Assembly (NCBI RefSeq): GCF_900188025.1
Contig: NZ_FZNO01000005.1
Coordinates: forward strand, 62,001-126,000
DNA length: 64,000 nucleotides
Source of the DNA: Blastococcus mobilis
GTDB taxonomy: Bacteria; Actinomycetota; Actinomycetes; Mycobacteriales; Geodermatophilaceae
Direction: 5' to 3'
Below are positions 1-64,000 of this stretch, piece after piece (position 1 is the stretch's first letter; each line of letters starts with the position of its first letter). The position numbers and the translations under genes were made by a program. The notes beneath the pieces are model-generated. The model was not told the DNA's origin, made no database searches, and was given only the letters and a program-made list of their open reading frames with translations.

Positions 1-287
1 ATCCCGTAGGACACCCAGCGGGGCAGGCCCAGGGCGGTCAGCGCCTCCGCGATGGTGACGAAGAGGTAGATCCCGGCGAACGCTGCGAGCACGCCGGCGG
101 CGCCGAACAGCGCGACGCTGATCCCCGCCTTCTTCGCCGACCGGCCGATCTCCGCCTTGGCCAGCTCGATCTCGCTGCGCACCAGCGTCGACATGTCGGC
201 CATGGCGCTCTGGACGAGCGTCCCGACCGAGGGCTCGGCGGCTGCCGCCGTCGCGTCGAGGCGGGCCGGCGACACACTGTGGGCCAC
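1..287 (-). CDS. Phage-holin-family membrane protein (Act_Holin-X-like), partial
   Basis: The reading frame begins with GTG at 287 and runs off the left edge after 95 codons. An AGGAGGAGCC ribosome-binding site lies just upstream (291-300). The N-terminal half is polar and helical (VRSEIELAKAEIGRSAKKAG around residues 43-62). It is followed by a hydrophobic segment rich in Ala, Gly and Leu (SVALFGAAGVLAAFAGIYLF). That layout matches the actinobacterial 'putative holin-X, superfamily III' family, membrane proteins whose cellular role is poorly known and which are usually not phage genes despite the name. It is transcribed in the same direction as acs but downstream of the acs terminator, so probably independently. 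The C-terminus is not visible. Confidence 0.75.
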   Translation of the reverse strand, partial: MAHSVSPARLDATAAAAEPSVGTLVQSAMADMSTLVRSEIELAKAEIGRSAKKAGISVALFGAAGVLAAFAGIYLFVTIAEALTALGLPRWVSYG

Positions 288-441
288 GGGGGCTCCTCCT
301 TCGGATGGCTGTGCCTGATCGATGCGGGCCTGGTCCAGGCCCGCCGGATCGATCGGCCGGACAGGAGAATGGTGCCGCACGACGAACGACGCCGCGCTCC
401 CGCATCCCGGAAAGGGTTCGCCGGAGTGCCGGTACCGAGGC

Positions 442-470
442 CCCCTGGTGGCCGACGTGGCCACCAGGGG
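442..470 (-). terminator. Intrinsic-type hairpin downstream of acs
   Basis: A perfect 12-bp inverted repeat, arms CCCCTGGTGGCC (442-453) and GGCCACCAGGGG (459-470) with a 5-nt loop. It lies 10 bp past the acs stop codon. There is no clear U-tract, as is common in very GC-rich actinobacteria. Confidence 0.7.
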
Positions 471-479
471 AGCGCCGGC

Positions 480-2432
480 TCAGTCCTCGGACGACGTCGC
501 GGGGAGCTTGTCCTTGATCAGGTTCATCACCGACGAGTCGGTCAGCGTGGTCACGTCGCCGAGCTCGCGGTTCTCCGCGATGTCCCGCAGCAGCCGGCGC
601 ATGATCTTCCCGGAGCGGGTCTTGGGCAGCTCCTGGACAACCATGATCTGGCGGGGTTTGGCGATCGGGCCGATGTCCTTGGCCACGTGGGTGCGCAGCT
701 GCTGGACCAGGTCGTCCCCGGAGTCCTCGGCGCTCCCGCGGAGGATGACGAAGGCGACGATGCCCTGCCCGGTGGTCGGATCGTTCGCGCCGACCACCGC
801 GGCCTCGGCGACCGACGGGTGGGCGACGAGCGAGGACTCCACCTCGGTGGTGGAGATGCGGTGGCCGGACACGTTCATGACGTCGTCCACCCGGCCGAGC
901 AGCCAGATGTTGCCGTCGGCGTCCTTCTTCGCGCCGTCCCCGGCGAAGTAGACGTTCTTCCCGAACCGTGACCAGTAGGTGTCGACGTAGCGTTCGTCGG
1001 CGCCCCAGATGGTGCGCAGCATGGCCGGCCACGGCTCGGTGAGCACGAGCAGCCCGGTGGAGTCGTTGGTCAGCTCGTTCCCCTCGTCGTCGACGATCTT
1101 GGCCGCGATGCCCGGGAAGGGGTGTTGTGCCGAGCCGGGCACCAGAGTGGTCACACCGGGCAGCGGCGTGATCATGTGGGCGCCGGTCTCGGTCTGCCAC
1201 CAGGTGTCCATGATCGGGCAGCGGCCACCGCCGATGTGCTCGTGGTACCACAGCCAGGCCTCCGGGTTGATCGGCTCACCGACCGAGCCGAGCAGCCGCA
1301 GCGACGACAGGTCGAAGCCGGCGGGGATGTCCTCGCCCCACTTCATGAAGGTCCGGATCACCGTCGGCGCCGTGTAGAGGATCGTGACGCCGTACTTCTG
1401 GATCAGCTCGAACCAGCGCCCGCGGTGCGGGGTCTCCGGCGTCCCCTCGTACATGACCGACGTCGCCCGATTGGCCAGCGGCCCGTACACGATGTAGCTG
1501 TGGCCGGTCACCCAGCCGACGTCGGCACTGGTCCAGAAGACGTCGTCGTCGGGCTTGAGGTCGAAGGTCGCCCAGTGCGTGTAGGCGACCTGGGTCAGGT
1601 AGCCCCCGCTGGTGTGCAGGATGCCCTTCGGGGAAGCCGTGGTCCCCGAGGTGTACATGATGTAGAGCGGGTGCTCGGCGTCGAACGATGCGGCCTCGTG
1701 CTCGGTGGACTGCCGGTCGACGACGTCCTCCCACCACAGGTCGCGCCCCTCGGTCCACTCGACGTCCTGGCCGGTGCGCTTGACGACCACGACGTTGCGG
1801 ACGCCCGGGCTCCGGTCGACCGCGTCGTCGACGGCCGGCTTGAGTGCGCTCGGCGACCCGCGGCGGTAGCCGCCGTCGGCAGTGATGACCAGGACGGCGC
1901 CGGAGTCCTCGAGGCGGCTGGCGAGCGCGTCGGCGGAGAACCCGCCGAACACGACCATGTGGACGGCGCCGATGCGGGCGCACGCCAACATCGCGAAGAT
2001 CGTCTCCGGGATCATCGGCATGTAGATGGCGACGCGGTCGCCGGCCTGCACGCCGAGCTCGGTGAGTGCGTTCGCGGCCTTGCTGACCTCGTCCTTGAGC
2101 TGGGCGTAGGTGATGACCCGGGTGTCACCCGGCTCGCCCTCCCAGTAGTAGGCCACCTGGTCGCCGTGCCCGTCCTCGACGTGCCGGTCGACGCAGTTGT
2201 AGGCCACGTTGAGCTTGCCGCCGACGAACCACTTCGCGAACGGCGGGTTGCTCCAGTCCAGGACCTCGTCCCACTCCTGTGCCCAGGTGAGCCGGCGGGC
2301 CTGCTTGGCCCAGAACGCAGGCCGGTCGGCCGCCGCCTCGTCGTAGACATCGGGCCCGACGTTGGCCTGGGCGGCGAGTTGCTCCGGCGGGCTGAAGGTG
2401 CGGCCGCCGGTCGCCTGGCTCGTCTCGCTCAT
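480..2432 (-). CDS. acs: Acetyl-CoA synthetase (AMP-forming)
   Basis: A 650-residue protein of the usual Acs length that converts acetate, ATP and CoA to acetyl-CoA, AMP and PPi in the cytosol. The AMP-binding P-loop appears as [11 protein letters not shown] near residue 257 (an Ala replaces the more usual Gly or Lys). The adenylation motifs WWQTETG and [13 protein letters not shown] follow. The C-terminal [17 protein letters not shown] carries the lysine that protein acetyltransferases (Pat/CobB system) acetylate in this family. ATG at 2432 is chosen over an in-frame upstream extension because a GGGAGG site precedes it and the MSETSQ start aligns with the family. It is monocistronic, divergent from the FhuF-like gene and followed by a strong hairpin. 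Confidence 0.97.
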
Positions 2433-2581
2433 GCGTACCTCCCGATTCCAGCGCCGCTCTGGACCGGCGCAACGTGGCTCACGCCACACCGTATGACCCA
2501 GACGCACTCGGCGTCTCCCCAGGACGCCACGCGGTCGTCGACAGCCGTGGGCGCGCACGGGCGACCAGCGAGACTGGCCGG

Positions 2582-3286
2582 GTGACCGAGGGCGGGCAGG
2601 CGGCGGTGGCCGGGCGGATCCGCGGTGCCGCCGCCCTCGGGCTCCTACCCCCACCGTCCGCCGACGTGGTCCCTGCGACGCTGCTCGCGGACGCCTCGTG
2701 GACCGCGCAGCTGCTGGCCGCCCGGGCCCCGCGGCAGGGCACCGGAGACCGACGCGTGCTGGCAACGGTGTGGTGGTACTCCGCCTCGACGGTGCTCCTC
2801 ACGCCCTCGCTGGCCGGCCTGGCGACGGGCGTCCCGCTGTCGGCCCGGCTGCCCGACACCGCGGTGTCGATGTCGGCCGGCGGCCTGCCGGTGGCGGCAG
2901 TGTCGTCGGCGTCCGCGGCGGACCTCGGGACCGAGCTGCGGGAGTCCCTGGCCGCTGTCGTGGCCGCGGTCGCCGAGGCCGGCCGGATGCGCGAACGGCC
3001 GCTGTGGGCGATCGCCACCGACTCGATCGCGAACCGGTTGCTGGCGCTGGGCCGTGCGGTGGGAGACGTCCCGCGGGCGACGGGGCTCGCGGCACCGCTG
3101 GCGGCAGCGATCGGGCCGCCGTTGCCGGCACCCCGCTACGTGGACGTGGCCGGGGTCCGGTTCACCCGGCGGGCCTCCTGCTGCCTGCTCTACCGGGTGC
3201 CCGACGGGCCGACGTGCACCTCGTGCCCGCGCCGTCCGCCGGCCGAGCGGCAGGTCCTGCTCGAGGACGCCGCCACCCGCCTCTGA
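2582..3286 (+). CDS. FhuF-like (2Fe-2S) ferric iron reductase protein
   Basis: A 234-residue protein whose C-terminus (about residues 199-215) contains CC-x10-C-x2-C ([18 protein letters not shown]). This is the signature of the FhuF C-terminal domain, which binds a 2Fe-2S cluster and reduces ferric siderophores in the cytosol. The rest is an Ala/Leu-rich helical domain typical of the family. GTG at 2582 is preferred; an ATG at 2474 in the same frame would add 36 low-complexity residues overlapping the acs promoter region. No siderophore transport genes lie beside it, so its substrate is unknown. Confidence 0.8.
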
Positions 3287-3374
3287 CCACCGGACGTGCG
3301 TGGTGCGACGCCTCGCATCCGGACGCCCTCAGGGCGATCATCGACCCAGTCGATGAAGACAGGGGTGGAGCCGC

Positions 3375-4226
3375 ATGTCCGTCATGCCCGCCGCGTTCTT
3401 CGGTCACGGCAACCCGATGAACGCGCTCGAGAAGAACCGGTACACCGAGGCCTGGCGGGCGTTCGGCCAGGCGGTGCCCCGGCCGCGCGCGATCCTCGTC
3501 GTCTCCGCGCACTGGTACGTGCACGCCACCGCGGTCACCGCGATGCCGAGGCCCCGCACGATCCATGACTTCTTCGGCTTCCCCCGTGAACTGTTCGAGG
3601 TCGACTACCGGCCCCCGGGCCTGCCCGAGCTGTACGAGGAGATCGCCGACATCGTCCACCCGACCTGGGTCGGCGCGGACCTGGACAGCTGGGGGATCGA
3701 CCACGGCGCCTGGTCGGTGCTGATGCACGCCTTCCCGGACGCCGACATCCCCGTCGCCCAGCTGTCGATCAACGCGCTCAAGCCGTTCGACTACCACCTG
3801 CAGCTGGGGGCCGCGCTGGCTCCGTTGCGGGAGGACGGCGTGCTCCTGATCGGCAGCGGGAACGTGGTCCACAACCTCGGCGGGGTCAGCCGAGCGTTGC
3901 CCGATGCGGGGTTCGACTGGGCGCAGCGGTTCGACGAGGGGGCGAAGGAGACGATGCTGACCGACCCCAGCGCGGCCGGCCGGCTCGACGGGCACCGCGA
4001 CTACGACCTGGCCGTCCCGACCCCCGACCACTTCCTCCCCCTGCTGTACGTCGCCGGCATCGCGGGGGCGACGGGGACGCCGGCCGACGTGCTGGTCGAC
4101 GGCTACGCGTACGGATCCCTGTCGATGACGTCCTACACGGTGGGCATGGACGCCCCGGCTCCGATGGGCTCCGGCTTCGCCGCACCCCTTCCCGAGGGGC
4201 CACCCGCGGACGGCGCCAACATCTGA
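3375..4226 (+). CDS. ygiD: 4,5-DOPA dioxygenase extradiol (YgiD/LigB-like)
   Basis: This 283-residue protein matches the class III extradiol dioxygenase (LigB) fold of the YgiD family. Conserved stretches are PAAFFGHGNPMNAL at the N-terminus, VSAHWYV (metal His near residue 57), WGIDHGAWSVL, GSGNVVHNL and TPDHFLPLLY near the C-terminus; the histidines in these segments bind the metal. The family opens catechol rings such as DOPA. In bacteria without betalain synthesis the physiological substrate is uncertain. A purine-rich GGGGTGGAG site precedes ATG. It converges with the HNH gene only 10 bp downstream. Confidence 0.9.
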   Translation: MSVMPAAFFGHGNPMNALEKNRYTEAWRAFGQAVPRPRAILVVSAHWYVHATAVTAMPRPRTIHDFFGFPRELFEVDYRPPGLPELYEEIADIVHPTWVGADLDSWGIDHGAWSVLMHAFPDADIPVAQLSINALKPFDYHLQLGAALAPLREDGVLLIGSGNVVHNLGGVSRALPDAGFDWAQRFDEGAKETMLTDPSAAGRLDGHRDYDLAVPTPDHFLPLLYVAGIAGATGTPADVLVDGYAYGSLSMTSYTVGMDAPAPMGSGFAAPLPEGPPADGANI

Positions 4227-4236
4227 CGGCGCGGGA

Positions 4237-5937
4237 TCACGGCGTTCCCGCGGGAACGGCTGCTGCCTCTGCGGCCAGACGGCGGACGAGGTCGCGGTTG
4301 CCCATGAGGACGCCGACGACGTGGCGGACGTCCATGCGCTCGCCGCCCGCCGGCATGGCGTCGGGGAGCGCTGGTTCCCCGGTGGGGAACAGCGTCGCGG
4401 CAATCGCTGCGTCGGTGCGGGTGATCGGTGGGCGCGGCGTCGAGCTGCCTGGATGCCGGGTGCCCTTCCGGTGTGAGCGGTGCCGGCTCAGATGCGGTGA
4501 TGTCGCCGTGCGGCCCCCGGGCGCCGGGCCTGCCGGAGTTCGCGCGGGACGCGCACCGCGACGTCGCCGGTCGCCGGTGGCCGGCAGGCACCGCTCGGCC
4601 GGCTGACGCTCGGCGGGCTCGAGGACGATGGCCTGCGCGTGCGGGCGGCGCCCGACCACGGTGTCGATCGGGTGGACCCCGGCGAATGCGTCCTGGTCGG
4701 CAGCTGACGTGGCGTCGAGCCCTGCCAGCGCTCCGGTGAAGCCGGCGTCCGCCGTCCCCCACACCCGGCGGCCGTCCGGAGTCGTGACCACCAGCCGACC
4801 GCCCGCGCGGCTCATCACCAGATCGAGTTCGTGGACGAGACCGTGGTCCCGGTCGCACAGGAGGACCAGATTCGTCAGGTCCGTCCGCCCGCCGAAGAGC
4901 CAGTGCTGCAGGTGGTGCGCGTGCAGCCGCTCGATGCGGCCCTCCGGGCATCCCGGCCGGGCGCAGCCGCCGTCCCGACGCAGCAACGCCATGCGCTGCG
5001 CTCTGGTGGCCCGCCGCTTCCGGCGGCCGACCGCGAGGGGCTCGCGGTCCTGCTCCAGCATGGCGACCACGGAGGCCTCGCAGAGCATCCGCCGGGTGAG
5101 TGCCGGGGGCAGCGCGGGACCGCCCTCGAGGTAGGCCCGGCCCGCTGCGCCGTCGTCGGCGAGGACGGCAGCGTCGACGTGCACGACCACCTCGCGGCGA
5201 GGGGGGTCGCCGGGACGGCGGTCGGAGTCCACGGCGACCTCGGCCAGTCGGGTCAGGGCGGTGAGCCGACGAGCGGACATGTTGTCGCGGACGGGGCTGC
5301 CGGGGGCGGTCCCCGGCCCGGCTTTCCCCCTGTCGTCCCGGTTCGCCTGTGCCCGCTCGCGGCGAGCTTCCCGTTCGGCCAGGGAATCGATGGCGGCCAT
5401 GAAGCCCGCGCCTGCCTCGGGAGGCATGCGCACCTGGACGGTCAACATCCCCGACTCGTCCCACCAGTGCTCGAACGACTGCCGGCCCTCCGGCGGCGGC
5501 TCTCCAGCATTGGCGCCCTCGGCTCTGCGCCACTGCCGCACGGTGCGCTCGACCTGTGACGCCGTCAGTTCCACGGCCAGTTCCAGCAACGCCGCCTCGC
5601 TGTCAGGCTCGGCGATCCGCGTGAGCGCACGCACCTTCGAGTAGGAGAGCCGACCGTTCGCGAAGGCTGCCTCGATCAACGGCAGCCCACCGAGCGCCCG
5701 CGCGACCCGGACGTGCTCGCGCGCAGCGCCGGGGGAGAGGCCGCACTGCCAGGACAGCCAGTGGGCGCAGGAGGCGATGCCGTAGCCGTGCCATCCCTCC
5801 CGTTCGTCGAACTCGGCGATCAGCCGGAGCCAGGCCGCGGTCGCGGCGGCGATGCGCACTGCTCCGGCGGTGATGGCGGCGGCCAGGTCGGGCAGTGAAC
5901 TGCCGGACCGGTGCTCGGACGGCGAGAAGATGGACAC
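4237..5937 (-). CDS. DUF222 / HNH endonuclease (13E12-repeat-like family)
   Basis: A 566-residue protein with an N-terminal DUF222 region (about 20-320; GYGIASCAHWLSWQCGLSPG is its typical start) and a C-terminal HNH nuclease motif near residues 325-370 (CARPGCPEG, then LHAHHLQHW, FGGRTDLTNLVLLCDRDH). The Cys-x4-Cys pair and the HH and final H form the zinc/metal site. Actinobacteria often carry many copies of this family, and mobility has been proposed. The tail beyond residue 420 is Arg/Pro-rich and low-complexity. Identical 16-bp palindromes sit at its 3' end (4243-4258, encoding the last residues VPAGT) and 85 bp upstream of its start (6022-6037), which suggests a discrete movable unit. 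The target site is unknown. Confidence 0.9.
   Translation of the reverse strand: MSIFSPSEHRSGSSLPDLAAAITAGAVRIAAATAAWLRLIAEFDEREGWHGYGIASCAHWLSWQCGLSPGAAREHVRVARALGGLPLIEAAFANGRLSYSKVRALTRIAEPDSEAALLELAVELTASQVERTVRQWRRAEGANAGEPPPEGRQSFEHWWDESGMLTVQVRMPPEAGAGFMAAIDSLAEREARRERAQANRDDRGKAGPGTAPGSPVRDNMSARRLTALTRLAEVAVDSDRRPGDPPRREVVVHVDAAVLADDGAAGRAYLEGGPALPPALTRRMLCEASVVAMLEQDREPLAVGRRKRRATRAQRMALLRRDGGCARPGCPEGRIERLHAHHLQHWLFGGRTDLTNLVLLCDRDHGLVHELDLVMSRAGGRLVVTTPDGRRVWGTADAGFTGALAGLDATSAADQDAFAGVHPIDTVVGRRPHAQAIVLEPAERQPAERCLPATGDRRRRGARPARTPAGPAPGGRTATSPHLSRHRSHRKGTRHPGSSTPRPPITRTDAAIAATLFPTGEPALPDAMPAGGERMDVRHVVGVLMGNRDLVRRLAAEAAAVPAGTP
4243..4258. repeat. 16-bp palindrome, left copy flanking the HNH gene
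   Basis: CGTTCCCGCGGGAACG is a perfect palindrome located inside the last codons of the DUF222-HNH gene. An identical copy lies at 6022-6037, just outside the 5' end of the same gene. Confidence 0.85.
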
Positions 5938-6021
5938 CAGACCTCCTTCGAACGCGTGTGCGAAGGCTAGTCGCCACCACTGACGCAGTTGGTCGGACGA
6001 ACGACGGGGGACCCGCAGAGA

Positions 6022-6037
6022 CGTTCCCGCGGGAACG
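6022..6037. repeat. 16-bp palindrome, right copy flanking the HNH gene
   Basis: The second exact copy of CGTTCCCGCGGGAACG lies between the HNH gene start (5937) and the cobA stop (6052). The two copies bracket a 1.8-kb unit. Confidence 0.85.
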
Positions 6038-6051
6038 CCGGAGCGGCGGGC

Positions 6052-7332
6052 TCAGTAGAGATCGGCGTCGTCGGGCGGTGGGGCGTCCTGCGGAGCGTTG
6101 AGCCCGACGACCGCGCCGACCACCCAGACCGCCGGCGGCCGGATGGCCTCGTCGACGACGGCCCGGGGGAGTGCGGCCAGCGTCGTCCGGACCGTGCGCT
6201 GGGTCGGGGTCGAACCATCGGTCACCACCGCGACCGGTGTGTCCGGTGCCCGCCCGTGCTCCACCAGAGCGGCGGCGATGGCCGGCGCGGTGTCCACGCC
6301 CATGAGGACGACGACGGTGCCGCGCAGTCGCGCGATCGCCGCCCAGTCGACCAGTGACTCCGGATGGTCGGGCGGCAGGTGCCCGGACACCACGACGAAC
6401 TCGTGGGTCAGGCCGCGGTGGGTGACCGGGATGCCGGCGAGCGCGGGCACCGCGACCGCGCTGGTGACGCCGGGTACCACCTCGACCGAAACCCCGGCGG
6501 CGACGCATGCCTCGAGCTCCTCCATGCCCCGCCCGAAGACGAACGGGTCACCCCCCTTGAGCCGCACCACCCGGCGGCCGGCCCGGGCGTGCTCGACGAG
6601 CAGGGTGTTGATCTGCTCCTGGGCCATCGACCGGCCACGGGGGAGTTTCGAGGCGTCGATGACCTCCACGTGCGTGGGCAGCGACTCCAGCAGCGACAGC
6701 GGCGCCAGATGGTCGGCCACGACCACGTCGGCCTGTGCCACCGCCTGTCGGCCGCGGACGGTGATCAGGCCCGGGTCACCTGGCCCACCGCCCACCAGCA
6801 CGACGCTCCCGGCTCGCGCCACCTCCGGCGTGCGGGCCGCCCGGTCGGCGATGCTGCCGTCGGTGAGGCCGGCGACGACGGCGTCGCGCACGCCGATCGC
6901 GCGCTGCGGGTCGCCGCCTCCGTGCACGCCGACGACGAGTTCGCCGTGCCGGCCCACGGCCGGGGTCCAGACGCTGGAGGCCGATCGGTCGTCGGCCCGG
7001 GCGCAGAAGATCCGGGACCGGTCGGCCTCCGCGGCGACGGCGGCGTTGACCGCGGGGTCGTCGGTGGCGGCGACGGCGTACCAGGCGCCCTCGAGGTCCC
7101 CGGGCTCGTACCGCCGTCGGATCCAGGTCAGCGATCCCGGTTCGACGAGGGCTTCCAGCGCCGGGGTGACCTCGGGGGAGACGACGGTGACGTCGGCCTT
7201 GGCCTCGAGCAGGCCCGCCACCCGCCGGTGGGCCACCTGACCCCCGCCCACCACGACGACGCGACGGTCGAGCAGCCGCAGTCCGACGGGGTAGACGACC
7301 CCGCTCGCGGGGTGGACGGGGGTGGCGTTCAT
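6052..7332 (-). CDS. cobA: Siroheme/cobalamin bifunctional enzyme: precorrin-2 dehydrogenase + uroporphyrinogen-III C-methyltransferase
   Basis: A 426-residue two-domain protein. The N-terminal Rossmann domain (VVVVGGGQVAHRRVAGLL near residue 25) is CysG^B-like, an NAD-dependent precorrin-2 dehydrogenase. From about residue 175 (VVLVGGGPGDPGLITVRG) there is a SAM-dependent uroporphyrinogen-III methyltransferase, with DASK, VRLKGGDPFVFGRG and the GVTSA motif. The enzyme makes precorrin-2/sirohydrochlorin for siroheme and B12. The ferrochelatase role of E. coli CysG is not evident. ATG (7330-7332) overlaps the cobT stop as ATGA, so translation is probably coupled. It is the last gene of the cobC-cobT-cobA operon. 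Confidence 0.93.
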   Translation of the reverse strand: MNATPVHPASGVVYPVGLRLLDRRVVVVGGGQVAHRRVAGLLEAKADVTVVSPEVTPALEALVEPGSLTWIRRRYEPGDLEGAWYAVAATDDPAVNAAVAAEADRSRIFCARADDRSASSVWTPAVGRHGELVVGVHGGGDPQRAIGVRDAVVAGLTDGSIADRAARTPEVARAGSVVLVGGGPGDPGLITVRGRQAVAQADVVVADHLAPLSLLESLPTHVEVIDASKLPRGRSMAQEQINTLLVEHARAGRRVVRLKGGDPFVFGRGMEELEACVAAGVSVEVVPGVTSAVAVPALAGIPVTHRGLTHEFVVVSGHLPPDHPESLVDWAAIARLRGTVVVLMGVDTAPAIAAALVEHGRAPDTPVAVVTDGSTPTQRTVRTTLAALPRAVVDEAIRPPAVWVVGAVVGLNAPQDAPPPDDADLY

Positions 7333-8387
7333 CAGCTCTTGTCGGTGACGCCGGCGGAGTCGAACGTGGCGACGTCGCGCAGTGCCCGTGCCGCGCTCGC
7401 CACCAGGGGCAGGGCCAGGAGGGCGCCGGTGCCCTCGCCCAGCCGGAGCTCCAGGCCGAGGAGTGGGCGCAGGCCGAGCGCCTCCAGTGCGACGGCATGT
7501 CCGGGCTCGGCCGACGCGTGCCCGGCCAGGGCGTACTGCAGCGCCGCTGGGCAGAGCCCCCCAGCGACCAGCGCCGCAGCGCCGGCGATCGCGCCGTCCA
7601 GCAGCACCGGCACGCGCGCCGCGGCTGCGCCGAGCACGAATCCGGCCAGAGCGGCGTGCTCGAGCCCACCGACCTCGGCCAGCACGGCGAGCGCCGCTGC
7701 CGGGGTGGTCGGTCGCGCGGGCACGCGCGCGACCGCCCGGCCGACCACCTCCACCTTGCGCGCCAGCGTGGGGTCGTCGACACCGGTTCCCCGGCCCGTC
7801 GCCGCCGCCGGTGTGGCGCCGGTGAAGGCGCAGACCAGCGCCGCCGACGCCGTGGTGTTCCCGATCCCCATGTCGCCGGTGATCAGGCACGGCGAGGCGG
7901 TGGCCAGCCGGGTGGCCACCTCGATGCCGACCTCGACGGCCCGGAGCGCCTCGTCGATCGTCATGGCGGGCCCCTCCGCCAGGTCGGCCGTGCCCAGCCG
8001 CACCTTCCGGTCCAACAGCCCCTCCGCGGGGTCCAGGGGAGCGGCCACCCCGACGTCGACCACCACGACCTCGGCGCCGAGTTCCGCCGCGAAGGCGTTG
8101 ACCACGGCGCCACGGGCCAGGAAGTTCGCCACCATCTGGGCGGTCACCTCCTGGGGCCACGGGGTGACGCCCTGCGCGTGCACGCCGTGGTCCGCGGCGA
8201 ACACGGCGACGACCGCGGGGACGGGCAGTGGCGCGGGGCAGGTGCCGGCGATGCCGGCGAGCTGTGCGGCGACGTCCTCCAGGACGCCGAGCGAGCCCGG
8301 CGGCTTGGTCATGCGGTCCAGGCGCTCCCGCGCGGCGCGTTCGGCCGCCGCGTCCCGGGGGACGACGGCGGCGATCGTGTCGCCCAA
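7332..8387 (-). CDS. cobT: Nicotinate-nucleotide--dimethylbenzimidazole phosphoribosyltransferase
   Basis: A 351-residue cytosolic enzyme that activates dimethylbenzimidazole to alpha-ribazole phosphate for the lower ligand of B12. Signatures are LTKPPGSLG-like RMTKPPGSLG near residue 26, FAADHGVHAQGVTPWPQEVT, ITGDMGIGNTTASA near 170, and the C-terminal LGEGTGALLALP carrying the catalytic glutamate. The TTG at 8387 is the first usable start after the cobC stop (8420); no ATG or GTG fits better. It lies 32 bp downstream of cobC and overlaps cobA. Confidence 0.95.
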   Translation of the reverse strand: MGDTIAAVVPRDAAAERAARERLDRMTKPPGSLGVLEDVAAQLAGIAGTCPAPLPVPAVVAVFAADHGVHAQGVTPWPQEVTAQMVANFLARGAVVNAFAAELGAEVVVVDVGVAAPLDPAEGLLDRKVRLGTADLAEGPAMTIDEALRAVEVGIEVATRLATASPCLITGDMGIGNTTASAALVCAFTGATPAAATGRGTGVDDPTLARKVEVVGRAVARVPARPTTPAAALAVLAEVGGLEHAALAGFVLGAAAARVPVLLDGAIAGAAALVAGGLCPAALQYALAGHASAEPGHAVALEALGLRPLLGLELRLGEGTGALLALPLVASAARALRDVATFDSAGVTDKS

Positions 8388-8419
8388 GAGCGTGCCCGCG
8401 AACGGGTTCGGGTCGGTGC

Positions 8420-9463
8420 TCAGCGCAACTCCTCGGGAGCAGGGTCTCGGGACAGAATCTCAGCGAGGGCAGCGGCGAACGCCCGGGAGGTACCCGGGTC
8501 GCGCACCGCCACCCGGAAGTGGTCGGCGGACAGGCCCGGGAACGTGTTGCCCCGGCGCACCGCCCAGCCACGGTCGCGCAGGGCCTCGCGCACCCGCGAT
8601 CCGTCGGGGACGCGGAGCAGGACGAACGAGGACCGTGGCTCGCCGACCACGTCGACACCCGGAGGGAGGGCGTCGACCAGGGCACGACGGTGGTCCTCGA
8701 GGGCGGCAGCAGCGGCATGGGCCTCTGCCCGCGCTGCCGGCGTCGTGCAGGCGACGAGTGCCACCAGGGCGGGCGTGGACACCGGCCAGTGCGGCTGCTG
8801 CGCCGTCATCGCCTCGACCAGGTCCGCGGGCGCGAGCGTGTAGCCGACCCGCAACCCCGCCAGTCCCCACGTCTTGGTCAGGCTGCGCACCACCACCAGG
8901 CCGGGCAGGTCCGCCCGCCCGGCGAGGGACTGGGGCTCGCCCGGCACCGTGTCGGCGAAGGCCTCGTCCACGACGAGCACGCGGCCGGGACGTGCCAGCG
9001 CCGCCACCGTTGCGGCGGGGTGGAGCACCGAGGTCGGGTTCGTCGGGTTGCCGAGGACCACCAGGTCGGCGTCCGCCGGCACGTCCGCGGGATGGAGGCG
9101 GTACCCGTCCCCGGCGCTCAGCAGCAGGCGGGAGACGGGGTGGCCGGCCGCCCGCAGGGCGGCCTCGGGCTCGGTGAAGGACGGGTGGACGACGACCGCG
9201 GAGCGCGGTCGCAGCGCCCTGGCCAGGAGCGTGAACGCCTCGGCGGCACCCGCGGTGAGCAGCACCTCCGACTGGTCGCGGTCGTGCGCGGCGGCGACCG
9301 CGGCCCGGGCGGGCCCGGCGTCGGGATAGGCGGCACTGTCGTCGAGCGCCCGGTGCAGCAGGGTGCGCAACCAGGGCGGAGGTGTTCCTGCCCGCACGTT
9401 GACGGCGAGGTCGACCAGGCCGGGGGCGAGCTCGGCGTCCCCGTGGTGGTGCAGATCGGTCAC
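8420..9463 (-). CDS. cobC: CobC-type PLP aminotransferase (threonine-phosphate decarboxylase-like)
   Basis: A 347-residue fold-type I PLP protein (histidinol-phosphate aminotransferase family). It has LGNPTNPTSVLHP, VVDEAFAD and the Schiff-base lysine in RSLTKTWGLAGLRVGY. Its place directly upstream of cobT and cobA identifies it as the cobalamin-type member that supplies the aminopropanol(-phosphate) linker. Whether it decarboxylates threonine phosphate or has another role in this lineage is inferred. GTG at 9463 is preceded by AGGAGA at a good distance. It is the first gene of the operon. Confidence 0.85.
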   Translation of the reverse strand: MTDLHHHGDAELAPGLVDLAVNVRAGTPPPWLRTLLHRALDDSAAYPDAGPARAAVAAAHDRDQSEVLLTAGAAEAFTLLARALRPRSAVVVHPSFTEPEAALRAAGHPVSRLLLSAGDGYRLHPADVPADADLVVLGNPTNPTSVLHPAATVAALARPGRVLVVDEAFADTVPGEPQSLAGRADLPGLVVVRSLTKTWGLAGLRVGYTLAPADLVEAMTAQQPHWPVSTPALVALVACTTPAARAEAHAAAAALEDHRRALVDALPPGVDVVGEPRSSFVLLRVPDGSRVREALRDRGWAVRRGNTFPGLSADHFRVAVRDPGTSRAFAAALAEILSRDPAPEELR

Positions 9464-9782
9464 GCGCCCTTCTCCTGCCGCCGTCCCACGGCTACCCGCA
9501 CTGCCCAACTGCGATCCGTCATCAGACCACGACCGTGGGACCAGGACCGGCGCCGCCCTGACCGGCCTCGGCCAGTCCCCGGCGGTGGGACGACGCCGCC
9601 CTGCTCCTGATCGGGCTGCCGGTGGGCGTGTTCGCCGTCCAGACCTGGAGCTGGGCACCTGCGCGTCCGTGACGTGCCCCTGTCCGTGCGGCCGAGGTCA
9701 CCAGGCGGCGAGGTCGTCGGCTGACTCCGACGCCCGATCGCGCCTACCCTGGTCGACCGGGCATCGACGGAGGAGGACCGAG
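9464..9782. other. Intergenic region between cobC and a divergent small gene
   Basis: This 319-bp stretch has no convincing gene. It must hold the cobC-cobT-cobA promoter on the minus strand. I looked there for a cobalamin riboswitch and did not find the B12-box pattern. A GGAGGAGGA site at 9769-9777 serves the next plus-strand gene. Confidence 0.5.
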
Positions 9783-10046
9783 CTGACCGAGCACCCCGCA
9801 GCCGCAGCGGACACCAGCACCGAGGACGCCGTGCTGCTGTTCGTCGGCGGACCCCTCGACGGGAGGGTGGAGATCCGCGAGGCACGGCACGGTGAACCGC
9901 TGCCGACGGTGACGCACGTCCACCTCCACGGCGGTCCGAAGGTGGTTCACCGGTACGACCTGGAACCGCTCACCGAGGGCCTCGGCGTCTACAACCTGCG
10001 GCCGCCCGCGCGGAAGCCGGCCCGGGACGAGTCGGTCGCGGACTGA
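9783..10046 (+). CDS. Conserved-looking small protein of unknown function, probable CTG start
   Basis: An 87-residue protein reading TEHPAAAADTS, then VLLFVGGPLDGRVEIREA, THVHLHGGPKVVHRYDLEPL and GVYNLRPP. I do not recognise a named domain; the alternating hydrophobic pattern suggests a small beta-rich fold. The best ribosome-binding site in the region, GGAGGAGGA (9769-9777), lies 5 nt before CTG 9783. No ATG or GTG is suitably placed, so a CTG start is proposed; an internal GTG near 9829 would remove the first 15 residues. It is divergent from cobC and upstream of the TetR gene. Confidence 0.55.
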   Translation: MTEHPAAAADTSTEDAVLLFVGGPLDGRVEIREARHGEPLPTVTHVHLHGGPKVVHRYDLEPLTEGLGVYNLRPPARKPARDESVAD

Positions 10047-10114
10047 TCCCCGCCGCGGTCGGGCAGCTGCTCCGCCGGCATGCCAGCAGGGCACCAAGAC
10101 CCTGCCACTGACAA

Positions 10115-10129
10115 CTTGCCACTGACAAG
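10115..10129. promoter_or_regulatory. Candidate TetR-family operator
   Basis: CTTGCCA-C-TGACAAG is an imperfect inverted repeat (one mismatch) ending 8 bp before the TetR GTG. It overlaps a 14-bp-period direct repeat of TGCCACTGACAA (10103-10114 and 10117-10128). The position suits autoregulation, which is inferred. Confidence 0.45.
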
Positions 10130-10137
10130 CTTTCGTC

Positions 10138-10734
10138 GTGACGGCTCCCGTGCGCGACCTCCGGACGGCGCTCCTGCGCGTGGCGGCGGAGGTGGTCACG
10201 GAGTCCGGGGTGGGCGAGGTCTCCGTCCGGGCCCTCGCTCGGGCCGCCGGGGTCTCGCATGCGGCGCACCGCCACCACTTCGCGTCCCGGACCGGGCTGT
10301 TGACGGCCCTGGCGGCGGAGGGCCACCGGATGCTCGCCACCGCGCTCGAGAAGGCGGCCCCCGCAGGCTTCCTCGAGGTAGGGGTGGCGTACGTGGCCTT
10401 CGCCCACGACCACCCCGGCCACTTCGCCGTGATGTTCACGCCGGACGTCCTGGACGACCAGGACCCCGAACTGGCCGCGGCACGGTCCCGGACGTTCGGC
10501 GTCCTGGCCGCCGGCGTGGACGCGCTGGCGGCCGAGGGGAGGGTCGAGGACGCCCGGGCGGCCGTCGTCGCGGCGTGGTCGCTCGTCCATGGCCTCGCCG
10601 ACCTAGCCGCCACCGGCAACCTCACCGGCGCCGGGCTGGGGCCCCCGGCGGGCAGGGACGGATTGCTGGAACTCGCGCGGCGGGCCGCCGGGATGCTCTA
10701 CGGATCCCCGGACGGCGGTGTCGACGATGCGTGA
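10138..10734 (+). CDS. TetR/AcrR family transcriptional regulator
   Basis: A 198-residue regulator with an N-terminal TetR helix-turn-helix: LRVAAEVVTESGVGEVSVRALARAAGVSHAAHRHHFASRTGLL covers residues 10-55, given here in pieces as VSVRALARAAGVSHAA and HHFASRTGLL. The C-terminal ligand-binding region (FLEVGVAYVAFAHDHPGHFAVMF) looks like the WHG-type (TetR_C_33) domain. GTG at 10138 lies just past a possible operator at 10115-10129. The gene overlaps the next membrane-protein gene by 8 bp, so the pair is likely co-transcribed and the neighbour may be its target. Confidence 0.9.
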   Translation: MTAPVRDLRTALLRVAAEVVTESGVGEVSVRALARAAGVSHAAHRHHFASRTGLLTALAAEGHRMLATALEKAAPAGFLEVGVAYVAFAHDHPGHFAVMFTPDVLDDQDPELAAARSRTFGVLAAGVDALAAEGRVEDARAAVVAAWSLVHGLADLAATGNLTGAGLGPPAGRDGLLELARRAAGMLYGSPDGGVDDA

Positions 10735-11170
10735 CACGGTCCTCGCCCTGCACGTGATGGCCGGGACGGCGGGCCTGCTCCTCGGTCCGGCGTGGCTCCT
10801 GCTGCGGCGGCGAGGCATGTCCGGCCTCGCCGCCGCCTGGTCCTACCACCTCGCCGTCGCCGGGGTCGTGGCGAGTTCGGCGTTCCTCGCCGTCACCGCC
10901 GCGGGTCTGTGGTGGCTGCTGCCCTTCGGGGCGCTCACCGAGGCCCTCGCGGTCACCGGCGCGCTCGCTCGCCGGCGCTCGTGGCGCGGGTGGCGGAGCT
11001 GGCAGCCGCACCTTCTCGGCGGCTCGTACATCGCGCTCGTGACCGGTGTCCTCGTGGCAGGAACCGCCGATCCGATCTTCTGGCTGCTGCCCGCGGTCGT
11101 CGGTCAGCTGCCGATCGCGCTCGCCAAACGGCGCCTGCACGCCGTCGCGCCGGCGCCGCTGCCCGCCTGA
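10727..11170 (+). CDS. Small integral membrane protein, four TM segments
   Basis: A 147-residue hydrophobic protein with about four membrane segments: TVLALHVMAGTAGLLLGPAW, LAVAGVVASSAFLAVTAAGL, LLPFGALTEALAVTGALA, and YIALVTGVLVAGTADPIFWL. I do not assign a family with certainty; the layout resembles small DUF2306-type membrane proteins. Its ATG lies inside the end of the TetR gene, and an in-frame GTG at 10718 would add three residues. Overlap with the regulator suggests a regulator-target pair. Confidence 0.75.
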   Translation: MRDTVLALHVMAGTAGLLLGPAWLLLRRRGMSGLAAAWSYHLAVAGVVASSAFLAVTAAGLWWLLPFGALTEALAVTGALARRRSWRGWRSWQPHLLGGSYIALVTGVLVAGTADPIFWLLPAVVGQLPIALAKRRLHAVAPAPLPA

Positions 11171-11192
11171 AACGACGACCCGTCCGCCGCGC

Positions 11193-11660
11193 TCACCAGC
11201 CCTGCACACGGCGCGCTGCGGCCACGACCCGGTCGAAGCGGCGCCGGTCCAGGGCGGCACCCTCCCGCCGGACCGTGGCCGGGTCCAGGACCAGCAGGCG
11301 GTCCAGCCGGACCTCGCTCGGCCGGCCGCGGGCATCCCAGGGCCCGGTGCCGATGTCGGTCCAGACCCGGCCGTGCCGGGCCTCGTCGGCGGCGTCCCGG
11401 TCGTGGTCCTTGCTGGTGAGCATCAGCCCCAGCAGGGCCGCGTTGCGGCGCCCGACGACCAGCACCGGCCGGTCCTTGCCGCGGCCGTCGCCCTCGTCGT
11501 AGGGGACCCACGCCCACACGATCTCGCCGGGATCGGGCCGGCCGTCGGCGCGCGGGCGGTAGTCCACAGCGGGGGAGTCGGGGCGGGCCGTGCCGACGGT
11601 GTGGCGGGCGAGCCCCGAGATCCGAGCGACCCATCGGCGGACTCGGTCGACGCGGGCCAT
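11193..11660 (-). CDS. PemK/MazF-like toxin-family protein
   Basis: A 155-residue protein with the CcdB/PemK beta-barrel pattern: PGEIVWAWVPYDEGDGRGKDRPVLVVGR, visible in parts as GEIVWAWVPYDEG and KDRPVLVVG, then LLGLMLTSKDH. MazF-type toxins are sequence-specific ribonucleases. The N-terminal 50 residues are extra compared with a minimal MazF. ATG at 11660 is preferred to an upstream extension. No obvious antitoxin gene lies next to it (the neighbour at 11843 is divergent), so it may be an orphan or a domesticated PemK-fold protein. Confidence 0.8.
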   Translation of the reverse strand: MARVDRVRRWVARISGLARHTVGTARPDSPAVDYRPRADGRPDPGEIVWAWVPYDEGDGRGKDRPVLVVGRRNAALLGLMLTSKDHDRDAADEARHGRVWTDIGTGPWDARGRPSEVRLDRLLVLDPATVRREGAALDRRRFDRVVAAARRVQGW

Positions 11661-11725
11661 CCCGGCACGGTACGTGCGCCGGATCGGCACGGCGCACTGT
11701 GCGTCGGGTGCAGCAGATGCCCGAC

Positions 11726-11741
11726 GTGTCACTTGTGACAC
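11726..11741. promoter_or_regulatory. Inverted repeat GTGTCAC-TT-GTGACAC, candidate operator
   Basis: 7-bp perfect arms with a 2-bp spacer, lying between the divergent PemK-like gene (starts 11660) and the small gene at 11843. The position suits a dimeric repressor or activator serving either gene; the factor is unknown. Confidence 0.45.
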
Positions 11742-11842
11742 ATCGGCACCAATTGCTCACGCAGAGGGTTGATGACGGCGACGCCGGGGCACCATGGACG
11801 CACGGGGTCCTCACGGGAGCCCCCGGGAGAAGGGGAACTCCC

Positions 11843-12040
11843 ATGACGACGTCCGAACCAGTGCGACCAGCGGCGCCCCGGGCACGGGCGGTGCAGGCCA
11901 GCGTGCTGGCCGCCTTCCAACTGGTCGAGGACGCGCGGTACTCCGGCAGCGGACGCCGGACCCGGCGACGGCGGGCGCGGGTCTTGGCCGAGCGCGCGGT
12001 GGCCGACCGGAGACTTCTCCGGGACCTGCGCGCCGGCTGA
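11843..12040 (+). CDS. Small basic hypothetical protein
   Basis: A 65-residue Arg/Ala-rich protein (ATG 11843, preceded by AGAAGGGGAA). Visible segments are ARAVQASVLAAFQLVEDARY and the basic RRTRRRRARVLAERAVADRR. It has the look of a small helical nucleic-acid-associated protein, but I recognise no domain. It converges with the VOC gene 10 bp downstream. Confidence 0.5.
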   Translation: MTTSEPVRPAAPRARAVQASVLAAFQLVEDARYSGSGRRTRRRRARVLAERAVADRRLLRDLRAG

Positions 12041-12050
12041 GCCGGGCCGC

Positions 12051-12476
12051 TCAGCCGACGCAGAACTCGTTGCCCTCGGGATCGGCCATCGTGACCCACG
12101 CATGCGGGCCCTGCGACGCACGCCAGAGCTCGGTCGCGCCCATCGCGAGCAGCCGTGAGACCTCGGCCTCCTGCCGCTCGGGCCCCACGCGCACGTCCAC
12201 GTGCACCCGGTTCTTGCCGTTCTTGGGTTCGGGCACGTGCTGGAAGAGGACCCGGGGCCGATCCGGGTCCGGCGAGTTGATGGCGGCGCCCGCTCGCCAG
12301 ACCAGCGCGCCGCGGTGCCGGATCGTGTCACCCTCCGCCGCGGCGCCGGTCTGGATCATCCGACGGATGAGCGACTCGTCCTGCGACTCCACCTGCCACC
12401 CGAGGGCCTCGGCCCACCAGTCGGCCAGCTCGTGCGGGGCGGCGCAGTCGATCGCGACCTGCACGTCGAATGCCAT
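12051..12476 (-). CDS. VOC/glyoxalase-fold protein
   Basis: A 141-residue protein of the vicinal-oxygen-chelate fold, glyoxalase-like subtype. It starts VQVAIDCAAPHELADWWAEALGW and ends VTMADPEGNEFCVG; both are standard for the actinobacterial 'VOC family protein' group. The paired beta-alpha-beta modules are evident (FQHVPEPKNGKNRVHVDV in the middle). The second-module metal position sits in the DPEGNEF motif. The substrate cannot be read from sequence or context. Confidence 0.85.
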   Translation of the reverse strand: MAFDVQVAIDCAAPHELADWWAEALGWQVESQDESLIRRMIQTGAAAEGDTIRHRGALVWRAGAAINSPDPDRPRVLFQHVPEPKNGKNRVHVDVRVGPERQEAEVSRLLAMGATELWRASQGPHAWVTMADPEGNEFCVG

Positions 12477-12565
12477 GGCCGGACGCTAGGGGAGGCCACC
12501 GACATTCGGCCCCGTCCAGAGGCTCGCCGCGAGCTCGCGAGCGGTGAGGAGGACAGGGTCCTTCT

Positions 12566-13210
12566 TCAGAGCTCGAGGGCCAGCCCCGTCCGCAGCGTCG
12601 CCTCGTCCGGGATGGTGTCGTCCCGGCAGTGGTCCCGAAGGACCTGTGAGAACGGCGGGAAGACCGACCGCTCCACCCGACGCTCCGGATCCCACAGCCC
12701 GGACCGCATGACTGCCTTGGAGCACTGGAAGTAGGCCCGCTCCACCTCGATCACCAGCACCGACAGCGGTTGCCTGCCGAACTCGGTGAAGTCCACGCCG
12801 AGCGCGTCAGCGGGGATCGGTGTCGCCGTGCCGTACACCCGCAGCGTCTCGTCGATGCCCGGGACGAAGAACATCAGCGCGGCCCGCGGGTTCCCGGAGA
12901 GGTTGCGCAGGCTGTCGATGCGGTTGTTGCCCGACCGGTCGGGCATCGCCAGGCGACTGCCGTCGAGGACGCGGACGAAGCCCGGGTCGCCCCCGCGGGG
13001 CGAGACGTCGGGCCAGCCGTCGACCGAGGCCGTCGCCAGGGTGGCGAACGGAGAGAGCCGGATGAAGGCCGTGCAGTGGTCGTCGAGGTGGTGGATCACC
13101 TTGTCGAGCACCCGACCGCTGGGGGTGCGGTAGCCGGCCAGCACATCGGCCGCGGGTTCGGCGCCGGAGGCGGACGACGGAGCCGGAGCCGGGACGGGGG
13201 CGGGATCCAC
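12566..13210 (-). CDS. Pyridoxamine 5'-phosphate oxidase-family FMN protein (MSMEG_1061-like)
   Basis: A 214-residue split-barrel flavoprotein. FATLATASVDGWPDVSPRGG is the FMN-binding strand pair, followed by LAMPDRSGNNRIDSLRNL and LMFFVPGIDETLRVYGTA. That order matches the MSMEG_1061 subfamily of PPOX-type oxidoreductases. The first 25 residues are a Pro/Ala-rich leader. GTG at 13210 is used. The substrate is unknown; relatives act on F420- or FMN-linked redox reactions. It is divergent from the thioesterase gene, with a 40-bp gap. Confidence 0.85.
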   Translation of the reverse strand: MDPAPVPAPAPSSASGAEPAADVLAGYRTPSGRVLDKVIHHLDDHCTAFIRLSPFATLATASVDGWPDVSPRGGDPGFVRVLDGSRLAMPDRSGNNRIDSLRNLSGNPRAALMFFVPGIDETLRVYGTATPIPADALGVDFTEFGRQPLSVLVIEVERAYFQCSKAVMRSGLWDPERRVERSVFPPFSQVLRDHCRDDTIPDEATLRTGLALEL

Positions 13211-13250
13211 GCGCCGACCGTAGACGCCGCTCCGGATAGCCTGCTGCGCC

Positions 13251-13640
13251 GTGGCAGCACAGTGGAGTTCGCCGGTCCGCTATGTGGAGTGCGACCAGCA
13301 GGGCGTCGTCTTCAACGCCCACTACCTGACCTGGGCGGACGAGGCCTCCAACGCCTGGTGGGCCGCGCACGGTCTGCCGTGGGACGCGCTGGTCGCCCGG
13401 CGGATCGATCCCGTGGTGAAGGCCAGCACGCTGGAGTGGACGTCGTCGGCCCGCTGGGGCGACACGGTCACGGTCGACGCCGAGACGGAGAAGGTGGGCC
13501 GCACCAGCGTGACGGTCCGCTACACCGTGCGCGTGGGCGAGCGCCTGTGCTGCGTCGTCCGCACCACGTACGTGGCCACCGACGAAGGGCGTGCCATCCC
13601 GTGGCCGGACGACGTCCGGGCGTCGCTCACCCGGGACTGA
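13251..13640 (+). CDS. Acyl-CoA thioesterase (4-hydroxybenzoyl-CoA thioesterase family)
   Basis: A 129-residue hotdog-fold protein with the 4HBT signature VRYVECDQQGVVFNAHYLTW, where the aspartate near residue 15 is the expected catalytic residue. KASTLEWTSSARWGD and VRTTYVATDEGRAIPWP follow, as in YbgC-like enzymes. It hydrolyses acyl-CoA thioesters in the cytosol; chain preference cannot be told. GTG start at 13251. It converges with the PlsC gene. Confidence 0.9.
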   Translation: MAAQWSSPVRYVECDQQGVVFNAHYLTWADEASNAWWAAHGLPWDALVARRIDPVVKASTLEWTSSARWGDTVTVDAETEKVGRTSVTVRYTVRVGERLCCVVRTTYVATDEGRAIPWPDDVRASLTRD

Positions 13641-13652
13641 CCCCCGCAGGAG

Positions 13653-14297
13653 TCACCAGCCGGCCTTCTCCTGCCCGGACAGCTCGGCGATGGCCTCCAT
13701 GATCGTGTCGGTCACCTCACGCCGCGCGCGGTTGCTGCCGGCCTTGCCGCGGTGCTCGGAGAACGTCAGTGGTTTGCCGAAGACCACCGTGAAGCGGTGC
13801 GGTCGCGGCCAGCGCGCGCCGACCGGCTGGATGCGGTCGGTGCCGGTGATGCCGACCGGCACGACGGGGCAGTCGGCCGTGAGCGCCAGCCACGCGACGC
13901 CGGTCTTGCCCCGCGCCAGGCGACCGTCACGGGAGCGGGTGCCCTCCGGGTAGATGCCGAAGCCGCCCCCGGCCCGGAGCACGGTCATCGCCGTGTCCAG
14001 CGCCTGCTGGGCGGCACGGTGCGTCTGCCGCTCGACGGGCAGGGCGCCCAGCGCGGTGAACCACGTCTTCGTGAACCAGCCCTTGATGCCGGACCCGGTG
14101 AAGTACTCCGCCTTCGCCAGATAGCCGACCCGTCGTGGCGCCATCAGGGGGATGGCCATGCTGTCGATGAACGACAGGTGGTTGCTGGCGATGATGAAGG
14201 CGCCGGTGGCCGGCACGTTCTCCCGGCCCACCACGCGCGGCCGGAAGACGAGCAGGAACAGCGGTCGCAGGATGAGCCGGGAGATGAGGTAGACCAC
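13653..14297 (-). CDS. 1-acyl-sn-glycerol-3-phosphate acyltransferase (PlsC family)
   Basis: A 214-residue membrane-associated acyltransferase with the HX4D motif NHLSFID, the acceptor-binding loop GIYPEGTRSRDGR, and VPVGITGTDRI further on. The family adds a second acyl chain to lysophosphatidic acid; several paralogues with other acceptors are common in actinobacteria. GTG at 14297 (VVYLISRLILRPLF) with GAGGGGAAAG upstream is chosen over a longer frame beginning 20 codons earlier. Confidence 0.9.
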   Translation of the reverse strand: MVYLISRLILRPLFLLVFRPRVVGRENVPATGAFIIASNHLSFIDSMAIPLMAPRRVGYLAKAEYFTGSGIKGWFTKTWFTALGALPVERQTHRAAQQALDTAMTVLRAGGGFGIYPEGTRSRDGRLARGKTGVAWLALTADCPVVPVGITGTDRIQPVGARWPRPHRFTVVFGKPLTFSEHRGKAGSNRARREVTDTIMEAIAELSGQEKAGW

Positions 14298-14398
14298 GCC
14301 GCTGCTTTCCCCTCGGGTGCACGCCGTCGACGGGGTGTCGGTGCGTGATCCGGGCATTCTCCCCGAACGGTCCCGAGGGAGCGGAACTCAGGCCGCAG

Positions 14399-15133
14399 TC
14401 ACCGCAGTGGCTGCGTCGGTGGGCACGCGTCGCGGATGATCGCGCGGATGTCGTCGGGCAGACGGGACTGCCCGGCGGCGGAGCGGGTGATGACCTCCGC
14501 GACGTCGCGCACCTTGCGGTGGGTGTGGCTGGAGATGTGGGCCAGGAGATCGAAGGCGACCTGGTCGCCACAGGTGGTCAGCAGCATGAGGATGCCCTTG
14601 GCCTGCTCGATGGCGGCGCGGCTGGCCATCGCGGCGCGCATCTGCCCCACCTCCACCTCGAGGGCCTGCGCTCGATCGGGGTCCGAGCCGTGTGGGCGGC
14701 ACTCGGTGATGTCGATGCACATGCCTTCCACGGCGGCGACCTCCCCGGTCCGGTCCCGCTGCGGTTCCCCGACCAGGACGACGGCCCGGGCCTGCCCGTC
14801 GGGGCGGACGATGCGGGTCTCCAGGGCGAAGGCGCGACCGTCCGTGCCGGCCCGTGCCAGCGCCTCGAGGATGCGGCCGCGGTCCTCCACGGGCTGGAGC
14901 TCCCCGGCGTCCGGCTGGGCCGACGTGGCCGGCAGGCCGTGCAGGGCGAACATCTCCGGTGACCACCACCAGGTGCCGCTGCGGCGGTCGTAGCGGTAGC
15001 GGCCGGTGATGTGCTCGGGAGGCGGGCCCGATTCGGGCGCGGGCCGAGGAACAGCGACCTGCGGATGTGGTGTGGCGACGCCGTGCGACGGGCGGGTGAC
15101 GACCCGCTGACGCGACACAGCCGGTATCGACAT
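14399..15133 (-). CDS. PAS and ANTAR domain transcription-antitermination regulator
   Basis: A 244-residue protein. A PAS-like sensor occupies about 45-140 (GTWWWSPEMFALHGLPA through VVLVGEPQRDRTGE, VEGMCIDITE). An ANTAR RNA-binding domain occupies about 165-230 (MASRAAIEQAKGILMLL, then AFDLLAHISSHTHRKVRDVA). ANTAR proteins bind paired hexanucleotide hairpins in nascent RNA to prevent termination. The start is ATG 15133 with AAGGGGGAAG upstream. The 247 bp in front of it contain only weak stem structures. The signal is unknown. Confidence 0.9.
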   Translation of the reverse strand: MSIPAVSRQRVVTRPSHGVATPHPQVAVPRPAPESGPPPEHITGRYRYDRRSGTWWWSPEMFALHGLPATSAQPDAGELQPVEDRGRILEALARAGTDGRAFALETRIVRPDGQARAVVLVGEPQRDRTGEVAAVEGMCIDITECRPHGSDPDRAQALEVEVGQMRAAMASRAAIEQAKGILMLLTTCGDQVAFDLLAHISSHTHRKVRDVAEVITRSAAGQSRLPDDIRAIIRDACPPTQPLR

Positions 15134-15380
15134 GGCTTCCCCCTTGTCAGAGGCGCACCGGACGTCCGCGGCACTGCGGCCGCGTTGTCGACCGCCCGGC
15201 CCGCGCCCGTTGTGGGCGCGGTCGCTCCGATTCGAGGACGGTACGACGGGGTTGGGCACAACGCAGGAGTCCAACGACCGTCTAGGGCAGAACGACATCG
15301 GCCGAAATGCCGGGGCGCCGTGGAGTCGTGACCCTATGTGGCGGAGGTCCACGCCTGGGTAGTCACCATCGGTCCCAGGT

Positions 15381-16331
15381 TCAGGACCGCAGCAGCGGGG
15401 CCAGTCGTCCGGTGGCCGCCAGGACCGCCGCAGCGATCCAGACCGCGCGGGAGAGCCGCACCGTGTGCTCGATGTCGCCGGCCGTCGGCGGCCGCCCGTC
15501 CCCGAGGGCGGGGCGCAGCTCGACCCGGCCGCCGTAGACGTTCCGGCCCCCCAGGCGCAACCCCAGCGCGCCGGCGGTGGCGGCCTCGCAACGTCCGGAG
15601 TTGGGGCTGGGATGAGCCCCACCGTCCCGCAGCCACGTGCGCAGCGCTCCACGGGGCGAGCCACCGGCCAGGGGTGCGCAGGCGACGGTCAGGACGGCGG
15701 TGGCCCGCGCCGGGAGCCAGTTCGCCACGTCGTCCAGCCGGGCGGCGGCCCAGCCGAACCGGCCATAGCGGGGGGAGCGGTGTCCCACCATCGCGTCGAG
15801 CGTGTTGACCGCCCGGTAGGTCAGGAGGCCGGGGATGCCGGCGACCGCCCCCCAGAACAGCGGGGCGACCGCGGCGTCGGAGGTGTTCTCCGCGACCGAC
15901 TCGACCGTGGCGCGGGCCAGGTCGTCCTCAGCGAGTCCGCGCGGGTCCCGGCCGGCGAGGGCCGGCAACGCGGCGCGGGCGGCCGGGAGGTCCCCCGCCG
16001 TCAGGGCCCGCTGCATCGTCTCCGCGGCGCGGCCGAGCGACGTGCCACCCAGGACCGTCCACGTCGCCGCCGCGGTCACCAGCGTCCGGGCCACCGGACG
16101 CCGCCGGGTGCCCCGGTCCAGCGCCGTGCCCAGGGCCGCTGCCGCGCCGGTGAGGACCAGCACGTGGGCGGTACCGGCCGCCCGCGAATCACGCCAGGTC
16201 CGGCGTTCCAGCGCGAGCGCCGCGGTGCCGAACCCGGCGACCGGGTGACCGCGGCGGGGATCTCCCAGGAGCAGGTCAGCAGCCGCGCCGAGGACGAGGC
16301 CCAGGGCGGTTGGCACGGTCACACCGGACAT
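15381..16331 (-). CDS. cobD: Adenosylcobinamide-phosphate synthase (CobD/CbiB)
   Basis: A 316-residue integral membrane protein that joins the aminopropanol (phosphate) arm to adenosylcobyric acid. Signatures are LLLGDPRRGHPVAGFG at the N-terminus, ATVESVAENTSDAAVAPLFW, RAVNTLDAMVGHRSPRYG and FGWAAARLDDVANWLPAR. ATG at 16331. The gene stands alone but lies between two other cobalamin loci on the same strand. Confidence 0.95.
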   Translation of the reverse strand: MSGVTVPTALGLVLGAAADLLLGDPRRGHPVAGFGTAALALERRTWRDSRAAGTAHVLVLTGAAAALGTALDRGTRRRPVARTLVTAAATWTVLGGTSLGRAAETMQRALTAGDLPAARAALPALAGRDPRGLAEDDLARATVESVAENTSDAAVAPLFWGAVAGIPGLLTYRAVNTLDAMVGHRSPRYGRFGWAAARLDDVANWLPARATAVLTVACAPLAGGSPRGALRTWLRDGGAHPSPNSGRCEAATAGALGLRLGGRNVYGGRVELRPALGDGRPPTAGDIEHTVRLSRAVWIAAAVLAATGRLAPLLRS

Positions 16332-16375
16332 CGTGCCGACCGGCCGCCGAGGTGGCCTCCCTAGGATCGGCGGTC

Positions 16376-16933
16376 ATGCGCCTGCCCGGCCGTTACGACG
16401 GCGCCGCCCGGCCGATCGTCACCTACGGCAGCAACCCGGTCCTGCACCGGCCGTGCGCCCCGGTGACCGAGTTCGACGAGGGGCTGCGCCGCCTGCTCCT
16501 CGACATGTTCGCGAGCATGGCCGAGGCCGACGGAGTGGGTCTGGCGGCCAACCAGATCGGCGTCGACGCCCGGATCTTCGTCATCGACTGCCCGGACGCC
16601 GAGGGCGAGGACGTCGTCGGCTACGTCATCAACCCGAGCCTGACGCTTCCGGAACCGGTCGGCGACGAGCCGGCCGAGGAGATCACCGAGGAGGGCTGCC
16701 TCTCGGTGCCCGGCCCCTACGCCGAGCTGCCCCGTGCCTTCCGGGCCCGCGTGGACGGCGTCGACATCAAGGGTGCGCCGGTGACCATCGAGGCGACCGG
16801 TATGGCCGCGCGCTGCCTGCAGCACGAGGTCGATCACCTGAACGGCACCGTGTACGTCGATCTGCTGGCGGAGGAGCACCGGGAGCGGCTGCTCGCAGAA
16901 GCGGCGGGGCCGGGCGGCGACCTGCCCGCATGA
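16376..16933 (+). CDS. def: Peptide deformylase
   Basis: A 185-residue metalloenzyme that removes the formyl group from new proteins. The three motifs are present: GVGLAANQIG (residues about 58-67), EGCLSVPG with the metal Cys, and HEVDHLNG with the two metal His and catalytic Glu. ATG at 16376 is preferred to upstream in-frame starts. Divergent from cobD. In actinobacteria a second def copy is usual, so this may not be the essential one. Confidence 0.95.
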   Translation: MRLPGRYDGAARPIVTYGSNPVLHRPCAPVTEFDEGLRRLLLDMFASMAEADGVGLAANQIGVDARIFVIDCPDAEGEDVVGYVINPSLTLPEPVGDEPAEEITEEGCLSVPGPYAELPRAFRARVDGVDIKGAPVTIEATGMAARCLQHEVDHLNGTVYVDLLAEEHRERLLAEAAGPGGDLPA

Positions 16934-17101
16934 CGCCGTCCGGGGCGGTCGCCGTCTCCCCCCGAGGCGCCGGTCCTGCTGCACCGCCCGCCGGACGGGC
17001 GAGGCGGGTCGCAACGGCAACACGGTGGGCACCTACGGGTTCAGGGCTTCGTCGACGCCGTCTGGCGCTGAGGTGTGCTCGGTCGGCCGAGGGACGGCCG
17101 C

Positions 17102-18334
17102 TCAGGCGGCGACGGGCCGGGAGTCCTCGAGCGCGGGACGGGTCGGCTCCGCACCGCGGCGGCTCCGCCACCGGAGGCTCGTGGCGGCCGACAGCGCCAG
17201 CAGGATCACCACGGCGCCGTAGATCTCCGCCGTCCGCTCCAGGCCGATCTCGCCGGCCGCGAGGCCTGCCGCGATCGCCGGGATGCTGAACATGAGGTAG
17301 CTGACGACGAAGACGCTCGACAGCAGAGCGGCCCGGTCTCCGGGGGCCACGCCGCGGGTCACCGTGGCCATCGCCCCGAGGAAGGCGGAGCCGAAACCGA
17401 AGCCGGAGACCACTGCGGCGACGAAGAAGAGAGCCAGGGATCCGGAGAACAGCGCGCCGACCGTTCCGGCCACCCCGACTGCGAAGACCACGACCCCGAG
17501 GACCATCGCGCGTTCCGGGGCCGCGCCGCGCATGCTCAGCGACCCGACGAGGCCGGTGCCGTTGAGCGCCAGGATCAGCAGGCCGCCCACGAGGTGGTCG
17601 TCGACGCCGAAGACTCCGGCGACCAGCGAGGGACCGAGCGAGGCGTAGAGGCCGCCCAGTGCCCAGGTGGCGGCGAGACAGGGGAGGACCACGAGGAACT
17701 CGGGGCGCTGGGGCCGCGGCACGTGCACCTGAGGGCGCAGCGAGGCCAGCGCGCCGGGCGTCCGCGGTGAGGACTCGGGCAGCAGCAGCATCCCGGCCGC
17801 CGACAGCAGGAAGATTCCGGTCAGGACGCCGAACACCCAGTCGGTCGGCGCGGGGACGAATTGCACCAGCAGTGCGGCGCCGGCCGCGCCCAGGGACAGG
17901 CCCAGCCCGGGAGAGGCGCTGTTGACCAGGGCGCCCAGCGGCCGGTCGCTGCGCTGGAAGTCCAGGAGGGCCGCACCCAGCGCGCCGGTCATCGCACCGG
18001 TGGCGAGGCCCTGCACGATTCGGGCAGCCAGCAGCCAGCCCACGCCGTCAGCGAACAGGAACAGCAGCATCGCCCCGGCCTGGACGACGAGCGCACCGGC
18101 CAGCACCGGACGGCGGCCGACGTGGTCGGAGAGGCCGCCGACGACCAGCAGCGCGGCGAGCAGGGCGAAGACGTAGATGCCGAACACCGTGGTCAGGACG
18201 CCGTCGCTGAAGCCGAAGCGCTCCTGGTAGACGCGGTAGAGCGGCGACGGGACCCCGGATGCGGCGAGCACCAGCACGAGCAGGACCGCGATCGACCAGA
18301 AGGAGGTCGACCGGGACGGTCCGCGCACAGCCAT
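17102..18334 (-). CDS. Major facilitator superfamily transporter
   Basis: A 410-residue protein with about 12 membrane helices. The loop 2-3 motif reads GGLSDHVGRRPVL, the classic MFS motif A. It starts SFWSIAVLLVLVLAASGVPSPLY, typical of drug/H+ exporters of the YbjJ/AraJ-like group. The substrate is unknown. ATG 18334 is followed 38 bp upstream by the stop of a lipoprotein gene on the same strand, so the two may be co-transcribed. Confidence 0.9.
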   Translation of the reverse strand: MAVRGPSRSTSFWSIAVLLVLVLAASGVPSPLYRVYQERFGFSDGVLTTVFGIYVFALLAALLVVGGLSDHVGRRPVLAGALVVQAGAMLLFLFADGVGWLLAARIVQGLATGAMTGALGAALLDFQRSDRPLGALVNSASPGLGLSLGAAGAALLVQFVPAPTDWVFGVLTGIFLLSAAGMLLLPESSPRTPGALASLRPQVHVPRPQRPEFLVVLPCLAATWALGGLYASLGPSLVAGVFGVDDHLVGGLLILALNGTGLVGSLSMRGAAPERAMVLGVVVFAVGVAGTVGALFSGSLALFFVAAVVSGFGFGSAFLGAMATVTRGVAPGDRAALLSSVFVVSYLMFSIPAIAAGLAAGEIGLERTAEIYGAVVILLALSAATSLRWRSRRGAEPTRPALEDSRPVAA

Positions 18335-18372
18335 GCCCCTCTCCAAGGCGGCCGGCGTCCGACCGATTCCGG

Positions 18373-18879
18373 TCAGGTGGTCAGCAGGTAGCCATCGGGC
18401 CGTGCGGTCAGCGGCGGCAGGGTCCGGATCTCTCCGCACCCGGGCCCGTTGGGCTCCCTCACCGTGGGCTCCGTCGTGGTGCGGCCGCGGTAGAGAGCAC
18501 CGCCGCTCACCCGGTCGGTGAGGACGAGGCTGACCTCGACCCGGTCCTGATCCGGGACCGGGCGCTGCCATTCGACCGAGGCGCGCTCCGGGAGGATCTG
18601 TGCCGGTCCGGTCGGCTCTGCGCTGGGAGCGCTGGTCGGCGCGGGCATCAGGACCGTGACGGGCACGTCGGTGCACTCGGCGTCGAGGCAGATGCGAGCG
18701 TCGGCGGTGCGCAGGTCGATGTCCAGGCCGCCGAGGTCGACCGTCACACCCGGTTCGTACATCACCTGGGTGCACGCGCGCGGTGCTGCACATCCGGTCA
18801 CCGTGAACCCGATCAGCCCCAGCACGCAGGCAGTGCGGCCCAGCGCGGGCCGAACTGCTTCGGTGGACGGGCGTGCCAT
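18373..18879 (-). CDS. Putative lipoprotein
   Basis: A 168-residue exported protein. Basic N-terminus, hydrophobic core TACVLGLIGFTVTG and the lipobox VTGC place the lipidated Cys at residue 30. The mature part has further Cys (ACTQ, CLDAECTDV, GPGCGEI) that could form disulfides, and a Pro/Ala linker. I know no function. It is likely anchored on the outer face of the membrane, upstream of and possibly co-transcribed with the MFS gene. Confidence 0.8.
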   Translation of the reverse strand: MARPSTEAVRPALGRTACVLGLIGFTVTGCAAPRACTQVMYEPGVTVDLGGLDIDLRTADARICLDAECTDVPVTVLMPAPTSAPSAEPTGPAQILPERASVEWQRPVPDQDRVEVSLVLTDRVSGGALYRGRTTTEPTVREPNGPGCGEIRTLPPLTARPDGYLLTT

Positions 18880-18992
18880 GCCGACATGATGCCGCCAGGT
18901 GGCCCGGGGGACCTGGTCGCACGGCCGGGTTCTCGTTCCGGATCGCGGCGTCGTCCGGGCGTGGACCGCTCGACCCGGGGTAGCGGCAGGCC

Positions 18993-20174
18993 ATGGCCCT
19001 TCCCCGGATCCTCGTCCTCGTGCTGGCCGGCGGAGCAGGCGGCCGGCTCGAACTGCTGACCGAGCAGCGCGCCAAGCCGGCCGTGCCCTTCGCCGGGGTG
19101 TACCGGCTCATCGACTTCCCGTTGAGCAACTGCCAGCACTCCGGGATCGCCGACGTCTGGGTGTCGGTGCAGTTCCACCCGACGTCGCTGTCGGACCACC
19201 TGGCCAACGGCCGGCCGTGGGACCTCGACCGGACCTCCGGCGGCCTGATGATGCTGCCGCCGTTCCAGGGCACCGACCGCGGCGGCTGGGTCAGCGGCAC
19301 GGCGAACCTGCTGTGGCGCCAGGCGGACCTGATCCGCGAGTTCTCCGCCGACGCGCTCGTCGTCGTCAGCTCCGACGCCGTCTACAAGCTGGACTACCGC
19401 GAGGTCGTCGATGCCCACCTGGGCTCGGGGGCGGAGGTCACGATGGTGACCACCGAGGTCGCCGCCGACGACGCCTCCCGGTACGGGATCGTGCAGCTCG
19501 GGGACGGCGACCGGATCACCGACTACGCCTACAAGCCGGACGAGCCGGCGACCTCCACGGCGACCAACGAGGTCTTCGTCTTCACACCGGACGCCACGCT
19601 GGACCGTCTCGAGGGGCTCGACGACGAGCTCGGCGAGGACGGCCTCGAGGACCTCGGCAGCCACCTGCTGCCCGCCCAGACCCGCGACGGTCTGGCCCGT
19701 GCGTATCCGCTCCAGGGTTATTGGCGCGACGTCGGCACGGTCATGGCGTACTGGCAGGCTCACCGGGACTTCCTCGCGGCGGAGCCGCCCATCGACCTGG
19801 ACGACCCCGCCTGGCCACTGCACACCCGGGGCGGCCGGCACAGTGCCGCCCGGATCCTCCCCGGAGCGGTGGTGGACGAGAGCCTGGTCTCCGGCGGGAC
19901 CCGCGTGGCCGGCGAGGTGCGGGGGTCGGTGCTGTCGCCCGGTGTGGTGGTGGAGAAGGGGGCGACCGTCGTGGACTCGGTGCTGCTGCCCGGGGTGCGC
20001 GTGCGGGCCGGTGCCCGGGTGGTGCGCGCCGTCCTCGACGACCGCGTCGACGTCGGTGAGCGGGCCGTCGTCGGCGGCGACGACGACGTCACGCTCGTCG
20101 GGCGGCAGGCCCGGGTCGGGGCGGGCAGCGAGGTGGTGCCGGGAGCCCGCCTGCCCGACCCGGAGGAGGACTGA
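18993..20174 (+). CDS. glgC: Glucose-1-phosphate adenylyltransferase (GlgC)
   Basis: A 393-residue nucleotidyltransferase making ADP-glucose for glycogen or alpha-glucan synthesis. The N-terminal loop VLAGGAGGRLELLTEQRAKP includes the KPAVPFAG lysine. YRLIDFPLSNCQHSGI, SSDAVYKLDY and the GYWRDVGTV motif follow. The C-terminal quarter is a left-handed beta-helix (repeats such as ILPGAVVDESLVSGGTRVAG). ATG at 18993. Standard size for actinobacterial GlgC. No glgA or glgB is adjacent. Confidence 0.9.
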   Translation: MALPRILVLVLAGGAGGRLELLTEQRAKPAVPFAGVYRLIDFPLSNCQHSGIADVWVSVQFHPTSLSDHLANGRPWDLDRTSGGLMMLPPFQGTDRGGWVSGTANLLWRQADLIREFSADALVVVSSDAVYKLDYREVVDAHLGSGAEVTMVTTEVAADDASRYGIVQLGDGDRITDYAYKPDEPATSTATNEVFVFTPDATLDRLEGLDDELGEDGLEDLGSHLLPAQTRDGLARAYPLQGYWRDVGTVMAYWQAHRDFLAAEPPIDLDDPAWPLHTRGGRHSAARILPGAVVDESLVSGGTRVAGEVRGSVLSPGVVVEKGATVVDSVLLPGVRVRAGARVVRAVLDDRVDVGERAVVGGDDDVTLVGRQARVGAGSEVVPGARLPDPEED

Positions 20175-20184
20175 CCGGCACGGG

Positions 20185-20883
20185 TCAGGCCTGGCGGGCG
20201 TCGAACTCCATCCACACCCGGCGGCGGTCCGCCCGGCTGGTCACCTCGGCCATCGCGGCGACCCGACGGCGCTGCTCGGCGGTCGCGACGTGGTTCACGA
20301 CGGCGATCTCGGCGGCCCGCATGGCCCGCTCGGCGGCGAACTCGGCCGGGGTGGACGGGTACTCCGGGGGCTCGGGCGCCGGTAGCGCGCGCGAACCGGC
20401 GTAGGGGCTGTCCGGAGGCAGGTTCCCGGTCAGCCGGCCGTAGGCGCCGAGCAGGAGCAGCGTGAGCCCGGCGGCCGCGGAGAAGGCCACGTTGCTCATC
20501 TCGAAGGCGAGCACGTTGAGGCCGGTCCGGAGGACCGCCAGGTTCGCCAGCGCCGACACGATGAACAACGAGCCGACGACGATCATGATCGTCGAGGCGA
20601 CGCGCGGATCGCGCGCGGCCGCGACGACCAGGACCGCCGCCGTGATCACGGAGATCGTCGACAGCAGGCCGTTGGACGACATGCCGAGGATGGGCTCCCC
20701 GCTGGTGGAGAAGAAGTCCAGCCCGCCGGCGAACCCCAGCAGCCCGAACACCAGGATCACCAGGGCGACGGTGACGGCTCCCGCCCGCTGCACCGCGAAG
20801 ACCCGCGAGTCGTAGGAGCGGCCCTCGTCGTCGGGCGCGGGCGCGGTCGTCGTTGGACGGTGCGGGAAGTGGCGCAGTTGCAT
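20185..20883 (-). CDS. DUF4383-like membrane protein
   Basis: A 232-residue protein with four membrane helices between residues 35 and 155: VTVALVILVFGLLGFAGG, LSTISVITAAVLVVAAA, TIMIVVGSLFIVSALANLAV and VAFSAAAGLTLLLLGAYG. A charged cytosolic tail follows. This layout resembles DUF4383 family proteins, which have no known function; the assignment is from pattern memory. ATG 20883 with GGAGCTC upstream. Confidence 0.7.
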   Translation of the reverse strand: MQLRHFPHRPTTTAPAPDDEGRSYDSRVFAVQRAGAVTVALVILVFGLLGFAGGLDFFSTSGEPILGMSSNGLLSTISVITAAVLVVAAARDPRVASTIMIVVGSLFIVSALANLAVLRTGLNVLAFEMSNVAFSAAAGLTLLLLGAYGRLTGNLPPDSPYAGSRALPAPEPPEYPSTPAEFAAERAMRAAEIAVVNHVATAEQRRRVAAMAEVTSRADRRRVWMEFDARQA

Positions 20884-20983
20884 CGGGAGCTCCTCGGGGA
20901 GGGTGTGATGCGCTGTCTTCTGCCGGCGGACGGCATCCGGATGCGGCGGGAAGGCGGGCGGGCGCGCCGGCGTTGAGGTGCAC

Positions 20984-21313
20984 ATGACCCAGCCGTTCGA
21001 GATCGACCTGCACTCGGAGTTCCTCCGGGCCGACCTCTTCCTCGCCATGGGCCAGCCCACGGAGGCGGCCCGCATGCTCGAGCGCGTCGTCGCCGCGGAA
21101 CCCGCGAACGAGGCCGCCCTGGAGCTGCTGGCGCGGTCCTACTTCGGGTCGGCGCAGCTGGCCCGATCCGAGGAAACGCTGACCCGGCTGGTCGAGCTGG
21201 CGCCCGCCAACGGGTGGGCCCGCCGTGCCCTGGCGCGCACGCTGGAGCGGCAGAGCCGGGCCGCCGAGGCGGTGAGCCACCACCGGATGGCGGACGCGCT
21301 CGGCGCCGCCTGA
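20984..21313 (+). CDS. Tetratricopeptide-repeat protein
   Basis: A 109-residue helical protein consisting of about three TPR units (ADLFLAMGQPTEAARMLERV, then AALELLARSYFGSAQLARSE, then WARRALARTLERQSRAAEAV). TPRs mediate protein-protein contact; the partner is unknown. ATG 20984 is chosen; an in-frame GTG two codons upstream is also possible. Confidence 0.8.
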   Translation: MTQPFEIDLHSEFLRADLFLAMGQPTEAARMLERVVAAEPANEAALELLARSYFGSAQLARSEETLTRLVELAPANGWARRALARTLERQSRAAEAVSHHRMADALGAA

Positions 21314-21449
21314 TCAGCCGCGCTCACCAGCGCGAACGCCGCCGATCGCCCTGTCACCTAAGATTGACGCAGCGTTAGGACACGCCGCTGCGGCGGGAAG
21401 ATGCGCTGGTGGGCGGGTCGTCCGCCGCGCTCCGGGAATTCATGCGCCC

Positions 21450-21650
21450 ATGAGCATTCTCGGAAGGTTGATGGGAACTGCAGAGACCGCAGCCCGGAGC
21501 GGCGCACGTGGCGGCCGCACCACGGCACGTCCGGCGCGCGGCGTGGGTCGGCCCACGGGTCGGCGCGGGATGGGCCGTGGGCGGACCGCCACCCCCGCCA
21601 CGAGTGGCGGCATCGGCCGCATGGTCGAGGGGTTCCTGCGCCGCCGCTGA
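21450..21650 (+). CDS. Small very basic Arg/Gly-rich protein
   Basis: A 66-residue frame starting ATG 21450. MSILGRLMGTAETAARSG begins it, an Arg/Gly/Thr-rich middle follows and it ends IGRMVEGFLRRR. The terminal hydrophobic positions repeat at both ends around a disordered basic core, as in some small actinobacterial proteins. No domain is recognised and it could be spurious, although it fills an otherwise empty gap. Confidence 0.4.
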   Translation: MSILGRLMGTAETAARSGARGGRTTARPARGVGRPTGRRGMGRGRTATPATSGGIGRMVEGFLRRR

Positions 21651-21665
21651 CCCAGGGCGGCTCGG

Positions 21666-22421
21666 TCAGAGGGCGACCGCGGCCACCAGCAGGGTGGCCG
21701 CGGTCGTCGTCTCGCCCATGGCGCCCATGACGTCGCCGGTCACGCCGCCCAACCGGGCGCGGGCACGGCGGTGCAGCACTTCGGCCGCGAGCAGACCCGC
21801 CAGCGCACTTCCCGCGAGGCGGACGGCCGGCCCCGGGTCCCCGGTCGTGCCCGCCACGAGCAGGGCCGCCAGCACGGCAGCCCACCCGGCGAACCAGCGA
21901 ACCGAGACGGTGCCCCGGACCAGCGCGCCCAGCGACGAGCCCTCCGCCGTCGCCACCCCGGGCAGTCCCGTCCGTGCCATCGCCAGCCGGGCCACCGTGA
22001 CAGCGGACCAGAAGGCCAGCCAGCCCCAGGGCGTTTCCAGGAGGGCCGACAGGCAGGCGATCTGCAGCAGCAGGGTCAACACGAGCGTTACGACGCCGAA
22101 CGGGCCGACGTCGCTCTGATGCATGACCTGCAGCGCCCGTTCCCGGCCCCGCAGCGGCCCGAGTCCGTCGGCGGTGTCGGCCAGCCCGTCGAGGTGGAGA
22201 CCTCGCGTGAGCAGCGCCAGGACGGCGATCCCGAGCACCGCGCCGGCCAGCGGGGAGATCCACCGGTCGCCGACGACGGCGACGCCGGTTCCGATCCCGC
22301 CGAGTGCGAGGCCCACCAGCGGCGCCCAGGGGAGCACGCCGCGTGCCGAGGCCGCCGCCGCCCGGGGTACCGGCAGCACGGTGAGGAGCGCCGCCGACTC
22401 CAGTGGACCGGTGAGCCTCAT
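21666..22421 (-). CDS. cobS: Adenosylcobinamide-GDP ribazoletransferase
   Basis: A 251-residue polytopic membrane protein that joins adenosylcobinamide-GDP to alpha-ribazole in the last assembly step of B12. The signature LLTRGLHLDGLADTADGLG is present, followed by LQVMHQSDVGPFGVV and GVTGDVMGAMGE near the C-terminus. It lies 40 bp downstream of a histidine-phosphatase gene on the same strand. Confidence 0.95.
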   Translation of the reverse strand: MRLTGPLESAALLTVLPVPRAAAASARGVLPWAPLVGLALGGIGTGVAVVGDRWISPLAGAVLGIAVLALLTRGLHLDGLADTADGLGPLRGRERALQVMHQSDVGPFGVVTLVLTLLLQIACLSALLETPWGWLAFWSAVTVARLAMARTGLPGVATAEGSSLGALVRGTVSVRWFAGWAAVLAALLVAGTTGDPGPAVRLAGSALAGLLAAEVLHRRARARLGGVTGDVMGAMGETTTAATLLVAAVAL

Positions 22422-22461
22422 CGCCGCTCCGGGTCCCGTCGGTGCTCGCTCGCGGTGTTCC

Positions 22462-23013
22462 TCACGCGATCAGCTCCAGACGGGTCACCGTCCCGTTGGG
22501 CGGGGTGACGGCGGGCATCGCGTCTGGACCGAGGCCGGCCACGACCGCCTGCGCCGCGCGGATCGTGTCGCCGTGCGTCACGAGCGCGATGACGTCGGCG
22601 GGAGGTTCGGCGCCGAGGTGCTTCAGGAAGGCTCCCACCCGGCCCTGCAGCTCCGCCAGGCTCTCCCCGCCCGGCGCCGACCAGTGCGGATCGGTCCAGT
22701 CGACGATGTCCCACAGCTCCCTGGAGGGCCTTCCCTCCAGCTCGCCGTACCCCTGCTCGCGCAGCGCCGGGCTGGTGACGATCGGCAGGCCGGTCGCGCG
22801 GGCGCAGTGCTCCGCGGTCTGCACCGCACGGACCAGATCGCTCGAGATCAGCGCACCCGGGCTCAGGCCGGCCAGCTCGGCGGCGGCCGCGCGGGCCTGC
22901 TCGTGCCCGAGCGGGGTCAGCGGGACGTGCGCGGTCTGACCCTGCATCAGGCCGGCGGCGTTCCACTCGCTCTGTCCGTGGCGGACGAGCAGCAGGGTCA
23001 GGGGACGGGCCAT
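22462..23013 (-). CDS. Histidine phosphatase family protein, possible alpha-ribazole phosphatase
   Basis: A 183-residue phosphoglycerate-mutase-like phosphatase. The phospho-histidine motif is LLVRHGQSEWN (residues 8-18), with ISSDLVRAVQTAEHC and the second catalytic VTHGDTIRAAQ. The next gene in the same direction is cobS, so a role in dephosphorylating alpha-ribazole phosphate is plausible. That is context only; the same family includes broad-specificity GpmB-like enzymes. Confidence 0.85.
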   Translation of the reverse strand: MARPLTLLLVRHGQSEWNAAGLMQGQTAHVPLTPLGHEQARAAAAELAGLSPGALISSDLVRAVQTAEHCARATGLPIVTSPALREQGYGELEGRPSRELWDIVDWTDPHWSAPGGESLAELQGRVGAFLKHLGAEPPADVIALVTHGDTIRAAQAVVAGLGPDAMPAVTPPNGTVTRLELIA

Positions 23014-23150
23014 GGCGGGGGATCGTAGGCGAGGGGCGTGCGGGTGCCGGGGGCCCGCCTCGTACCGTCGTCGTCGCGGCCGAGCCTGCGAGGCACGCAT
23101 CGACACAGCAGCTCTGGTCACGGGACCGACGAGCGCAGCGAGGAGAGCAC

Positions 23151-23939
23151 GTGAGCATCCCCGTCCGACCGGGTTCCGCCCGCCCCGCGGCCGGTCCCAC
23201 GGCGCCCGACCCGCTGGCCCCGCTGCTCGACCTCCCCGGTGTGCGCGACGCCGCCGACGCCGCCCGCGCCGGCATCGACCGGCTGCTCGGGCACCGCGTG
23301 CTCCGCCAGGAGTCCGCCGGGGTCAGCACCGAGTCCGCCCTCCGGGGCGCCCGGGCCTCGGCGGCGCTGGAAGGCGCCGACATCCCGCTGGCCCAGCTGC
23401 GGGCCGGGGACGTCGGTGACCCCGTGGTGCAGGGGGCACTGCGCGTCTCCGCAGGGCTGGGCTCGATGGTGGAGACGTGGTCGCGGGCGCCGGGCCAGGT
23501 GCTCGCCCGGCTGCACGTCCTCGCCGCGGCCGACCTGGCCGATGCCGCCGGCCTCGGTCGGCCCGCGCAGCACGCGGGTCCCCGCCTCTCCGGTCTGTTC
23601 TCGCTGGTCACCGCCGGCACGACGGCGCCGGCGGTGCTCGTGGCCGCGCTGGTGCACGGGGAACTGGCCGCGCTCGCCCCGTTCGGCACCGCCGACGGGA
23701 TCGTCGCGCGCGCGGCCGGACGGCTCACCGGCATCACCCGCGGCCTGGACCCGAAGGCCGTGTCGGTTCCGGAGGTGGGGTTCGCCGAACTCGGCAGGGA
23801 TGCCTACGCGCAGGCGCTGGCCGGCTACGCGTCGGCCACCGAGGCGGGGGTGGCGGGCTGGCTCGTGCACTGCTGCCGGGCCACCGAGCACGGCGCCCTG
23901 GAGGGTCTGGCGATCTGCGAGAGCCTGCTCCGCGGCTGA
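23151..23939 (+). CDS. Fic-fold-like protein with degenerate catalytic motif
   Basis: A 262-residue protein resembling the Fic-like 'oxidoreductase' proteins often found beside actinobacterial tad loci. STESALRGARASAALEGADI recalls the Fic N-terminal region. The position equivalent to HxFxDGNGRxxR reads APFGTADGIVARAAGRL, preceded by VAALVHGELAAL. The catalytic His-Pro-Phe and GNGR residues are therefore not intact, and AMPylation activity is doubtful. It may be a structural or regulatory relative. Plus strand, followed by a tandem repeat and an aldo/keto reductase gene. Confidence 0.6.
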   Translation: MSIPVRPGSARPAAGPTAPDPLAPLLDLPGVRDAADAARAGIDRLLGHRVLRQESAGVSTESALRGARASAALEGADIPLAQLRAGDVGDPVVQGALRVSAGLGSMVETWSRAPGQVLARLHVLAAADLADAAGLGRPAQHAGPRLSGLFSLVTAGTTAPAVLVAALVHGELAALAPFGTADGIVARAAGRLTGITRGLDPKAVSVPEVGFAELGRDAYAQALAGYASATEAGVAGWLVHCCRATEHGALEGLAICESLLRG

Positions 23940-23969
23940 CCCGGCTGACCCGGCTGACCCGGCTGACCC
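23934..23969 (+). repeat. Tandem repeat, four copies of GGCTGACCC
   Basis: Four exact 9-bp units start in the last codon of the Fic-like gene and fill most of the gap to the aldo/keto reductase start at 24004. Copy number may vary between strains. Confidence 0.9.
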
Positions 23970-24003
23970 GGCGGACGCCGGCTCGGGCGCGAACACTGAT
24001 CGG

Positions 24004-24972
24004 GTGGAGTATCTCGACGTCGACGGTCTGGGCCCGGTCAGCCGCATCGGCCTGGGCACGTGGCAGTTCGGCTCGCGCGAGTGGGGTTACGGCGACAGGT
24101 ACGCCGATCAGGCCGCCGTCGACATCGTCCGCCGGGCCCGGGCGCTGGGCATCACCCTCTTCGACACCGCCGAGATCTACGCCTTCGGCCGGAGCGAGCG
24201 GATCCTCGGATCGGCGCTCGGGGCCGAGCGTGGCGCGGTCGTCGTCGCCAGCAAGATCTTCCCGGTCGTGCCGGTCCCGGCCATCGTCCGGCAGCGCTGG
24301 GCGGGCAGCGCCCGGCGGCTCGGGCTGACGCGCATCCCGCTCTACCAGGTGCACCAGCCCAACCCGGTCGTGCCGGACTCGGTGATCATGCCGGGGTTCC
24401 GGCAGTTGCTGGACGAGGGCGGGATCGGCGCAACGGGCGTCTCGAACTACTCGCTCGAGCGCTGGCGCGCCGCCGACGCCGCACTCGGTGTTCCGGTGGT
24501 CAGCAACCAGGTCCAGTTCTCCCTGGCGCACGCCGGCCCCCTGGACGACCTGGTCCCCTTCGCCGAGCGGGCGAACCGGATGGTGATCGCCTACAGCCCG
24601 CTCGCGCAGGGCCTGCTCGGCGGCCGGTACGGCGCAGACCGCCGCCCCGGCGGCGTGCGGGCGGTCAATCCGCTGTTCGGTACCGAGAACCTGCGCCGCG
24701 TGGCACCGCTGCTGGGCCTGCTGCGGGAGGTGGCGGCCGCCCATGACGCGAAGCCGGCGCAGATCGCCCTCGCCTGGCTCATCGCATTGCCGCGGGTGGT
24801 CGTGATCCCGGGCGCATCGAGCGTGGAGCAGCTGGAATCCAATGCCGCGGCCGCCGGGATCTCGTTGCGTGCCGACGAGTTGGCCGCGCTGACCGCCGCG
24901 GCGCGCGCCTTCTCCCCGGTCTCGGGTGCGCGGACCCTGGTCGACCACGTGCGGGAGCGGTTCAGCGCCTGA
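24004..24972 (+). CDS. Aldo/keto reductase
   Basis: A 322-residue TIM-barrel NADPH oxidoreductase. The catalytic tetrad is visible as Asp and Tyr in LFDTAEIYAFGRSE, Lys in ASKIFP, and His in YQVHQPN. NADPH-binding positions lie in AYSPLAQGLLGG and PGASSVEQLESN. GTG start at 24004. The substrate is unknown. It converges with a small membrane-protein gene. Confidence 0.92.
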   Translation: MEYLDVDGLGPVSRIGLGTWQFGSREWGYGDRYADQAAVDIVRRARALGITLFDTAEIYAFGRSERILGSALGAERGAVVVASKIFPVVPVPAIVRQRWAGSARRLGLTRIPLYQVHQPNPVVPDSVIMPGFRQLLDEGGIGATGVSNYSLERWRAADAALGVPVVSNQVQFSLAHAGPLDDLVPFAERANRMVIAYSPLAQGLLGGRYGADRRPGGVRAVNPLFGTENLRRVAPLLGLLREVAAAHDAKPAQIALAWLIALPRVVVIPGASSVEQLESNAAAAGISLRADELAALTAAARAFSPVSGARTLVDHVRERFSA

Positions 24973-24973
24973 A

Positions 24974-25246
24974 TCAGCGAGGGGAGAGCAGGAACCCCAC
25001 GACGGCGCAGAGCACCACCCCGCAGGCGCCGGCCGCCGCGGCCGCCAGCCACGCTCCCGTGAGCCCACCGGCCGCCGCCGCGACGAGGATCGACAGCCAC
25101 GGACCGGACAGCGAGAGGAACAACCCCCACCGCCGGGCGCGCGACCGGTGCCGTCGGCGGGCGGCGATGCGGGTGGACTGGCCGAACACCACCGCGGCGA
25201 CGCAGACGGCCAGCACGGCCAGCCAGGCGAGGACCACGGTGACCAC
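24974..25246 (-). CDS. Small membrane protein of unknown function
   Basis: A 90-residue protein with membrane segments TVVLAWLAVLAVCVAAVVFG, a basic loop RIAARRRHRSRARRWG, then FLSLSGPWLSILVAAAAGG and AAAGACGVVLCAVVGFLL. GTG at 25246 is the best start because the frame upstream is Pro/Arg-rich and unlikely. Unknown function; converges with the aldo/keto reductase and ends 2 bp after it. Confidence 0.65.
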   Translation of the reverse strand: MVTVVLAWLAVLAVCVAAVVFGQSTRIAARRRHRSRARRWGLFLSLSGPWLSILVAAAAGGLTGAWLAAAAAGACGVVLCAVVGFLLSPR

Positions 25247-25298
25247 GTCGGCAGGATGACCCACCGGACGGCGCCGGCGGGGGCGCCTCGCCGGGACG

Positions 25299-26147
25299 TC
25301 AGGCCCCGCGACCGCGCCTGCGGCCCGACACCGGGCCGGGGTCGTCGACGGCGAGGACGTCCGCCCGGAGCGCCCGGTGCCGGGCGTACCAGGCGAGGCC
25401 GACGACGGCCGCGCCCACACCGACCGCGGCACCGGTGACCACGGGCGCCGGCGGCGCCGAGAATCGCGCGCGCATGCTCACCGGCCGGGTGAACTGGAGA
25501 ACCGGCCAGCCGTGCTCGAGGGCCGCCTTGCGCAGCCCGCGATCCGGGTTGACCGCCGTGGGGTGTCCGACCGCGGAGAGCATCGGCAGGTCGGTGATGG
25601 AGTCGCTGTAGGCGTAGCAATCGGCGAGGTCGTAGCCGCCGTCGGCTGCGAGCTGCCGCATCGCGGCCGCCTTGTTCTCCCCGTAGGCGTAGAACTCGAT
25701 CTCGCCGGTGTAGCGGCCGTCCTCGGTCACCATCCGGGTGGCGACGACCCGGTCGACCCCGAGCATCTCGCCGATCGGCTCCACCATCTCCGCGCCGCTG
25801 CTGGAGACGATGACGATCTCGCGGCCCGCGGCGCGGTGCTCCTCGATCAGGTCCGCCGCCTCGGCGTAGACCAGCGGGTCGACGATCTCGTGCAGCGTCT
25901 CTCGGACGATCTCGTGCACGGTGGCGGCGTCCCACCCGGTCACCATCGCCGTCAGCTGGGCCCGCAACCGCTCCATCTGCTGGGCGTCGGCGCCGGCGAG
26001 GGAGAAGACGAGCTGCGCGTACGCGGTCTTGAGCACGGCACGCCGATTGATCAGCCCACCGTTGAAGAACGGCCGGCCGAAGGCCAGGGTGCTGGACTTG
26101 GCGATGACCGTCTTGTCCAGGTCGAAGAACGCCGCTGCGCGGGTCAC
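25299..26147 (-). CDS. HAD-IB family phosphatase with C-terminal membrane anchor (SerB-like)
   Basis: A 282-residue HAD superfamily IB hydrolase. Motif I is FFDLDKTVIAKSS, motif II VIVSSSGAEM, the lysine lies in YAYGENKAAAM, and motif IV is YAYSDSITDLPML. After residue 235 a hydrophobic helix (VVTGAAVGVGAAVVGLAWYA) may anchor it. This protein accompanies the tad/ssd operon in many actinobacteria, divergently oriented as here. It is likely a phosphomonoesterase; the substrate is not established. GTG start 26147. Confidence 0.88.
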   Translation of the reverse strand: MTRAAAFFDLDKTVIAKSSTLAFGRPFFNGGLINRRAVLKTAYAQLVFSLAGADAQQMERLRAQLTAMVTGWDAATVHEIVRETLHEIVDPLVYAEAADLIEEHRAAGREIVIVSSSGAEMVEPIGEMLGVDRVVATRMVTEDGRYTGEIEFYAYGENKAAAMRQLAADGGYDLADCYAYSDSITDLPMLSAVGHPTAVNPDRGLRKAALEHGWPVLQFTRPVSMRARFSAPPAPVVTGAAVGVGAAVVGLAWYARHRALRADVLAVDDPGPVSGRRRGRGA

Positions 26148-26273
26148 AAGGCACGACTCTAAGTGGATCGGTTGGCGGTGACGGGGCCCGCGCGCCGTCC
26201 ACACCCGTACGGGTCATCCACAGTTTCACCGCCGTTCTGGCACTGTCTGCCCATATCCCGGTGAGGTCGGGGC

Positions 26274-27341
26274 GTGTCCCCTTCGTGCGCGTCCGCCCGC
26301 CCCCTCGTCGTCAGCACCGACGAGGGCCTCCTCGACGAACTCCTCCGGCTGCTGGCCGCTGCCGGGGCCGAGCCGGAACTCGCCACGGGTGGGCCGGCGT
26401 TGCGCCGCGCGTACCGGCAGGCCCCACTGGTCCTCATCGGGGCCGACGCCCTTGCTTCGGGAGTGGTCCAGGCCCTGCCGCGCCGCCCGGCCGTCGTCGT
26501 CGTGGCCACCCGGGAACTGCCGGCCGCCGACTGGGCCGGCGCCGTGGAGCTCGGCGCCGAACGGGTCGCGGTGCTCCCGGGCGACGAGTCCTGGCTGCTC
26601 GCCCGGTCCACGGCTGCGGTGCGCGCCCCGGTGGAGCGTGGCCGGCTGGTCGTCGTGGGCGGGTCCTGCGGGGGTGCCGGTGCCAGCACGGTGGCGACGG
26701 CCGTCGCGCTCGCGGCCGCGCCGGGGGTGACCCTCGTCGATGCCGACCCCTGGGGTGCGGGCCTGGACCTGCTGCTGGGCGCGGAGCGGAGCGACGGCCT
26801 GCGCTGGCCGGAGCTGGCCGGACTGCGCGGACGGGTGGCGGGAGACGCCTTGCTGGCGGCGCTGCCCGACGTCGGCGGTGTCCACGTGCTGGCCGCCTCG
26901 CGGTCATCCCCCGGGCACGTCCCCGTGGAGGCGCTGACGGCGGTGGTGGATGCGGCTCGGGCCGTGGGCTGCCCCGTCGTCGTCGACGTGCCGCGGAGCG
27001 CCGGCGGCGACGCGACGGCTGTGGCCGCCGACGCGGATCTGGCGTTGTTGGTGGTACCCGCACGGCTGCGGGCCGCCACGGCGGCGCGGCTGCAGGTGGA
27101 GGCGCCGGACTCCCCGTGGGCCGGGGCCCACCTCGTCGTCCGCCGCATTCCCGGTGGGCTCACCTCGGAGGAGGTCTCCGACGTGGTCGGATCCCCGGTC
27201 CTCGCCGAGCTGGCGCACGACCGGAGCGCGGTGCCGCGAGGGGAGCGGGGGGAGCCGCCCCTCGTCTCGCCCCGCTCACCGCTCGGCGTGGTCGCGAGGC
27301 GGGTGTGGGGCGCTCTCCGCTCCCCAGCGGACCCGCGGTGA
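26274..27341 (+). CDS. ssd: Septum-site-determining protein Ssd / TadZ-like ParA family ATPase
   Basis: A 355-residue ParA/MinD-like protein. A receiver-like N-terminal half (LVVSTDEGLLDELLRLLAAA) is followed by the deviant Walker A VVGGSCGGAGASTVATAVAL near residue 128 and LVDADPWGAGLDLLLG. In actinobacteria Ssd heads the tad operon and is thought to position the pilus machine or influence septation. Its stop overlaps the tadA GTG (GTGA). First gene of the operon; the 126-bp gap to the HAD-IB gene should hold divergent promoters. Confidence 0.88.
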   Translation: MSPSCASARPLVVSTDEGLLDELLRLLAAAGAEPELATGGPALRRAYRQAPLVLIGADALASGVVQALPRRPAVVVVATRELPAADWAGAVELGAERVAVLPGDESWLLARSTAAVRAPVERGRLVVVGGSCGGAGASTVATAVALAAAPGVTLVDADPWGAGLDLLLGAERSDGLRWPELAGLRGRVAGDALLAALPDVGGVHVLAASRSSPGHVPVEALTAVVDAARAVGCPVVVDVPRSAGGDATAVAADADLALLVVPARLRAATAARLQVEAPDSPWAGAHLVVRRIPGGLTSEEVSDVVGSPVLAELAHDRSAVPRGERGEPPLVSPRSPLGVVARRVWGALRSPADPR

Positions 27342-28480
27342 GCGCGCCCGGGCTCCTGGACCGGGTCCGCGCCCGGCTGGCACTGGAAGCGACACCACCG
27401 ACCCGGGCCGCGGTGGCCGCGCTCGTGCGGGACGAGGCCGGCGGCCTTCTCGGGGACGACGACGTCCTGGCGGCTGTCCGCGACGCCGTCGACGAACTGG
27501 CCGGCGCCGGTCCGCTGGAGCCGCTCCTGCGCACGCCCGGGGTCACGGACGTCCTGGTCAACGGGCCCGAGCAGGTGTGGGTCGACCGGGGGTCGGGCCT
27601 TGAGCCCGCGCCGGTGCGGTTCCCCGACGACGACGCGGTCCGCCGGCTCGCCGTCCGCCTCGCCGCCACGGTCGGCCGGCGGCTGGACGACGCGGCCCCC
27701 TGGGTGGACGTCGGCCTCGCCGACGGCACCCGTCTGCACGCCGTCCTGCCCCCGGTCTCGGGCGGCGGCACGTGTCTGTCCCTGCGGGTGCTGCGCCGGA
27801 GCACGCACACCCTGGCCGACCTCGCGTCCCTCGGCACGTTCCCGGGCGAGAGCGAGGAGCTGCTGCGGTCGCTCGTCGGCCGGCGGCTGGCCTTCCTGGT
27901 GACCGGTGGGACCGGGTCGGGGAAGACCACCCTTCTGTCCGCCCTGCTCGGTGCCGCCGACCCCGGTGACCGGCTCGTGTTGTGCGAGGACGCCGCGGAA
28001 CTCGCCCCCGCGCACCCGCACGTCGTCCGGCTGGTCACCCGCCCACCCAACGTGGAGGGCGTCGGGTTGGTGACCTTGCGCGATCTGGTGCGACAGGCGC
28101 TGCGGATGCGGCCGGACCGGATCGTGGTCGGCGAGGTCCGGGGCGCCGAGGTCACCGATCTGCTCGCGGCCCTCAACACCGGTCACGAGGGGGGCTGCGG
28201 CACGCTGCACGCCAACCGGCCGGCCGAGGTGCCGGCACGGCTGGAGGCTCTCGGCGTGGCGGCCGGCCTGGATCGCGCGGCCGTACACAGCCAGGCCGCC
28301 GCCGCGCTGTCCCTCGTGGTGCACCTGCGGCGCACGCCGCAGGGGCGGCGGGTGACCGAGGTCGGCGTCCTGCGCCGGTCGGGGGACCAGGTCGTGGTCG
28401 AGGCGGGATGGCGAGCCGACGACGGCGACTGCCCGGCCGCGGGCCGGCTGCGCCGGCTGCTGGTCGAGGAGCCGTCGTGA
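27338..28480 (+). CDS. tadA: TadA, pilus assembly secretion ATPase
   Basis: A 380-residue type II/IV secretion ATPase (CpaF/VirB11 type) that powers Flp pilus assembly. Walker A is VTGGTGSGKTTLLSALLG near residue 190, the Asp box VLCEDAAEL, Walker B RPDRIVVGEVRGAEV, and the His box GCGTLHANRP. An N-terminal domain of about 100 residues precedes it. GTG 27338 overlaps the ssd stop. The gene overlaps tadB by 4 bp. Confidence 0.95.
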   Translation: MSAPGLLDRVRARLALEATPPTRAAVAALVRDEAGGLLGDDDVLAAVRDAVDELAGAGPLEPLLRTPGVTDVLVNGPEQVWVDRGSGLEPAPVRFPDDDAVRRLAVRLAATVGRRLDDAAPWVDVGLADGTRLHAVLPPVSGGGTCLSLRVLRRSTHTLADLASLGTFPGESEELLRSLVGRRLAFLVTGGTGSGKTTLLSALLGAADPGDRLVLCEDAAELAPAHPHVVRLVTRPPNVEGVGLVTLRDLVRQALRMRPDRIVVGEVRGAEVTDLLAALNTGHEGGCGTLHANRPAEVPARLEALGVAAGLDRAAVHSQAAAALSLVVHLRRTPQGRRVTEVGVLRRSGDQVVVEAGWRADDGDCPAAGRLRRLLVEEPS

Positions 28481-29265
28481 TCGGCGCCCTGTCGATCGCG
28501 GCGCTGGCGGTGCTGCTCTGGCCGGACGGACGAGGCCGGGGTGCACAGCGACTGCGTGCCATGGGGCACCGGGCCGACATCCGGCGAACGTCCGGCGAAC
28601 GACCGGTTCCGGCAACGGCCGCAGTCCTGTCGGCAGCCGTGGCCGCCGTCCTCAGCACCCCTCTGGTCGCCGGTCTCGCGGCCGGGGTGGCATTCCTCGG
28701 CGCCCGGTCCTGGGTGGCCCGGCGCTCGGAGCGGCGGGTGGAACGCCGGCTGGAGTCGCTGACGGAGGGCCTCGGCGCGCTCGCCGCCGACCTGCGCAGC
28801 GGGAGGGCCCTCGACGCCGCCACCGAGGCGGCGCTCGCCGCCTGCGCGGACGCGGAGAGTGCAGCCGCCCTCGCCTGTGCCCTGCGGGCCCCCGCTGCCG
28901 CCCCCGCCCCTGGACCGGACCAGGAACTCACCGCGGCCCTGCAGCGGATCGCGGCGGGAGTGCTGCTCAGCACCCGAACCGGGTGCTCGCTCGCCGCCGT
29001 CACCGCCGCTGTCGAGGACGACCTGCGCGCACGGCACCGTCTGCGGCTGCACCTGCGGACGGCGACGGCGGGACCCCGGGCCAGCGCGATGGTCCTGGCC
29101 GGGCTGCCGCTGCTCGGCCTGGCCATGGGCAGCGGGGTGGGCGCCGACCCGTGGAAGGTGCTGACCACGACGGCGAGCGGGCAGGTGCTGATGGTCGTCG
29201 GGACCGCGCTGGAGCTGGCGGGGCTGAGCTGGTCCGGACATCTCGTGCGCCGGGCCCTCCGGTGA
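28477..29265 (+). CDS. tadB: TadB-like pilus inner-membrane platform protein
   Basis: A 262-residue type II secretion system F-like protein. A first membrane segment (VIGALSIAALAVLLWP) and a second (ATAAVLSAAVAAVLSTPLVA) are followed by the cytosolic helical domain with ESLTEGLGALAADLRSGRAL. C-terminal membrane segments are AMVLAGLPLLGLAMGSG and VLMVVGTALELAGL. It pairs with TadC as the platform on which TadA acts. GTG start overlaps tadA as GTGA. Confidence 0.88.
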   Translation: MIGALSIAALAVLLWPDGRGRGAQRLRAMGHRADIRRTSGERPVPATAAVLSAAVAAVLSTPLVAGLAAGVAFLGARSWVARRSERRVERRLESLTEGLGALAADLRSGRALDAATEAALAACADAESAAALACALRAPAAAPAPGPDQELTAALQRIAAGVLLSTRTGCSLAAVTAAVEDDLRARHRLRLHLRTATAGPRASAMVLAGLPLLGLAMGSGVGADPWKVLTTTASGQVLMVVGTALELAGLSWSGHLVRRALR

Positions 29266-29993
29266 CGGGCGCCGCCTGGCCGGGCCTGCTGGCCCTCGCG
29301 GCAGCTGTCCTGGTCTGGTCCCCGCAGGCACGGCTCACGGCCCACCGCGTGCGCAGTCTGCGGCCGACGCCCGAGCCGGCCGGCGTCGCGAGCGTGGGGC
29401 CGACCCGGCGCCGTCGCTGGTTGCTGGCCGGCGCCGCCGGGGTGGCGGCCGGGCTGCTGGTGGGCGGGCTGTCCGGGGCGGCGGTCGCGCCGGTGGTCGC
29501 CGTTGTGGGTGAGCGGTGGCTGCGGACCACGGAGGAGGGTGGCGGCGCCGACGACCGGACGACGCTGCTGCGCGAGCTGCCCGCTGCCTGCGACCTCCTC
29601 GGCGTCTGCCTGTCCGCCGGCGTCCCCGTCGGTACGGCGCTGGCGGCGGTGGGCGCCGCAGTGCCGGCTCCGCTCGGTCCGCACCTGGCCGGTGTGGCCG
29701 CGCTGGCCCGTCTGGGCGCCGAGCCGCGGCGGGCCTGGGCCGACGTCCCGGTGGAGCTCGCCGCACTGGGGCGGGTCCTCGTCCGGGCAGGGGAGTCCGG
29801 GGCGGCCGCGGCACCGGCCCTGCGAGCGCTGGCCGCGGACAGCCGGGCCTCCCTGCGCGCCGGGACCGAGGCCGCCGTCCAGCGCGCCGGGGTGTGGGTG
29901 CTGGCACCGCTGGGCGCCTGCTTCCTCCCCGCGTTCGTCTGCCTCGGCGTCGCGCCGTTGGTGCTCGGCATCGCCGCGGAGGTCTTCCGCTGA
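29262..29993 (+). CDS. tadC: TadC-like pilus inner-membrane platform protein
   Basis: A 243-residue T2SSF-domain membrane protein. Membrane segments lie at WLLAGAAGVAAGLLVGGLSG and, at the C-terminus, GVWVLAPLGACFLPAFVCLG. The central helical part is LLRELPAACDLLGVCLSAGV with VLVRAGESGAAAAPALRAL. GTG start overlaps tadB. The next gene of a normal tad operon, the DUF4244 pilin-like gene, is interrupted by the prophage 120 bp downstream. Confidence 0.88.
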   Translation: MTGAAWPGLLALAAAVLVWSPQARLTAHRVRSLRPTPEPAGVASVGPTRRRRWLLAGAAGVAAGLLVGGLSGAAVAPVVAVVGERWLRTTEEGGGADDRTTLLRELPAACDLLGVCLSAGVPVGTALAAVGAAVPAPLGPHLAGVAALARLGAEPRRAWADVPVELAALGRVLVRAGESGAAAAPALRALAADSRASLRAGTEAAVQRAGVWVLAPLGACFLPAFVCLGVAPLVLGIAAEVFR

Positions 29994-30244
29994 CCGCTGT
30001 CCACAGTCCGTCGGTCGCTCCACAGATCACCGGCGGCCCTGGAGCGGACCCCGGTCCGGCGGAAGGGTCGGATCACGGCCCGCGGACGGCGGGCCCCGAC
30101 GGAGGAGACACCGTGGCGAGCACCCCGAACGCAGTCGAGGACCCGATCGAGCCGGACGAGTCACAGCGGCAGGAGGAAGGCGGGCCGACGTGGCTCTCGC
30201 ACCGCTGGGCCGCCGTGCGCGCGACCGGCGAGGCCGGCATGAGC

Positions 30245-30275
30245 ACCGCGGAGTATGCCGTCAGTAGCGTGACGC
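30245..30275. other. Left attachment junction (attL), approximate
   Basis: Host-like coding sequence for MSTAEYAV (codons ending at about 30259) changes abruptly to phage DNA. The exact core cannot be fixed without attR or an empty-site sequence, so the interval is an estimate. Confidence 0.6.
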
Positions 30276-30322
30276 GAAATCGCAGCTCACAGGCTCCCTA
30301 CCTGCGCAAACGCCCCTGCGGG

Positions 30323-30334
30323 CGGACGGTCCGA
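30323..30334 (+). promoter_or_regulatory. Phage motif CGGACGGTCCGA, copy 1 (near attL)
   Basis: Exact copy of the repeated intergenic motif, 64 bp inside the prophage. It is the only strong copy not directly upstream of a plus-strand start. Confidence 0.6.
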
Positions 30335-30398
30335 TGCCTCACGATGCCTCCCGATGGTCCACTTTCCCGGGTACAGTTCGGGTACAGCCCGGGTACGA
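30332..30398 (+). repeat. Two families of short direct repeats next to attL
   Basis: CGATGCCTC occurs at 30332-30340 and 30342-30350, with CGATGG at 30352 (10-bp period). CGGGTACAG occurs at 30368-30376 and 30379-30387, with CGGGTACGA at 30390-30398 (11-bp period). Helically phased short repeats next to an attachment site suggest integrase arm-type or accessory-protein sites; this is inference. Confidence 0.55.
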
Positions 30399-30671
30399 GC
30401 CGGCGAGTTCGCGGGCGACGGCGATGAGGTCGTCGGCGGTTCCGGCCCACCCGTCGCGGCTGAGCGCCATCATGGCCCGGCACGCGGCGTCGTCGCCGGC
30501 CAGGGCGCGCACCGCGGTCGCCTGCGCCCGCATCAGCGCCGCCCGGGTGCGGGCCTCGTCGGCGATGCCCTGATGCGTCGTCGCGGCGTGATCGGCGAGA
30601 CGCGCGAGCTCCTCGAGTCGGGTCGGGTCCGGGGCGGGCAGGTCCAGCGGCAGCTCATCGGGTGGGGTCAC
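30339..30671 (-). CDS. Hypothetical phage protein, first gene inside attL
   Basis: A 110-residue mostly helical protein starting GTG 30671. TRLEELARLADHAATTHQGI and RTRAALMRAQATAVRALAG are its clearest helices; no domain recognised. It reads opposite to the terminase and its 3' end runs into the direct repeats beside attL. The position between attL and terL on the minus strand could suit a small DNA-binding protein, but nothing in the sequence proves this. Confidence 0.55.
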   Translation of the reverse strand: MTPPDELPLDLPAPDPTRLEELARLADHAATTHQGIADEARTRAALMRAQATAVRALAGDDAACRAMMALSRDGWAGTADDLIAVARELAGSYPGCTRTVPGKVDHREAS

Positions 30672-30714
30672 GGCGCGGAGTGTGCTCCGAACCCCCGACG
30701 GAGCAGCGCGTTCA

Positions 30715-30726
30715 CGGACGGTCCGA
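30715..30726 (+). promoter_or_regulatory. Phage motif CGGACGGTCCGA, copy 2 (terL)
   Basis: Exact copy ending 4 bp before the terL ATG, in place of a normal purine-rich ribosome-binding site. Confidence 0.65.
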
Positions 30727-30730
30727 ACGC

Positions 30731-32149
30731 ATGGCGACCGTGTGGGATCTGGTGCTGGAGGGCGTGCTCGCCGAGTACGACCCGAAGCCCCCCACGCTGC
30801 CCGGCTACGAGCCGCAGCCCAAGCAGTCGATCGCCGAGCAGCTGGCCGGCGAGGTCTTCGAGATGCTGTACGGCGGCGCCGCGGGTGGCGGCAAGAGCTA
30901 CTGGCTCCGGCACTCCGCCGTCCTGTACTGCCTCACCCACCCCGGCGCGTACGTCGCCATCGTGCGGCGCACCCTGCCGATGCTGCGGAAGACCCATCAC
31001 CGGCCGCTCCAGGACATCTGCCGCGGGCTGGCCACGCACAACAAGTCCGACCTGTCGTGGACGTTCCCGAACGGCGCCGTGCTGCAGCTCATCAGCCTCA
31101 CCCACGACGGCGACGAGCAGGACTACAAGTCCGTCGAGTTCGACCGCCTGTACTTCGATGAGCTGACCGAGTTCACCGAGGCCCAGTACACGTACATGCT
31201 GACCCGGCTCCGGTCGTCGAACGGGCACCCAACGGCGGCGATCGGTGCGACGAACCCCGAGGGTGTCGGGTACGCGTGGGTGAAGCGCCGGTTCGTCAAG
31301 CCGCGGCCCGGGGACCTCGCTGAGGGCCAGGGGCAGCCGGTCGCGTGCGAGCCGTGGCGCCCGCCGCTCCCGGACGGGTCAGGTCCTGGCCGCGCCCGGG
31401 TGTTCGTGCCGGCGACGCTGCTGGACAACCCGGCGCTGCTGGCTGCGAACCCCGAGTACGAGATGACGCTGCGGTCGATGACCGACCCGCGGAAGCGGAA
31501 GGCGCTGCTCGAGGGCGACTGGGACGCGATGGACCAGGTGCAGGGCGCGCAGTTCTCGCTGACCAACATCGACAACCACCGCGTGCACAAGGCACCGGCC
31601 GACCTCGCCCGCGTCGTCGTCGGCTACGACCCCGCGACCACATTCACCGCTACGTCCGACGAGACCGGCATCGTCGCCGCGGCGAGCGCACAGGCGACCC
31701 GGCCCCGGCAGATGTACGTGCTCGCCGACCGGTCTGCCCGCTTCGGCAGCCCCGAGCAGGCGGCGCGCACCTGCGTCGACGTGGCGTGGTCGGTGCAGGC
31801 CGACGCGATCGTGTACGAGACCAACCAGGGCGGCGACTACGTGAAGGCCGCGCTGAACTCGGCGCTCCGGCACGCGGTCAAGGAGGGCCGGTGGAAGGGC
31901 CCACTGCCGAAGGTCCTCGGCGTGCACGCCAAGCGCGGGAAGGCGCTCCGCGCGGAGCCCGTTAGCGTCTACTACGACCAGGGACAGGTGCACCACGTCG
32001 GCCCGTTTGAGGAGCTCGAGGGGCAGATGACGACGTGGACGCCGGGCAACGACTCCCCGGACCGTCTCGACGCGCTCGTCTACGCAATCACTCACCTCGA
32101 AGAGAAGGCCGCGCCGGCCGGGCCGGTCCCCATCCGCTCACTGTGGTGA
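30731..32149 (+). CDS. terL: Terminase large subunit
   Basis: A 472-residue packaging motor. Walker A is LYGGAAGGGKSYWLRHSAVL near residues 47-66, Walker B RLYFDELTEF near 137, and the coupling segment AAIGATNPEG. The C-terminal nuclease domain begins VVVGYDPATTFTATSDETGI, whose aspartate is the first metal ligand; VYETNQGGDYVKAAL and the final DSPDRLDALVYAITHL give the rest. ATG 30731 directly follows the phage motif; an upstream frame extension is not needed. No small terminase gene precedes it, which is unusual. A candidate small subunit is at 60832. Confidence 0.95.
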   Translation: MATVWDLVLEGVLAEYDPKPPTLPGYEPQPKQSIAEQLAGEVFEMLYGGAAGGGKSYWLRHSAVLYCLTHPGAYVAIVRRTLPMLRKTHHRPLQDICRGLATHNKSDLSWTFPNGAVLQLISLTHDGDEQDYKSVEFDRLYFDELTEFTEAQYTYMLTRLRSSNGHPTAAIGATNPEGVGYAWVKRRFVKPRPGDLAEGQGQPVACEPWRPPLPDGSGPGRARVFVPATLLDNPALLAANPEYEMTLRSMTDPRKRKALLEGDWDAMDQVQGAQFSLTNIDNHRVHKAPADLARVVVGYDPATTFTATSDETGIVAAASAQATRPRQMYVLADRSARFGSPEQAARTCVDVAWSVQADAIVYETNQGGDYVKAALNSALRHAVKEGRWKGPLPKVLGVHAKRGKALRAEPVSVYYDQGQVHHVGPFEELEGQMTTWTPGNDSPDRLDALVYAITHLEEKAAPAGPVPIRSLW

Positions 32150-32377
32150 TGGTTGCCCGCGCCGGCTGAGCGCGGACGGTCGTCGGTGTCGGCTTCGGCC
32201 GGCTGGCGTCGCTTGGCTCCCGGGTCCGGCTCATGGCGTCGGGGAGCCTTGAGCCCCCATTGAGCACCCTCGCGGTCAGTCGACAAGGCACGCGGGCCGA
32301 CGGGCCCGGTCGGCGCGGTCGTCCGGTCAGGAACCGGCGCATGAGGAGGGACACCAGGGGACTGCCCCACCTACGCG

Positions 32378-32404
32378 CCGCCCCGGTCATCACGGCCGGG
32401 GCGG
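32378..32404 (+). terminator. Hairpin terminator candidate before the portal gene
   Basis: Arms CCGCCCCGG (32378-32386) and CCGGGGCGG (32396-32404), 9-nt loop, followed by TT. It probably ends the terL transcript. Confidence 0.55.
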
Positions 32405-32446
32405 TTGCGTTCCCACCCGCGCCTCCGTGACGAGTAGCGCTGACCC

Positions 32447-32458
32447 CGGACGGTCCGA
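32447..32458 (+). promoter_or_regulatory. Phage motif CGGACGGTCCGA, copy 3 (portal)
   Basis: Exact copy 15 bp before the portal ATG; a GGAGGTG ribosome-binding site lies between them. Confidence 0.65.
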
Positions 32459-32473
32459 GGCCGGAGGTGCCTC

Positions 32474-33811
32474 ATGGACTACACGCGGATCCTGACGACC
32501 GCGATCAGCACGCTGCGAGCTCGTGGCGTGAAGGTGGAGCCACGGTTCGCGTACTACGACGGCCGGCACGACTGCACCCTCGGGTCGAAGGCTTGGAACG
32601 AGTCGTACCGCAAGGTCGTCGCCGGCGTGAAGGACAACCAGTGCCGGCTCATCGTCGACACCCGCGCCGACGCCGTCGTCCCGTCCGGTGTCGAGGCCGC
32701 GACCGATAACCCGTTCGAGCAGGCCCTCGCGCAGTGGGCGACCGACCTGTTCGAGCGGGAGGCCGACGACCTCGACGAGTTCGCCACGACCGCGGAGAAG
32801 TCGGGCACGCAGACCGTCATGCTCGTCGACTACGACGAGGCCGGCGAGGTCGCGCTGTACGCGGTCGACCCGCGCGCCGTGTACGCCCAGGTCAGCAAGT
32901 CCGGGAAGCTCCGCGCGCTCTTCCACGTCTACCGCGACGAGGGCGACCAGTTCACCTCCGCGACGCTGTACCTGCCGGAGAAGGCCATCAACTTCGGCAC
33001 GACCAGCGCCCAGCTGCTCCCGGCACCCGAGGCGTTCCACGTCCGCGAGGAGATCCCGAACCCGCTCGGTGAAATCGCCGCGGTCGTTGTCGACCTGAAC
33101 GGGTCCGTCCTCGACGACGCCATCCCGCTCAACGACATGCTGAACAAGAGCCTCCAGACGCAGGCCGTCGTCGGCGAGTCGTACGCGCTGCCGTTCCGCG
33201 TGTACCTCGGCATCGAGACCTACGACCCCACGCAGGGCGTCGTCGGCCCGGCGCTGCCGAGCATGAACCCGGCCACCGGTGGGCGTGACGTGTCCCTGCC
33301 GACCGTCGCCGACGCCGAGGGCGACAAGCGGCAGGTCATCCAGTTCGACAGCCCGGAGCCGGAGAAGTACCTCGCCGAGCAGGACAGCCTGCGGACCGCG
33401 ATCGCGCGCCTGGCGCACATCCCGACGCACCTGGTGCAGCTCGGTGGCGCCCCGATCAGCGGTGACGCGCTGGAGATCGCGTCGATGCCGTTCGTCGGGT
33501 GGCAGGCCGCCGCGATCCGCACCACGTACCGGCGGGCGTTCCGTGAGGCCGCCCGGCTGGCGGTCCGCCGGCACCTGTACAAGCTGACCGGTCGCCCGAT
33601 GGACGCTCCGGCGCTCGACGTGAAGTTCGCGCCGATCGCCACCAGCACGACCAGCAGCCGGGTGCAGCAGATGCGCGACGCCGTCGACGCCGGCATGAGC
33701 CTCGCCGACGCGCTCGTCGAGTTCCTCGGCTGGGACCGGGAGGCCGCCGACCTCGCCGAGGCCCGCACCGCTGAGGCGTCCGCGCGGGCGTTCGACGCCG
33801 GCACCGTCTGA
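32474..33811 (+). CDS. Portal protein
   Basis: A 445-residue protein of the SPP1-gp6/DUF1073-like portal group, forming the DNA-entry dodecamer. Consistent features are position directly after terL, the size, the N-terminal AWNESYRKVVAGVKDNQCRL and ALAQWATDLFEREADDLDEF. Further evidence is the conserved VMLVDYDEAGEVALYAVDPR and the long helical C-terminus with ARLAHIPTHLVQLGGAPISG and ASMPFVGWQAAAIRTTYRRA. ATG 32474 with GGAGGTG. Confidence 0.9.
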   Translation: MDYTRILTTAISTLRARGVKVEPRFAYYDGRHDCTLGSKAWNESYRKVVAGVKDNQCRLIVDTRADAVVPSGVEAATDNPFEQALAQWATDLFEREADDLDEFATTAEKSGTQTVMLVDYDEAGEVALYAVDPRAVYAQVSKSGKLRALFHVYRDEGDQFTSATLYLPEKAINFGTTSAQLLPAPEAFHVREEIPNPLGEIAAVVVDLNGSVLDDAIPLNDMLNKSLQTQAVVGESYALPFRVYLGIETYDPTQGVVGPALPSMNPATGGRDVSLPTVADAEGDKRQVIQFDSPEPEKYLAEQDSLRTAIARLAHIPTHLVQLGGAPISGDALEIASMPFVGWQAAAIRTTYRRAFREAARLAVRRHLYKLTGRPMDAPALDVKFAPIATSTTSSRVQQMRDAVDAGMSLADALVEFLGWDREAADLAEARTAEASARAFDAGTV

Positions 33812-33825
33812 GCGAGGGCTGAGGG

Positions 33826-34848
33826 GTGACGGCCCGGCAGAGCATCGACGAGGTCGCCGCCGCGCACCGGCAGCGGCTGACCGATGAGCGGTCGCAGGCG
33901 ACCCGGAACATGCGCGCGGCGTACGTCCGGGTGCAGCGGTCCGTGGCCCGCGACCTGGCCGCGTTGCAGCGGCGCATCGACGCGGCCCGCGCGGCGGGTG
34001 AGCCGGTAAACGTGGCGTGGCTGGACCGGCAGGCCCGGTACGCCGCGCTGCTGACGAACCTGACCGAGGCGCTGAACGCGCTCGCTGATGCGACGGCGAC
34101 GGCGACCGTGACCCTCGTCGACGGGGCGCTGGTCGCGGCGGTCGCGCACGGCACCGAGTGGGCGCACACCCTGAACATCACCGGTGGCCTCGGGGTGCTG
34201 AACCCGCTCGCCGCGGAGGAGATCGTCGGCGTGACGACCTACGGGCCGCTGCGTCGGCTGCTGCGGGAGCGTGCCGGGGAGGCCGTGACCGCAGCGCGGG
34301 ACGTGCTCCGGGAGGCCGTGATGCGCGGCTGGGCGCCGAGCAAGACCGCCGCGGAGCTCCGGCGGGTCACCGACGGGGCGTTCAGCAACGCGAAGACCGT
34401 CGCCCGAACCGAGCAGCTCCGCTCGTACAGGGAGGCCACCAGGCGCGCGTACATGCAGAACCCGGCCGTCGCCCGCTGGCAGTGGTCGTCGCGCTGCCTG
34501 CCCGACAGGACCTGCCCGATGTGTTGGGCCATGCACGGCCGCCAGTTCGACGTCACCGTCCCGATGGGCACTCACCCGAACTGCCTGTGCGCCATGGTCC
34601 CCGTCGTGCCGTACGTCGACTACGGGCCGACCGGCCCCGAGCGGTTCGCCCGGCTGACCGCGGAGCAGCAGCGGAACATCCTCGGGCCGGCCGCGTACCG
34701 CGCGTACGCCGGCGGGGAGCTGCAGCTGGCCGACCTGGTGCACGAGCACCGGCACCCCGAGTGGGGTCTGGTTCGCCGCACCGGATCGCTGACCGCCGCG
34801 GTCGGCGCCGAACGGGCCGCGCAGCTCATGCGTCCCGGAGCCGACTGA
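33826..34848 (+). CDS. MuF-like head morphogenesis / minor capsid protein
   Basis: A 340-residue protein. N-terminal half is helical (RVQRSVARDLAALQRRIDAA). The C-terminal part carries the Mu gpF motif: ARTEQLRSYREATRRAY, then DRTCPMCWAMHGRQFDV and MGTHPNCLCAMVPVV, with Cys and His that can bind zinc. Mu F proteins help portal-capsid assembly or are ejected with the DNA. GTG start 33826, 14 bp after the portal stop, so co-transcribed. Confidence 0.88.
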   Translation: MTARQSIDEVAAAHRQRLTDERSQATRNMRAAYVRVQRSVARDLAALQRRIDAARAAGEPVNVAWLDRQARYAALLTNLTEALNALADATATATVTLVDGALVAAVAHGTEWAHTLNITGGLGVLNPLAAEEIVGVTTYGPLRRLLRERAGEAVTAARDVLREAVMRGWAPSKTAAELRRVTDGAFSNAKTVARTEQLRSYREATRRAYMQNPAVARWQWSSRCLPDRTCPMCWAMHGRQFDVTVPMGTHPNCLCAMVPVVPYVDYGPTGPERFARLTAEQQRNILGPAAYRAYAGGELQLADLVHEHRHPEWGLVRRTGSLTAAVGAERAAQLMRPGAD

Positions 34849-34864
34849 CAGCCACGCGTCGCTC

Positions 34865-34875
34865 CGGACGGTCCG
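34865..34875 (+). promoter_or_regulatory. Phage motif CGGACGGTCCG, copy 4
   Basis: Exact 11-bp core ending 5 bp before the ATG at 34881; the following GAGGC gives a weak ribosome-binding site. Confidence 0.6.
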
Positions 34876-34880
34876 GAGGC

Positions 34881-35162
34881 ATGACCGTTCCCCGGCACGC
34901 TGCCCCCGTCATCCGCACATCCCGCGGCACCCGCATCCGTCGGGTTGTCGCCGGCGCGTGGTTCGCCCTGGCCGCCGCGCACCTGGTGCTCGCGTGGCCC
35001 GGTGAGCTCGTCTCCGTGGCGATGCTCGTGCCCGGCCTGGTGCTCGCCTCGTCGCTGCGGTGGTTCGCCCGGCCGTCGGTGGTCGCGCTGCGGACCGGCG
35101 CGGTCCTGCTGCTCGCGTGGGAGGTCGTCGTCGTGCTGAACCTGGTCGACCTGGCGGCCTGA
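34881..35162 (+). CDS. Small phage membrane protein
   Basis: A 93-residue protein with a basic N-terminus (IRTSRGTRIRRVVAG) and three membrane segments: AWFALAAAHLVLAW, LVSVAMLVPGLVLASSL and AVLLLAWEVVVVLNLVD. It sits between the MuF and scaffold genes, where structural genes are expected, so a membrane function such as superinfection exclusion is possible but unproven. Confidence 0.65.
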   Translation: MTVPRHAAPVIRTSRGTRIRRVVAGAWFALAAAHLVLAWPGELVSVAMLVPGLVLASSLRWFARPSVVALRTGAVLLLAWEVVVVLNLVDLAA

Positions 35163-35188
35163 CCTCCGTGCGGCCGGGTGGGGCGGTC

Positions 35189-35200
35189 CGGACGGTCCGA
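35189..35200 (+). promoter_or_regulatory. Phage motif CGGACGGTCCGA, copy 5 (scaffold)
   Basis: Exact copy 62 bp before the scaffold GTG, farther from the start than most copies. It is immediately preceded by GCGGTCC, extending the repeat. Confidence 0.6.
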
Positions 35201-35262
35201 GACACGCCCCGACCCGGGGCGGGCCCGCTCGTCGGGCACACCCGCACCAGACAGGACCGATC

Positions 35263-35865
35263 GTGACCACGACCGACCAGAACCCCGCCCCCACCGACGA
35301 CGCCGCCGCTCAGTCCGCTGCTGCCCCCGCAGCTCCGGCCGGCGAGCCGAAGCTGATCCAGCTCACCCAGGAGCAGCTGGACAGCATGTTCAACGACCGC
35401 CTCGAGCGCGCCCGGACGAAGGCCACCGAGGAGAAGGCCGCCGCGACCAAGTCCCTCGAGGACCGCATCGCCGAGCTGGAGACCGCCACGAGGACCGCGA
35501 CCGAGCAGGCCACGGCCGCGGAGAAGGCCGCCGTCGACGCCATCGTCGCTCGCGCCGCGGCGAACACGCACAACCCGGCGCTCGTGGCCGCGGCTGTCGA
35601 CCTGGCCGGCCTCGGCAGCAAGGACGCCGCGACGATCGAGGCGAAGGTCGCCGAGTTCCTCACCGCAAACCCGTACCTGGTCAAGGCCGACGGCACGCCC
35701 GCCCCGGTCGTGCAGCCCACCCCCGGTGCGACCGCGAGCAGCGGCGCCGGCGCGCGGCTGCTCACCGAGGCCGAGATGGACTCGATGACCGCTGAGCAGC
35801 TCCGCGACCCGGAGATGATGAAGCTCTACCTGGAGTCGAAGGCCGCCCTCGCGAAGACCGCCTGA
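35263..35865 (+). CDS. Capsid scaffolding protein
   Basis: A 200-residue acidic, Ala/Glu-rich protein that is typical of scaffolds. It has a disordered N-terminus, a coiled-coil core (LEDRIAELETATRTATEQAT), and a C-terminal helical part (LTEAEMDSMTAEQLRDPEMM). Its place between the portal/MuF genes and the major capsid gene supports the call. It would guide capsid shell assembly and then leave. GTG start 35263. Confidence 0.85.
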   Translation: MTTTDQNPAPTDDAAAQSAAAPAAPAGEPKLIQLTQEQLDSMFNDRLERARTKATEEKAAATKSLEDRIAELETATRTATEQATAAEKAAVDAIVARAAANTHNPALVAAAVDLAGLGSKDAATIEAKVAEFLTANPYLVKADGTPAPVVQPTPGATASSGAGARLLTEAEMDSMTAEQLRDPEMMKLYLESKAALAKTA

Positions 35866-35873
35866 CCTCCACG

Positions 35874-35914
35874 CGAACCGCCCCGGCCGCCCGCACCTCG
35901 GCCGGGGCGGTTCG
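35874..35914 (+). terminator. Hairpin terminator between scaffold and capsid genes
   Basis: A 15-bp stem (CGAACCGCCCCGGCC at 35874-35888 with its complement at 35900-35914) and an 11-nt loop. It may reduce read-through so that capsid is set by its own promoter. Confidence 0.65.
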
Positions 35915-36068
35915 GCGCGTCCCGGGGCAGCTGACGGGTTCCTTGACGACCCGCCGGCACACCGGACCGTGCATCTCACGCCAGCCGGGCGGCTCTTCGG
36001 CACTCCAGCGGATCACTGCCGCACACGCTGGGCGGCGCTCACAGCCACCAAGAAGGGACTGAGCCAAC

Positions 36069-36881
36069 ATGGCGCAGTACAAGGCCGCGGGCATCGACCA
36101 GAAGGTCGTGGCCGCCACCATCCACAACACCCTGTCCGAGCTGGAGGACTTCGCCGCCTCCTACACCCAGGAGTTCCAGGCGCCCATCAACGGGCAGAAG
36201 ACCTCCACCGTCGTCATCCGCAAGCGTCCCACCGTGACGCTCGCCGCGATGCCGGCGAACCGCGACGGTCTGCTCCCGCGGACCAGCGCGGCCTCCACCT
36301 CGGTGGAGATCACCCTGACCGACGACGACTACTTCAAGGTCGCCGTCGACACCCAGGAGGTCGAGGCCGGCAAGATGTCGGTCGAGCTCGGCCAGGCCGG
36401 CGCTCGCGCCATCGTCGCGGCCGGCAACGCTCAGCTGCTCGCCACCCTCGAGGCCCGTGGCACCGAGGTCGAGTTCGTCGGTGACGCCACCGACGGTCAG
36501 GCCGTGTGGACCAACCTGGTCGGCATGGTGACCACGTTCCAGGAGGCTGGCATCGACTCCACCGGCCTGATCCTCGAGATCAAGCCGAAGGTGTGGGCGA
36601 CCATCATCACCGACATCGCCACCCTGCGTTCGGCGCAGGACCCCCGTGAGGTCGCGAAGACCCTGCTGGGTGTCGCGCGCGTCCGCGTGGCGAACCTGCC
36701 GTCGGCGAAGGCGGTGCTGTCGCACCCCGACGCTGCGGCTCAGGCCCGGGTGCTCTCGGGCATCCGGAGCGGCATGGAGGACTTCGACGAGATCGTCGAG
36801 GGCCGCGTGAAGCTCGGCACCGAGGTGCTGGAGCCGGCCGCCGTCCTGGTCCTGGTCGCGCCGGCCCCGGCGACGGTCTGA
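36069..36881 (+). CDS. Major capsid protein
   Basis: A 270-residue protein in the capsid position after the scaffold. It has AGIDQKVVAATIHNTLSELE at the N-terminus, a beta-rich centre (TVVIRKRPTVTLAAMPANRD) and FQEAGIDSTGLILEIKPKVW. The size suits an HK97-fold coat protein. It is the last plus-strand gene before an exceptional 26-bp hairpin, as expected for a gene expressed at very high level. ATG 36069. Codon choice is highly biased (GTC, GCC, CTG). Confidence 0.88.
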   Translation: MAQYKAAGIDQKVVAATIHNTLSELEDFAASYTQEFQAPINGQKTSTVVIRKRPTVTLAAMPANRDGLLPRTSAASTSVEITLTDDDYFKVAVDTQEVEAGKMSVELGQAGARAIVAAGNAQLLATLEARGTEVEFVGDATDGQAVWTNLVGMVTTFQEAGIDSTGLILEIKPKVWATIITDIATLRSAQDPREVAKTLLGVARVRVANLPSAKAVLSHPDAAAQARVLSGIRSGMEDFDEIVEGRVKLGTEVLEPAAVLVLVAPAPATV

Positions 36882-36888
36882 CCAGCCT

Positions 36889-36944
36889 GACGCACGTCGC
36901 AGCCCCTCACCTCCTTCGGGAGGTGAGGGGCTGCGACGTGCGTC
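36889..36944. terminator. Very strong bidirectional hairpin after the capsid gene
   Basis: A perfect 26-bp stem (arms 36889-36914 and 36919-36944) closed by a TTCG tetraloop. It separates the plus-strand capsid gene from the end of the minus-strand cassette and can stop both. Confidence 0.85.
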
Positions 36945-36949
36945 TGGGG

Positions 36950-37249
36950 TCAGGGGAGCGTGATGGTCAGGCCGGCGTCCCATTCGACGATCCAGTCGGC
37001 ACGGGAGCCGTACTGCTCCTCCCAGTACGCGACGGGGTAGGTGCCGGGCGGGAGGGTGTCGGGGTTGGTGTCGAACGCGTCGGGGCCGGACTCGTCGACG
37101 AGCGCGGCGAACGGGCAGGGGTGCTCGAGGTCGCAGCCGCCGTGGTCGCAGCGGAGGACGGGTGTGCAGGTGGGCGGGTGGTCGATGTGCCAGTCATCCT
37201 CTCCGTCGACGACGAGGGTGTGCGGTCCGTAGTCGGTCACGGCGCTCAC
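36950..37249 (-). CDS. Hypothetical protein, minus-strand cassette gene 4
   Basis: A 99-residue protein beginning MSAVTDYGPHTLVVDGEDDW. It has a Cys/His cluster (CTPVLRCDHGGCDLEHPCPF) that could bind zinc and a conserved-looking C-terminus PGTYPVAYWEEQYGSRADWI. No family recognised. Last gene of a four-gene minus-strand cassette; its ATG overlaps the stop of the preceding gene (ATGA). Confidence 0.7.
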   Translation of the reverse strand: MSAVTDYGPHTLVVDGEDDWHIDHPPTCTPVLRCDHGGCDLEHPCPFAALVDESGPDAFDTNPDTLPPGTYPVAYWEEQYGSRADWIVEWDAGLTITLP

Positions 37250-37482
37250 GCCGGCACCAGCGCGGGGGCGACGATGGCCGCCACGGTGTCCCAGAGCTCC
37301 TCTGGGCAGCCGGGGAAGCCGGCCTCCAGCAGCCGGGTCATGACCCGAGCGGTCTCCGGGTCCAGCTCGGGGCGGAGCTGCCGTAGCGCGCCGGTCATGT
37401 AGCGAAGGGCGTTCTGGCGGTCCTGGTAGGCGTACGCGGCGTGGGAGACGTACCGCGCCCGCATGTCCACTGGCGAGCTCAT
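37246..37482 (-). CDS. Hypothetical protein, minus-strand cassette gene 3
   Basis: A 78-residue helical protein (ARYVSHAAYAYQDRQNALRY, then TGALRQLRPELDPETARVMT). Its C-terminus DTVAAIVAPALVPA resembles the C-terminus of the upstream cassette gene (ERSLPASVILTPALVQA), so the two may be distant paralogues. ATG 37482 overlaps the upstream stop. Unknown function. Confidence 0.65.
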   Translation of the reverse strand: MSSPVDMRARYVSHAAYAYQDRQNALRYMTGALRQLRPELDPETARVMTRLLEAGFPGCPEELWDTVAAIVAPALVPA

Positions 37483-37772
37483 GCCTGCACCAGCGCGGGG
37501 GTGAGGATGACCGACGCGGGCAGCGACCGCTCGGCCGCGTCCCACAGGTCCGCGGCGTGGGTCCAGTCGGTGCCGCGGGCGAGGGTGGCGATGGTCGTCC
37601 GCAGGTAGGTGGGCAGCTGGTCGACCATCTCGAGCAGGGCGACGGCGACGATGGCCTGCCGGCCGACGTGCGACGCGCACCTCGCGACGGGTGCGGTCCG
37701 GCGGAGGTACGCGCGGCGGAGGATGCGCAGCTCCCGTGGCGTGACGGTGGCGGGGGAGAAGAGGGTGGTCAT
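37479..37772 (-). CDS. Hypothetical protein, minus-strand cassette gene 2
   Basis: A 97-residue protein with a basic N-terminal half (RELRILRRAYLRRTAPVARC) and a helical C-terminal half (AIVAVALLEMVDQLPTYLRT, then TDWTHAADLWDAAERSL). ATG 37772 with GGAACCCC upstream. It overlaps the next gene by 4 bp. Unknown function. Confidence 0.65.
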   Translation of the reverse strand: MTTLFSPATVTPRELRILRRAYLRRTAPVARCASHVGRQAIVAVALLEMVDQLPTYLRTTIATLARGTDWTHAADLWDAAERSLPASVILTPALVQA

Positions 37773-37804
37773 GGTGGGGTTCCTTCGGGGGTTCGCTGGG
37801 ATGG

Positions 37805-38032
37805 TCAGGCGGTGAGGGCGGGGCAGTCGCGGTAGCGGTGCTGGTCGATCAGCTCGCGGAGCAGGGCCTGCGTGAAGTGGCCGAGCTCGGAGTCGCAGTC
37901 CGGGCAGCGGGTCTTCCATCCCGAGACGACCCAGCGCGCGTTCGGCATCAAAGCCTTTTGCTGCTGCGCGGACATGACCTCGATGGGGAAGCGGCTACGG
38001 GGCCGGGGCCGCCGAGCGGTCGGGGCGGTCAT
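37805..38032 (-). CDS. Hypothetical basic protein with CxxC, minus-strand cassette gene 1
   Basis: A 75-residue protein: an Arg-rich start (APTARRPRPRSRFP), then PNARWVVSGWKTRCPDCDSE and a helical end (TQALLRELIDQHRYRDCP). The CPDC pair and later Cys suggest a small zinc ribbon. ATG 38032 with GGAGCC upstream. First gene of the cassette, with its promoter in the 150-bp gap shared with the plus-strand connector gene. Confidence 0.65.
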   Translation of the reverse strand: MTAPTARRPRPRSRFPIEVMSAQQQKALMPNARWVVSGWKTRCPDCDSELGHFTQALLRELIDQHRYRDCPALTA

Positions 38033-38168
38033 CGGTGGCTCCTTCAGGGGTTCAGCGGCCGGGGGTTTCGGCCGCGTGGTCTGACTTGTCCGGACCCCTC
38101 CCGGCTGCCGCACGGATCCCAAGCCCCGGAGCCGATCTTTCTGATCTCGTGACGGCTCCGGCCGTTCG

Positions 38169-38180
38169 CGGACGGTCCGA
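38169..38180 (+). promoter_or_regulatory. Phage motif CGGACGGTCCGA, copy 6 (connector)
   Basis: Exact copy ending 3 bp before the connector ATG (38184), in the divergent gap of the minus-strand cassette. Confidence 0.65.
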
Positions 38181-38183
38181 CCC

Positions 38184-38513
38184 ATGACCCGCGACGACGC
38201 CCGCGCCTACGTGACGCTGCACGCCGGCACCGCAGTCAGCCCCACGCTGACCGATGCCGAAGTCGACGCCTGCCTCGACCAGGCCCGCCTCCGCGACAGC
38301 GCAGGCCGGTACGTCGGCGACGCCGGCTACGAGGAGACCATCTGGGCGACCCGCGCGGTCGTCCTCGCCTACGACGTGAAGCTCGCGAAGGTCGCCGCGA
38401 AGGTCGACCTGTCCGCCGACGGCGCGACCATCAACGCCTCCCAGGTGACCGCGAACCTCGAGCGGCTCCGTCGGTCGTGGCGGTCCCGCTGCATCCCAGG
38501 GGCGTCGGCCTGA
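38184..38513 (+). CDS. Head-tail connector protein (gp6-like)
   Basis: A 109-residue helical protein (TRDDARAYVTLHAGTAVSPT, DAEVDACLDQARLRDS, AVVLAYDVKLAKVAAKVDLS). Size, helix layout and position after capsid and before the closure protein match HK97 gp6-like connectors that bind the portal. ATG 38184 directly after the phage motif. Overlaps the next gene (TGATG). Confidence 0.78.
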   Translation: MTRDDARAYVTLHAGTAVSPTLTDAEVDACLDQARLRDSAGRYVGDAGYEETIWATRAVVLAYDVKLAKVAAKVDLSADGATINASQVTANLERLRRSWRSRCIPGASA

Positions 38514-38869
38514 TGGCGACCACGGAGCAGCAGGACATCCTCGACCAGCTCGCCGACGCCGCAGCTGACCTCGTCGTGCTGATGCCGGCCCGGGCGACCA
38601 TCGAACGCGACCAGGCCGCGGCCGGCCCGTACGGCGGCACCCGCACCGTCGGCACGGTCGTCGCCGCGGACGTGCCGTGCCGGTGGAAGCGGCTGTCGGG
38701 CAGCCAGGCGACGGAGACGACGCAGTACAGCGTCGCTCTGCCGGCCGGGACCGACCTGCGGACCGGTGACCGCGTCCGCGTCGACCACCTCGTGCTGGTC
38801 GTCGCTGCCGTTCTCGGCGGCAGCTACGCCGTCCAGACGAAGGCGCTGTGCGCCGTGGCGGTGGCCTGA
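38513..38869 (+). CDS. Head closure / head-tail adaptor protein
   Basis: A 118-residue protein with a beta-rich core (VVAADVPCRWKRLSGSQATE, then YSVALPAGTDLRTGDRVRVD, HLVLVVAAVLGGSYAVQT). This resembles the SPP1 gp16-like closure proteins in the same genome position. Overlaps its upstream neighbour, and the next ATG follows by 1 bp, so it is part of one translational block. Confidence 0.7.
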   Translation: MATTEQQDILDQLADAAADLVVLMPARATIERDQAAAGPYGGTRTVGTVVAADVPCRWKRLSGSQATETTQYSVALPAGTDLRTGDRVRVDHLVLVVAAVLGGSYAVQTKALCAVAVA

Positions 38870-38870
38870 G

Positions 38871-39266
38871 ATGCCCCGCCCCGACATCCGCGTCCAGATC
38901 ATGCGCGACGGCACCGGCAACGCGATCCGGATGACCGACGAGGCCGTCACGCTGCTCGTCGCCGAGGCGACCGCCGCGGTCGAGGGGTTCGCGAAGATCG
39001 AACTGGACGAGCTCGTGTACTCCCAGCCACCGGCGCCGTCCGGGTACGTCCGCACCGGGCACCTGCTCAACTCCGTCGGGCACCGCCTCACCGGCCCGAC
39101 CGAGGGTGAGGTGTTCGCGTCGGCCGAGTACGCCGTGCACGTCCACGAGGGGTCGGTGCACAACACGCCGGCGAAGCCGTTCCTGGTGAACGCGCTCCGC
39201 CGGGAGAAGCGCCGCACGCCGGCCCGAGCCCGCCGCATCGCGCGGCAGTTGGGACTGACCCAGTGA
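38871..39266 (+). CDS. HK97 gp10-like tail-connector protein
   Basis: A 131-residue protein with helix EAVTLLVAEATAAVEGFAKI, then SGYVRTGHLLNSVGHRLTGP and ASAEYAVHVHEGSVHNTPAK followed by PFLVNALRREKRR. The 'RTGxLxxS ... YAxxVHEG ... PFL' pattern is the mark of the HK97 gp10 family, involved in joining tail to head. Overlaps the next gene by 4 bp. Confidence 0.85.
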   Translation: MPRPDIRVQIMRDGTGNAIRMTDEAVTLLVAEATAAVEGFAKIELDELVYSQPPAPSGYVRTGHLLNSVGHRLTGPTEGEVFASAEYAVHVHEGSVHNTPAKPFLVNALRREKRRTPARARRIARQLGLTQ

Positions 39267-39697
39267 CCGTGAACGCCATCGCCGCTGCGACGCAGCACGT
39301 CGTGAGTCGCCTGTACGCGTCTGCGGCCGTGACCGCGCACGTGCCCGCCGAGCGCAAGCGCATCGTGCAAGGAGCCCTCCCGAACCCGGAGGAGGCGGAG
39401 TACCCGCTGATCTTCGTCCTCACGTACGGCGATCCGGTCGACACCCGGTACAACAACGCCCGCCGGGCGCTGACGGAGGTGACGGTCAGCGTCCGAGTGG
39501 TGATGCCGGCTGACGACCTGGGCCCGCTGGTTCCGATCGCGGTCGCCGTCGACGAGGCCCTGGACGGCACCCGCGGCGAGACGGCCACCGGCACCGTCGT
39601 GTCGTGCGTGCGGATCTCCGAGACCGAGATGGTTGATCGGGTCGCCGGGCAGACGGTCCGCTACCTCGGTGGCCGGTACGAGCTGCTCGTCAGCTGA
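39263..39697 (+). CDS. Tail terminator-like protein
   Basis: A 144-residue protein: helix AIAAATQHVVSRLYASAAVT, then PEEAEYPLIFVLTYGDPVDT and VTVSVRVVMPADDLGPLVPI. The pattern and position match tail completion/terminator (gpU-like) proteins that cap the tail tube. GTG 39263 overlaps the preceding stop. Confidence 0.75.
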   Translation: MTVNAIAAATQHVVSRLYASAAVTAHVPAERKRIVQGALPNPEEAEYPLIFVLTYGDPVDTRYNNARRALTEVTVSVRVVMPADDLGPLVPIAVAVDEALDGTRGETATGTVVSCVRISETEMVDRVAGQTVRYLGGRYELLVS

Positions 39698-39802
39698 CCG
39701 GCCCCGGCGAGGTACTTCGCCAGCTCGCCGCAGTTCGCCGGCACCTCGCCGGTCCTGGGATTCGGTGACCTCGCCACCTGCTCGGGCCTGTTGCACACCC
39801 GA

Positions 39803-39851
39803 CTTCGCCACTTCGCCACCCCCCTCTCTAAGGGGTGGCGAGGTGGCGAGG
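39803..39851 (+). terminator. Long hairpin upstream of the major tail protein gene
   Basis: A stem of about 20 bp with two G-T wobbles pairs 39803-39822 with 39832-39851 around a 9-nt loop. It lies in a 260-bp gap rich in TTCGCC/CTCGCC repeats (39715-39820). Probably a terminator ahead of the strongly expressed tail-tube gene; another role is possible. Confidence 0.55.
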
Positions 39852-39903
39852 TGGTGGGCGGCGCGGGAGTCGGCATGGGTTCCCTGACGACACGCGCGCA
39901 CTC

Positions 39904-39912
39904 CGGACGGTC
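39904..39912 (+). promoter_or_regulatory. Partial phage motif CGGACGGTC (major tail protein)
   Basis: Nine of the 12 motif positions are kept, 45 bp before the tail-tube ATG at 39958. Confidence 0.45.
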
Positions 39913-39957
39913 ACGGGGCGGAAGCGCTTCCACCCCCAGTCCGTCAGGAGTACGCAC

Positions 39958-40917
39958 ATGGCATCCGCCAAGACCGCCGTCGAGCAGGTCGCCCAGGTCG
40001 GTATCGAGGCGACGGCCGGCGTGGCCGCTGCTGCGACCTGGCGCCCCCGCACGACCACCATCAAGATCGATGGCAGCTACGACATCGCCGAGCACCGTCC
40101 CGGTGGCTCGTACTACGTCGCGAGCACCTACCTCAACGCCGAGTCCTCGTCCGGGTCCGTCACCGGCGCGGTCAACCTGACCGAGCAGCGGCGCTACCTG
40201 GCGCTCGCCTTCGGTGCGCCGGCGACCGCGGAGACCGCCGTCGGCTCCGGCGTGTACGCGCACACCTTCACGATGCAGCCCGAGCGGCCGACGTGGACCG
40301 TCGAGTACGGCGACGCCACGCACGCGGCGCGGGCGGCGTTCGTGTACGCGACCAGCTACGAGCTGGAGTTCGGCCGGAACTCGGGCACGTCGACGTTCAG
40401 CATGAACCTCGGCGGCGGGCAGTTCACCGACGGTGTCGCGCTGACCAGCGCCGGCGTGGAGGAGCTGGCCGACGAGATCGTGCCGGCGCTGCGGGTGTCG
40501 CTGTACGCCGACACCTCCCTCGCCACGCTCGGCTCGACGAAGGTCGACAACGCCCTGGCCGTCAAGTTCAGCGTGACCGACCTGCGGGCCGGCAAGCAGT
40601 ACCTGGACGCGGCCAAGCCGAGCATCAGCAAGGTCGTCAACACCGTCCCGACGGTGGGGTTCGACCTGACCGTGGAGGCCGACTCAGCCGGCCGCGCGTG
40701 GCTGCAGAAGCTCCGCGACCGCGAGGTCACCTACCTGCGCCTCGAGGCGCTCGGCGAGGGCGGCCACAAGCTGACCATCGACGCGCCAGTCATGGTCAAG
40801 GAGGTCCCGAACCGCGAGGACGAGGACAACGTGTACGTCGCCAAGTACACCCTGCGGATCGTCAAGGCTGACGACTTCGAGCTGACCGCGACCCTGGTCA
40901 ACGGCCTCGAGGACTGA
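39958..40917 (+). CDS. Major tail (tube) protein
   Basis: A 319-residue beta-rich protein in the tail-tube position. It has TAVEQVAQVGIEATAGVAAA, EHRPGGSYYVASTYLNAESS, FVYATSYELEFGRNSGTST and VGFDLTVEADSAGRAWLQKL. The final third (GHKLTIDAPVMVKEVPNRED, then YTLRIVKADDFELTATLVNG) closes a second beta domain. ATG 39958 with CAGGAG upstream. Flanked on both sides by hairpins, as expected of a highly expressed structural gene. Confidence 0.85.
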   Translation: MASAKTAVEQVAQVGIEATAGVAAAATWRPRTTTIKIDGSYDIAEHRPGGSYYVASTYLNAESSSGSVTGAVNLTEQRRYLALAFGAPATAETAVGSGVYAHTFTMQPERPTWTVEYGDATHAARAAFVYATSYELEFGRNSGTSTFSMNLGGGQFTDGVALTSAGVEELADEIVPALRVSLYADTSLATLGSTKVDNALAVKFSVTDLRAGKQYLDAAKPSISKVVNTVPTVGFDLTVEADSAGRAWLQKLRDREVTYLRLEALGEGGHKLTIDAPVMVKEVPNREDEDNVYVAKYTLRIVKADDFELTATLVNGLED

Positions 40918-40934
40918 CCCCGCCCGGCGTGACC

Positions 40935-40970
40935 CCGGCCCGGCTCCGTGCATCCGCGGAGCCGGGCCGG
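40935..40970 (+). terminator. Hairpin terminator after the major tail protein gene
   Basis: 14-bp arms CCGGCCCGGCTCCG (40935-40948) and CGGAGCCGGGCCGG (40957-40970) with an 8-nt loop. Confidence 0.7.
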
Positions 40971-41017
40971 ACCGTTCCCGGTGTCAACCACTCCTGGCAC
41001 CGATTGGACCCCACCCC

Positions 41018-41497
41018 GTGAAGATCTCCACCATCCGCCGCAACCCGGCCGCGTCGTTCACCCGCGAGCTCGTCCTGTCCTTCGGCGAGGAGGAGCTGCA
41101 CGTCAGCGTCTTCCCGACCGGCCTGGACGCCGAGCTGCAGGCCGAGGTCCGGGCCGTGCCGCAGATGTTCGCCGAGCTCGGCCAGCTCGCCAAGCGCGCC
41201 GTCGACGCCGAGAACCCGCTCACCGACGAGGAGAAGGCCGCCGGTGAGGAGCTCGAGGTCCGCGTGCGTCGCGCACTGGGCGCGGGCATCGCCGCCCTGG
41301 TCGTCAAGTGGGACCTCGCCGACGACGACGGCACGCCGATCCCGCCGACCCCCGAGGCGCTGGCCGAGGTGGACCTGTTCGTGCTGTTCACCATCGTCGA
41401 CACGCTGATGCGCGAGGTGAACGCCGGCCCTTTCGGCAAGACCTCCCGGTCCTCCGGCAAGTCCGGGCGTACGGGGCAGAAGCGCCGCCGGAGCTGA
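41018..41497 (+). CDS. Tail assembly chaperone, upstream product (gpG-like)
   Basis: A 159-residue protein before the tape measure gene: FTRELVLSFGEEELHVSVFP, then ELGQLAKRAVDAENPLTDEE and VDLFVLFTIVDTLMREVNAG, with a basic tail SGKSGRTGQKRRRS. Position, size and frame structure match the lambda G-type chaperone that coats the tape measure. GTG 41018. A slippery CCCTTTC at 41428-41434 lies in frame 21 codons before the stop and allows a longer -1 product. Confidence 0.85.
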   Translation: MKISTIRRNPAASFTRELVLSFGEEELHVSVFPTGLDAELQAEVRAVPQMFAELGQLAKRAVDAENPLTDEEKAAGEELEVRVRRALGAGIAALVVKWDLADDDGTPIPPTPEALAEVDLFVLFTIVDTLMREVNAGPFGKTSRSSGKSGRTGQKRRRS

Positions 41498-41691
41498 AGG
41501 CCCGGGTGCCGGAGTGGGCGGTGCTCATCCCGGCCGCGCAGGCGCTCGGCATGAGCTACCCGGCCCTGCTCGGCGACACGTGCCCGGAGGCCAACGCCGG
41601 CTGGTACTCCGCCGTCGGTCAGGCGTGGTGCGTCTGGCAGGCCGAGATGCAGGAAGCCGCGCGCCGAGAGGCCAGCAGTCGCAAGTCGTGA
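41018..41691 (+). CDS. Tail assembly chaperone, -1 frameshift product (gpG-T-like)
   Basis: The heptamer C CCT TTC (41428-41434) is in the correct zero-frame register for a canonical X XXY YYZ shift. Slipping back one base at 41434 continues as RQDLPVLRQVRAYGAEAPPE to LGMSYPALLGDTCPEANAGW and a stop at 41691, giving about 224 residues. The -1 frame has no credible start of its own. Programmed -1 shifting at this locus is a conserved feature of long-tailed phages and sets the G to G-T ratio. The shift is inferred from sequence. Confidence 0.8.
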
Positions 41692-41714
41692 TCCCTGACG
41701 GATCGCGCCCCGCC

Positions 41715-41748
41715 CGGACGGTCTGACCGCAGCAGGTCAGACCGTCCG
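41715..41748. promoter_or_regulatory. Double inverted phage motif / hairpin before the tape measure gene
   Basis: CGGACGGTCTGACC (41715-41728), loop GCAGCA, then the exact inverse GGTCAGACCGTCCG (41735-41748). Two motif copies facing each other make a 14-bp stem. It may be a terminator, an operator pair, or both. It ends 19 bp before the tape measure GTG. Confidence 0.65.
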
Positions 41749-41767
41749 CGGCGTTGGGAGCGCACAG

Positions 41768-44011
41768 GTGCTGTTGTCAAGGCTCCACGTCCTCATCACG
41801 GGCGACAACCGGGACGCCCAGCGGGCGCTCCGGGACACGAACCGCGCGATGACCGCCACCGCGGCGCACGCGAAGACCAGCGCCGGCGTGTGGGCCGGCG
41901 CGCTGAACACCCTCACCAAGCTCAGCCTCGCCGTCACCGGCGTCGGCCTCGCCACGGGCGCGATCGTCGGCGTCGGTGCCGCAGCGACCGGGGCCATCGG
42001 TGGGCTGACCGCGGGTGCGCTCGCGCTCGTCAGTGCCGCGACGGTCGCCGGGGCAGGTCTCGCCGCGTTTGGTGTCCTCGCCGCGGGCGCCCTCGATGGC
42101 GTCGGGTCGGCGATGGGCTCCTACGAGGCCGCCACCAAGTCGGCGCGGCAGGCGCTCGCCGTCGGCGACATGGAGGCGTACAACGCCGCGCTGCTCGAGC
42201 AGAAGCAGGCCCTCGCGACGCTGAACCCGGCGCAGGCCGACTTCGCGATGAACGTGATGTCGCTGAAGGACGCGTGGCGGGAGGCCGGCGACGCGATCGG
42301 CCCGTCGCTGTTCGCGACGCTGAACAAGGCCGTCGACACCAGCCGCAACCTGCTCCCGTCCTTGATCCCCGTCGCGGACTCGGTGTCGGTCGCGCTGGGC
42401 AACATGTTCGGCCGCGCGAACACCGCGATCGGTGGCGAGCGGTTCCAGAACTTCATCGCGCTGCTCGCCGACACCGCTGGGCCGATCCTGGAACGTTTCG
42501 GCGGGATTCTCGGCAACATCGGCGGCTCTTTCGCGAACGCGTTCGAGGCTGGCCTGCCGCTCATCGACGCGGTCCTCACCGGGCTGACCGGCATCACCGA
42601 GAGCATGGAGTCGGCGTTCGCCGGCCCCGGTTTCGCCGAGTTCGTGCGCTGGGGCGTCGACATCCTGCCGCTGGTCGGCGACACCCTCGGCGATGTCGCC
42701 GGCGCCGTCCTGGCGCTGCTGACCGCCCTCGAGCCGCTTGCACCGGTGGCGCTGGGGGCCATCAGCGCGTTCGCCGGCGCGCTCGAGGAGGCGTTCCGCA
42801 GCGACGACATGCAGGCCTTCGTCGGCCAGGTCGCCCGACTGTTCCCGGTCATCGCCGACACCCTCGGCGACCTCGCGCAGGCGTTCGTCCGCGTGCTCGG
42901 GTCGGATGCGTTCGTCGAGTTCGTCGACGGCCTGGTGCAGCTCCTCCCGCAGCTGGTCGAGCCGCTGGCGCTGCTCGCGCAGGGCGCGCTGGAGATCGGG
43001 TCGGCGTTCGTCGCCGCGCTGCTGCCGGTCATGCCGGTCCTGACCGACGCGCTGCGTCAGATCCTTCCGCCCCTGGTGGAGCTGGCGACTGCGCTGTTCG
43101 GCGTCGGATCGACGTTGCTGGTCGCACTGCTGCCGCCGCTCGCGGATCTGATCGTCGCGCTGGCCGGGCCCCTCACCGATCTGCTGACGATTGCGGCCGG
43201 AATGGTCGAGAAGATCGCTCCGTACTGGTCGGCGTGGGGCGACGCAATGGTCGCTTTCATGGATGCGGCCCTGCCCGGTTTGGTCTCTTTGGCCCAGGCC
43301 ATTTCTGACGCTTTCACTCCGGAAATCATTCAGCGCGCGACTGACGCCGTTGTCGGCATGACACCGAGCATTGTTTCCCTCGGTGAGTCCTTCGCGGAGC
43401 TGCTCCTCGCCGTCGGCCCGTTCCTGCCCGACCTCGTCGAGCTCGGCGTGACGCTGCTCGAGCTGCTCGTGCCCGCCCTCGAGAACGCCGCAAGGACCGT
43501 GGAGGTCCTCACCGACGTGTTCGGTCCGTTGTTCGAGTTCGGGCTCGCCTGGGCGAGCAACGGTCTGGGGAACCTCATCTGGGCCTTCGAGAAGGTCGGC
43601 GGGGTGCTCGAGTGGATCGCCGACCGCGCCGAGGACCTGATCGGCCTCCTCGGTGGCGTCGCCGGCGCGGCCGGGAAGGTTGGCGGGGGCGGGTTGAACC
43701 TCGGCCCGCTGAAGTACGCCAACCCGCTCGCGTTCGCCGCCGACCGCATCTTCGACGACGGCGGCGTGATGCCCGGCCCCCGCGGGGAGCACAACTGGGC
43801 CCTCGTGGCAGGTGGGGAAACGATCGTCCCCACGCACAAGCCCGGGGTGTCCCTTGACGACTACGCGAGCGGCGGGACGGTCCACGTCGAGGGCGGCGTG
43901 CACGTGACCGTCGGCTCCGGTGACCCGGAGGCGGTCAAGGCCGCGGTCATGGACGCCCTCGCAGAGGCCGCCCGTGGTGGCCGGGGCACGCTGCGGCAGA
44001 CCCGCGGCTGA
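41768..44011 (+). CDS. Tape measure protein
   Basis: A 747-residue protein that sets tail length. The N-terminal MLLSRLHVLITGDNRDAQRA is followed by a long Ala/Gly hydrophobic stretch (residues about 45-115, for example GVGLATGAIVGVGAAATGAI). Amphipathic helices follow, with many Leu/Phe repeats. The C-terminus has FDDGGVMPGPRGEHNWALVA and HVEGGVHVTVGSGDPEAVKA, common in tape measures. GTG start 41768. A stretch at about 43,190-43,380 uses unlike codons (ATT, GCT, TTT, TCT, ACT), suggesting a recombined patch. Confidence 0.92.
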   Translation: MLLSRLHVLITGDNRDAQRALRDTNRAMTATAAHAKTSAGVWAGALNTLTKLSLAVTGVGLATGAIVGVGAAATGAIGGLTAGALALVSAATVAGAGLAAFGVLAAGALDGVGSAMGSYEAATKSARQALAVGDMEAYNAALLEQKQALATLNPAQADFAMNVMSLKDAWREAGDAIGPSLFATLNKAVDTSRNLLPSLIPVADSVSVALGNMFGRANTAIGGERFQNFIALLADTAGPILERFGGILGNIGGSFANAFEAGLPLIDAVLTGLTGITESMESAFAGPGFAEFVRWGVDILPLVGDTLGDVAGAVLALLTALEPLAPVALGAISAFAGALEEAFRSDDMQAFVGQVARLFPVIADTLGDLAQAFVRVLGSDAFVEFVDGLVQLLPQLVEPLALLAQGALEIGSAFVAALLPVMPVLTDALRQILPPLVELATALFGVGSTLLVALLPPLADLIVALAGPLTDLLTIAAGMVEKIAPYWSAWGDAMVAFMDAALPGLVSLAQAISDAFTPEIIQRATDAVVGMTPSIVSLGESFAELLLAVGPFLPDLVELGVTLLELLVPALENAARTVEVLTDVFGPLFEFGLAWASNGLGNLIWAFEKVGGVLEWIADRAEDLIGLLGGVAGAAGKVGGGGLNLGPLKYANPLAFAADRIFDDGGVMPGPRGEHNWALVAGGETIVPTHKPGVSLDDYASGGTVHVEGGVHVTVGSGDPEAVKAAVMDALAEAARGGRGTLRQTRG

Positions 44012-44025
44012 GCGAAGGAGCCGTC

Positions 44026-44397
44026 GTGGGTTGGTATGTGGAGCGCGCAGGTGCGCCGGCGTCGCGGGTGGATCTGCTGCCGGTCGCGGGGGACATCGTC
44101 GTGACGACCGAGCAGCCGAGTTCGGTGTTCACCGCACTCGACGGCACCCGCGTCGTCTGGTCAGCCCCTCCGAGCCCGCCGAACGTGCAGATCCCCGAGC
44201 TGTGGTTCGAGTCGGCCACCGAGGTGCAGCGGCTGGAGGCGCTCGCCCTGGCCGGGGTCACGCTGACCCTCGGCGCGGACACCGGCGAGACGTGGGCTGT
44301 CCGCGCGATCAACGGGGTGCGACGGCGCATCCTCGACACGCCTGACCGGGCGACCGCCCCGAAGTTCGGCGTCACCGTCACGCTGATCGGGGTCTGA
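44026..44397 (+). CDS. Distal tail-like protein
   Basis: A 123-residue beta-rich protein: WYVERAGAPASRVDLLPVAG, FTALDGTRVVWSAPPSPPNV, then IPELWFESATEVQRLEALAL and PKFGVTVTLIGV. It follows the tape measure gene, where the distal tail or baseplate-entry protein belongs. GTG 44026 with GAAGGAG upstream. Function inferred from place; sequence similarity is not certain. Confidence 0.55.
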   Translation: MGWYVERAGAPASRVDLLPVAGDIVVTTEQPSSVFTALDGTRVVWSAPPSPPNVQIPELWFESATEVQRLEALALAGVTLTLGADTGETWAVRAINGVRRRILDTPDRATAPKFGVTVTLIGV

Positions 44398-44400
44398 GCC

Positions 44401-45591
44401 GTGTACACCGACCTGAGCGCGGCCGCGGCCGACGTGCTGGCCTCCGGGGGCATCGCCGTCGGGCGTGCGGAGGTGTGGACCCTCGACGGCGTCCGGAAGG
44501 CCCGCCTGAGCATCACCGCGGGCACCTGCACATGGGATCGGACAGCAGCCATCCCGCGCAGCTGCGATGTGACGCTGGCCGGGTTCGAAGGCATCCTGCC
44601 CGACCTCGGATCGCTGCCCCCGGCGAAGACGTACGCCGACACGGACGGCACCTACGCCGACGACGCGGTGAACGGCCCCTACGGCGGCGACCTGGTGAAC
44701 CGCCAGCTGCGCGGCCTGCTGATCCCGGCCGTCACTGAGCTCCGCCTGTTCCTCGACGTGCGGCTGCCCGAAGGGGGCGTGGAAAGCATCCCGATGGGCC
44801 ACTACCGGATCGCAACCGTGAACCCCGAGCACACGCCGACCGGTGTGCGAGTGCACCTGACCGGTTTCGATGTCGCGAGGTCAGTGAGGTTGGCGGGCTA
44901 CACGACGCCGTACGCGATCACGGCCGGGACGAACACGCGCGCGGCGCTGCTCGGCCTGCTCGGCTCGAAGGTCCCGAACGTCACCGTGACCGCGCCGACG
45001 ACGGAGTTCACCGCCCCACGGCTGTGCTTCCTCCCCGGTGAGGGGGCCGACCCGTGGGCCGACTGCCGCGCCCTGGCGTGGTCGGCGGGGTGGGATCTGC
45101 TCACCGACCGGACTGGCGGCATCGTCGCCGTCGTGCCGGGCGACCCCGGCAGCGGGGACCCGGTGTGGTCGCTGACGGAGGCCTCCCTGACCCGGGCGGC
45201 GAGCACCGTCGATGACGAGGAGTGCATCAACACGGTCGTCTGCTTCGGGCAGACCGCTGAGGATGTGCCGGTTCGTGGTGTCGCGCAGCAGACCGTCGGA
45301 CAGTGGGGCACCACGAGCGTGGGCGTGCGGACGAAGTACTTCACCGTCCCCACCGTCCGGACCGAGTTTCAGGCGATCAACACCGCGCAGGGTCTGCTGC
45401 GGCAGCTGATGGGCCTGACCGACACGATCGAGGTGGAGGTGCCGATGGCGCCGCACCTGGATCCGGGCGACCTCGTAGCCATCGACGAGTCGGTGCTCCA
45501 GCTCGACGACACCGTCTACTGCTTGGAGCGCCTGGTGTTCGACTTCACGCGGCAGCCGTCCCGCCTGACGCTTTCCCGGAGGCTGGCGTGA
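44401..45591 (+). CDS. Tail hub/baseplate protein (DUF5047-like)
   Basis: A 396-residue protein: AEVWTLDGVRKARLSITAGT, WDRTAAIPRSCDVTLAGFEG, FLDVRLPEGGVESIPMGHYR and HLTGFDVARSVRLAGYTTPY. It ends in VAIDESVLQLDDTVYCLERL. The pattern matches actinophage minor tail proteins of the DUF5047 type, which adopt a gp27-like hub fold. GTG 44401, 3 bp after the preceding stop, and it overlaps the next gene by 4 bp. Confidence 0.7.
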   Translation: MYTDLSAAAADVLASGGIAVGRAEVWTLDGVRKARLSITAGTCTWDRTAAIPRSCDVTLAGFEGILPDLGSLPPAKTYADTDGTYADDAVNGPYGGDLVNRQLRGLLIPAVTELRLFLDVRLPEGGVESIPMGHYRIATVNPEHTPTGVRVHLTGFDVARSVRLAGYTTPYAITAGTNTRAALLGLLGSKVPNVTVTAPTTEFTAPRLCFLPGEGADPWADCRALAWSAGWDLLTDRTGGIVAVVPGDPGSGDPVWSLTEASLTRAASTVDDEECINTVVCFGQTAEDVPVRGVAQQTVGQWGTTSVGVRTKYFTVPTVRTEFQAINTAQGLLRQLMGLTDTIEVEVPMAPHLDPGDLVAIDESVLQLDDTVYCLERLVFDFTRQPSRLTLSRRLA

Positions 45592-45848
45592 GCAGCAACC
45601 CGTTCGACGCTCTGATCCGGGAGGTCGTGCGGCCGGAGGCCGATGCGGACCGCACGGCGCTAACGGTCAGCGCCGGGGTCGTGGCCGCCGTGAATGCCGG
45701 GCCGCCGCCGACGGTGGACGTCGACAGCGCTGGCGGCACGGTGCCGACGCTGCGCTACCTGGCCGGGGCGTCCCCGCAGGTCGGCGATGTGGTGTGGGTG
45801 CTGTCGATGGGTGGCGCCGCGATGTTCGTGCTCGGCGCTCTCGCCTGA
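45588..45848 (+). CDS. Small minor tail protein (OB-like)
   Basis: An 86-residue beta-rich protein: ALTVSAGVVAAVNAGPPPTV, DVDSAGGTVPTLRYLAGASP, QVGDVVWVLSMGGAAMFVLG. Such small OB-fold-like proteins follow the hub gene in many actinophages and may plug the tail. GTG overlaps the upstream stop. Converges directly with a minus-strand gene, with 1 bp between their stops. Confidence 0.6.
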   Translation: MSSNPFDALIREVVRPEADADRTALTVSAGVVAAVNAGPPPTVDVDSAGGTVPTLRYLAGASPQVGDVVWVLSMGGAAMFVLGALA

Positions 45849-45849
45849 C

Positions 45850-46059
45850 TCAGACGGTGAACCGCACCCGGTAGTGCCGGCCGTAGTGGCCCGGTTCGAC
45901 GGCAGCGACAACGCCGGGGTGCCGGTGCCCGCCCTCGTCGACGAGGACGACCGCAGCTCCGGCGGGTAGTGGGCCGTCCTCGAGGTCGACGTCGCTGAGG
46001 TACGCGATGCCGAGTGCCCGCTCCACCGGGCCGAGCTCGGTGGTCACTTCGGTCGGCAC
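45850..46059 (-). CDS. Small minus-strand hypothetical protein inside the tail region
   Basis: A 69-residue protein starting GTG 46059: ERALGIAYLSDVDLEDGPLP, AGAAVVLVDEGGHRHPGVVA, AVEPGHYGRHYRVRFTV. The short beta-strand pattern suggests an SH3-like or Tudor-like barrel. Its orientation against the late operon marks it as a possible moron-type gene. No promoter is obvious. Moderate confidence from codon pattern. Confidence 0.5.
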   Translation of the reverse strand: MPTEVTTELGPVERALGIAYLSDVDLEDGPLPAGAAVVLVDEGGHRHPGVVAAVEPGHYGRHYRVRFTV

Positions 46060-46096
46060 AGCCGAACGGTAGCTCCCTGACGTGCGGCTGCTGCTC

Positions 46097-46108
46097 CGAA
46101 CGGTCCGA
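46097..46108 (+). promoter_or_regulatory. Phage motif variant CGAACGGTCCGA (endolysin)
   Basis: One mismatch to the consensus, 32 bp before the endolysin GTG (46141); a CAGGAGCAG ribosome-binding site lies between. Confidence 0.55.
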
Positions 46109-46140
46109 GGGGTCTTGCCCCCTCCCGTCAGGAGCAGCTC

Positions 46141-47127
46141 GTGGCTACCGCCGTCGACTTCTACACCCGCGTCGCCAACCGTCTCCGCTCGTGGGGATTC
46201 AACGTCGAGGAGGTCCCCGGCTGGCAGTCCCGCGACGCTGAGCCGAAGACCGCGTTCGACCCGACGCAGCTGTTCGTCGAGCACCACGACGCGTCCGCCG
46301 CGACCTCGGTCGACGGCAGCCACGCGTACGTCGTTCGGGAGAAGCTGAGCCAGTTCACCATCAACCGGTCCGGCCTCATCCGGCTGTGTGCCGCCGGCAT
46401 CACCTGGCACGCCGGCAAGGGCGGCCCGCTGCACGGCGTCCCGCTGAACAACGCGAACCCGCGGTCGACCGCAGTGGAGGTCGCGAACAACGGCCTCGGC
46501 GAGCCGTACACCGACGCGTGCACCGCGAGCATCGTGGCGCTGGAGGCGGCGTGGTGCATGGAGGCCGGCCGTGGCGTGGAGCGCGTCGTCGGGCACCGCG
46601 AGTGGGCGCCGACCCGCAAGATCGACCCGCGCATCGACATGAACTGGCGTCGGGCTGCGGTGGCCGCATTCGTCGCGAGCAAGTCCGCCGCTCCTGCTCC
46701 GGCGTCGGCCGCGGGCTCGTACACGGTGCGCGCTGGCGACACGCTCGGCGGCATCGCGAAGGCACACGGCACGACGTGGCAGGTGCTCGCACAGCTGAAC
46801 GGTCTCGGCAACCCGAACGTCATTCGGGTCGGCCAGGTGCTCCGCCTGCCCGGCGCCGCAGCGCCCACCCCCGCACCGGCCCCTGCTCCGGCACCCGCGG
46901 CGCTGAGCCCGGACCCGAAGGCGAACCCGATCGCGTTCCAGCGTTGGTACAACGCCTACCCGTTCCGCCCCGCGCTGCTGCCGGTCATCCGGCCGCTGGC
47001 GAACAACTGGGGGCCGCAGTCCGACCGGGCGCTGCGCAAGGTGCAGGCCCGGTACGGGCTGGCAGTGGACGGCATCCCGGGCCCGAAGACCCGCGCGCTG
47101 CTGCACCGGCTCGGCTACCGCGGCTGA
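46141..47127 (+). CDS. Endolysin: N-acetylmuramoyl-L-alanine amidase with LysM and C-terminal binding domain
   Basis: A 328-residue peptidoglycan hydrolase. Residues 1-185 form an Amidase_2 domain with [20 protein letters not shown] and VVGHREWAP holding the zinc and catalytic residues. A LysM domain follows ([18 protein letters not shown], then [15 protein letters not shown]). After a Pro/Ala linker, a peptidoglycan-binding-type C-terminus ([20 protein letters not shown]) ends the protein. No signal peptide, so export needs a holin. GTG start. Confidence 0.93.
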
Positions 47128-47216
47128 GCGACTGACACCGGCCCGCCTGGCCCGGACTGTGCCCTTCGACGGCTCGGTCAGGGCTGGGCGGGCCGTCACG
47201 GTTGGGGAACCGAGGA

Positions 47217-47258
47217 GACCCCCGCGACCACCACCCGGAAGGTGCGGCCGCGGGGGTC
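47217..47258 (+). terminator. Hairpin after the endolysin gene
   Basis: Arms GACCCCCGCG (47217-47226) and CGCGGGGGTC (47249-47258); the 22-nt interior can form a second short stem (CACC/GGTG). Confidence 0.55.
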
Positions 47259-47354
47259 ATCGGTCCCACCAGGGCTGCTTGACGATCCGGCCCCCGACCG
47301 GACCTGTCCTCCTACACGCCGGGGGTGTCTCTCCCGACACCAGGGAGGACCCTC

Positions 47355-47648
47355 ATGACCCAGCCGGCCGGCCACGAGACCGCGATCGCGCTCGCCCGCC
47401 TCGAGGAGCGGATGGCCGCTCAGACGGAGCGGTTCAGCGAGAAGTTCGACGAGCTCGGCAAGCGCATCGACGAGGGACACAACCGCACCGAGGCCCGCGT
47501 CGACGCCGCCGAGGACCGCATCGAGGCGCTCGAGGCCCGCGTCACGCTGCTGGAGGCGTACAAGGCCCGAATCATCGGCGCGGTCGCTGGCGTCGGCGCG
47601 GTCGCCGGTGGAGCGGGCACCGCTCTCGGGAAGATCTTCGGCGCCTGA
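47355..47648 (+). CDS. Holin-like or lysis-associated coiled-coil protein with C-terminal TM
   Basis: A 97-residue protein: a long charged coiled coil (IALARLEERMAAQTERFSEK, then EARVDAAEDRIEALEARVTL) and a C-terminal hydrophobic segment (IIGAVAGVGAVAGGAGTALG). This XhlA-like layout and the place after the endolysin suggest a holin or holin accessory. No second transmembrane protein is adjacent. ATG 47355 with GGGAGGA. Confidence 0.65.
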   Translation: MTQPAGHETAIALARLEERMAAQTERFSEKFDELGKRIDEGHNRTEARVDAAEDRIEALEARVTLLEAYKARIIGAVAGVGAVAGGAGTALGKIFGA

Positions 47649-47711
47649 CCTTTCCCGCCGCTGACCTGCGTCAATGGTCCGGCGGGATACCTGCATCACG
47701 GTGGGGCGCTA

Positions 47712-47723
47712 CGGACGGTCCGA
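47712..47723 (+). promoter_or_regulatory. Phage motif CGGACGGTCCGA, copy upstream of the phosphoesterase gene
   Basis: Exact copy ending 4 bp before ATG 47728; no Shine-Dalgarno sequence lies between. Confidence 0.65.
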
Positions 47724-47727
47724 TCAC

Positions 47728-49155
47728 ATGAGCACCCCCTGCACTGTCTGCGCAGCCCCCGCAGCCCTCCTCTCCGACCTCGACGCGCGCATCGCCGCTG
47801 GGGACGCCGGCCGGTACGTCGTCCACCGCGAGCTCGCCGCGAACGGCATCACCGTGTCGATGGAAGCCGCGCGGAAGCACATCGCGCACATCCGCGCAGG
47901 CGAGCAGGGCATCCCGTCGCACGCCCCTGGGCAGCTGCGGCTGACCACCCTCGACCAGGCCGTCGCGCTGCCTCCGGTGCCGACCGTGACCGCACCGCAG
48001 CCGGCCGCGCCCCGCGGATACGAGCCTGGCGTCCGGTTCGAGCGGGGCGCGAAGGCCGCCGTCGTCACCCTGCCGCCCGCGCCGACCGCGCCCGGTGAGG
48101 GCGACTGCGCGGCGTACCTGCGGGGTCTCGGCATCGACCCGGACCTGTACATCCTCGAGCCGATCGAGGTCCGCACCAACTCCCACGGCTGGACTCGCGA
48201 CGACCCGGAGGGGGCCGCGGTCACGCAGCAGACGTTCTTCGCGCGGTTCCGCGTGACCCGCCGCGAGGCCGCCGCGGACGGGTTCGATGTCGACGAGCTG
48301 CTGGCAACCGTGCCGGCGCTGGCCGCGGCCGCGGTGGACCGTCCGGCGACGGGTGCCGGGGAGTCGCTGCTGGTGGGCCTGGCCGACTGGCAGACCGGCA
48401 AGCGCGACCAGGGCGGCACCGCGAAGCTCGTCGAGCGCCTCGCCGCCCTCGGCCCGGCCATCGTCGCCCGCGTCGGTGAGCTGCAGCTGCTCGGCCGGAA
48501 CGTGGAGACCATCTACCTCGTCGGCCTTGGCGACCTGGTGGAGGGCTGCAAGGGGTTCTACCCGATGCAGACGTTCAGCGTGGAGCTCGACCGTCGGCAG
48601 CAGATCCGCGTCGCGCGCCGAATGCTGACCGAGATCGTGAAGACCGTCGCCACCCTCGGCATCCCCGTCGTCGTCAGCGGCGTCGCCGGCAATCACGGAG
48701 AGCAGCGTGACGGTTCGGGCAAGGCGTTCACCACGCCCGGCGACAACGACGACCTGCTCGTCCTGGAGCAGTGCGCCGAGGTGTTCTCGCTGGCTGAGGG
48801 GTACGGGCACGTCAGCTTCGTCATCCCGGACCAGGAGCTCGCGCACACGATGGACCTGAGCGGGCAGCACACGGTGTTCACGCACGGGCATGTCGCCCGC
48901 GGCGGGTGGGCCGGCCTGTGGACGTGGTTCAAGAACCAGCGCGCGCACGGCAAGACGAGCGCGACGATCGCGGTGGTTGGGCACTATCACCACCTGCACG
49001 TGGAGAACGACGGGCTGCTGACCCTGTTCCAGTGCCCGGCGCTCGAGGGCGGCTCCGACTACTTCTCGACGGCGATGGGGTCGACGACGGTCCCGGGCAC
49101 CGCGTGCGCCCTGGTGAGCTCCGCCTTCGGCGTTCGGGACCTCGCCGTGCTGTGA
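47728..49155 (+). CDS. Metallophosphoesterase with N-terminal Zn/HTH-like region
   Basis: A 475-residue protein. N-terminal CTVCAAP and an HTH-like segment (YVVHRELAANGITVSMEAAR) precede a linker. The calcineurin-like phosphoesterase core follows: LLVGLADWQTGK, YLVGLGDLVEGC, VVVSGVAGNHGEQR, FTHGHVARGG and VVGHYHHLHVENDG. These supply the metal-binding Asp, Asn and His. Relatives occur in many actinophages, sometimes named DNA-binding or exonuclease-like. It may process DNA or nucleotides; the site between lysis and tail-fibre genes gives no further hint. Confidence 0.8.
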   Translation: MSTPCTVCAAPAALLSDLDARIAAGDAGRYVVHRELAANGITVSMEAARKHIAHIRAGEQGIPSHAPGQLRLTTLDQAVALPPVPTVTAPQPAAPRGYEPGVRFERGAKAAVVTLPPAPTAPGEGDCAAYLRGLGIDPDLYILEPIEVRTNSHGWTRDDPEGAAVTQQTFFARFRVTRREAAADGFDVDELLATVPALAAAAVDRPATGAGESLLVGLADWQTGKRDQGGTAKLVERLAALGPAIVARVGELQLLGRNVETIYLVGLGDLVEGCKGFYPMQTFSVELDRRQQIRVARRMLTEIVKTVATLGIPVVVSGVAGNHGEQRDGSGKAFTTPGDNDDLLVLEQCAEVFSLAEGYGHVSFVIPDQELAHTMDLSGQHTVFTHGHVARGGWAGLWTWFKNQRAHGKTSATIAVVGHYHHLHVENDGLLTLFQCPALEGGSDYFSTAMGSTTVPGTACALVSSAFGVRDLAVL

Positions 49156-49185
49156 GCCGGCATCCCTGACGGGCGGCGCCCTCTC

Positions 49186-49197
49186 CGGACGGTCTGA
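49186..49197 (+). promoter_or_regulatory. Phage motif variant CGGACGGTCTGA (tail fibre)
   Basis: One mismatch, 29 bp before the tail fibre ATG; CAGGGAGGGCG ribosome-binding site in between. Same variant as the double motif at 41715. Confidence 0.6.
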
Positions 49198-49226
49198 GCG
49201 AGACCACTTCCAGGGAGGGCGACTGC

Positions 49227-51041
49227 ATGGCCGACGACTACGGCGTGCCGACCGACACCACCGACGCCACGCCCCGCGCTGGGCATCTGGCGCCGGCGAT
49301 CAACGCGACCGGCTACGCCCTCAACGACCTGAGTGCCCGCGTCTCGGAGGTGAAGACGACCGCGGACTACGCGAAGAGCACCGCGGACGCAGCGAAGGCG
49401 AAGGGTGAATCGCACGATTCCCGCCTGGACTCCCTCGGGGAGCGGGTCGACGGTGTCGCCGACGACGTGCGGGTGTTGCAGCAGACGGTTGCGAACCCGG
49501 TGCCTCGCGGTGGCCGCACTGGCCAGGTGCTGAAGAAGCGCAGCAACAACGACTTCGACCTGGTCTGGGCGGCCGACATCCAGGGCCAGGCCGGCCCGGG
49601 TGGCGGCGTGCCCGCGGGTGGTGAGGCCGGGTTCGTCCTGACGAAGGACACCGGCCTCGACGGGGACGTGTCCTGGCAGAAGCCGAAGGGTGGGGGCGGA
49701 GGCGGCTATCTCGGCACTGTCGTGTCGGCGAACGGCTCGCTGGTGTCGGTGAACTACACGAAGGAGGGTGCGCTCGTCACCACGTACGCGTCGGTTCCCC
49801 TCGGCGTCGGCGTCGGCGCCGGGGACAACGTGAGCATCCTCGAACGGACCGACGGCGGCCTGCCGTTCATCGTCGGCGTCGTTGCGCGGGCCAACCCGTA
49901 CAACCCTCCGGTGTTCGGCCCGATGACGGTCAGCTCCCCGTACCGCCTCGACGGCCTGGCCTACCCGTTCAGCCACTCGTTGCCGGTCACGCGGGACAAC
50001 GGCGCGAGCCTCGGGATGGGCGTGGAGACGTTCGTGCAGGGGACGAAGTACTTCGACCCGCAGAACAGCGTCAGCGGGCAGCTGCCGACGCCCCCGGCGG
50101 GTGTCTCGACCACGCACGGAGTGTCGGCCGGCGGCCGCATCTACCTGTCGCCTGGCGGCAGCGCCGTCACGATCATCACCCGCTGGTCGGAGGCCGCGCA
50201 GGCGTGGGAGACCATCACCCTGCCGTCCGGTGACGGCGCGACGCACACGCACCCGTTCCTGTTCGTCGTCGGCGGCGTGGTGAAGCTCGTCCGGCACACG
50301 CAGACGAACCCGGTCGGCCTGTGGGTCTACGCCCTGGACCCGGTGACGCTGACCTGGACGCTGGAGTGGAGCGGCAGCACCGACCGCGCGGCCACCCTGG
50401 GCACGGGCATCGGGCAGGTGAAGCTGACCGCGAACCACCTCGCGATCTACAACACCTCGGCGACCTCCGGCGTGCCCTACGGGTTCCTACGGGTGAACCT
50501 GACGACCGGCGTCATCACCACCGTCCAGAACAACAGCAGCGCGGGCTCGACGGCCGGTGAGGCGTTCGCCGCCGGTGACCTCGGCGGGGACGGGTCGCTG
50601 TGGGTGCCCGGCCGGCCCGCCGACCTCTGGTCGCGCACGACCCGGTACTACATCACCCGGTACTACCCGACCGGGGAGACCGCGGTCACGCAGTGGGCGC
50701 CGAACAGCGGCGACTACTCGATCAGCTCCGACACCCTCGGTCAGTGGCTCACCGTCCGCGCGCACGCCGGCGATCAGGTGCTCATCGCCGGCACCTGCTA
50801 CCGCACCCCGAACCCGAGCACCCCGGACACCGTGGGCAGCTACGCGTACCAGGCAGCGATCTGGGCGACCGACGGCCTCACCTCCGCGGTCGTGTGGACC
50901 AGCTCGTACGTGTCGAACAGCGGCACCCTCAGCGGCTGGCCTCGGGCGTACCGGCCGGAGCTCGCGCCGGAGGGCGGCAACCGGTTCCTCTGGACGCTCA
51001 ACTACTCGACCTTCTCGTACCTCTACGACGGCTCCCTCTGA
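49227..51041 (+). CDS. Tail fibre / receptor-binding protein
   Basis: A 604-residue protein. The N-terminal GHLAPAINATGYALNDLSAR is followed by a coiled coil (KTTADYAKSTADAAKAKGES to VADDVRVLQQTVA). A Gly-rich linker with GRTGQVLKKRSNNDFDLVWA, a repeat typical of tail fibres, comes next. From about residue 225 the sequence is beta-rich and aromatic (YRLDGLAYPFSHSLPVTRDN, WSEAAQAWETITLPSGDGAT), perhaps a beta-propeller that binds the cell wall. The C-terminal half probably sets host range. Confidence 0.8.
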   Translation: MADDYGVPTDTTDATPRAGHLAPAINATGYALNDLSARVSEVKTTADYAKSTADAAKAKGESHDSRLDSLGERVDGVADDVRVLQQTVANPVPRGGRTGQVLKKRSNNDFDLVWAADIQGQAGPGGGVPAGGEAGFVLTKDTGLDGDVSWQKPKGGGGGGYLGTVVSANGSLVSVNYTKEGALVTTYASVPLGVGVGAGDNVSILERTDGGLPFIVGVVARANPYNPPVFGPMTVSSPYRLDGLAYPFSHSLPVTRDNGASLGMGVETFVQGTKYFDPQNSVSGQLPTPPAGVSTTHGVSAGGRIYLSPGGSAVTIITRWSEAAQAWETITLPSGDGATHTHPFLFVVGGVVKLVRHTQTNPVGLWVYALDPVTLTWTLEWSGSTDRAATLGTGIGQVKLTANHLAIYNTSATSGVPYGFLRVNLTTGVITTVQNNSSAGSTAGEAFAAGDLGGDGSLWVPGRPADLWSRTTRYYITRYYPTGETAVTQWAPNSGDYSISSDTLGQWLTVRAHAGDQVLIAGTCYRTPNPSTPDTVGSYAYQAAIWATDGLTSAVVWTSSYVSNSGTLSGWPRAYRPELAPEGGNRFLWTLNYSTFSYLYDGSL

Positions 51042-51055
51042 AAGGCCCCGCAGCG

Positions 51056-51499
51056 ATGAGCAGCAATGACGTGACCCTGTGGGTGTCGCAGCCCGATGCC
51101 GGCGACGAGGCCGGCTACCGCACCTGGTTCACCATCGGGGAGGAGCCGCCGCGGATCAAGGTGACGTGCCCGCGCGGCGCCGGTGGCGACGTGTGCGCGC
51201 ACAGCCCCATCGTGGAGCCGGTCGACCTGGCCGTCGTCGCTTCCAACGGCGTGCGGCTGGTCGAGGAGCTGAAGGCCCTCGACGGGTGCGTGAAGCACCC
51301 GCGGACCGGCCTGGTGCCGTCGCTGACGGCCCGCCTCGCGCAGCTGGTCGGGCAGCTCGACCCGGCGATGGTCGGGCAGCTGGTCGGCGCCGCGGTCGAC
51401 GAGCTGACCCCGAAGGTGCAGATCGTGAACGGGCTGCCGACGTTCACCGGCGGACGGTCCTACACCATCCCTGCTCCGCCTGAGACCCCGGCGGGCTGA
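51056..51499 (+). CDS. Hypothetical protein downstream of the tail fibre
   Basis: A 147-residue protein: NDVTLWVSQPDAGDEAGYRT, IKVTCPRGAGGDVCAHSPIV, then a helical part LTARLAQLVGQLDPAMVGQL. ATG 51056 with AAAGG, 14 bp after the tail fibre stop. It could be a tail-fibre assembly chaperone or minor tail protein by position; no family recognised. Confidence 0.6.
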   Translation: MSSNDVTLWVSQPDAGDEAGYRTWFTIGEEPPRIKVTCPRGAGGDVCAHSPIVEPVDLAVVASNGVRLVEELKALDGCVKHPRTGLVPSLTARLAQLVGQLDPAMVGQLVGAAVDELTPKVQIVNGLPTFTGGRSYTIPAPPETPAG

Positions 51500-51502
51500 G
51501 TC

Positions 51503-51961
51503 GTGGCGTTCACCGGGCCGCTGATCGTGCGGCACCAGGACGACCGGCACTGGATCCTCGACGCGCGGCTGCCGTACGACGGCCGGACGCAGGAGTTCAT
51601 CGTCCCAGCGGGGTTCACCACTGACTTCGCGTCCGTGCCGCGGCCGCTGTTCAGCGTCATCCCGCACACCACGGGGGTGCTCGCCGCGGTCCTCCACGAC
51701 TGGTTCTGCGTGGGACTGGCGGAAGGCTGGTGCCCCGTGTCGGCGGTCGACGCGGACCGGATCTTCCGGCGCGTGCTCAGGGAGTGCGGCGTGCCGTTCG
51801 TGACCCGGTGGCTGATGTTCGTCGGCGTCCGCTGGGGTGCGCTGCTGAATCCGCACCGGCGGGCCGGCTGGTGGCGGGACGCGCCCGTCGTGCTCGGCAC
51901 GTCCGGGGCGCTGCTTGCCGCGCTCTGGTTCGTGTACGCCCTGGTCACCGGCACCCTCTGA
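51503..51961 (+). CDS. DUF1353 family protein
   Basis: A 152-residue protein with the DUF1353 pattern: FIVPAGFTTDFASVPRPLFS, LAAVLHDWFCVG, DADRIFRRVLRECGVP and a C-terminal hydrophobic helix (VVLGTSGALLAALWFVYALV). Found near the lysis or tail genes of many phages; function is not established. GTG start, 3 bp after the preceding stop. Confidence 0.85.
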   Translation: MAFTGPLIVRHQDDRHWILDARLPYDGRTQEFIVPAGFTTDFASVPRPLFSVIPHTTGVLAAVLHDWFCVGLAEGWCPVSAVDADRIFRRVLRECGVPFVTRWLMFVGVRWGALLNPHRRAGWWRDAPVVLGTSGALLAALWFVYALVTGTL

Positions 51962-52119
51962 GGTGCCCACGCGGCCCCTGTCGCAGCCCACGCCGGGCGC
52001 GACGGGGGTCGCCGGTGTCCGTACCTCACCGACAGTGACGAAATGCGTCCTGGGGCATCTGAGGGCGTTTCCATCTCACGCACAGTGATCGGCGGCTGGT
52101 GGCCTCCGCTCGTGCCGTT

Positions 52120-52130
52120 CGGACGGTCCA
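52120..52130 (+). promoter_or_regulatory. Phage motif CGGACGGTCCA (rusA)
   Basis: Match to 10 of 11 core bases, ending 4 bp before ATG 52135. Confidence 0.6.
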
Positions 52131-52134
52131 CCTC

Positions 52135-52743
52135 ATGCCCCCTGTGAACCGCTCCCCACGGTCCCCCCGCCCCGCCTACGGCCGCCCCGCAGCCCGCGCG
52201 GCCGGCGCCCGCGAGCCGAACCTGATGCCGAAGGTCAAGCTGATGGCCGCCGCGCTCGAGGACCCTGACGGCCGGTTCGCCCGCCGTGAGCAGATGCCGA
52301 CGGCGCCCCGCATGGACGTGCCGGCTGGCACCGAGCGCCGCATCCGGTTCGCCGTGCCCGAGTGGGAGCAGGTCGAGACGGAGAACGCCGTCGGCAACTG
52401 GCACCACCATCGACGCAGCAGCTTCCGCCGGAACTGGCGGTACGCCGCCCGAGACGCGGCCCTCGCCGCTGTCGAGGACCTCGCGGGCATCCGCGGCTGC
52501 CGCGTCGAGGTGACCGTCGCGCTGCCGTGGCGCGGCCGGAGCAAGAGCATCGACCCGGCGAACCTCCGAGCGACGACCAAGCCGATCCTCGACGGCATCA
52601 GCGACGCGCAGGCCGTGTGGCCCGACGACAACTGGACGTGGGTGACCGAGCGAGAGCCGCTGCCGTGGCAGGGCGACGATGTCGTCGTGCGCCTGGTCGT
52701 CGTCGACCCGGCCGCGCCGGGGGAGTGGAACCCGGCCGAGTAG
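52135..52743 (+). CDS. RusA-like Holliday junction resolvase
   Basis: A 202-residue protein. The RusA signature is KSIDPANLRATTKPILDGIS followed by DAQAVWPDDNWTWV; its acidic residues bind the catalytic magnesium. The N-terminal 60 residues are basic and disordered (SPRSPRPAYGRPAARAAGAR), then RIRFAVPEWEQVE. It resolves branched DNA before packaging. ATG 52135 follows the phage motif. The TAG stop is part of the terminator stem. Confidence 0.88.
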   Translation: MPPVNRSPRSPRPAYGRPAARAAGAREPNLMPKVKLMAAALEDPDGRFARREQMPTAPRMDVPAGTERRIRFAVPEWEQVETENAVGNWHHHRRSSFRRNWRYAARDAALAAVEDLAGIRGCRVEVTVALPWRGRSKSIDPANLRATTKPILDGISDAQAVWPDDNWTWVTEREPLPWQGDDVVVRLVVVDPAAPGEWNPAE

Positions 52744-52773
52744 TCCCGTCCCGTGCACCCGCGGGACGGGACT
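52742..52773 (+). terminator. Hairpin terminator overlapping the rusA stop
   Basis: 12-bp arms AGTCCCGTCCCG (52742-52753) and CGGGACGGGACT (52762-52773), 8-nt loop, followed by T. Confidence 0.75.
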
Positions 52774-53067
52774 TGGCGCGTCCCCGGGCGCGCGCACCGT
52801 TCCCGTCGGGTGTCCCGTCGCGCCGTGCCCACGAGGCGCGTGGCGGGGCGCCTCTCCATGCCGCCGGACGTTGCCGGAGCTTGTCCCGCGCTCGCCAGCC
52901 CAGCGCGTGCTGCTGCGGACAACGTTCCGGACCCCCTCACCCCGCGTCACAGGCGGGAACCAGCTGTCCCGCGCCCGGGGCAACCGACGTACCTCGATCG
53001 CGTGCAACTCAGGAGGGACGCGAAGATCGTCTCCGGAACTGTCGCACCGGCGATCAACAGTGATTGC
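52774..53067. other. Intergenic region after rusA
   Basis: About 300 bp with no convincing gene. The plus frame open through it is Arg/Pro-rich and has poor codon character. It probably holds the promoter of the gene at 53068; AGGAGGGA at 53011 is the only strong purine-rich site. Confidence 0.45.
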
Positions 53068-53523
53068 GTGACCACGCGACACGAGCACGCTCCGACCATG
53101 CAGCGCATCAGGACCGCGAGCCTCCCCGGAGTCGAACTCGTCGTCTGCAACCTCGAATGCGCGTCCCGGTGGCAGTTCACCCACCTGGCCGACCAGTTCC
53201 GCGAGGTCCGCGTCGACACCATCACCGCGCGCCCCCGACACGACTGTGCCGCGTGCGCGATGTGCGGAAAGACCCTCGCCCGCCCGACCAACGGCAGCTG
53301 CATCCGGCACGGCGACGACTGCCCGACCGTCGACGTGTTCGCGTCGGACTACTGCCGGCAGGTCGTCCGCCGCGTCGGCCGCGAGACCGGCGCCCAGCTG
53401 ACCGACGCCGGGTGGGAGTACCTGCTCGCGTACGCCGAGGAGTACGGGAACGACGTGCCGCGCATCGTCGCCGCGCTGGTCCGCGTGGAGAGCGACTGGA
53501 ACCGCCCCATCGCCGCTGCCTGA
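53068..53523 (+). CDS. Zinc-finger-like hypothetical protein
   Basis: A 151-residue protein: RIRTASLPGVELVVCNLECA, FTHLADQFREVRVDTITARP, a Cys/His cluster CAACAMCGKTLARPTNGSCI followed by RHGDDCPT, and a helical end (GWEYLLAYAEEYGNDVPRIV). GTG 53068 is chosen; ATG 53098 is an alternative ten codons later. The Cys-x2-Cys-x2-Cys array points to zinc binding. Unknown function. Confidence 0.6.
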   Translation: MTTRHEHAPTMQRIRTASLPGVELVVCNLECASRWQFTHLADQFREVRVDTITARPRHDCAACAMCGKTLARPTNGSCIRHGDDCPTVDVFASDYCRQVVRRVGRETGAQLTDAGWEYLLAYAEEYGNDVPRIVAALVRVESDWNRPIAAA

Positions 53524-53646
53524 CCCTCCACATCCGCAGCGGAACCCCCTCCACATCCGCAACGACGAGCGGCCCCGCACCTGTGTTCAGGTGCGGGGCC
53601 GTGGGGCGTCTTGCCGGTGCCTCTCCGTCGGAGGCGTCTTGCCGGT
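53524..53646 (+). repeat. Two pairs of short direct repeats around a terminator
   Basis: CCCTCCACATCCGCA at 53524-53538 and 53547-53561; GGCGTCTTGCCGGT at 53605-53618 and 53633-53646. The pairs lie on either side of the 53570-53601 hairpin. Confidence 0.75.
53570..53601. terminator. Bidirectional hairpin between convergent genes
   Basis: 14-bp stem (53570-53583 with 53588-53601, CGGCCCCGCACCTG on the left) closed by a TGTT tetraloop, between the plus gene ending 53523 and the minus gene ending 53692. Confidence 0.75.
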
Positions 53647-53691
53647 CGTGCGTGCTATTCCGACCCCTGGCGGATCAGGGGCGGTCGGGGC

Positions 53692-54099
53692 TCAGCCGAG
53701 GATGGTGAGCGGGATGCCGAGGCCGAGGGCCATGGTCATCTCTTCGCGGTCGCCGTCGATGTCGCGGCAGGTGCCGCACACCTCACGGCTGGCCGCGTGC
53801 GTGCCGACGACCTCTAGCAGCACCTCCGTGAGGGCGGGTGCGTACTCGGGGTAGACGGTCCGGGCGAGGTCCTCGGTGGTCTCCCGGAACTTCTTCCGGG
53901 CGATCTCTGCGGCGTGCGCCTCGGTCGGGTGGTGGCTCAGCTCGCCGAGGTCGCGGCCTTCGTGGGCCGCCTGGATGAACAGGCGGTAGACCGCGCTGCT
54001 GTCCTGGGCGACGTACGTGGTGCCGTCGGTGCCGGTGATGTTCAGGAACCGGAAGCCGTAGCTGTCGGTGCCGAGGAACACGTGGGTGCTGAGGTACAT
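53692..54099 (-). CDS. Hypothetical early phage protein
   Basis: A 135-residue protein: YLSTHVFLGTDSYGFRFLNI, TYVAQDSSAVYRLFIQAAHE, then a helical part EAHAAEIARKKFRETTEDLA and a CxxC in REVCGTCRDIDGDREEMT. ATG 54099 with GGAGGCG upstream. First early gene on the minus strand next to the tRNA-like element. No family recognised. Confidence 0.65.
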   Translation of the reverse strand: MYLSTHVFLGTDSYGFRFLNITGTDGTTYVAQDSSAVYRLFIQAAHEGRDLGELSHHPTEAHAAEIARKKFRETTEDLARTVYPEYAPALTEVLLEVVGTHAASREVCGTCRDIDGDREEMTMALGLGIPLTILG

Positions 54100-54288
54100 G
54101 GGGTTCGCCTCCGGAGGCTGGGGGGAGTTTCTGTAGGGGGTCCGGTGGCGGGGAGCTACCCCGTCACCGTCGTGCGGTGGGGCGGGGTGCAGCTCCGTGG
54201 TGCTGCGTTGGGGTTCGTGCGGGGGTGCCAGCTGGTGCTGGCTCTTCTCGGGGTTCCACACGTCGTGGTGAGTGGTGTGGGCCGATTG

Positions 54289-54395
54289 GGGCTCCGGCAG
54301 GAATCGAACCTGCACCTCCGTCGCGGTACTGGGCGACCCCCTCCTTGTCGGGGGCTGCTGTATCGCGGTCGCTCTGCCGTTGAGCGCACGGAGCC
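54289..54395 (-). tRNA. tRNA-like element, isotype undetermined (possibly degenerate)
   Basis: On the minus strand the 5' end GGCTCCG (54395-54389) pairs fully with CGGAGCC (54296-54290). A D-arm GCTC-AACGGCA-GAGC and a T-arm GCAGG-TTCGATT-CCTGC are both standard. The part between them is about 60 nt, too long, and contains a C5/G5 hairpin (CCCCC-GACAAGGA-GGGGG) without the U33-type anticodon loop. No encoded CCA; discriminator C. It may be a type II tRNA with an unusual variable arm, a decayed gene, or a tRNA mimic. Confidence 0.5.
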
Positions 54396-54556
54396 TGCCT
54401 GACGGGTGACCTTGCCCTTCCGACTCGCTACTGCCGTCGGCCCCGCCATGCTTCGGGGGAGGCGCTTTCGCGTTCGGTTCGAGGTCACCCTTCGCCCGGT
54501 GAGAAGCCGGGGTAGTCAGGGCTTGTGGTGCTCGCTTGTACTGGTCACTGTGCGGG

Positions 54557-54576
54557 CCGGAGGGGGTCCGGCAAGG
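54557..54576 (+). repeat. 20-bp repeated element, copy A
   Basis: CCGGAGGGGGTCCGGCAAGG, identical to 56432-56451. With the preceding G it forms a small stem GCCGGA/TCCGGC around five G. This copy overlaps the hairpin at 54568-54611. Confidence 0.75.
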
Positions 54577-54611
54577 GGCTGGGCGAACTTTCTTTTCCAG
54601 CCCCTTGCCGG
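54568..54611 (-). terminator. Hairpin downstream of the minus-strand HTH gene
   Basis: 15-bp arms CCGGCAAGGGGCTGG (54568-54582) and CCAGCCCCTTGCCGG (54597-54611) with a 14-nt loop, 10 bp past the stop at 54621. Confidence 0.65.
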
Positions 54612-54620
54612 CCCTCCCGG

Positions 54621-54872
54621 TCAGCCCTGGTGCAGGTGGATCCGGCGGGCGGACGCGGCCGGGTCGTACTCCACCCGAATCTCGCCGGCCTCCCGCAGCG
54701 TCCGGAGCGCGTACCCGACCTGCGTCGACTTCCGCTTCGCGTTCGGCTGCCTCCCGGTCGCCCGGGCGATGTCGGCGTTCGTCGCATCGGTGAACCCGAG
54801 GCCGTCGGCGAGGACGTTCAGCGCACGGCGCACGCTGTCGACCGGGCCCGGGTCAGTCGCGCGGCCCATCAC
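54621..54872 (-). CDS. Small winged-helix-like DNA-binding protein
   Basis: An 83-residue protein: VDSVRRALNVLADGLGFTDA, TNADIARATGRQPNAKRKST, QVGYALRTLREAGEIRVEYD. Helix-turn-helix spacing followed by a short beta wing suggests a winged helix. GTG 54872 overlaps the ATPase stop (GTGA); ATG one codon later is also possible. It may regulate or assist the early operon it belongs to. Confidence 0.7.
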   Translation of the reverse strand: MMGRATDPGPVDSVRRALNVLADGLGFTDATNADIARATGRQPNAKRKSTQVGYALRTLREAGEIRVEYDPAASARRIHLHQG

Positions 54873-55927
54873 GCGGCCTCAGCGTTCGCGTCGTCGTAGC
54901 TCACGTCGGCCAGCGGGTCGAACGGGTCGGCCGCCTTGACCGGCGCCACGGGCTTGCGGGCGTCCTGACCGGCGACCGCAGCGGCCTTCAGCAGCTCGTC
55001 CAGCTTGCCGCGGGCGATGGTGGCCTCCTGGTCGTTGCTGAACCCGGCACCGGTCCACAGCTCACCGGCGATGGTCTTCAGCCGCGCGGTCAGGTCGGCC
55101 GGCAGCCCGGCGGCCAGACCCAGCGCCGACGCCATCGCCGCCTTGCCCTCCGCGACCGTGACCTCGTCCGCGGACAGCGACGGCAGGACCCGCGCACCGG
55201 TGTTCCCGGCGCCGCAGCCCATCGCGTCGAAGATGAGCGCGTCCAAGTTGAACGCCGCCCCCAGCGGACGGGTACGGCCCTCGGGGACCTGCATCTCCGG
55301 ACGCAGCGACCGGGCCTTCACCAGTACCGGCGTGCGCGGCGCGGTGAACCGGACCCAGACGTTCACGTCGAACCCGAGGGACTTCTCCGCCTCGACCTTC
55401 CAGATCTTGTTGGGGGTGGGCTTCCCACCGACGACCTCGGCGACCTCCTTGCCGCGGGCGGTGACGACGACGATGCCCGGGTACGTCATGAGCAGGTCGA
55501 CGACGGCGCGCCACTTGCCCTTGGCCTTGTTCCACAGGTCCATCGTGATGTCGGCCTCGCCGGCGGACTTGTTCTTCCGACGGTCGGCGATCTGCTGGGC
55601 CTCCTCGCACAGCATCGCCCACAGCGCGGTCATCGAGTCGATGCCGATGACGTTCGGTGCGGCCGGGTCGTGAGGGAGGGCGTGCACCTCACGGAGCTGC
55701 CCGAGGATGTCGCCGTAGGTGCCGTTGTGCTCGACGACCTCGAAGTCGCCGAGGGTCATGTACTCGTCGGCGGAGCCCTCGCCGAGGTCGAAGTGGAAGA
55801 ACCGGCCGATGCGCTTGGACGAGCTCAGGGAGAGCTCGGCGTACGTCTTGCCGCTGCCCTCGCAGCCCTCGAGCAGGATGAACGGGTAGGGGACGAGGCC
55901 GGTCGGCTTGCGGGTCCGGAGAGCCAT
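54869..55927 (-). CDS. RecA-like AAA ATPase (Sak4-type single-strand annealing partner candidate)
   Basis: A 352-residue protein. Walker A is PFILLEGCEGSGKTYAELSL near residues 15-34, Walker B VIGIDSMTALWAML near 93. GRFFHFDLGEGSADEYMTLG and YPGIVVVTARGKEVAEVVGG are as seen in phage Sak4/RecA-core proteins. The C-terminal 130 residues are helical and end in acidic ADPFDPLADVSYDD, a possible SSB- or protein-binding tail. It likely acts in phage recombination or replication. ATG 55927. Co-transcribed with the HTH gene. Confidence 0.8.
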   Translation of the reverse strand: MALRTRKPTGLVPYPFILLEGCEGSGKTYAELSLSSSKRIGRFFHFDLGEGSADEYMTLGDFEVVEHNGTYGDILGQLREVHALPHDPAAPNVIGIDSMTALWAMLCEEAQQIADRRKNKSAGEADITMDLWNKAKGKWRAVVDLLMTYPGIVVVTARGKEVAEVVGGKPTPNKIWKVEAEKSLGFDVNVWVRFTAPRTPVLVKARSLRPEMQVPEGRTRPLGAAFNLDALIFDAMGCGAGNTGARVLPSLSADEVTVAEGKAAMASALGLAAGLPADLTARLKTIAGELWTGAGFSNDQEATIARGKLDELLKAAAVAGQDARKPVAPVKAADPFDPLADVSYDDANAEAA

Positions 55928-56035
55928 GATGGTGGGTCCAATCAAGTGCAGGGGGTTCAGGGAGTCGTTTGGGTCGGGGAGTGCGCGCCCGGGCCTCGAA
56001 CCCGGCGTGGCTGCCAGCCGCGCGAGAGGGAGGGG

Positions 56036-56368
56036 TCAGAACGGGGCGGTCCACGCTTCCGGCGTCGACGCGTGCAGCACGTCGTCGCGGCAGGACCAGC
56101 ACAGGCCGGCGAACCGGGTCGACGTGGTCTCCGCGACCGGCTCACCGCAGGCGCAGCGGGCCGGGGCGTCCCAGACGGTGACGCGCTGCAGCTGGGTCAG
56201 GGCGGCCTCGACGCGGGCAGCGTCCGGGCCGGTCAGCCCCCGGAGCGCGGACCGCAGCGAGGACTCGGCGGTGTGCAGGTCGAACGCGACAGCGGCAGCG
56301 TCGACGGCGGGACGGGTGCGGCGGGCGACCATCGCGGCGGTCATCTGCTCGGCGGTGACGACGGACAT
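56036..56368 (-). CDS. Hypothetical protein with C-terminal zinc ribbon
   Basis: A 110-residue protein: helical N-terminal part (AEQMTAAMVARRTRPAVDAA, SSLRSALRGLTGPDAARVEA) and a Cys-rich end (APARCACGEPVAET, FAGLCWSCRDDVL). ATG 56368 with AAGGAG upstream. Two CxC/CxxC pairs suggest a zinc ribbon. Upstream of the ATPase in the same direction. Confidence 0.65.
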   Translation of the reverse strand: MSVVTAEQMTAAMVARRTRPAVDAAAVAFDLHTAESSLRSALRGLTGPDAARVEAALTQLQRVTVWDAPARCACGEPVAETTSTRFAGLCWSCRDDVLHASTPEAWTAPF

Positions 56369-56431
56369 GGCGGGCTCCTTGCGGCTGGGGTTCAACCGCG
56401 GGGGAAGCGGCTGTGACCCCTACGGTCCGCG

Positions 56432-56451
56432 CCGGAGGGGGTCCGGCAAGG
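56432..56451 (+). repeat. 20-bp repeated element, copy B
   Basis: Exact second copy of CCGGAGGGGGTCCGGCAAGG, 63 bp upstream of the gene starting at 56368. It is followed by GAGCTGGAC and an A6 run at 56460. Confidence 0.75.
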
Positions 56452-56572
56452 AGCTGGACAAAAAATCTCGCCAGGCCCCTGACCAGGGCGTTTGTAGCGG
56501 ACCCGTGCACGATCCGCGCACCGCGGCACCGTGCCCTCGTACACGCGCGAAGGGGTTCCGCGTGCAGGGGAA

Positions 56573-56607
56573 GACCCCCGCCCACACAGGCTCCGTGGGC
56601 GGGGGTC
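56573..56607 (-). terminator. Hairpin terminator of the upstream minus-strand operon
   Basis: 13-bp arms GACCCCCGCCCAC (56573-56585) and GTGGGCGGGGGTC (56595-56607), 9-nt loop, 35 bp past the stop at 56643. Confidence 0.75.
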
Positions 56608-56642
56608 GCTGCTGCTCTCAGCCGGTCAGAACCGGCGGCAGG

Positions 56643-57008
56643 TCAGCTCTCGGCGGGGCGAATCAGCGCCGCAAGCCGCGGCCCGAGGTCGGAGTGCCAC
56701 GACTCCTCAAACCGGTGCCCGGCGCCGCACTCGCAGCTCCGGCGGGCCATGACGTACAGCAGCGCGCACCGACCCTCGACGCTGTCCGCGCCGTGCTCGT
56801 CGACGACCGAGACGACCGCAGGCACCACCCGGCGCGCCACCACGCCGCGCTGAACCTCCAGCAGGCGAGGGGCGCCGGCCTCGTCGGCCAGGTCATCGAG
56901 GGTGCCCAGCGCGATGGTGGTGATCCGGTCGCGGAGGGACTGGTCGTGATGCGCACTCACGTCGTCGACATCGGCACGCGCCTGGGCACGCTGAAGGCCC
57001 CACCCCAC
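56643..57008 (-). CDS. Hypothetical early protein with CxC motif
   Basis: A 121-residue protein if GTG 57008 is used; GTG 56960 gives 105 residues. Core: SLRDRITTIALGTLDDLADE, EVQRGVVARRVVPAVVSVVD, and YVMARRSCECGAGHRFEESW. The CECGAGH segment may bind metal. No ribosome-binding site clearly favours either start. Third gene of the minus-strand block 57784-56643. Confidence 0.6.
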   Translation of the reverse strand: MGWGLQRAQARADVDDVSAHHDQSLRDRITTIALGTLDDLADEAGAPRLLEVQRGVVARRVVPAVVSVVDEHGADSVEGRCALLYVMARRSCECGAGHRFEESWHSDLGPRLAALIRPAES

Positions 57009-57038
57009 GAAGGGGGCAGGGCCACAGCGGTCAGCTGG

Positions 57039-57338
57039 TCAGGCGGCCACTGCAGACGCGGTGGCGACCAGTTCGGTGACGCTGCCGGTCCACCCGTCGA
57101 CCATCCGCAGCGCGACCCGCGCGACGTCGCCAGGCAAGTCGTCGTACTGCCACGTGTCGTTCACGGAGAGGCGCAGCGCCGTCTGGTGACAGCCGCGACA
57201 CACGCCGGTCTCCCAGGAGGCGAGCACAGCGCACTCACCCCAGTGGTCGAAGACATCTGAGTCGCGGTCGCTCAGCCGGTCGACGGCAACCTCGTACCAG
57301 TCGGCCGAGGCCCGCAGCAGCTCCGGGGGGACGCTCAC
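57039..57338 (-). CDS. Hypothetical early protein, paralogue of the gene at 63183
   Basis: A 99-residue protein: LRASADWYEVAVDRLSDRDS, WETGVCRGCHQTALRLSVND, and the C-terminus RVALRMVDGWTGSVTELVAT followed by ASAVAA. That C-terminus closely resembles the end of the protein at 63183 (RVAARLAPDFTGTLDELIST, ARAIAA). GTG overlaps the upstream stop (GTGA). Unknown function. Confidence 0.65.
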   Translation of the reverse strand: MSVPPELLRASADWYEVAVDRLSDRDSDVFDHWGECAVLASWETGVCRGCHQTALRLSVNDTWQYDDLPGDVARVALRMVDGWTGSVTELVATASAVAA

Positions 57339-57784
57339 CGGTCGCTCCCGTCGGCGTACACGGTCAGCGGTACAGCATCCTCAGCGGCGACCTCGCACAC
57401 CGCACAGGAGCCGTCGTCGAGGAGCTCGGCGTTGCAGCCGGCGCACGTCCCGGCCTCGTCGAGGGCCAGCAGCAAGTCGATGTGCCCCTCCAGGCCGACG
57501 ACCCGCTCGTGCTGGATGCGCCCGAACTCGCGCAGCAGGTCGTTCTCCTCTCGCAGCCGCTCCACCTCGGCGACCAGCGCAGCCAGGTCAGCCGGCGCGT
57601 GCGCGATCAGGGCCGCGTTCGCCTTCTCCTCCAGCGAGGGGCGGGAGGACAGTGCGCAGAGGGCCAGGTTCGGCCGGTCCACGGCCTCCACCGTGGAGGG
57701 GTCGTCGGGGTCCAGCGCCCACGGTCCGGGCGAGGCGTTGTAGAGGCGGAGGTGGATCGGTGCCAGGTCGACAGGGGTGCTCAT
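57335..57784 (-). CDS. Hypothetical early protein with coiled coil and zinc ribbon
   Basis: A 149-residue protein: N-terminal domain (HLRLYNASPGPWALDPDDPS, AALIAHAPADLAALV), a coiled coil (AEVERLREENDLLREFGRIQ) and a C-terminal ribbon (EAGTCAGCNAELLDDGSCAV, CEVAAED). The first part, with its 'asPGPW ... DA.LIAhAPaDL' pattern, resembles phage ead/Ea22-like proteins. ATG 57784; ATG 57796 is an alternative. First gene of this minus-strand block. Confidence 0.65.
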   Translation of the reverse strand: MSTPVDLAPIHLRLYNASPGPWALDPDDPSTVEAVDRPNLALCALSSRPSLEEKANAALIAHAPADLAALVAEVERLREENDLLREFGRIQHERVVGLEGHIDLLLALDEAGTCAGCNAELLDDGSCAVCEVAAEDAVPLTVYADGSDR

Positions 57785-57893
57785 CAGGGGTTCCATCTGC
57801 GGCCGGGGAAGGGGAAACCGGCGTCGCCCCCCTCACCGTCCGGACCCCCACCGGCCAGTGCAGCCATCCCACCCAGCAGGCACGATCGAACGC

Positions 57894-58292
57894 ATGGACC
57901 CCGACGACCCCCGGTTCGTCCGGCTCACCGACGACGAACGCCTCACCGAGCTCGCCGCTGCTCAGGACGACGCCGCAGACGCCCGCGAGCGCATCCACCA
58001 GCTCGAGGCCGCACTGCGCACCGCCGACGCGGCTCTCGCTCAAGCCCAAGCCGGCGTCGACCGCCTGCAAGCCGAACGCGACGCCGCCCGCGCATCCCTC
58101 GCCGTCGCCGAGGAATCCGTGCGCCGGCAGCAGGACCTCCTCGCCGAGGCGCTCAACCAGATCGAGGAAGCCCGCGCGTGGGCCCGCACCTGCTGGGCGG
58201 CCGCGCAGCCCCCGTACACCGGCCGCATCACCCCACCCGGCCCCGTCCCCACCTGGCTCGCCCCGGACACGGCCGAAGGCCCCAGGGAGTAG
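57894..58292 (+). CDS. Coiled-coil hypothetical protein
   Basis: A 132-residue protein dominated by a coiled coil (ERIHQLEAALRTADAALAQA, GVDRLQAERDAARASLAVAE, ESVRRQQDLLAEALNQIEEA) and ending in a Pro-rich tail. ATG 57894. The 20 bp before the ATG (GGCACGATCGAACGC) resemble those before the gene at 60314 (GGCACGGTCGATCGC), so the two may share control. Divergent from 57784, converging with the helicase gene. Confidence 0.65.
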   Translation: MDPDDPRFVRLTDDERLTELAAAQDDAADARERIHQLEAALRTADAALAQAQAGVDRLQAERDAARASLAVAEESVRRQQDLLAEALNQIEEARAWARTCWAAAQPPYTGRITPPGPVPTWLAPDTAEGPRE

Positions 58293-58323
58293 CTCCCCGA
58301 GGCCCTCAGCACCGCTCAGCGGC

Positions 58324-59748
58324 TCAGAACGGGTCGTCATTCGACCACCGACCCGCCTGGACGCCACCGGTCCCGAACCCGCCGGCCTGCAGCCGCTCCT
58401 CACGCTGCTGATGCGCCGCCGACCGCTTGGAGCCGCTCGCGACCCGCTTGCCGTCCTCTGTGACCGTCCACGTCGTCGCCGCACCACCACGCTTGCCCTC
58501 GACGACCGTCGCCCAGCCCTTCTCGACCAGCTTGTCCAGCTTCCGCCGCGCCTTCTGCACGTTGCTCGCCGACGACGACCCGTGCTCAGCGTTCGCCGCC
58601 TGCTGCGCCGTCAGCGACCCAGCAGCGGCCAGCGCGACCAGGTGGTCGAACGCGCCCTGCACCGTGCTCACGCCCGCCTCGTGGTCGTGCACCACCTGCA
58701 GCGTGCCCGGGTCGTCGTTCACCAGCTTCAGCATCGACAGCTCGACGACCAGGTCACCGGTCTTCCCGTGCAGGTTCACGATGCTGCCGTGGCCCGCGGT
58801 CAGCCACGTCGACCCGAAGATGTCATCGACACCCTTCGGCTTGCCCGCCGTCTCCGCGTTCGACTTCCGCGGGTGGTGCAGGTCGCACACCTGGATGCCG
58901 GCCACCAGGCACATCTGGATGGCCTGGTTGTAGTTGCTGCCGTGCTCGTCGTCGCTGAGCTTGGCGACCGCATCCTTCAGCGAGTCGACGATGACCACGC
59001 TCGCCCCGAATCGCTTCGCCAGGTCGCGCAGCAGCCCCGGCCGTGTCAGCAGCGGCGCCGGCAGCGGCCCCTTCCACACCTCCAGGCGCTCATCGAGCAC
59101 CGCCCGCTCGGCCTGGGTCGCCTGCTCGAACTGCCGACGCAGCGCCCGCGCCGCCTGCCGTGGCCGGTCCATCGCCAGGTACAGCACCCGGCCGGTCGTC
59201 GGTGCCACCGGGAAGCCGAGTAGGTCGTCCTGCAGCCCGAGCAGTCCCTTGACCAGCTGGTGCGCCAGCGTCGTCTTCCCCAGCCCCTGCGGGCCGTGAA
59301 TCATCATCGCCTCACCCGCGGCCCACAGCGTCATCTCCGATGTGCCCCAGATGGGCTCGAGCTCGGCGTCGGTGCCGAACACGAACTCCGCACCCGACAC
59401 GGCCGGAGAGAGGTCCAGCCCCTCGAGGCCAGCCTCCTCCGCGGTCGCGGCACGCTCGGCGGCGACCAGCTCGGCGGCGTCCTTCCGGGCACGGAGGCGC
59501 TGCGCCTCGTCGGCGACCATCCGCTCGAAGTCGGCGTCGCCGCGCTCGGCGGCCAGCTGCTGCCGGGCCAGCTCGGCGGCCTTCAGGCGCACGACGGCCT
59601 CAGCGACGGCCTGGTCGACATCGAGGGGGTCACGCTGCTGGCGGCGCGGCTCACCGGCCTGCGCGGACCGCGCGTGGTGGATGTACGTCACCTCAGCGTC
59701 GGGCGCGGCCTCGTCCCAGCCAGCCCACATGTCATCCGCAGTGCTCAC
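58324..59748 (-). CDS. RepA/AAA_25-like replicative helicase-type ATPase with C-terminal wHTH
   Basis: A 474-residue protein. Walker A lies near residue 152 (MMIHGPQGLGKTTLAHQLVK), Walker B near 251 (FGASVVIVDSLKDAV). VLYLAMDRPRQAARALRRQF and CLVAGIQVCDLHHPRKSNAE fit the RepA/RecA-like hexameric helicases of phages and plasmids. A C-terminal winged-helix part follows (SASNVQKARRKLDKLVEKGW). GTG 59748 is chosen. An ATG at 59883 keeps the frame, but its 45 extra codons include TTG, CAT, TCA, AGA and CTT, which this phage avoids. It reads away from the iteron array. Confidence 0.82.
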   Translation of the reverse strand: MSTADDMWAGWDEAAPDAEVTYIHHARSAQAGEPRRQQRDPLDVDQAVAEAVVRLKAAELARQQLAAERGDADFERMVADEAQRLRARKDAAELVAAERAATAEEAGLEGLDLSPAVSGAEFVFGTDAELEPIWGTSEMTLWAAGEAMMIHGPQGLGKTTLAHQLVKGLLGLQDDLLGFPVAPTTGRVLYLAMDRPRQAARALRRQFEQATQAERAVLDERLEVWKGPLPAPLLTRPGLLRDLAKRFGASVVIVDSLKDAVAKLSDDEHGSNYNQAIQMCLVAGIQVCDLHHPRKSNAETAGKPKGVDDIFGSTWLTAGHGSIVNLHGKTGDLVVELSMLKLVNDDPGTLQVVHDHEAGVSTVQGAFDHLVALAAAGSLTAQQAANAEHGSSSASNVQKARRKLDKLVEKGWATVVEGKRGGAATTWTVTEDGKRVASGSKRSAAHQQREERLQAGGFGTGGVQAGRWSNDDPF

Positions 59749-59886
59749 GGCAAGTCTCCAGTTCTGCCGCGTGCTGGGGGACCAGAGGAGCCGGTCCAGG
59801 TGGTAGCCAGCGGGCGACGACGGGGACCGTGAGGGCGCGACCGCCCGATGCAAGTAGGTCCCTCGGACGGGTGCCCTGGGCATGGC

Positions 59887-59920
59887 GAAGGGCCTCCGGC
59901 TACCACCCCGGAGGCCCTTC
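59887..59920. repeat. 13-bp inverted repeat upstream of the helicase gene
   Basis: Arms GAAGGGCCTCCGG (59887-59899) and CCGGAGGCCCTTC (59908-59920) with an 8-nt loop. Confidence 0.7.
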
Positions 59921-60017
59921 AGCGGCTGGAGACCGCGCGCATCCCTGCCCCTCCCACTGTGCGGGCGGTGCTCGCCGGCGCAATGGGCTGGCCCGGTCGG
60001 GGGCCTCGTACGGGGGG

Positions 60018-60206
60018 AATCACGCCGGCCGGTGAATCACGATCCGAATCACGCAGGGGGTCCGGCCAGCGGGTATCACGGAGCCCACGGAGCAATCACG
60101 CAGCCGGCCGGTTCACGCTCAGATCGGAATCACGCCGGCAATCACGCAAATCACGCACCGGGGAAATCACGCGCGGGCCCCCCTCTTACTGGGGGCCCGC
60201 GTGATT
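60018..60206 (+). repeat. Iteron-like array of AATCACGC
   Basis: Exact octamers at 60018, 60047, 60094, 60128, 60140, 60149 and 60165, near copies at 60035 (AATCACGA) and 60074 (TATCACGG), a weak one at 60112, and one inverted copy GCGTGATT at 60199. The last direct copy and the inverted copy flank a 10-bp GC stem (60173-60182 with 60191-60200). About ten copies in 190 bp cannot be chance. Iterons or an operator array are the two main readings. Confidence 0.85.
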
Positions 60207-60313
60207 CCCGTCCAGGCCAGAGGGAGGCCGTGTCCTCCCTCGGCTGCCAGAACACCGGCCGCGGGCGGTCGACCTACCTGCATCCGCACACCCCGGTCGG
60301 CACGGTCGATCGC

Positions 60314-60784
60314 ATGACCACCCCTCCCGCGAACCCCCCGACCAGCGGCACCGACGACCTCGACCTCTGGGGCGCCTGGGCGCTCGTATACACGTTCATC
60401 GCCGGCATCATCGGCATCACCCCCGACACCCGCGCCGAGCACACCGTCCACGCCGAACTCGCCATCCACGGCCTCCCGCGCACCGAAGCCGACGCGTGGG
60501 CCCTCCTCGACCGCCTCTTCGACGCCTCGCACCGCATCGGGTGGCCCGACCACCTCAAGGCCACCCTCCTCGGCGTCGGCCTCGAGGAGATCTACGCCAG
60601 CGGCCCCGGCCTCGACGATCCCCGGTACGACGACCAGCTGCGCCCGGTCAACGACGAGCCGTGCGTCTGCCCGACGGACTTCATCTGCCTGGCCGCCGAA
60701 CACGACGACGACGATCGCCTCGTCTGCGGCAACTGCTGGCCCGAGGACTGCGACTGCCCCGACCTCCCCGACGACGCGGCGTGA
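60314..60784 (+). CDS. Hypothetical early protein with C-terminal Cys cluster
   Basis: A 156-residue protein: DLWGAWALVYTFIAGIIGIT, EHTVHAELAIHGLPRTEADA, WALLDRLFDASHRIGWPDHL, then an acidic Cys-rich end (EPCVCPTDFICLAAEHDDDD, VCGNCWPEDCDCPDLP). The final cluster may bind zinc. ATG 60314. First plus-strand gene to the right of the iteron array. Confidence 0.65.
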   Translation: MTTPPANPPTSGTDDLDLWGAWALVYTFIAGIIGITPDTRAEHTVHAELAIHGLPRTEADAWALLDRLFDASHRIGWPDHLKATLLGVGLEEIYASGPGLDDPRYDDQLRPVNDEPCVCPTDFICLAAEHDDDDRLVCGNCWPEDCDCPDLPDDAA

Positions 60785-60787
60785 CCG

Positions 60788-60798
60788 CGGACGGTCCA
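60788..60798 (+). promoter_or_regulatory. Phage motif CGGACGGTCCA, copy upstream of 60832
   Basis: Match to 10 of 11 core bases, starting 4 bp after the preceding stop and 33 bp before the ATG; GGGGGAGGGA lies between. Confidence 0.6.
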
Positions 60799-60831
60799 CC
60801 ACCTGTGGAGAAGTTGGGGGAGGGACGACCC

Positions 60832-61449
60832 ATGAAGGCGTGTGTGAAGGGCTGCGGGCATGAGCACGACCCGCGGAAGTGCACCGGTCATGTCGACGGC
60901 GAGGACGGGTCGCTGCGCCCGTGCCGGAAGGCTCCGATCAAGGGCGCGACGGTTTGCCGCAGCCACGGTGGTGCGGCGCCGCAGGTGAAGGCGAAGGCCG
61001 AGGTCGTCCGCCGCGAGGAGGCCGCTGGGCGGGCGCTGACCCGGTGGGCGAAGTACGCCGACCTGACCGGCGAGGTGAACCCGGTCGACGCGCTCCTGGA
61101 CGAGTTCCGCCGCACGTCGGCCGTGGTCGCGTACCTGGACGGCGCCACGTCGGCCGAGGACGAGGTCTGGGAGGACAAGGCCGGCCGCCTCCAGCTGGAT
61201 CCGCGGATCGACTGGTGGCAGGCGGAGCGGGACCGGCTGACGAAGCTGGTGCAGACGATGCACAGCATCGGCATCAGCGAGCGGCAGACCCGCGTCCTCG
61301 AGGCGCAGGCGTCGCAGCTGGTCACCGTCATCCGCGGTGTCCTCGACGGGCTGAACCTCACCGCGGAGCAGCGCGCCCTGGTGCCGGGGGTGCTGCGGGC
61401 GCAGCTGGCCGCGATCGCGTCGGCACCGGCCCCAGGGGAGCCAGCGTGA
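60832..61449 (+). CDS. Zinc-finger HGG-type phage protein, candidate small terminase subunit
   Basis: A 205-residue protein. An N-terminal Cys/His region (CVKGCGHEHDPRKCTGHVDG, then CRKAPIKGATVCRSHGGAAP) of the 'C..... GATVC..HGGxxPQ' type is seen in many actinophage proteins. A helical body follows (EEAAGRALTRWAKYADLTGE, AERDRLTKLVQTMHSIGISE, VLEAQASQLVTVIRGVLDGL). Proteins of this design are sometimes annotated as small terminase subunits; no gene next to terL fills that role, so this is a candidate. ATG 60832. Confidence 0.6.
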   Translation: MKACVKGCGHEHDPRKCTGHVDGEDGSLRPCRKAPIKGATVCRSHGGAAPQVKAKAEVVRREEAAGRALTRWAKYADLTGEVNPVDALLDEFRRTSAVVAYLDGATSAEDEVWEDKAGRLQLDPRIDWWQAERDRLTKLVQTMHSIGISERQTRVLEAQASQLVTVIRGVLDGLNLTAEQRALVPGVLRAQLAAIASAPAPGEPA

Positions 61450-61643
61450 ACCCCGAGCTGTGGTTCCTCATGTCGTCCGAGCTGCTGGAGCAGGCGCTGA
61501 CCACCGCAGCCCGCAATGGGGAGGACGCCGTCGACGGGCTGATGTTCGAGCTGTGGGCGAACGCCGTCCACATGGTCGACGGCGAGGACGCCCCCGACGG
61601 CGCCGAACTCATGTGCTGGACCGCGTACCCCGAGACAGACTGA
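61446..61643 (+). CDS. Small hypothetical protein
   Basis: A 65-residue acidic protein: PELWFLMSSELLEQALTTAA, DAVDGLMFELWANAVHMVDG. GTG overlaps the preceding stop (GTGA), so it is translationally coupled to 60832. No family recognised. Confidence 0.6.
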   Translation: MNPELWFLMSSELLEQALTTAARNGEDAVDGLMFELWANAVHMVDGEDAPDGAELMCWTAYPETD

Positions 61644-61647
61644 TGTC

Positions 61648-61848
61648 GTGACCGAGCGCCACGCCCCCGAGGTGTGCGGCCAGTTCCCGCTGTGCCCCCC
61701 GGACTGCCCCGCGCCCGGCTGCTGGGACGTACGCCACCACTGGCCCCGCCGACCCGAGCCGCCGCTCCCACCAGCGCGGACTCCTGGCCCACCGGTTGAC
61801 GTGGATGCCGTGTACGGGCCGCCGGGCGACTGGGACGACAACTTCTGA
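61648..61848 (+). CDS. Small Cys/Pro-rich hypothetical protein
   Basis: A 66-residue protein: APEVCGQFPLCPPDCPAPGC, WDVRHHWPRRPEPPLPPART, AVYGPPGDWDDNF. Four Cys and two His near the N-terminus could bind a metal. GTG 61648, 4 bp after the preceding stop. Confidence 0.5.
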   Translation: MTERHAPEVCGQFPLCPPDCPAPGCWDVRHHWPRRPEPPLPPARTPGPPVDVDAVYGPPGDWDDNF

Positions 61849-61885
61849 CGCCCGCGGAGGCTCCGTGCATTCGCCGGGGCCGGTC

Positions 61886-61894
61886 CGGACGGTC
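61886..61894 (+). promoter_or_regulatory. Phage motif CGGACGGTC, partial copy
   Basis: Nine core bases, preceded by CGGTC and followed by AGGACC, ending 6 bp before ATG 61901. Confidence 0.5.
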
Positions 61895-61900
61895 AGGACC

Positions 61901-62131
61901 ATGCCCCCACGCACCCGCGCCAAGAGCGCCGACACCCCGCCCGCCATCGTCCCCGTCCTCGCCGCCGACCCGGCGAAGGTCCTCCGCGACAAGGCCGCTG
62001 AGGCCACCACCGTCGCCGAAGGCCTCGAGAGCCGCGCCGAGAAGTCCCTCGCGCTGGCCGCCCAGCAGCGCCAGATCGCCGCAGACCTCATCGCCGGCGC
62101 CGACATCATCGAGGAGGCCCGCCGTGGCTGA
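61901..62131 (+). CDS. Small helical hypothetical protein
   Basis: A 76-residue protein: basic start PPRTRAKSADTPPAIVPVLA, then a helix DPAKVLRDKAAEATTVAEGL and SRAEKSLALAAQQRQIAADL. It overlaps the next gene by 8 bp. Possibly a small coiled-coil partner of the next gene; unknown. Confidence 0.6.
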   Translation: MPPRTRAKSADTPPAIVPVLAADPAKVLRDKAAEATTVAEGLESRAEKSLALAAQQRQIAADLIAGADIIEEARRG

Positions 62132-62336
62132 GCACATCGCTGACCGGTTCCGCTTCAGGCCCGCCACCTCCGCGACCGTCCCCGTGTTCGAGGAGGTCCG
62201 CGCCCTCTTCACGAACCTCGCGGAGGAGCTCGACGAACTCCTGCCCGCCGGGCGGGAGAAGGCGGTCGCGTTCACCGAGCTGGAGACCGCGCACTTCTGG
62301 GCGAACGCAGCGATCGCCCGCGGGAGCGACCAGTGA
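62124..62336 (+). CDS. Small phage protein resembling the Acb2/Tad1 hairpin family
   Basis: A 70-residue protein: DRFRFRPATSATVPVFEEVR, ALFTNLAEELDELLPAGREK, then FTELETAHFWANAAIARG. The pattern 'P.GREK..A.T.LE.A.FWANAAIAR' is common in small siphovirus proteins that, from memory, are now grouped with the Acb2/Tad1 hairpin domain. Acb2 and Tad1 bind cyclic nucleotides or cyclic ADP-ribose derivatives to block CBASS and Thoeris defence. Assignment here is from pattern memory and needs a profile search. GTG start. Confidence 0.6.
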   Translation: MAEHIADRFRFRPATSATVPVFEEVRALFTNLAEELDELLPAGREKAVAFTELETAHFWANAAIARGSDQ

Positions 62337-62572
62337 CCGCCATCCCGAGCGACGCGCAGCTCATCGCCACGGCGCAGGCGCTGGTCCCCGGAATCGACGG
62401 CGCCCAGGTCATCCACTTCCTCCGCCTGCAGGCCGAGGAGGTGTCGTTCGAGATCGAGGACGTGCGGTACAAGGCCGAGGAGATCGTCGATCGCCTCCGG
62501 GAGCTCTATGAGACGAGGGCGCACTTCGAGGACGCGGCCGACCGCTTGGAGGCCGCTCTCTCCGGCGACTGA
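62333..62572 (+). CDS. Small helical hypothetical protein
   Basis: A 79-residue acidic helical protein: IPSDAQLIATAQALVPGIDG, VIHFLRLQAEEVSFEIEDVR, YKAEEIVDRLRELYETRAHF. GTG overlaps the previous stop (GTGA). Last gene before a strong terminator. No family recognised. Confidence 0.6.
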   Translation: MTAIPSDAQLIATAQALVPGIDGAQVIHFLRLQAEEVSFEIEDVRYKAEEIVDRLRELYETRAHFEDAADRLEAALSGD

Positions 62573-62583
62573 CCTACGTGCAT

Positions 62584-62628
62584 CGAGGGGTGCCGCTCCG
62601 GACCGTCACAGGGGAGCGGCACCCCTCG
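62584..62628 (+). terminator. Strong hairpin terminator
   Basis: 16-bp stem, arms 62584-62599 (CGAGGGGTGCCGCTCC) and 62613-62628, with a 13-nt loop that contains a reverse partial copy of the phage motif (CCGGACCGTCA). Confidence 0.75.
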
Positions 62629-62658
62629 CCGTACCCCCCGCACCCCTCGGAGCCCCCG

Positions 62659-63186
62659 ATGCTGCTGACCATCTGCCTCACCGTCGTCTTCGTGTCCCTC
62701 GTCGGCCTGATCGTGCTGCTCGCCGGCCGCAGCATCGACGCCGCAACGACCCTCCCCGACCCGGATGCGGTCGACCGCCTCATGGCCGCCCTCGTCGAAG
62801 GAGACGACTGCCGCTGCGAGCTCCCCGTCATCGTCGGCAGCCACAGCCCCGAGCCGTACTGCGACACGTGCGGTGGCGACCTCGACCCGAACTTCGGCAA
62901 CCGCTACCTCGTGCCCGACGCCGAGCCCGCCGGCCACGCCGGCACCCTGCGCACCTCGAACGGCACCACGTCCGCGTTCTGCGAGTGCGGCGACGAGGGC
63001 CCCGAGGGGACGTTCGACGACGCCCGCGCGTGGCTGGCCGGGCATCACCGCATTATCAGCAGCGAGGCCGCCAGCTCGGCGCGCCTGGTGCCCGTCGACG
63101 TGCAGACCGGCCTCACCCCCGAGCAGGTTCGGGCGCTCATCCTCGACCAGCTCCGCACCCTCGACCTCCGCGGCGGTCAGCGGTGA
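62659..63186 (+). CDS. Membrane-anchored Cys-rich hypothetical protein
   Basis: A 175-residue protein. An N-terminal membrane segment (MLLTICLTVVFVSLVGLIVL) is followed by two Cys pairs (CRCELPVIVGSHSPEPYCDT, then CGGDLDPNFG and FCECGDEGPEGTFDDARAWL). The segment FCECGDEGPEGTFDDA matches SCECGAEGPDGTLDSA in the next gene, so the two share a domain. ATG 62659. Unknown function. Confidence 0.65.
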   Translation: MLLTICLTVVFVSLVGLIVLLAGRSIDAATTLPDPDAVDRLMAALVEGDDCRCELPVIVGSHSPEPYCDTCGGDLDPNFGNRYLVPDAEPAGHAGTLRTSNGTTSAFCECGDEGPEGTFDDARAWLAGHHRIISSEAASSARLVPVDVQTGLTPEQVRALILDQLRTLDLRGGQR

Positions 63187-63482
63187 CACGCTGGTCCGGG
63201 CCCCTGGACAATGGCGGCTTGGCCCCCTACACGTTCGCCCAGCTCCCAGGACACGACACCGTCGTACGGCACAGCGTCGGCGCCGTGTTTGCCTCCTGTG
63301 AGTGTGGCGCCGAAGGCCCCGACGGCACCCTCGACTCCGCCTGCGACTGGATCGCTGCGCACTGCCTCAGCTTGCTGTGCGACCTCGACGAGGCCGGGCT
63401 GCGCGTCGCCGCCCGCCTCGCCCCGGACTTCACCGGCACCCTCGACGAGCTCATCAGCACCGCCCGCGCCATCGCCGCGTAG
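63183..63482 (+). CDS. Cys-containing hypothetical protein, paralogue of 57039 and of part of 62659
   Basis: A 99-residue protein starting GTG (overlaps the preceding stop): DTVVRHSVGAVFASCECGAE, GPDGTLDSACDWIAAHCLSL, then RVAARLAPDFTGTLDELIST. Its first half resembles a segment of 62659 and its second half the end of the protein at 57039, so it looks like a domain mosaic. Unknown function. Confidence 0.65.
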   Translation: MTRWSGPLDNGGLAPYTFAQLPGHDTVVRHSVGAVFASCECGAEGPDGTLDSACDWIAAHCLSLLCDLDEAGLRVAARLAPDFTGTLDELISTARAIAA

Positions 63483-63642
63483 GAACTGGTCGGGTTCCTT
63501 CGCCCTGACAGCACCGCACCCCTACGCCATGAGGGACCAGCCCGCCTGGGGTGGACCACACCCGACCAGCCCCGTCAGCCTGCCACGACGCGACGCGGTG
63601 GCCTCCGCAATCCACAGGACCCCGCGACGTAGCCTCCGGATC

Positions 63643-64000
63643 GTGCCCGACGAGCCCCTCACCGACGACACCAGCGCCGACCCGATCATCGACGCGCAAG
63701 CCGTCATCACCGGCCCCACCGTCACAGACCTCCCCGACGGGTACAGCTACGGCGTCACCCGGTACGCCGACCTCATCCTCCGCGACGCCCTCCCCGACGC
63801 CTGGGACGCGCTCGTCAAGACCCTCACCGACTTCCACATCGAACTCCAAGAGCTGCAGACCGGAGGCGGAGGCCGCACCCGCCACGTCACCCGCTTCGAC
63901 GCCACCCTCAACACGCACGGCTGGGCGAAGAAGAACATCCGCATCGCCAAGACCATCGACGGTCAGCAGGTGTACGAAGTCCGCGGCCACGAGATCGACA
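63643..64000 (+). CDS. BglII/BstYI-like restriction endonuclease, N-terminal part
   Basis: GTG 63643 opens a frame that runs off the right edge after 119 codons. Segments VTRYADLILRDALPDAWDAL, FHIELQELQTGGGGRTRHVT, RFDATLNTHGWAKKNIRIAK and YEVRGHEID match, from memory, the N-terminal part of a BglII/BstYI-like type II endonuclease family. In that family 'GGGGR ... GW..KN..I.K.I.G......HE(V/I)D' precedes an EIEWNNKDPFFDRDL nuclease core. The core is outside the window, so catalytic residues cannot be checked. It could be a phage-carried defence or recombination nuclease. Confidence 0.6.
   Translation, partial: MPDEPLTDDTSADPIIDAQAVITGPTVTDLPDGYSYGVTRYADLILRDALPDAWDALVKTLTDFHIELQELQTGGGGRTRHVTRFDATLNTHGWAKKNIRIAKTIDGQQVYEVRGHEID

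Follow-up and report, generated by a model that had tools for sequence, protein, structure and literature searches.

A short, near-palindromic sequence recurs in the gaps before many genes of a prophage in Blastococcus mobilis. The initial annotation left three options for its role: a repressor operator, a promoter element specific to the phage, or an element for translation initiation. The window is the whole 64-kb stretch of DNA that was analysed; its prophage is called phage A, and B and C are two syntenic phages from IMG/VR. The repeat is real and prophage-specific. In the window, the 12-mer CGGACGGTCCGA occurs 12 times with at most one mismatch against 2.95 expected, a number reached in none of 100 shuffles, and all 12 copies fall within 30323-51462. 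One of them, at 51451, carries one mismatch, is intragenic and had not been listed before. Of the copies previously described as exact or one-mismatch, 52120 and 60788 have two mismatches each. The two copies called "reverse partial" (near 57835 and near 62598) are the sites 57842, on the minus strand, and 62599, on the plus strand. The similar string noted in host DNA, at 18313, also has two mismatches. The whole genome (5.09 Mb) holds 13 copies of CGGACGGTCYGA, 10 of which lie inside the ~38 kb prophage (9 rightward and 1 leftward), and the motif is not equally dense in host DNA.

We then counted copies of the core CGGAC[CG]GT that point at a neighbouring gene, taking gaps of 20 bp or more. 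Phage A contains 20 such sites in 16 of its 33 gaps, against 0.82 ± 0.90 sites in 500 shuffles, and phage B contains 14 against 0.50 in shuffles. The proposal of a recurring motif before prophage genes was borne out. The strict form is absent from the other 17 phage A gaps, which include 59731-60229 (helicase), 55928-56035 (RecA-like) and the int/xis side. Core sites at 35963, 40968, 56429 (minus strand) and 60299 extend the earlier list, and a further site, 65664, lies just right of the window. Chance or base composition was ruled out as the source of the repeat by shuffle, gap and syntenic-gap statistics, with the caveat that the 12-mer shows no excess in the window at up to two mismatches (40 copies where 36 are expected, a count attained in 24 of 100 shuffles).

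Judged from the aligned sequences, neither the palindrome nor the 12 bp is the essential unit of the repeat. That unit is the -10-like part of a promoter-like element that is directional and bipartite. In phage A, a CTGACG-like hexamer is followed after 14 bp (15 bp in a minority of sites) by CGGAC[G/C]GTC, the hexamers being mostly [C/T/G]TGACG or [C/G]TGCAT and usually preceded by CC. Phage B hexamers are mostly T[T/G]GCnn, again usually preceded by CC, with 14 bp spacing. The downstream half common to A and B is CGGACnnTC (CGGAC[C/G]GTC in B), and phage C mostly has CGGACCTTC. At an offset of 19 bases, upstream TGxC is present at 10 of 22 phage A sites, and 7 other A sites have TGC at 20 (mean over offsets ~0.7 each); at the same offset of 19, the 17 phage B sites include 8 with TGC (mean 0.5) and 7 with GGC (mean 1.1). 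No -35-like conservation was seen in the aligned phage C sites. Read as a sigma-70 promoter, the element has a 16-17 bp spacer and a -10 hexamer G-A-C-n-n-T with T-12 replaced by G. A-11 and T-7 are present in all 47 aligned sites, as are C at -10 and G at -13, and G occupies -12 in 45 of the 47. The sites in phage A are listed below, with distances given from the T of the element to the start codon.

30302..30331, plus strand: promoter-like element near attL; CTGCGC, N15, CGGACGGT; no gene assigned in the sense direction, points at the 3' end of the leftward ORF 30339-30671
30695..30723, plus strand: predicted promoter of terL (terminase large subunit); start 30731, 8 nt, leaderless
32153..32181, plus strand: promoter-like element; TTGCCC, N14, CGGACGGT; downstream gene uncertain
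32427..32455, plus strand: predicted portal promoter; start 32474, 19 nt, Shine-Dalgarno (SD) GGAGG
34845..34873, plus strand: predicted promoter of a 93-aa gene; 8 nt to start 34881, which was chosen with knowledge of the motif
35168..35197, plus strand: predicted scaffold promoter; GTGCGG, N15, CGGACGGT; start 35263, 66 nt
35943..35971, plus strand: predicted capsid promoter; TTGACG, N14, CGGACCGT; start 36069, 98 nt; beyond the earlier list
38149..38177, plus strand: predicted promoter of gene 38184 (connector position); 7 nt, leaderless, as in B and C
39884..39912, plus strand: predicted promoter of tail gene 39958 (phrog_290); 46 nt, SD AGGAG
40948..40976, plus strand: predicted promoter of gene 41018; GTGCAT, N14, CGGACCGT; 42 nt, weak SD; beyond the earlier list
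41695..41723, plus strand: predicted tape-measure promoter; start 41768, 45 nt; inverted copy 41737-41748 within the leader
46077..46105, plus strand: predicted endolysin promoter; CTGACG, N14, CGAACGGT; start 46141, SD AGGAG
47691..47720, plus strand: predicted promoter of an exonuclease-like gene; CTGCAT, N15; start 47728, 8 nt, set with the motif in view
49166..49194, plus strand: predicted promoter of gene 49227; 33 nt, SD GGAGG
52100..52128, plus strand: predicted promoter of gene 52135; 7 nt, start chosen with knowledge of the motif
56421..56449, minus strand: predicted leftward promoter; TTGCCG, N14, CGGACCGT; gene start 56368, SD AGGAG; beyond the earlier list
57834..57863, minus strand: predicted leftward promoter; gene start 57796 (38 nt) or 57784 (50 nt)
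60279..60307, plus strand: weak promoter-like element; TGCATC, N14, GGCACGGT; start 60314, 7 nt; element found and start set with the pattern in view
60768..60796, plus strand: predicted promoter of a phrog_3678 gene; start 60832, 36 nt, SD
61865..61894, plus strand: predicted promoter of gene 61901; GTGCAT, N15; 7 nt, start chosen with knowledge of the motif
62578..62607, plus strand: promoter-like element; GTGCAT, N15, CGGACCGT; flanking inverted repeat seen by eye; start codon not assigned

Phages B and C share 64% and 53% terL identity with phage A. When seven syntenic gaps were compared in the three phages, GGACnnT was present in all 21, so the element is not missing from the relatives; it was unique among 1024 words of the same shape (next best 16 of 21), with a mask picked after the motif had been seen. 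The strict A/B pattern occurs in one of the seven phage C gaps, a count equalled by 141 of 2000 shuffles, and the C pattern was widened after the gaps of C had been seen. Since two distant relatives carry the signal at the same places, it seems to be the phage's own transcription start signal.

The distance from the T of the element to the start codon falls into two classes: 7-8 nt at 14 of 43 sites (leaderless) and 19-106 nt at the other 29, with none at 9-18 nt. The distances are alike gene by gene across phages A, B and C: 8, 7 and 7 nt for terL; 19, 30 and 30 for the portal; 66, 64 and 59 for the scaffold; 98, 97 and 106 for the capsid; 7 in all three for gene 38184; and 46, 39 and 33 for the tail gene. 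The motif was already known when eight of the 14 leaderless starts were set, and for terL of phage B the motif-blind start, 2787, would give 4 nt; the next in-frame GTG was taken instead. Among the 27 long-distance sites scored, 23 had an SD run of at least 4, compared with means of 3.4-5.9 and a maximum of 13 of 27 in three controls. These distances are better explained by a promoter whose transcripts begin 7-8 nt downstream than by a translation signal or by an operator standing alone. That the repeat acts on the mRNA just before the start codon, as proposed for the cluster K start-associated sequence (SAS), is extremely unlikely. Close placement before ATG does hold for seven 12-mer positions, which end 3-4 nt upstream (one of them, 65664, beyond the window). 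However, it fails for the 29 distant sites, most of those scored have their own SD, and the phage C form, GGACCTT, is not SD-like; the translation-initiation option was accordingly rejected on spacing.

Very probably, the repeat is the -10-like element, rich in GC, of a sigma-70-like promoter family that is specific to the phage. The promoter option draws on the -35-like element at fixed spacing in A and B, the two distance classes and the conservation in syntenic gaps; these features, together with prophage specificity and orientation, are established at the level of sequence, and we infer that RNA polymerase starts at the sites. Each A or B promoter would consist of the upstream hexamer, 14 bp (15 in some A sites) and CGGACnnTC, and transcription would begin 7-8 nt past the T. 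Some of these starts would fall on the start codon itself, as for terL and gene 38184, each in A, B and C; the other transcripts would carry leaders of ~12-100 nt, mostly with an SD. Copies appear to be placed before most structural gene groups and some other genes, so single late genes or short operons would have their own promoter. The promoters may be read by host SigA together with a co-factor from the phage, by a sigma-like protein of the phage or by an alternative sigma factor of the host. No canonical promoters were found in 30200-50000, which lends weak support because only 0.4 would be expected there by chance. Against the promoter reading stands the -10, which is unusually GC-rich for sigma-70.

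The near-palindromic character was also considered as a set of operators or stoperators, at which a repressor would bind CGGAC-n-GTCCG in many gaps and block initiation or elongation, the sites not being promoters. Many phage A sites are fully palindromic, multi-copy and intergenic, and cluster A repressor sites are likewise oriented and in gaps, according to PMC9283540. However, the right arm varies among the sites of A and of B, and most C sites have lost it, so the palindrome was rejected as the conserved unit and symmetry proved not to be essential. Since the symmetry is not conserved, and since leaderless spacing of 7-8 nt with a fixed upstream element is unexpected for stoperators, a pure operator is very unlikely. 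A variant in which the added arm in phage A is also a repressor operator, one repressor silencing all the promoters, would add to the promoter reading and is possible, if rather unlikely. The CCG arm is common in A, unlike in B and C, which fits a lineage-specific extra constraint atop the promoter, but A sites 39904, 52120, 60788 and 61886 lack the full arm. Neither version has a candidate repressor. Searches of 23 accessory proteins from A and 9 from B recognised no cI-like repressor and no sigma factor, and those of the 23 from A (PHROGs and/or Pfam) no L5-like repressor gene. The phage repressor anticipated right of the window was likewise not recognised there, where we found a DNA methyltransferase, an integrase, an Xis/HTH protein and a protein without recognised function. 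A and B have in common the Xis/HTH protein and a winged-helix-like protein, for which the phage A gene is the following.

54621..54872, minus strand: small protein, candidate regulator; directly 3' of the RecA-like gene; without a Pfam match itself; its positional counterpart in phage B, with which it aligns, is a winged-helix protein

It is decidedly unlikely, as a variant of the promoter reading, that a host alternative (ECF-like) sigma factor reads the promoters in place of a phage-specified system. The lack of a sigma factor among the phage proteins searched would suit it, and GC-rich -10 elements are typical of ECF sigmas. Bipartite one-mismatch hits in the whole genome numbered 139 against 47 in a backward-read control, and a second genome-wide count gave 25 (7 in the prophage) against 4; since these counts exceed the control, a few may be true host sites. 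We fetched 25 host look-alikes (18 CGGACSGT-N7/8-ATG and 7 bipartite matches). Six were re-read. In two, L178 and L190, the ATG opens a frame of 66 and 104 aa, respectively, so some host use of the element is possible; the frames of the others are shorter, up to 47 aa. However, 20 of the 25 lie in frames with a coding score above 8 (best frame; cut-off not calibrated) and few resemble promoters, and a host promoter class was rejected. Exact A-type hits do not cluster in the family either: among 108 genomes, the own genome has 7 and none of the 107 others more than 2. Moreover, the phages sharing the element have GC contents of 72% and 57%, which suggests different hosts.

Compared with known systems, the element meets the general description of a promoter family in being multi-copy, gene-oriented, intergenic, phage-restricted and conserved in relatives. 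It resembles actinobacterial SigA promoters in its TTGAC-like -35 (present in A and B, where the 16-17 bp spacing is within the 16-18 bp expected, and not in C), its kept A-11 and T-7 and its leaderless starts; it differs in having CGGACnnT in place of TAnnnT, no -35 in C and no evident host class. The sigma-70 -10 consensus is TAnnnT, and the sites have GACnnT, the first T being G in 45 of 47. An ECF sigma promoter combines a GGAAC -35 with a CGTC -10, whereas the upstream hexamers of A and B are of TGAC, TGCA, TGCC and TGGC types; phage C mostly has CTTC at the place of CGTC. The cluster A stoperator is a 13-bp site, GATAGGTGTCAAG, and this sequence gave 3 matches at up to three mismatches against 5.5 expected. 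Cluster A operators and stoperators, as PMC9283540 describes them, resemble the present element in that a temperate actinophage carries numerous copies, all oriented, within its promoters and in the short gaps between genes, but they differ in sequence, and here there are leaderless spacing, an upstream -35-like element and no such repressor recognised. The cluster K SAS, according to PMC3203893, is likewise short, multi-copy, phage-restricted and of one orientation, typically 3-7 bp before the ATG, and the extended form (ESAS) has since been read as containing SigA-like promoters (PMC11373665). The SAS, GGGATAGGAGCCC, contains an SD and is confined to the non-structural genome half, whereas the element described here lacks an SD, stands before structural genes and can be as far as 106 nt from the start codon, most sites being well beyond a few nt. 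GGGATAGGAGCCC matched the window 16 times at up to three mismatches against 26.5 expected, the sole single-mismatch match being at 2639 in host DNA; neither the SAS nor the stoperator site is in excess here. A repeated 50-bp intergenic promoter-like motif is also known from Gordonia phage Vardy, but with 5 copies and a canonical TATAAT -10, according to PMC9671010. The element itself was not found in the open-licence papers searched.

Wider searches returned no close cultured relative of this phage group. Pattern scans of viral contigs gave 29 stretches in one and at least 120 in another; these were ranked, and the ten loci read by eye were judged to be chance hits, repeats within coding sequence and, in one case (L151), a further piece of phage B. 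Among contigs found by terL alone, recurrent copies were not seen by eye in L023, L024, L018, L020 and L204-L211, and L017 and L019 were scanned with strict patterns only. Alignment of terL against genome contigs with 114 pattern matches gave no relative. In whole genomes, terL was found in 1 of 112 of the family at 1e-20 (its own), in 2 of 397 of the order (its own and one 45% partial hit) and in 1 of 394 of the class at 1e-40 (its own).

A more speculative extension, to which we give a rather low chance, is that this phage group directs its own transcription through a diverged sigma-like or RNA-polymerase-appropriating factor reading the GC-rich -10, CGGACnnTC, before many operons. In that case the resident prophage would stay silent simply for want of the factor, without any need for a classical repressor. 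To our knowledge, the promoters of non-mycobacterial actinophages are poorly known. The set defined here comprises 48 candidate promoters from three phages; their -10 is non-canonical and their starts are predicted, so the factor reading them can be sought directly. They also suggest that the structural genes, for which a single late transcript is often assumed, have their own promoters here, that leaderless starts are kept for particular genes (terL and gene 38184), and that exact start codons can be proposed for several genes of the phage group.

We examined the near-palindromic 12-mer that the initial annotation had described as recurring in the prophage of the window, here called phage A. 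Its recurrence held up, as 12 copies with at most one mismatch lie in the window versus 2.95 expected, and 10 of the 13 copies of CGGACGGTCYGA in the whole genome fall in the prophage; when two mismatches were allowed, no excess was seen in the window. Siting was analyzed using motif-blind gene calls made from codon-position GC. The core CGGAC[CG]GT faces the flanking gene at 20 sites in 16 of the 33 phage A gaps of at least 20 bp (5,663 bp), versus 0.82 +/- 0.90 sites (maximum 4) in 500 dinucleotide shuffles, which agrees with the reported placement in gaps before genes. The strict form is absent from 17 of the 33 gaps, those of the helicase, RecA-like and int/xis genes among them. Seventeen further copies occur in 32,463 bp of phage A coding sequence, both strands counted; at four of these (47712 on both strands, 61886 and 62599) the motif lies downstream of the start set by the caller.

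In window numbering, phage A spans approximately 30250 to 68240 (L009:4240 in the DNA right of the window) of the 5.09-Mb genome. The two junctions have GAGTA[T/C]GCCGTC in common, and the interrupted gene is one we take to be TadE/DUF4244-like. The structural assignments include weak family matches, among them scaffold and capsid; genes without names are referred to by their start positions.

30731, rightward: terL, followed rightward by portal, minor head, scaffold, capsid, tail, tape measure and endolysin
66256-67749: integrase, right end of phage A
right end of phage A: Xis/HTH gene

Gene 38184 has no Pfam match, and its label 'connector' comes from position only. Several other features of the region were observed. 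A 70-aa protein (62124-62336) carries an Acb2/Tad1 hairpin domain (Pfam PF24729, E 1.9e-17) and probably acts against CBASS by sequestering cyclic nucleotides. In the roughly 500-bp gap from the helicase gene to gene 60314, ATCACG occurs nine times as a direct repeat (starts 60019-60166) and once inverted, at 60200; this iteron-like array (60019-60205) is a candidate origin of replication or regulatory array. In 63643 to L009:500 and L009:660-1514, a protein that by eye we liken to a BglII-type restriction enzyme adjoins a DNA methyltransferase (phrog_359), and the two may form a prophage restriction-modification pair. A topoisomerase I-like protein (Pfam Topoisom_bac), encoded 12 kb beyond the right edge of the window, is 92% identical to a Blastococcus sp. 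TF02A-30 protein, which places the host in the Geodermatophilaceae, close to Blastococcus.

The repeat is part of a longer element. Across 22 curated A sites, to which site 60299 (GGCACGGT) was a by-eye addition, a hexamer that is mostly [C/T/G]TGACG or [C/G]TGCAT-like, usually preceded by CC, stands 14 or 15 bp upstream of CGGACSGT. TGxC lies exactly 19 bases ahead of the motif at 10 of the 22 sites, and seven more have TGC at 20 bases, where any one offset averages about 0.7. Five positions of CGGACSGT do not vary among the A sites (G, A, C, G, T), while the CCGA that follows is partially conserved (18, 13, 14 and 11 of 22, position by position). At the tape-measure element (41715-41748), an inverted copy in the element's own leader creates a perfect 12-bp inverted repeat. 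The A element is palindromic, so that CGGACCGTCC can be read on the opposite strand as well; at terL (30725, minus strand) this reading faces a leftward ORF (30339-30671) and is possibly a bidirectional -10, without a -35-like hexamer.

A search of viral contigs with the A terL yielded two syntenic IMG/VR phages: phage B (L014/L026, 3300031173_000005, 31.6 kb; terL 64%), to whose left part L015 is nearly identical, and phage C (L016/L027, 3300035698_015064, 17.5 kb, GC 57%; terL 53%). Among phage records, terL matched 1,020, each at <60% identity, and the A portal, A tail and B capsid proteins had no match in 50,697. Fifteen A proteins have relatives in B (27-64% identity, with order kept among the structural ones) and eight in C, where the scaffold, capsid and tape-measure genes were assigned by position and the gene at 8578 by similarity to B. 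Beyond the structural genes, phages A and B both have an integrase, an Xis-like HTH protein, a RecA-like NTPase, a phrog_3678 relative and an endolysin relative, together with a winged-helix-like protein beside the RecA-like gene (54621-54872 in A) that was matched by position and two-sequence alignment (43%).

Phage B has 17 curated sites of the form [C/T]GGAC[C/G]GT, distributed over both strands; each of the four that point leftward is ahead of a leftward gene with a Shine-Dalgarno sequence (SD). Its gap count is 14 sites in 12 of 22 gaps versus 0.50 +/- 0.70 in shuffles, and the strict form precedes its RecA-like and DnaB-like operons. The syntenic gaps of phage C contain CGGACCTTC and variants. 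We compared the gaps before portal, scaffold, capsid, gene 38184, tail, gene 41018 and tape measure in all three phages; the B gap before 8804 was hand-set at 8719-8803, because the caller had laid a weak leftward ORF across it. Sense GGACnnT is present in 21 of 21 gaps, which no other of the 1024 words of its shape achieves (the runner-up has 16), with the gap set and word mask having been picked after the motif was known. The check for absence of the motif from syntenic gaps of related phages did not refute the initial annotation. The strict A/B pattern is found in 7/7 gaps of A, 7/7 of B and 1/7 of C; a pattern widened after reading C is found in 6/7, 7/7 and 7/7, a result equalled by none of 2000 shuffles.

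Distances from the T of the element to the start codon fall into two groups. Among 43 sites, including C 2951 (before terL), 14 lie at 7-8 nt, none at 9-18 and 29 at 19-106; A 30323, 32173 and 62599 and B 18112 and 18562, with no settled start, are outside this count.

Element-to-start distance (nt) in phages A/B/C
terL: 8/7/7
portal: 19/30/30
scaffold: 66/64/59
capsid: 98/97/106
gene 38184: 7/7/7
tail: 46/39/33
gene 41018: 42/52/29
tape measure: 45/51/22

The distance is 38 (or 50) nt at A 57842 and 34 nt at C 16649, where the start opens a 281-aa frame. Six of the 14 leaderless starts come from motif-blind calls (A 30731, 38184, 65680; B 8804, 17186; C 8578) and eight were adjusted in knowledge of the motif (A 34881, 47728, 52135, 60314, 61901; B 2790, 16716; C 2966); the motif-blind start of B terL, 2787, gives 4 nt. 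At the long-distance sites, 23 of 27 scored match AGGAGG over at least four consecutive bases within the final 16 nt, versus means of 5.9, 3.4 and 3.6 (maximum 13) in three controls. By eye, hairpins lie in leaders just past the inferred start sites at L014:11310-11360, L014:6752-6805 and window 35189-35235. In phage B, a putatively leaderless 8-codon ORF (L014:4278-4304) has a stop that overlaps the portal start (GTGA), a possible case of translational coupling.

Read as a sigma-70 promoter, the element would have GACnnT as its -10, 16-17 bp from the upstream hexamer; A-11 and T-7 are kept in 47 of 47 aligned sites. Transcription would start 7-8 nt past the T, and such a promoter would produce exactly the observed distances, since its mRNA would either lack a leader or have one that can accommodate an SD. 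No canonical promoter was found in 30200-50000, but the chance expectation is 0.4. Among known systems, SAS/ESAS, stoperators and the Vardy motif come closest. Tested by sequence, both SAS and stoperators came out negative, in line with the earlier view of the two as analogies differing in sequence, and the literature searched held no previous description of the element.

The host does not carry the motif at equal density, as indicated by the share of CGGACGGTCYGA copies in the prophage. Of 25 fetched host look-alikes, 20 lie in frames with a coding score >8; two of six that were re-read open sizeable frames. The genome has 14 exact copies of TGAC-N15-CGGACSGT, seven within the prophage. Of 108 family genomes, 40 have one or more exact A-type matches, and the Blastococcus mobilis genome alone has more than two (seven, five in the prophage). 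No sigma factor was recognized among the 23 A and nine B accessory proteins searched. Since exact family matches are few and host look-alikes sit mostly in coding frames, the factor that reads the element is probably phage-specified. We conclude that the element family is real, conserved, phage-specific and promoter-like, with a non-canonical -10, and that it very probably works as a promoter.
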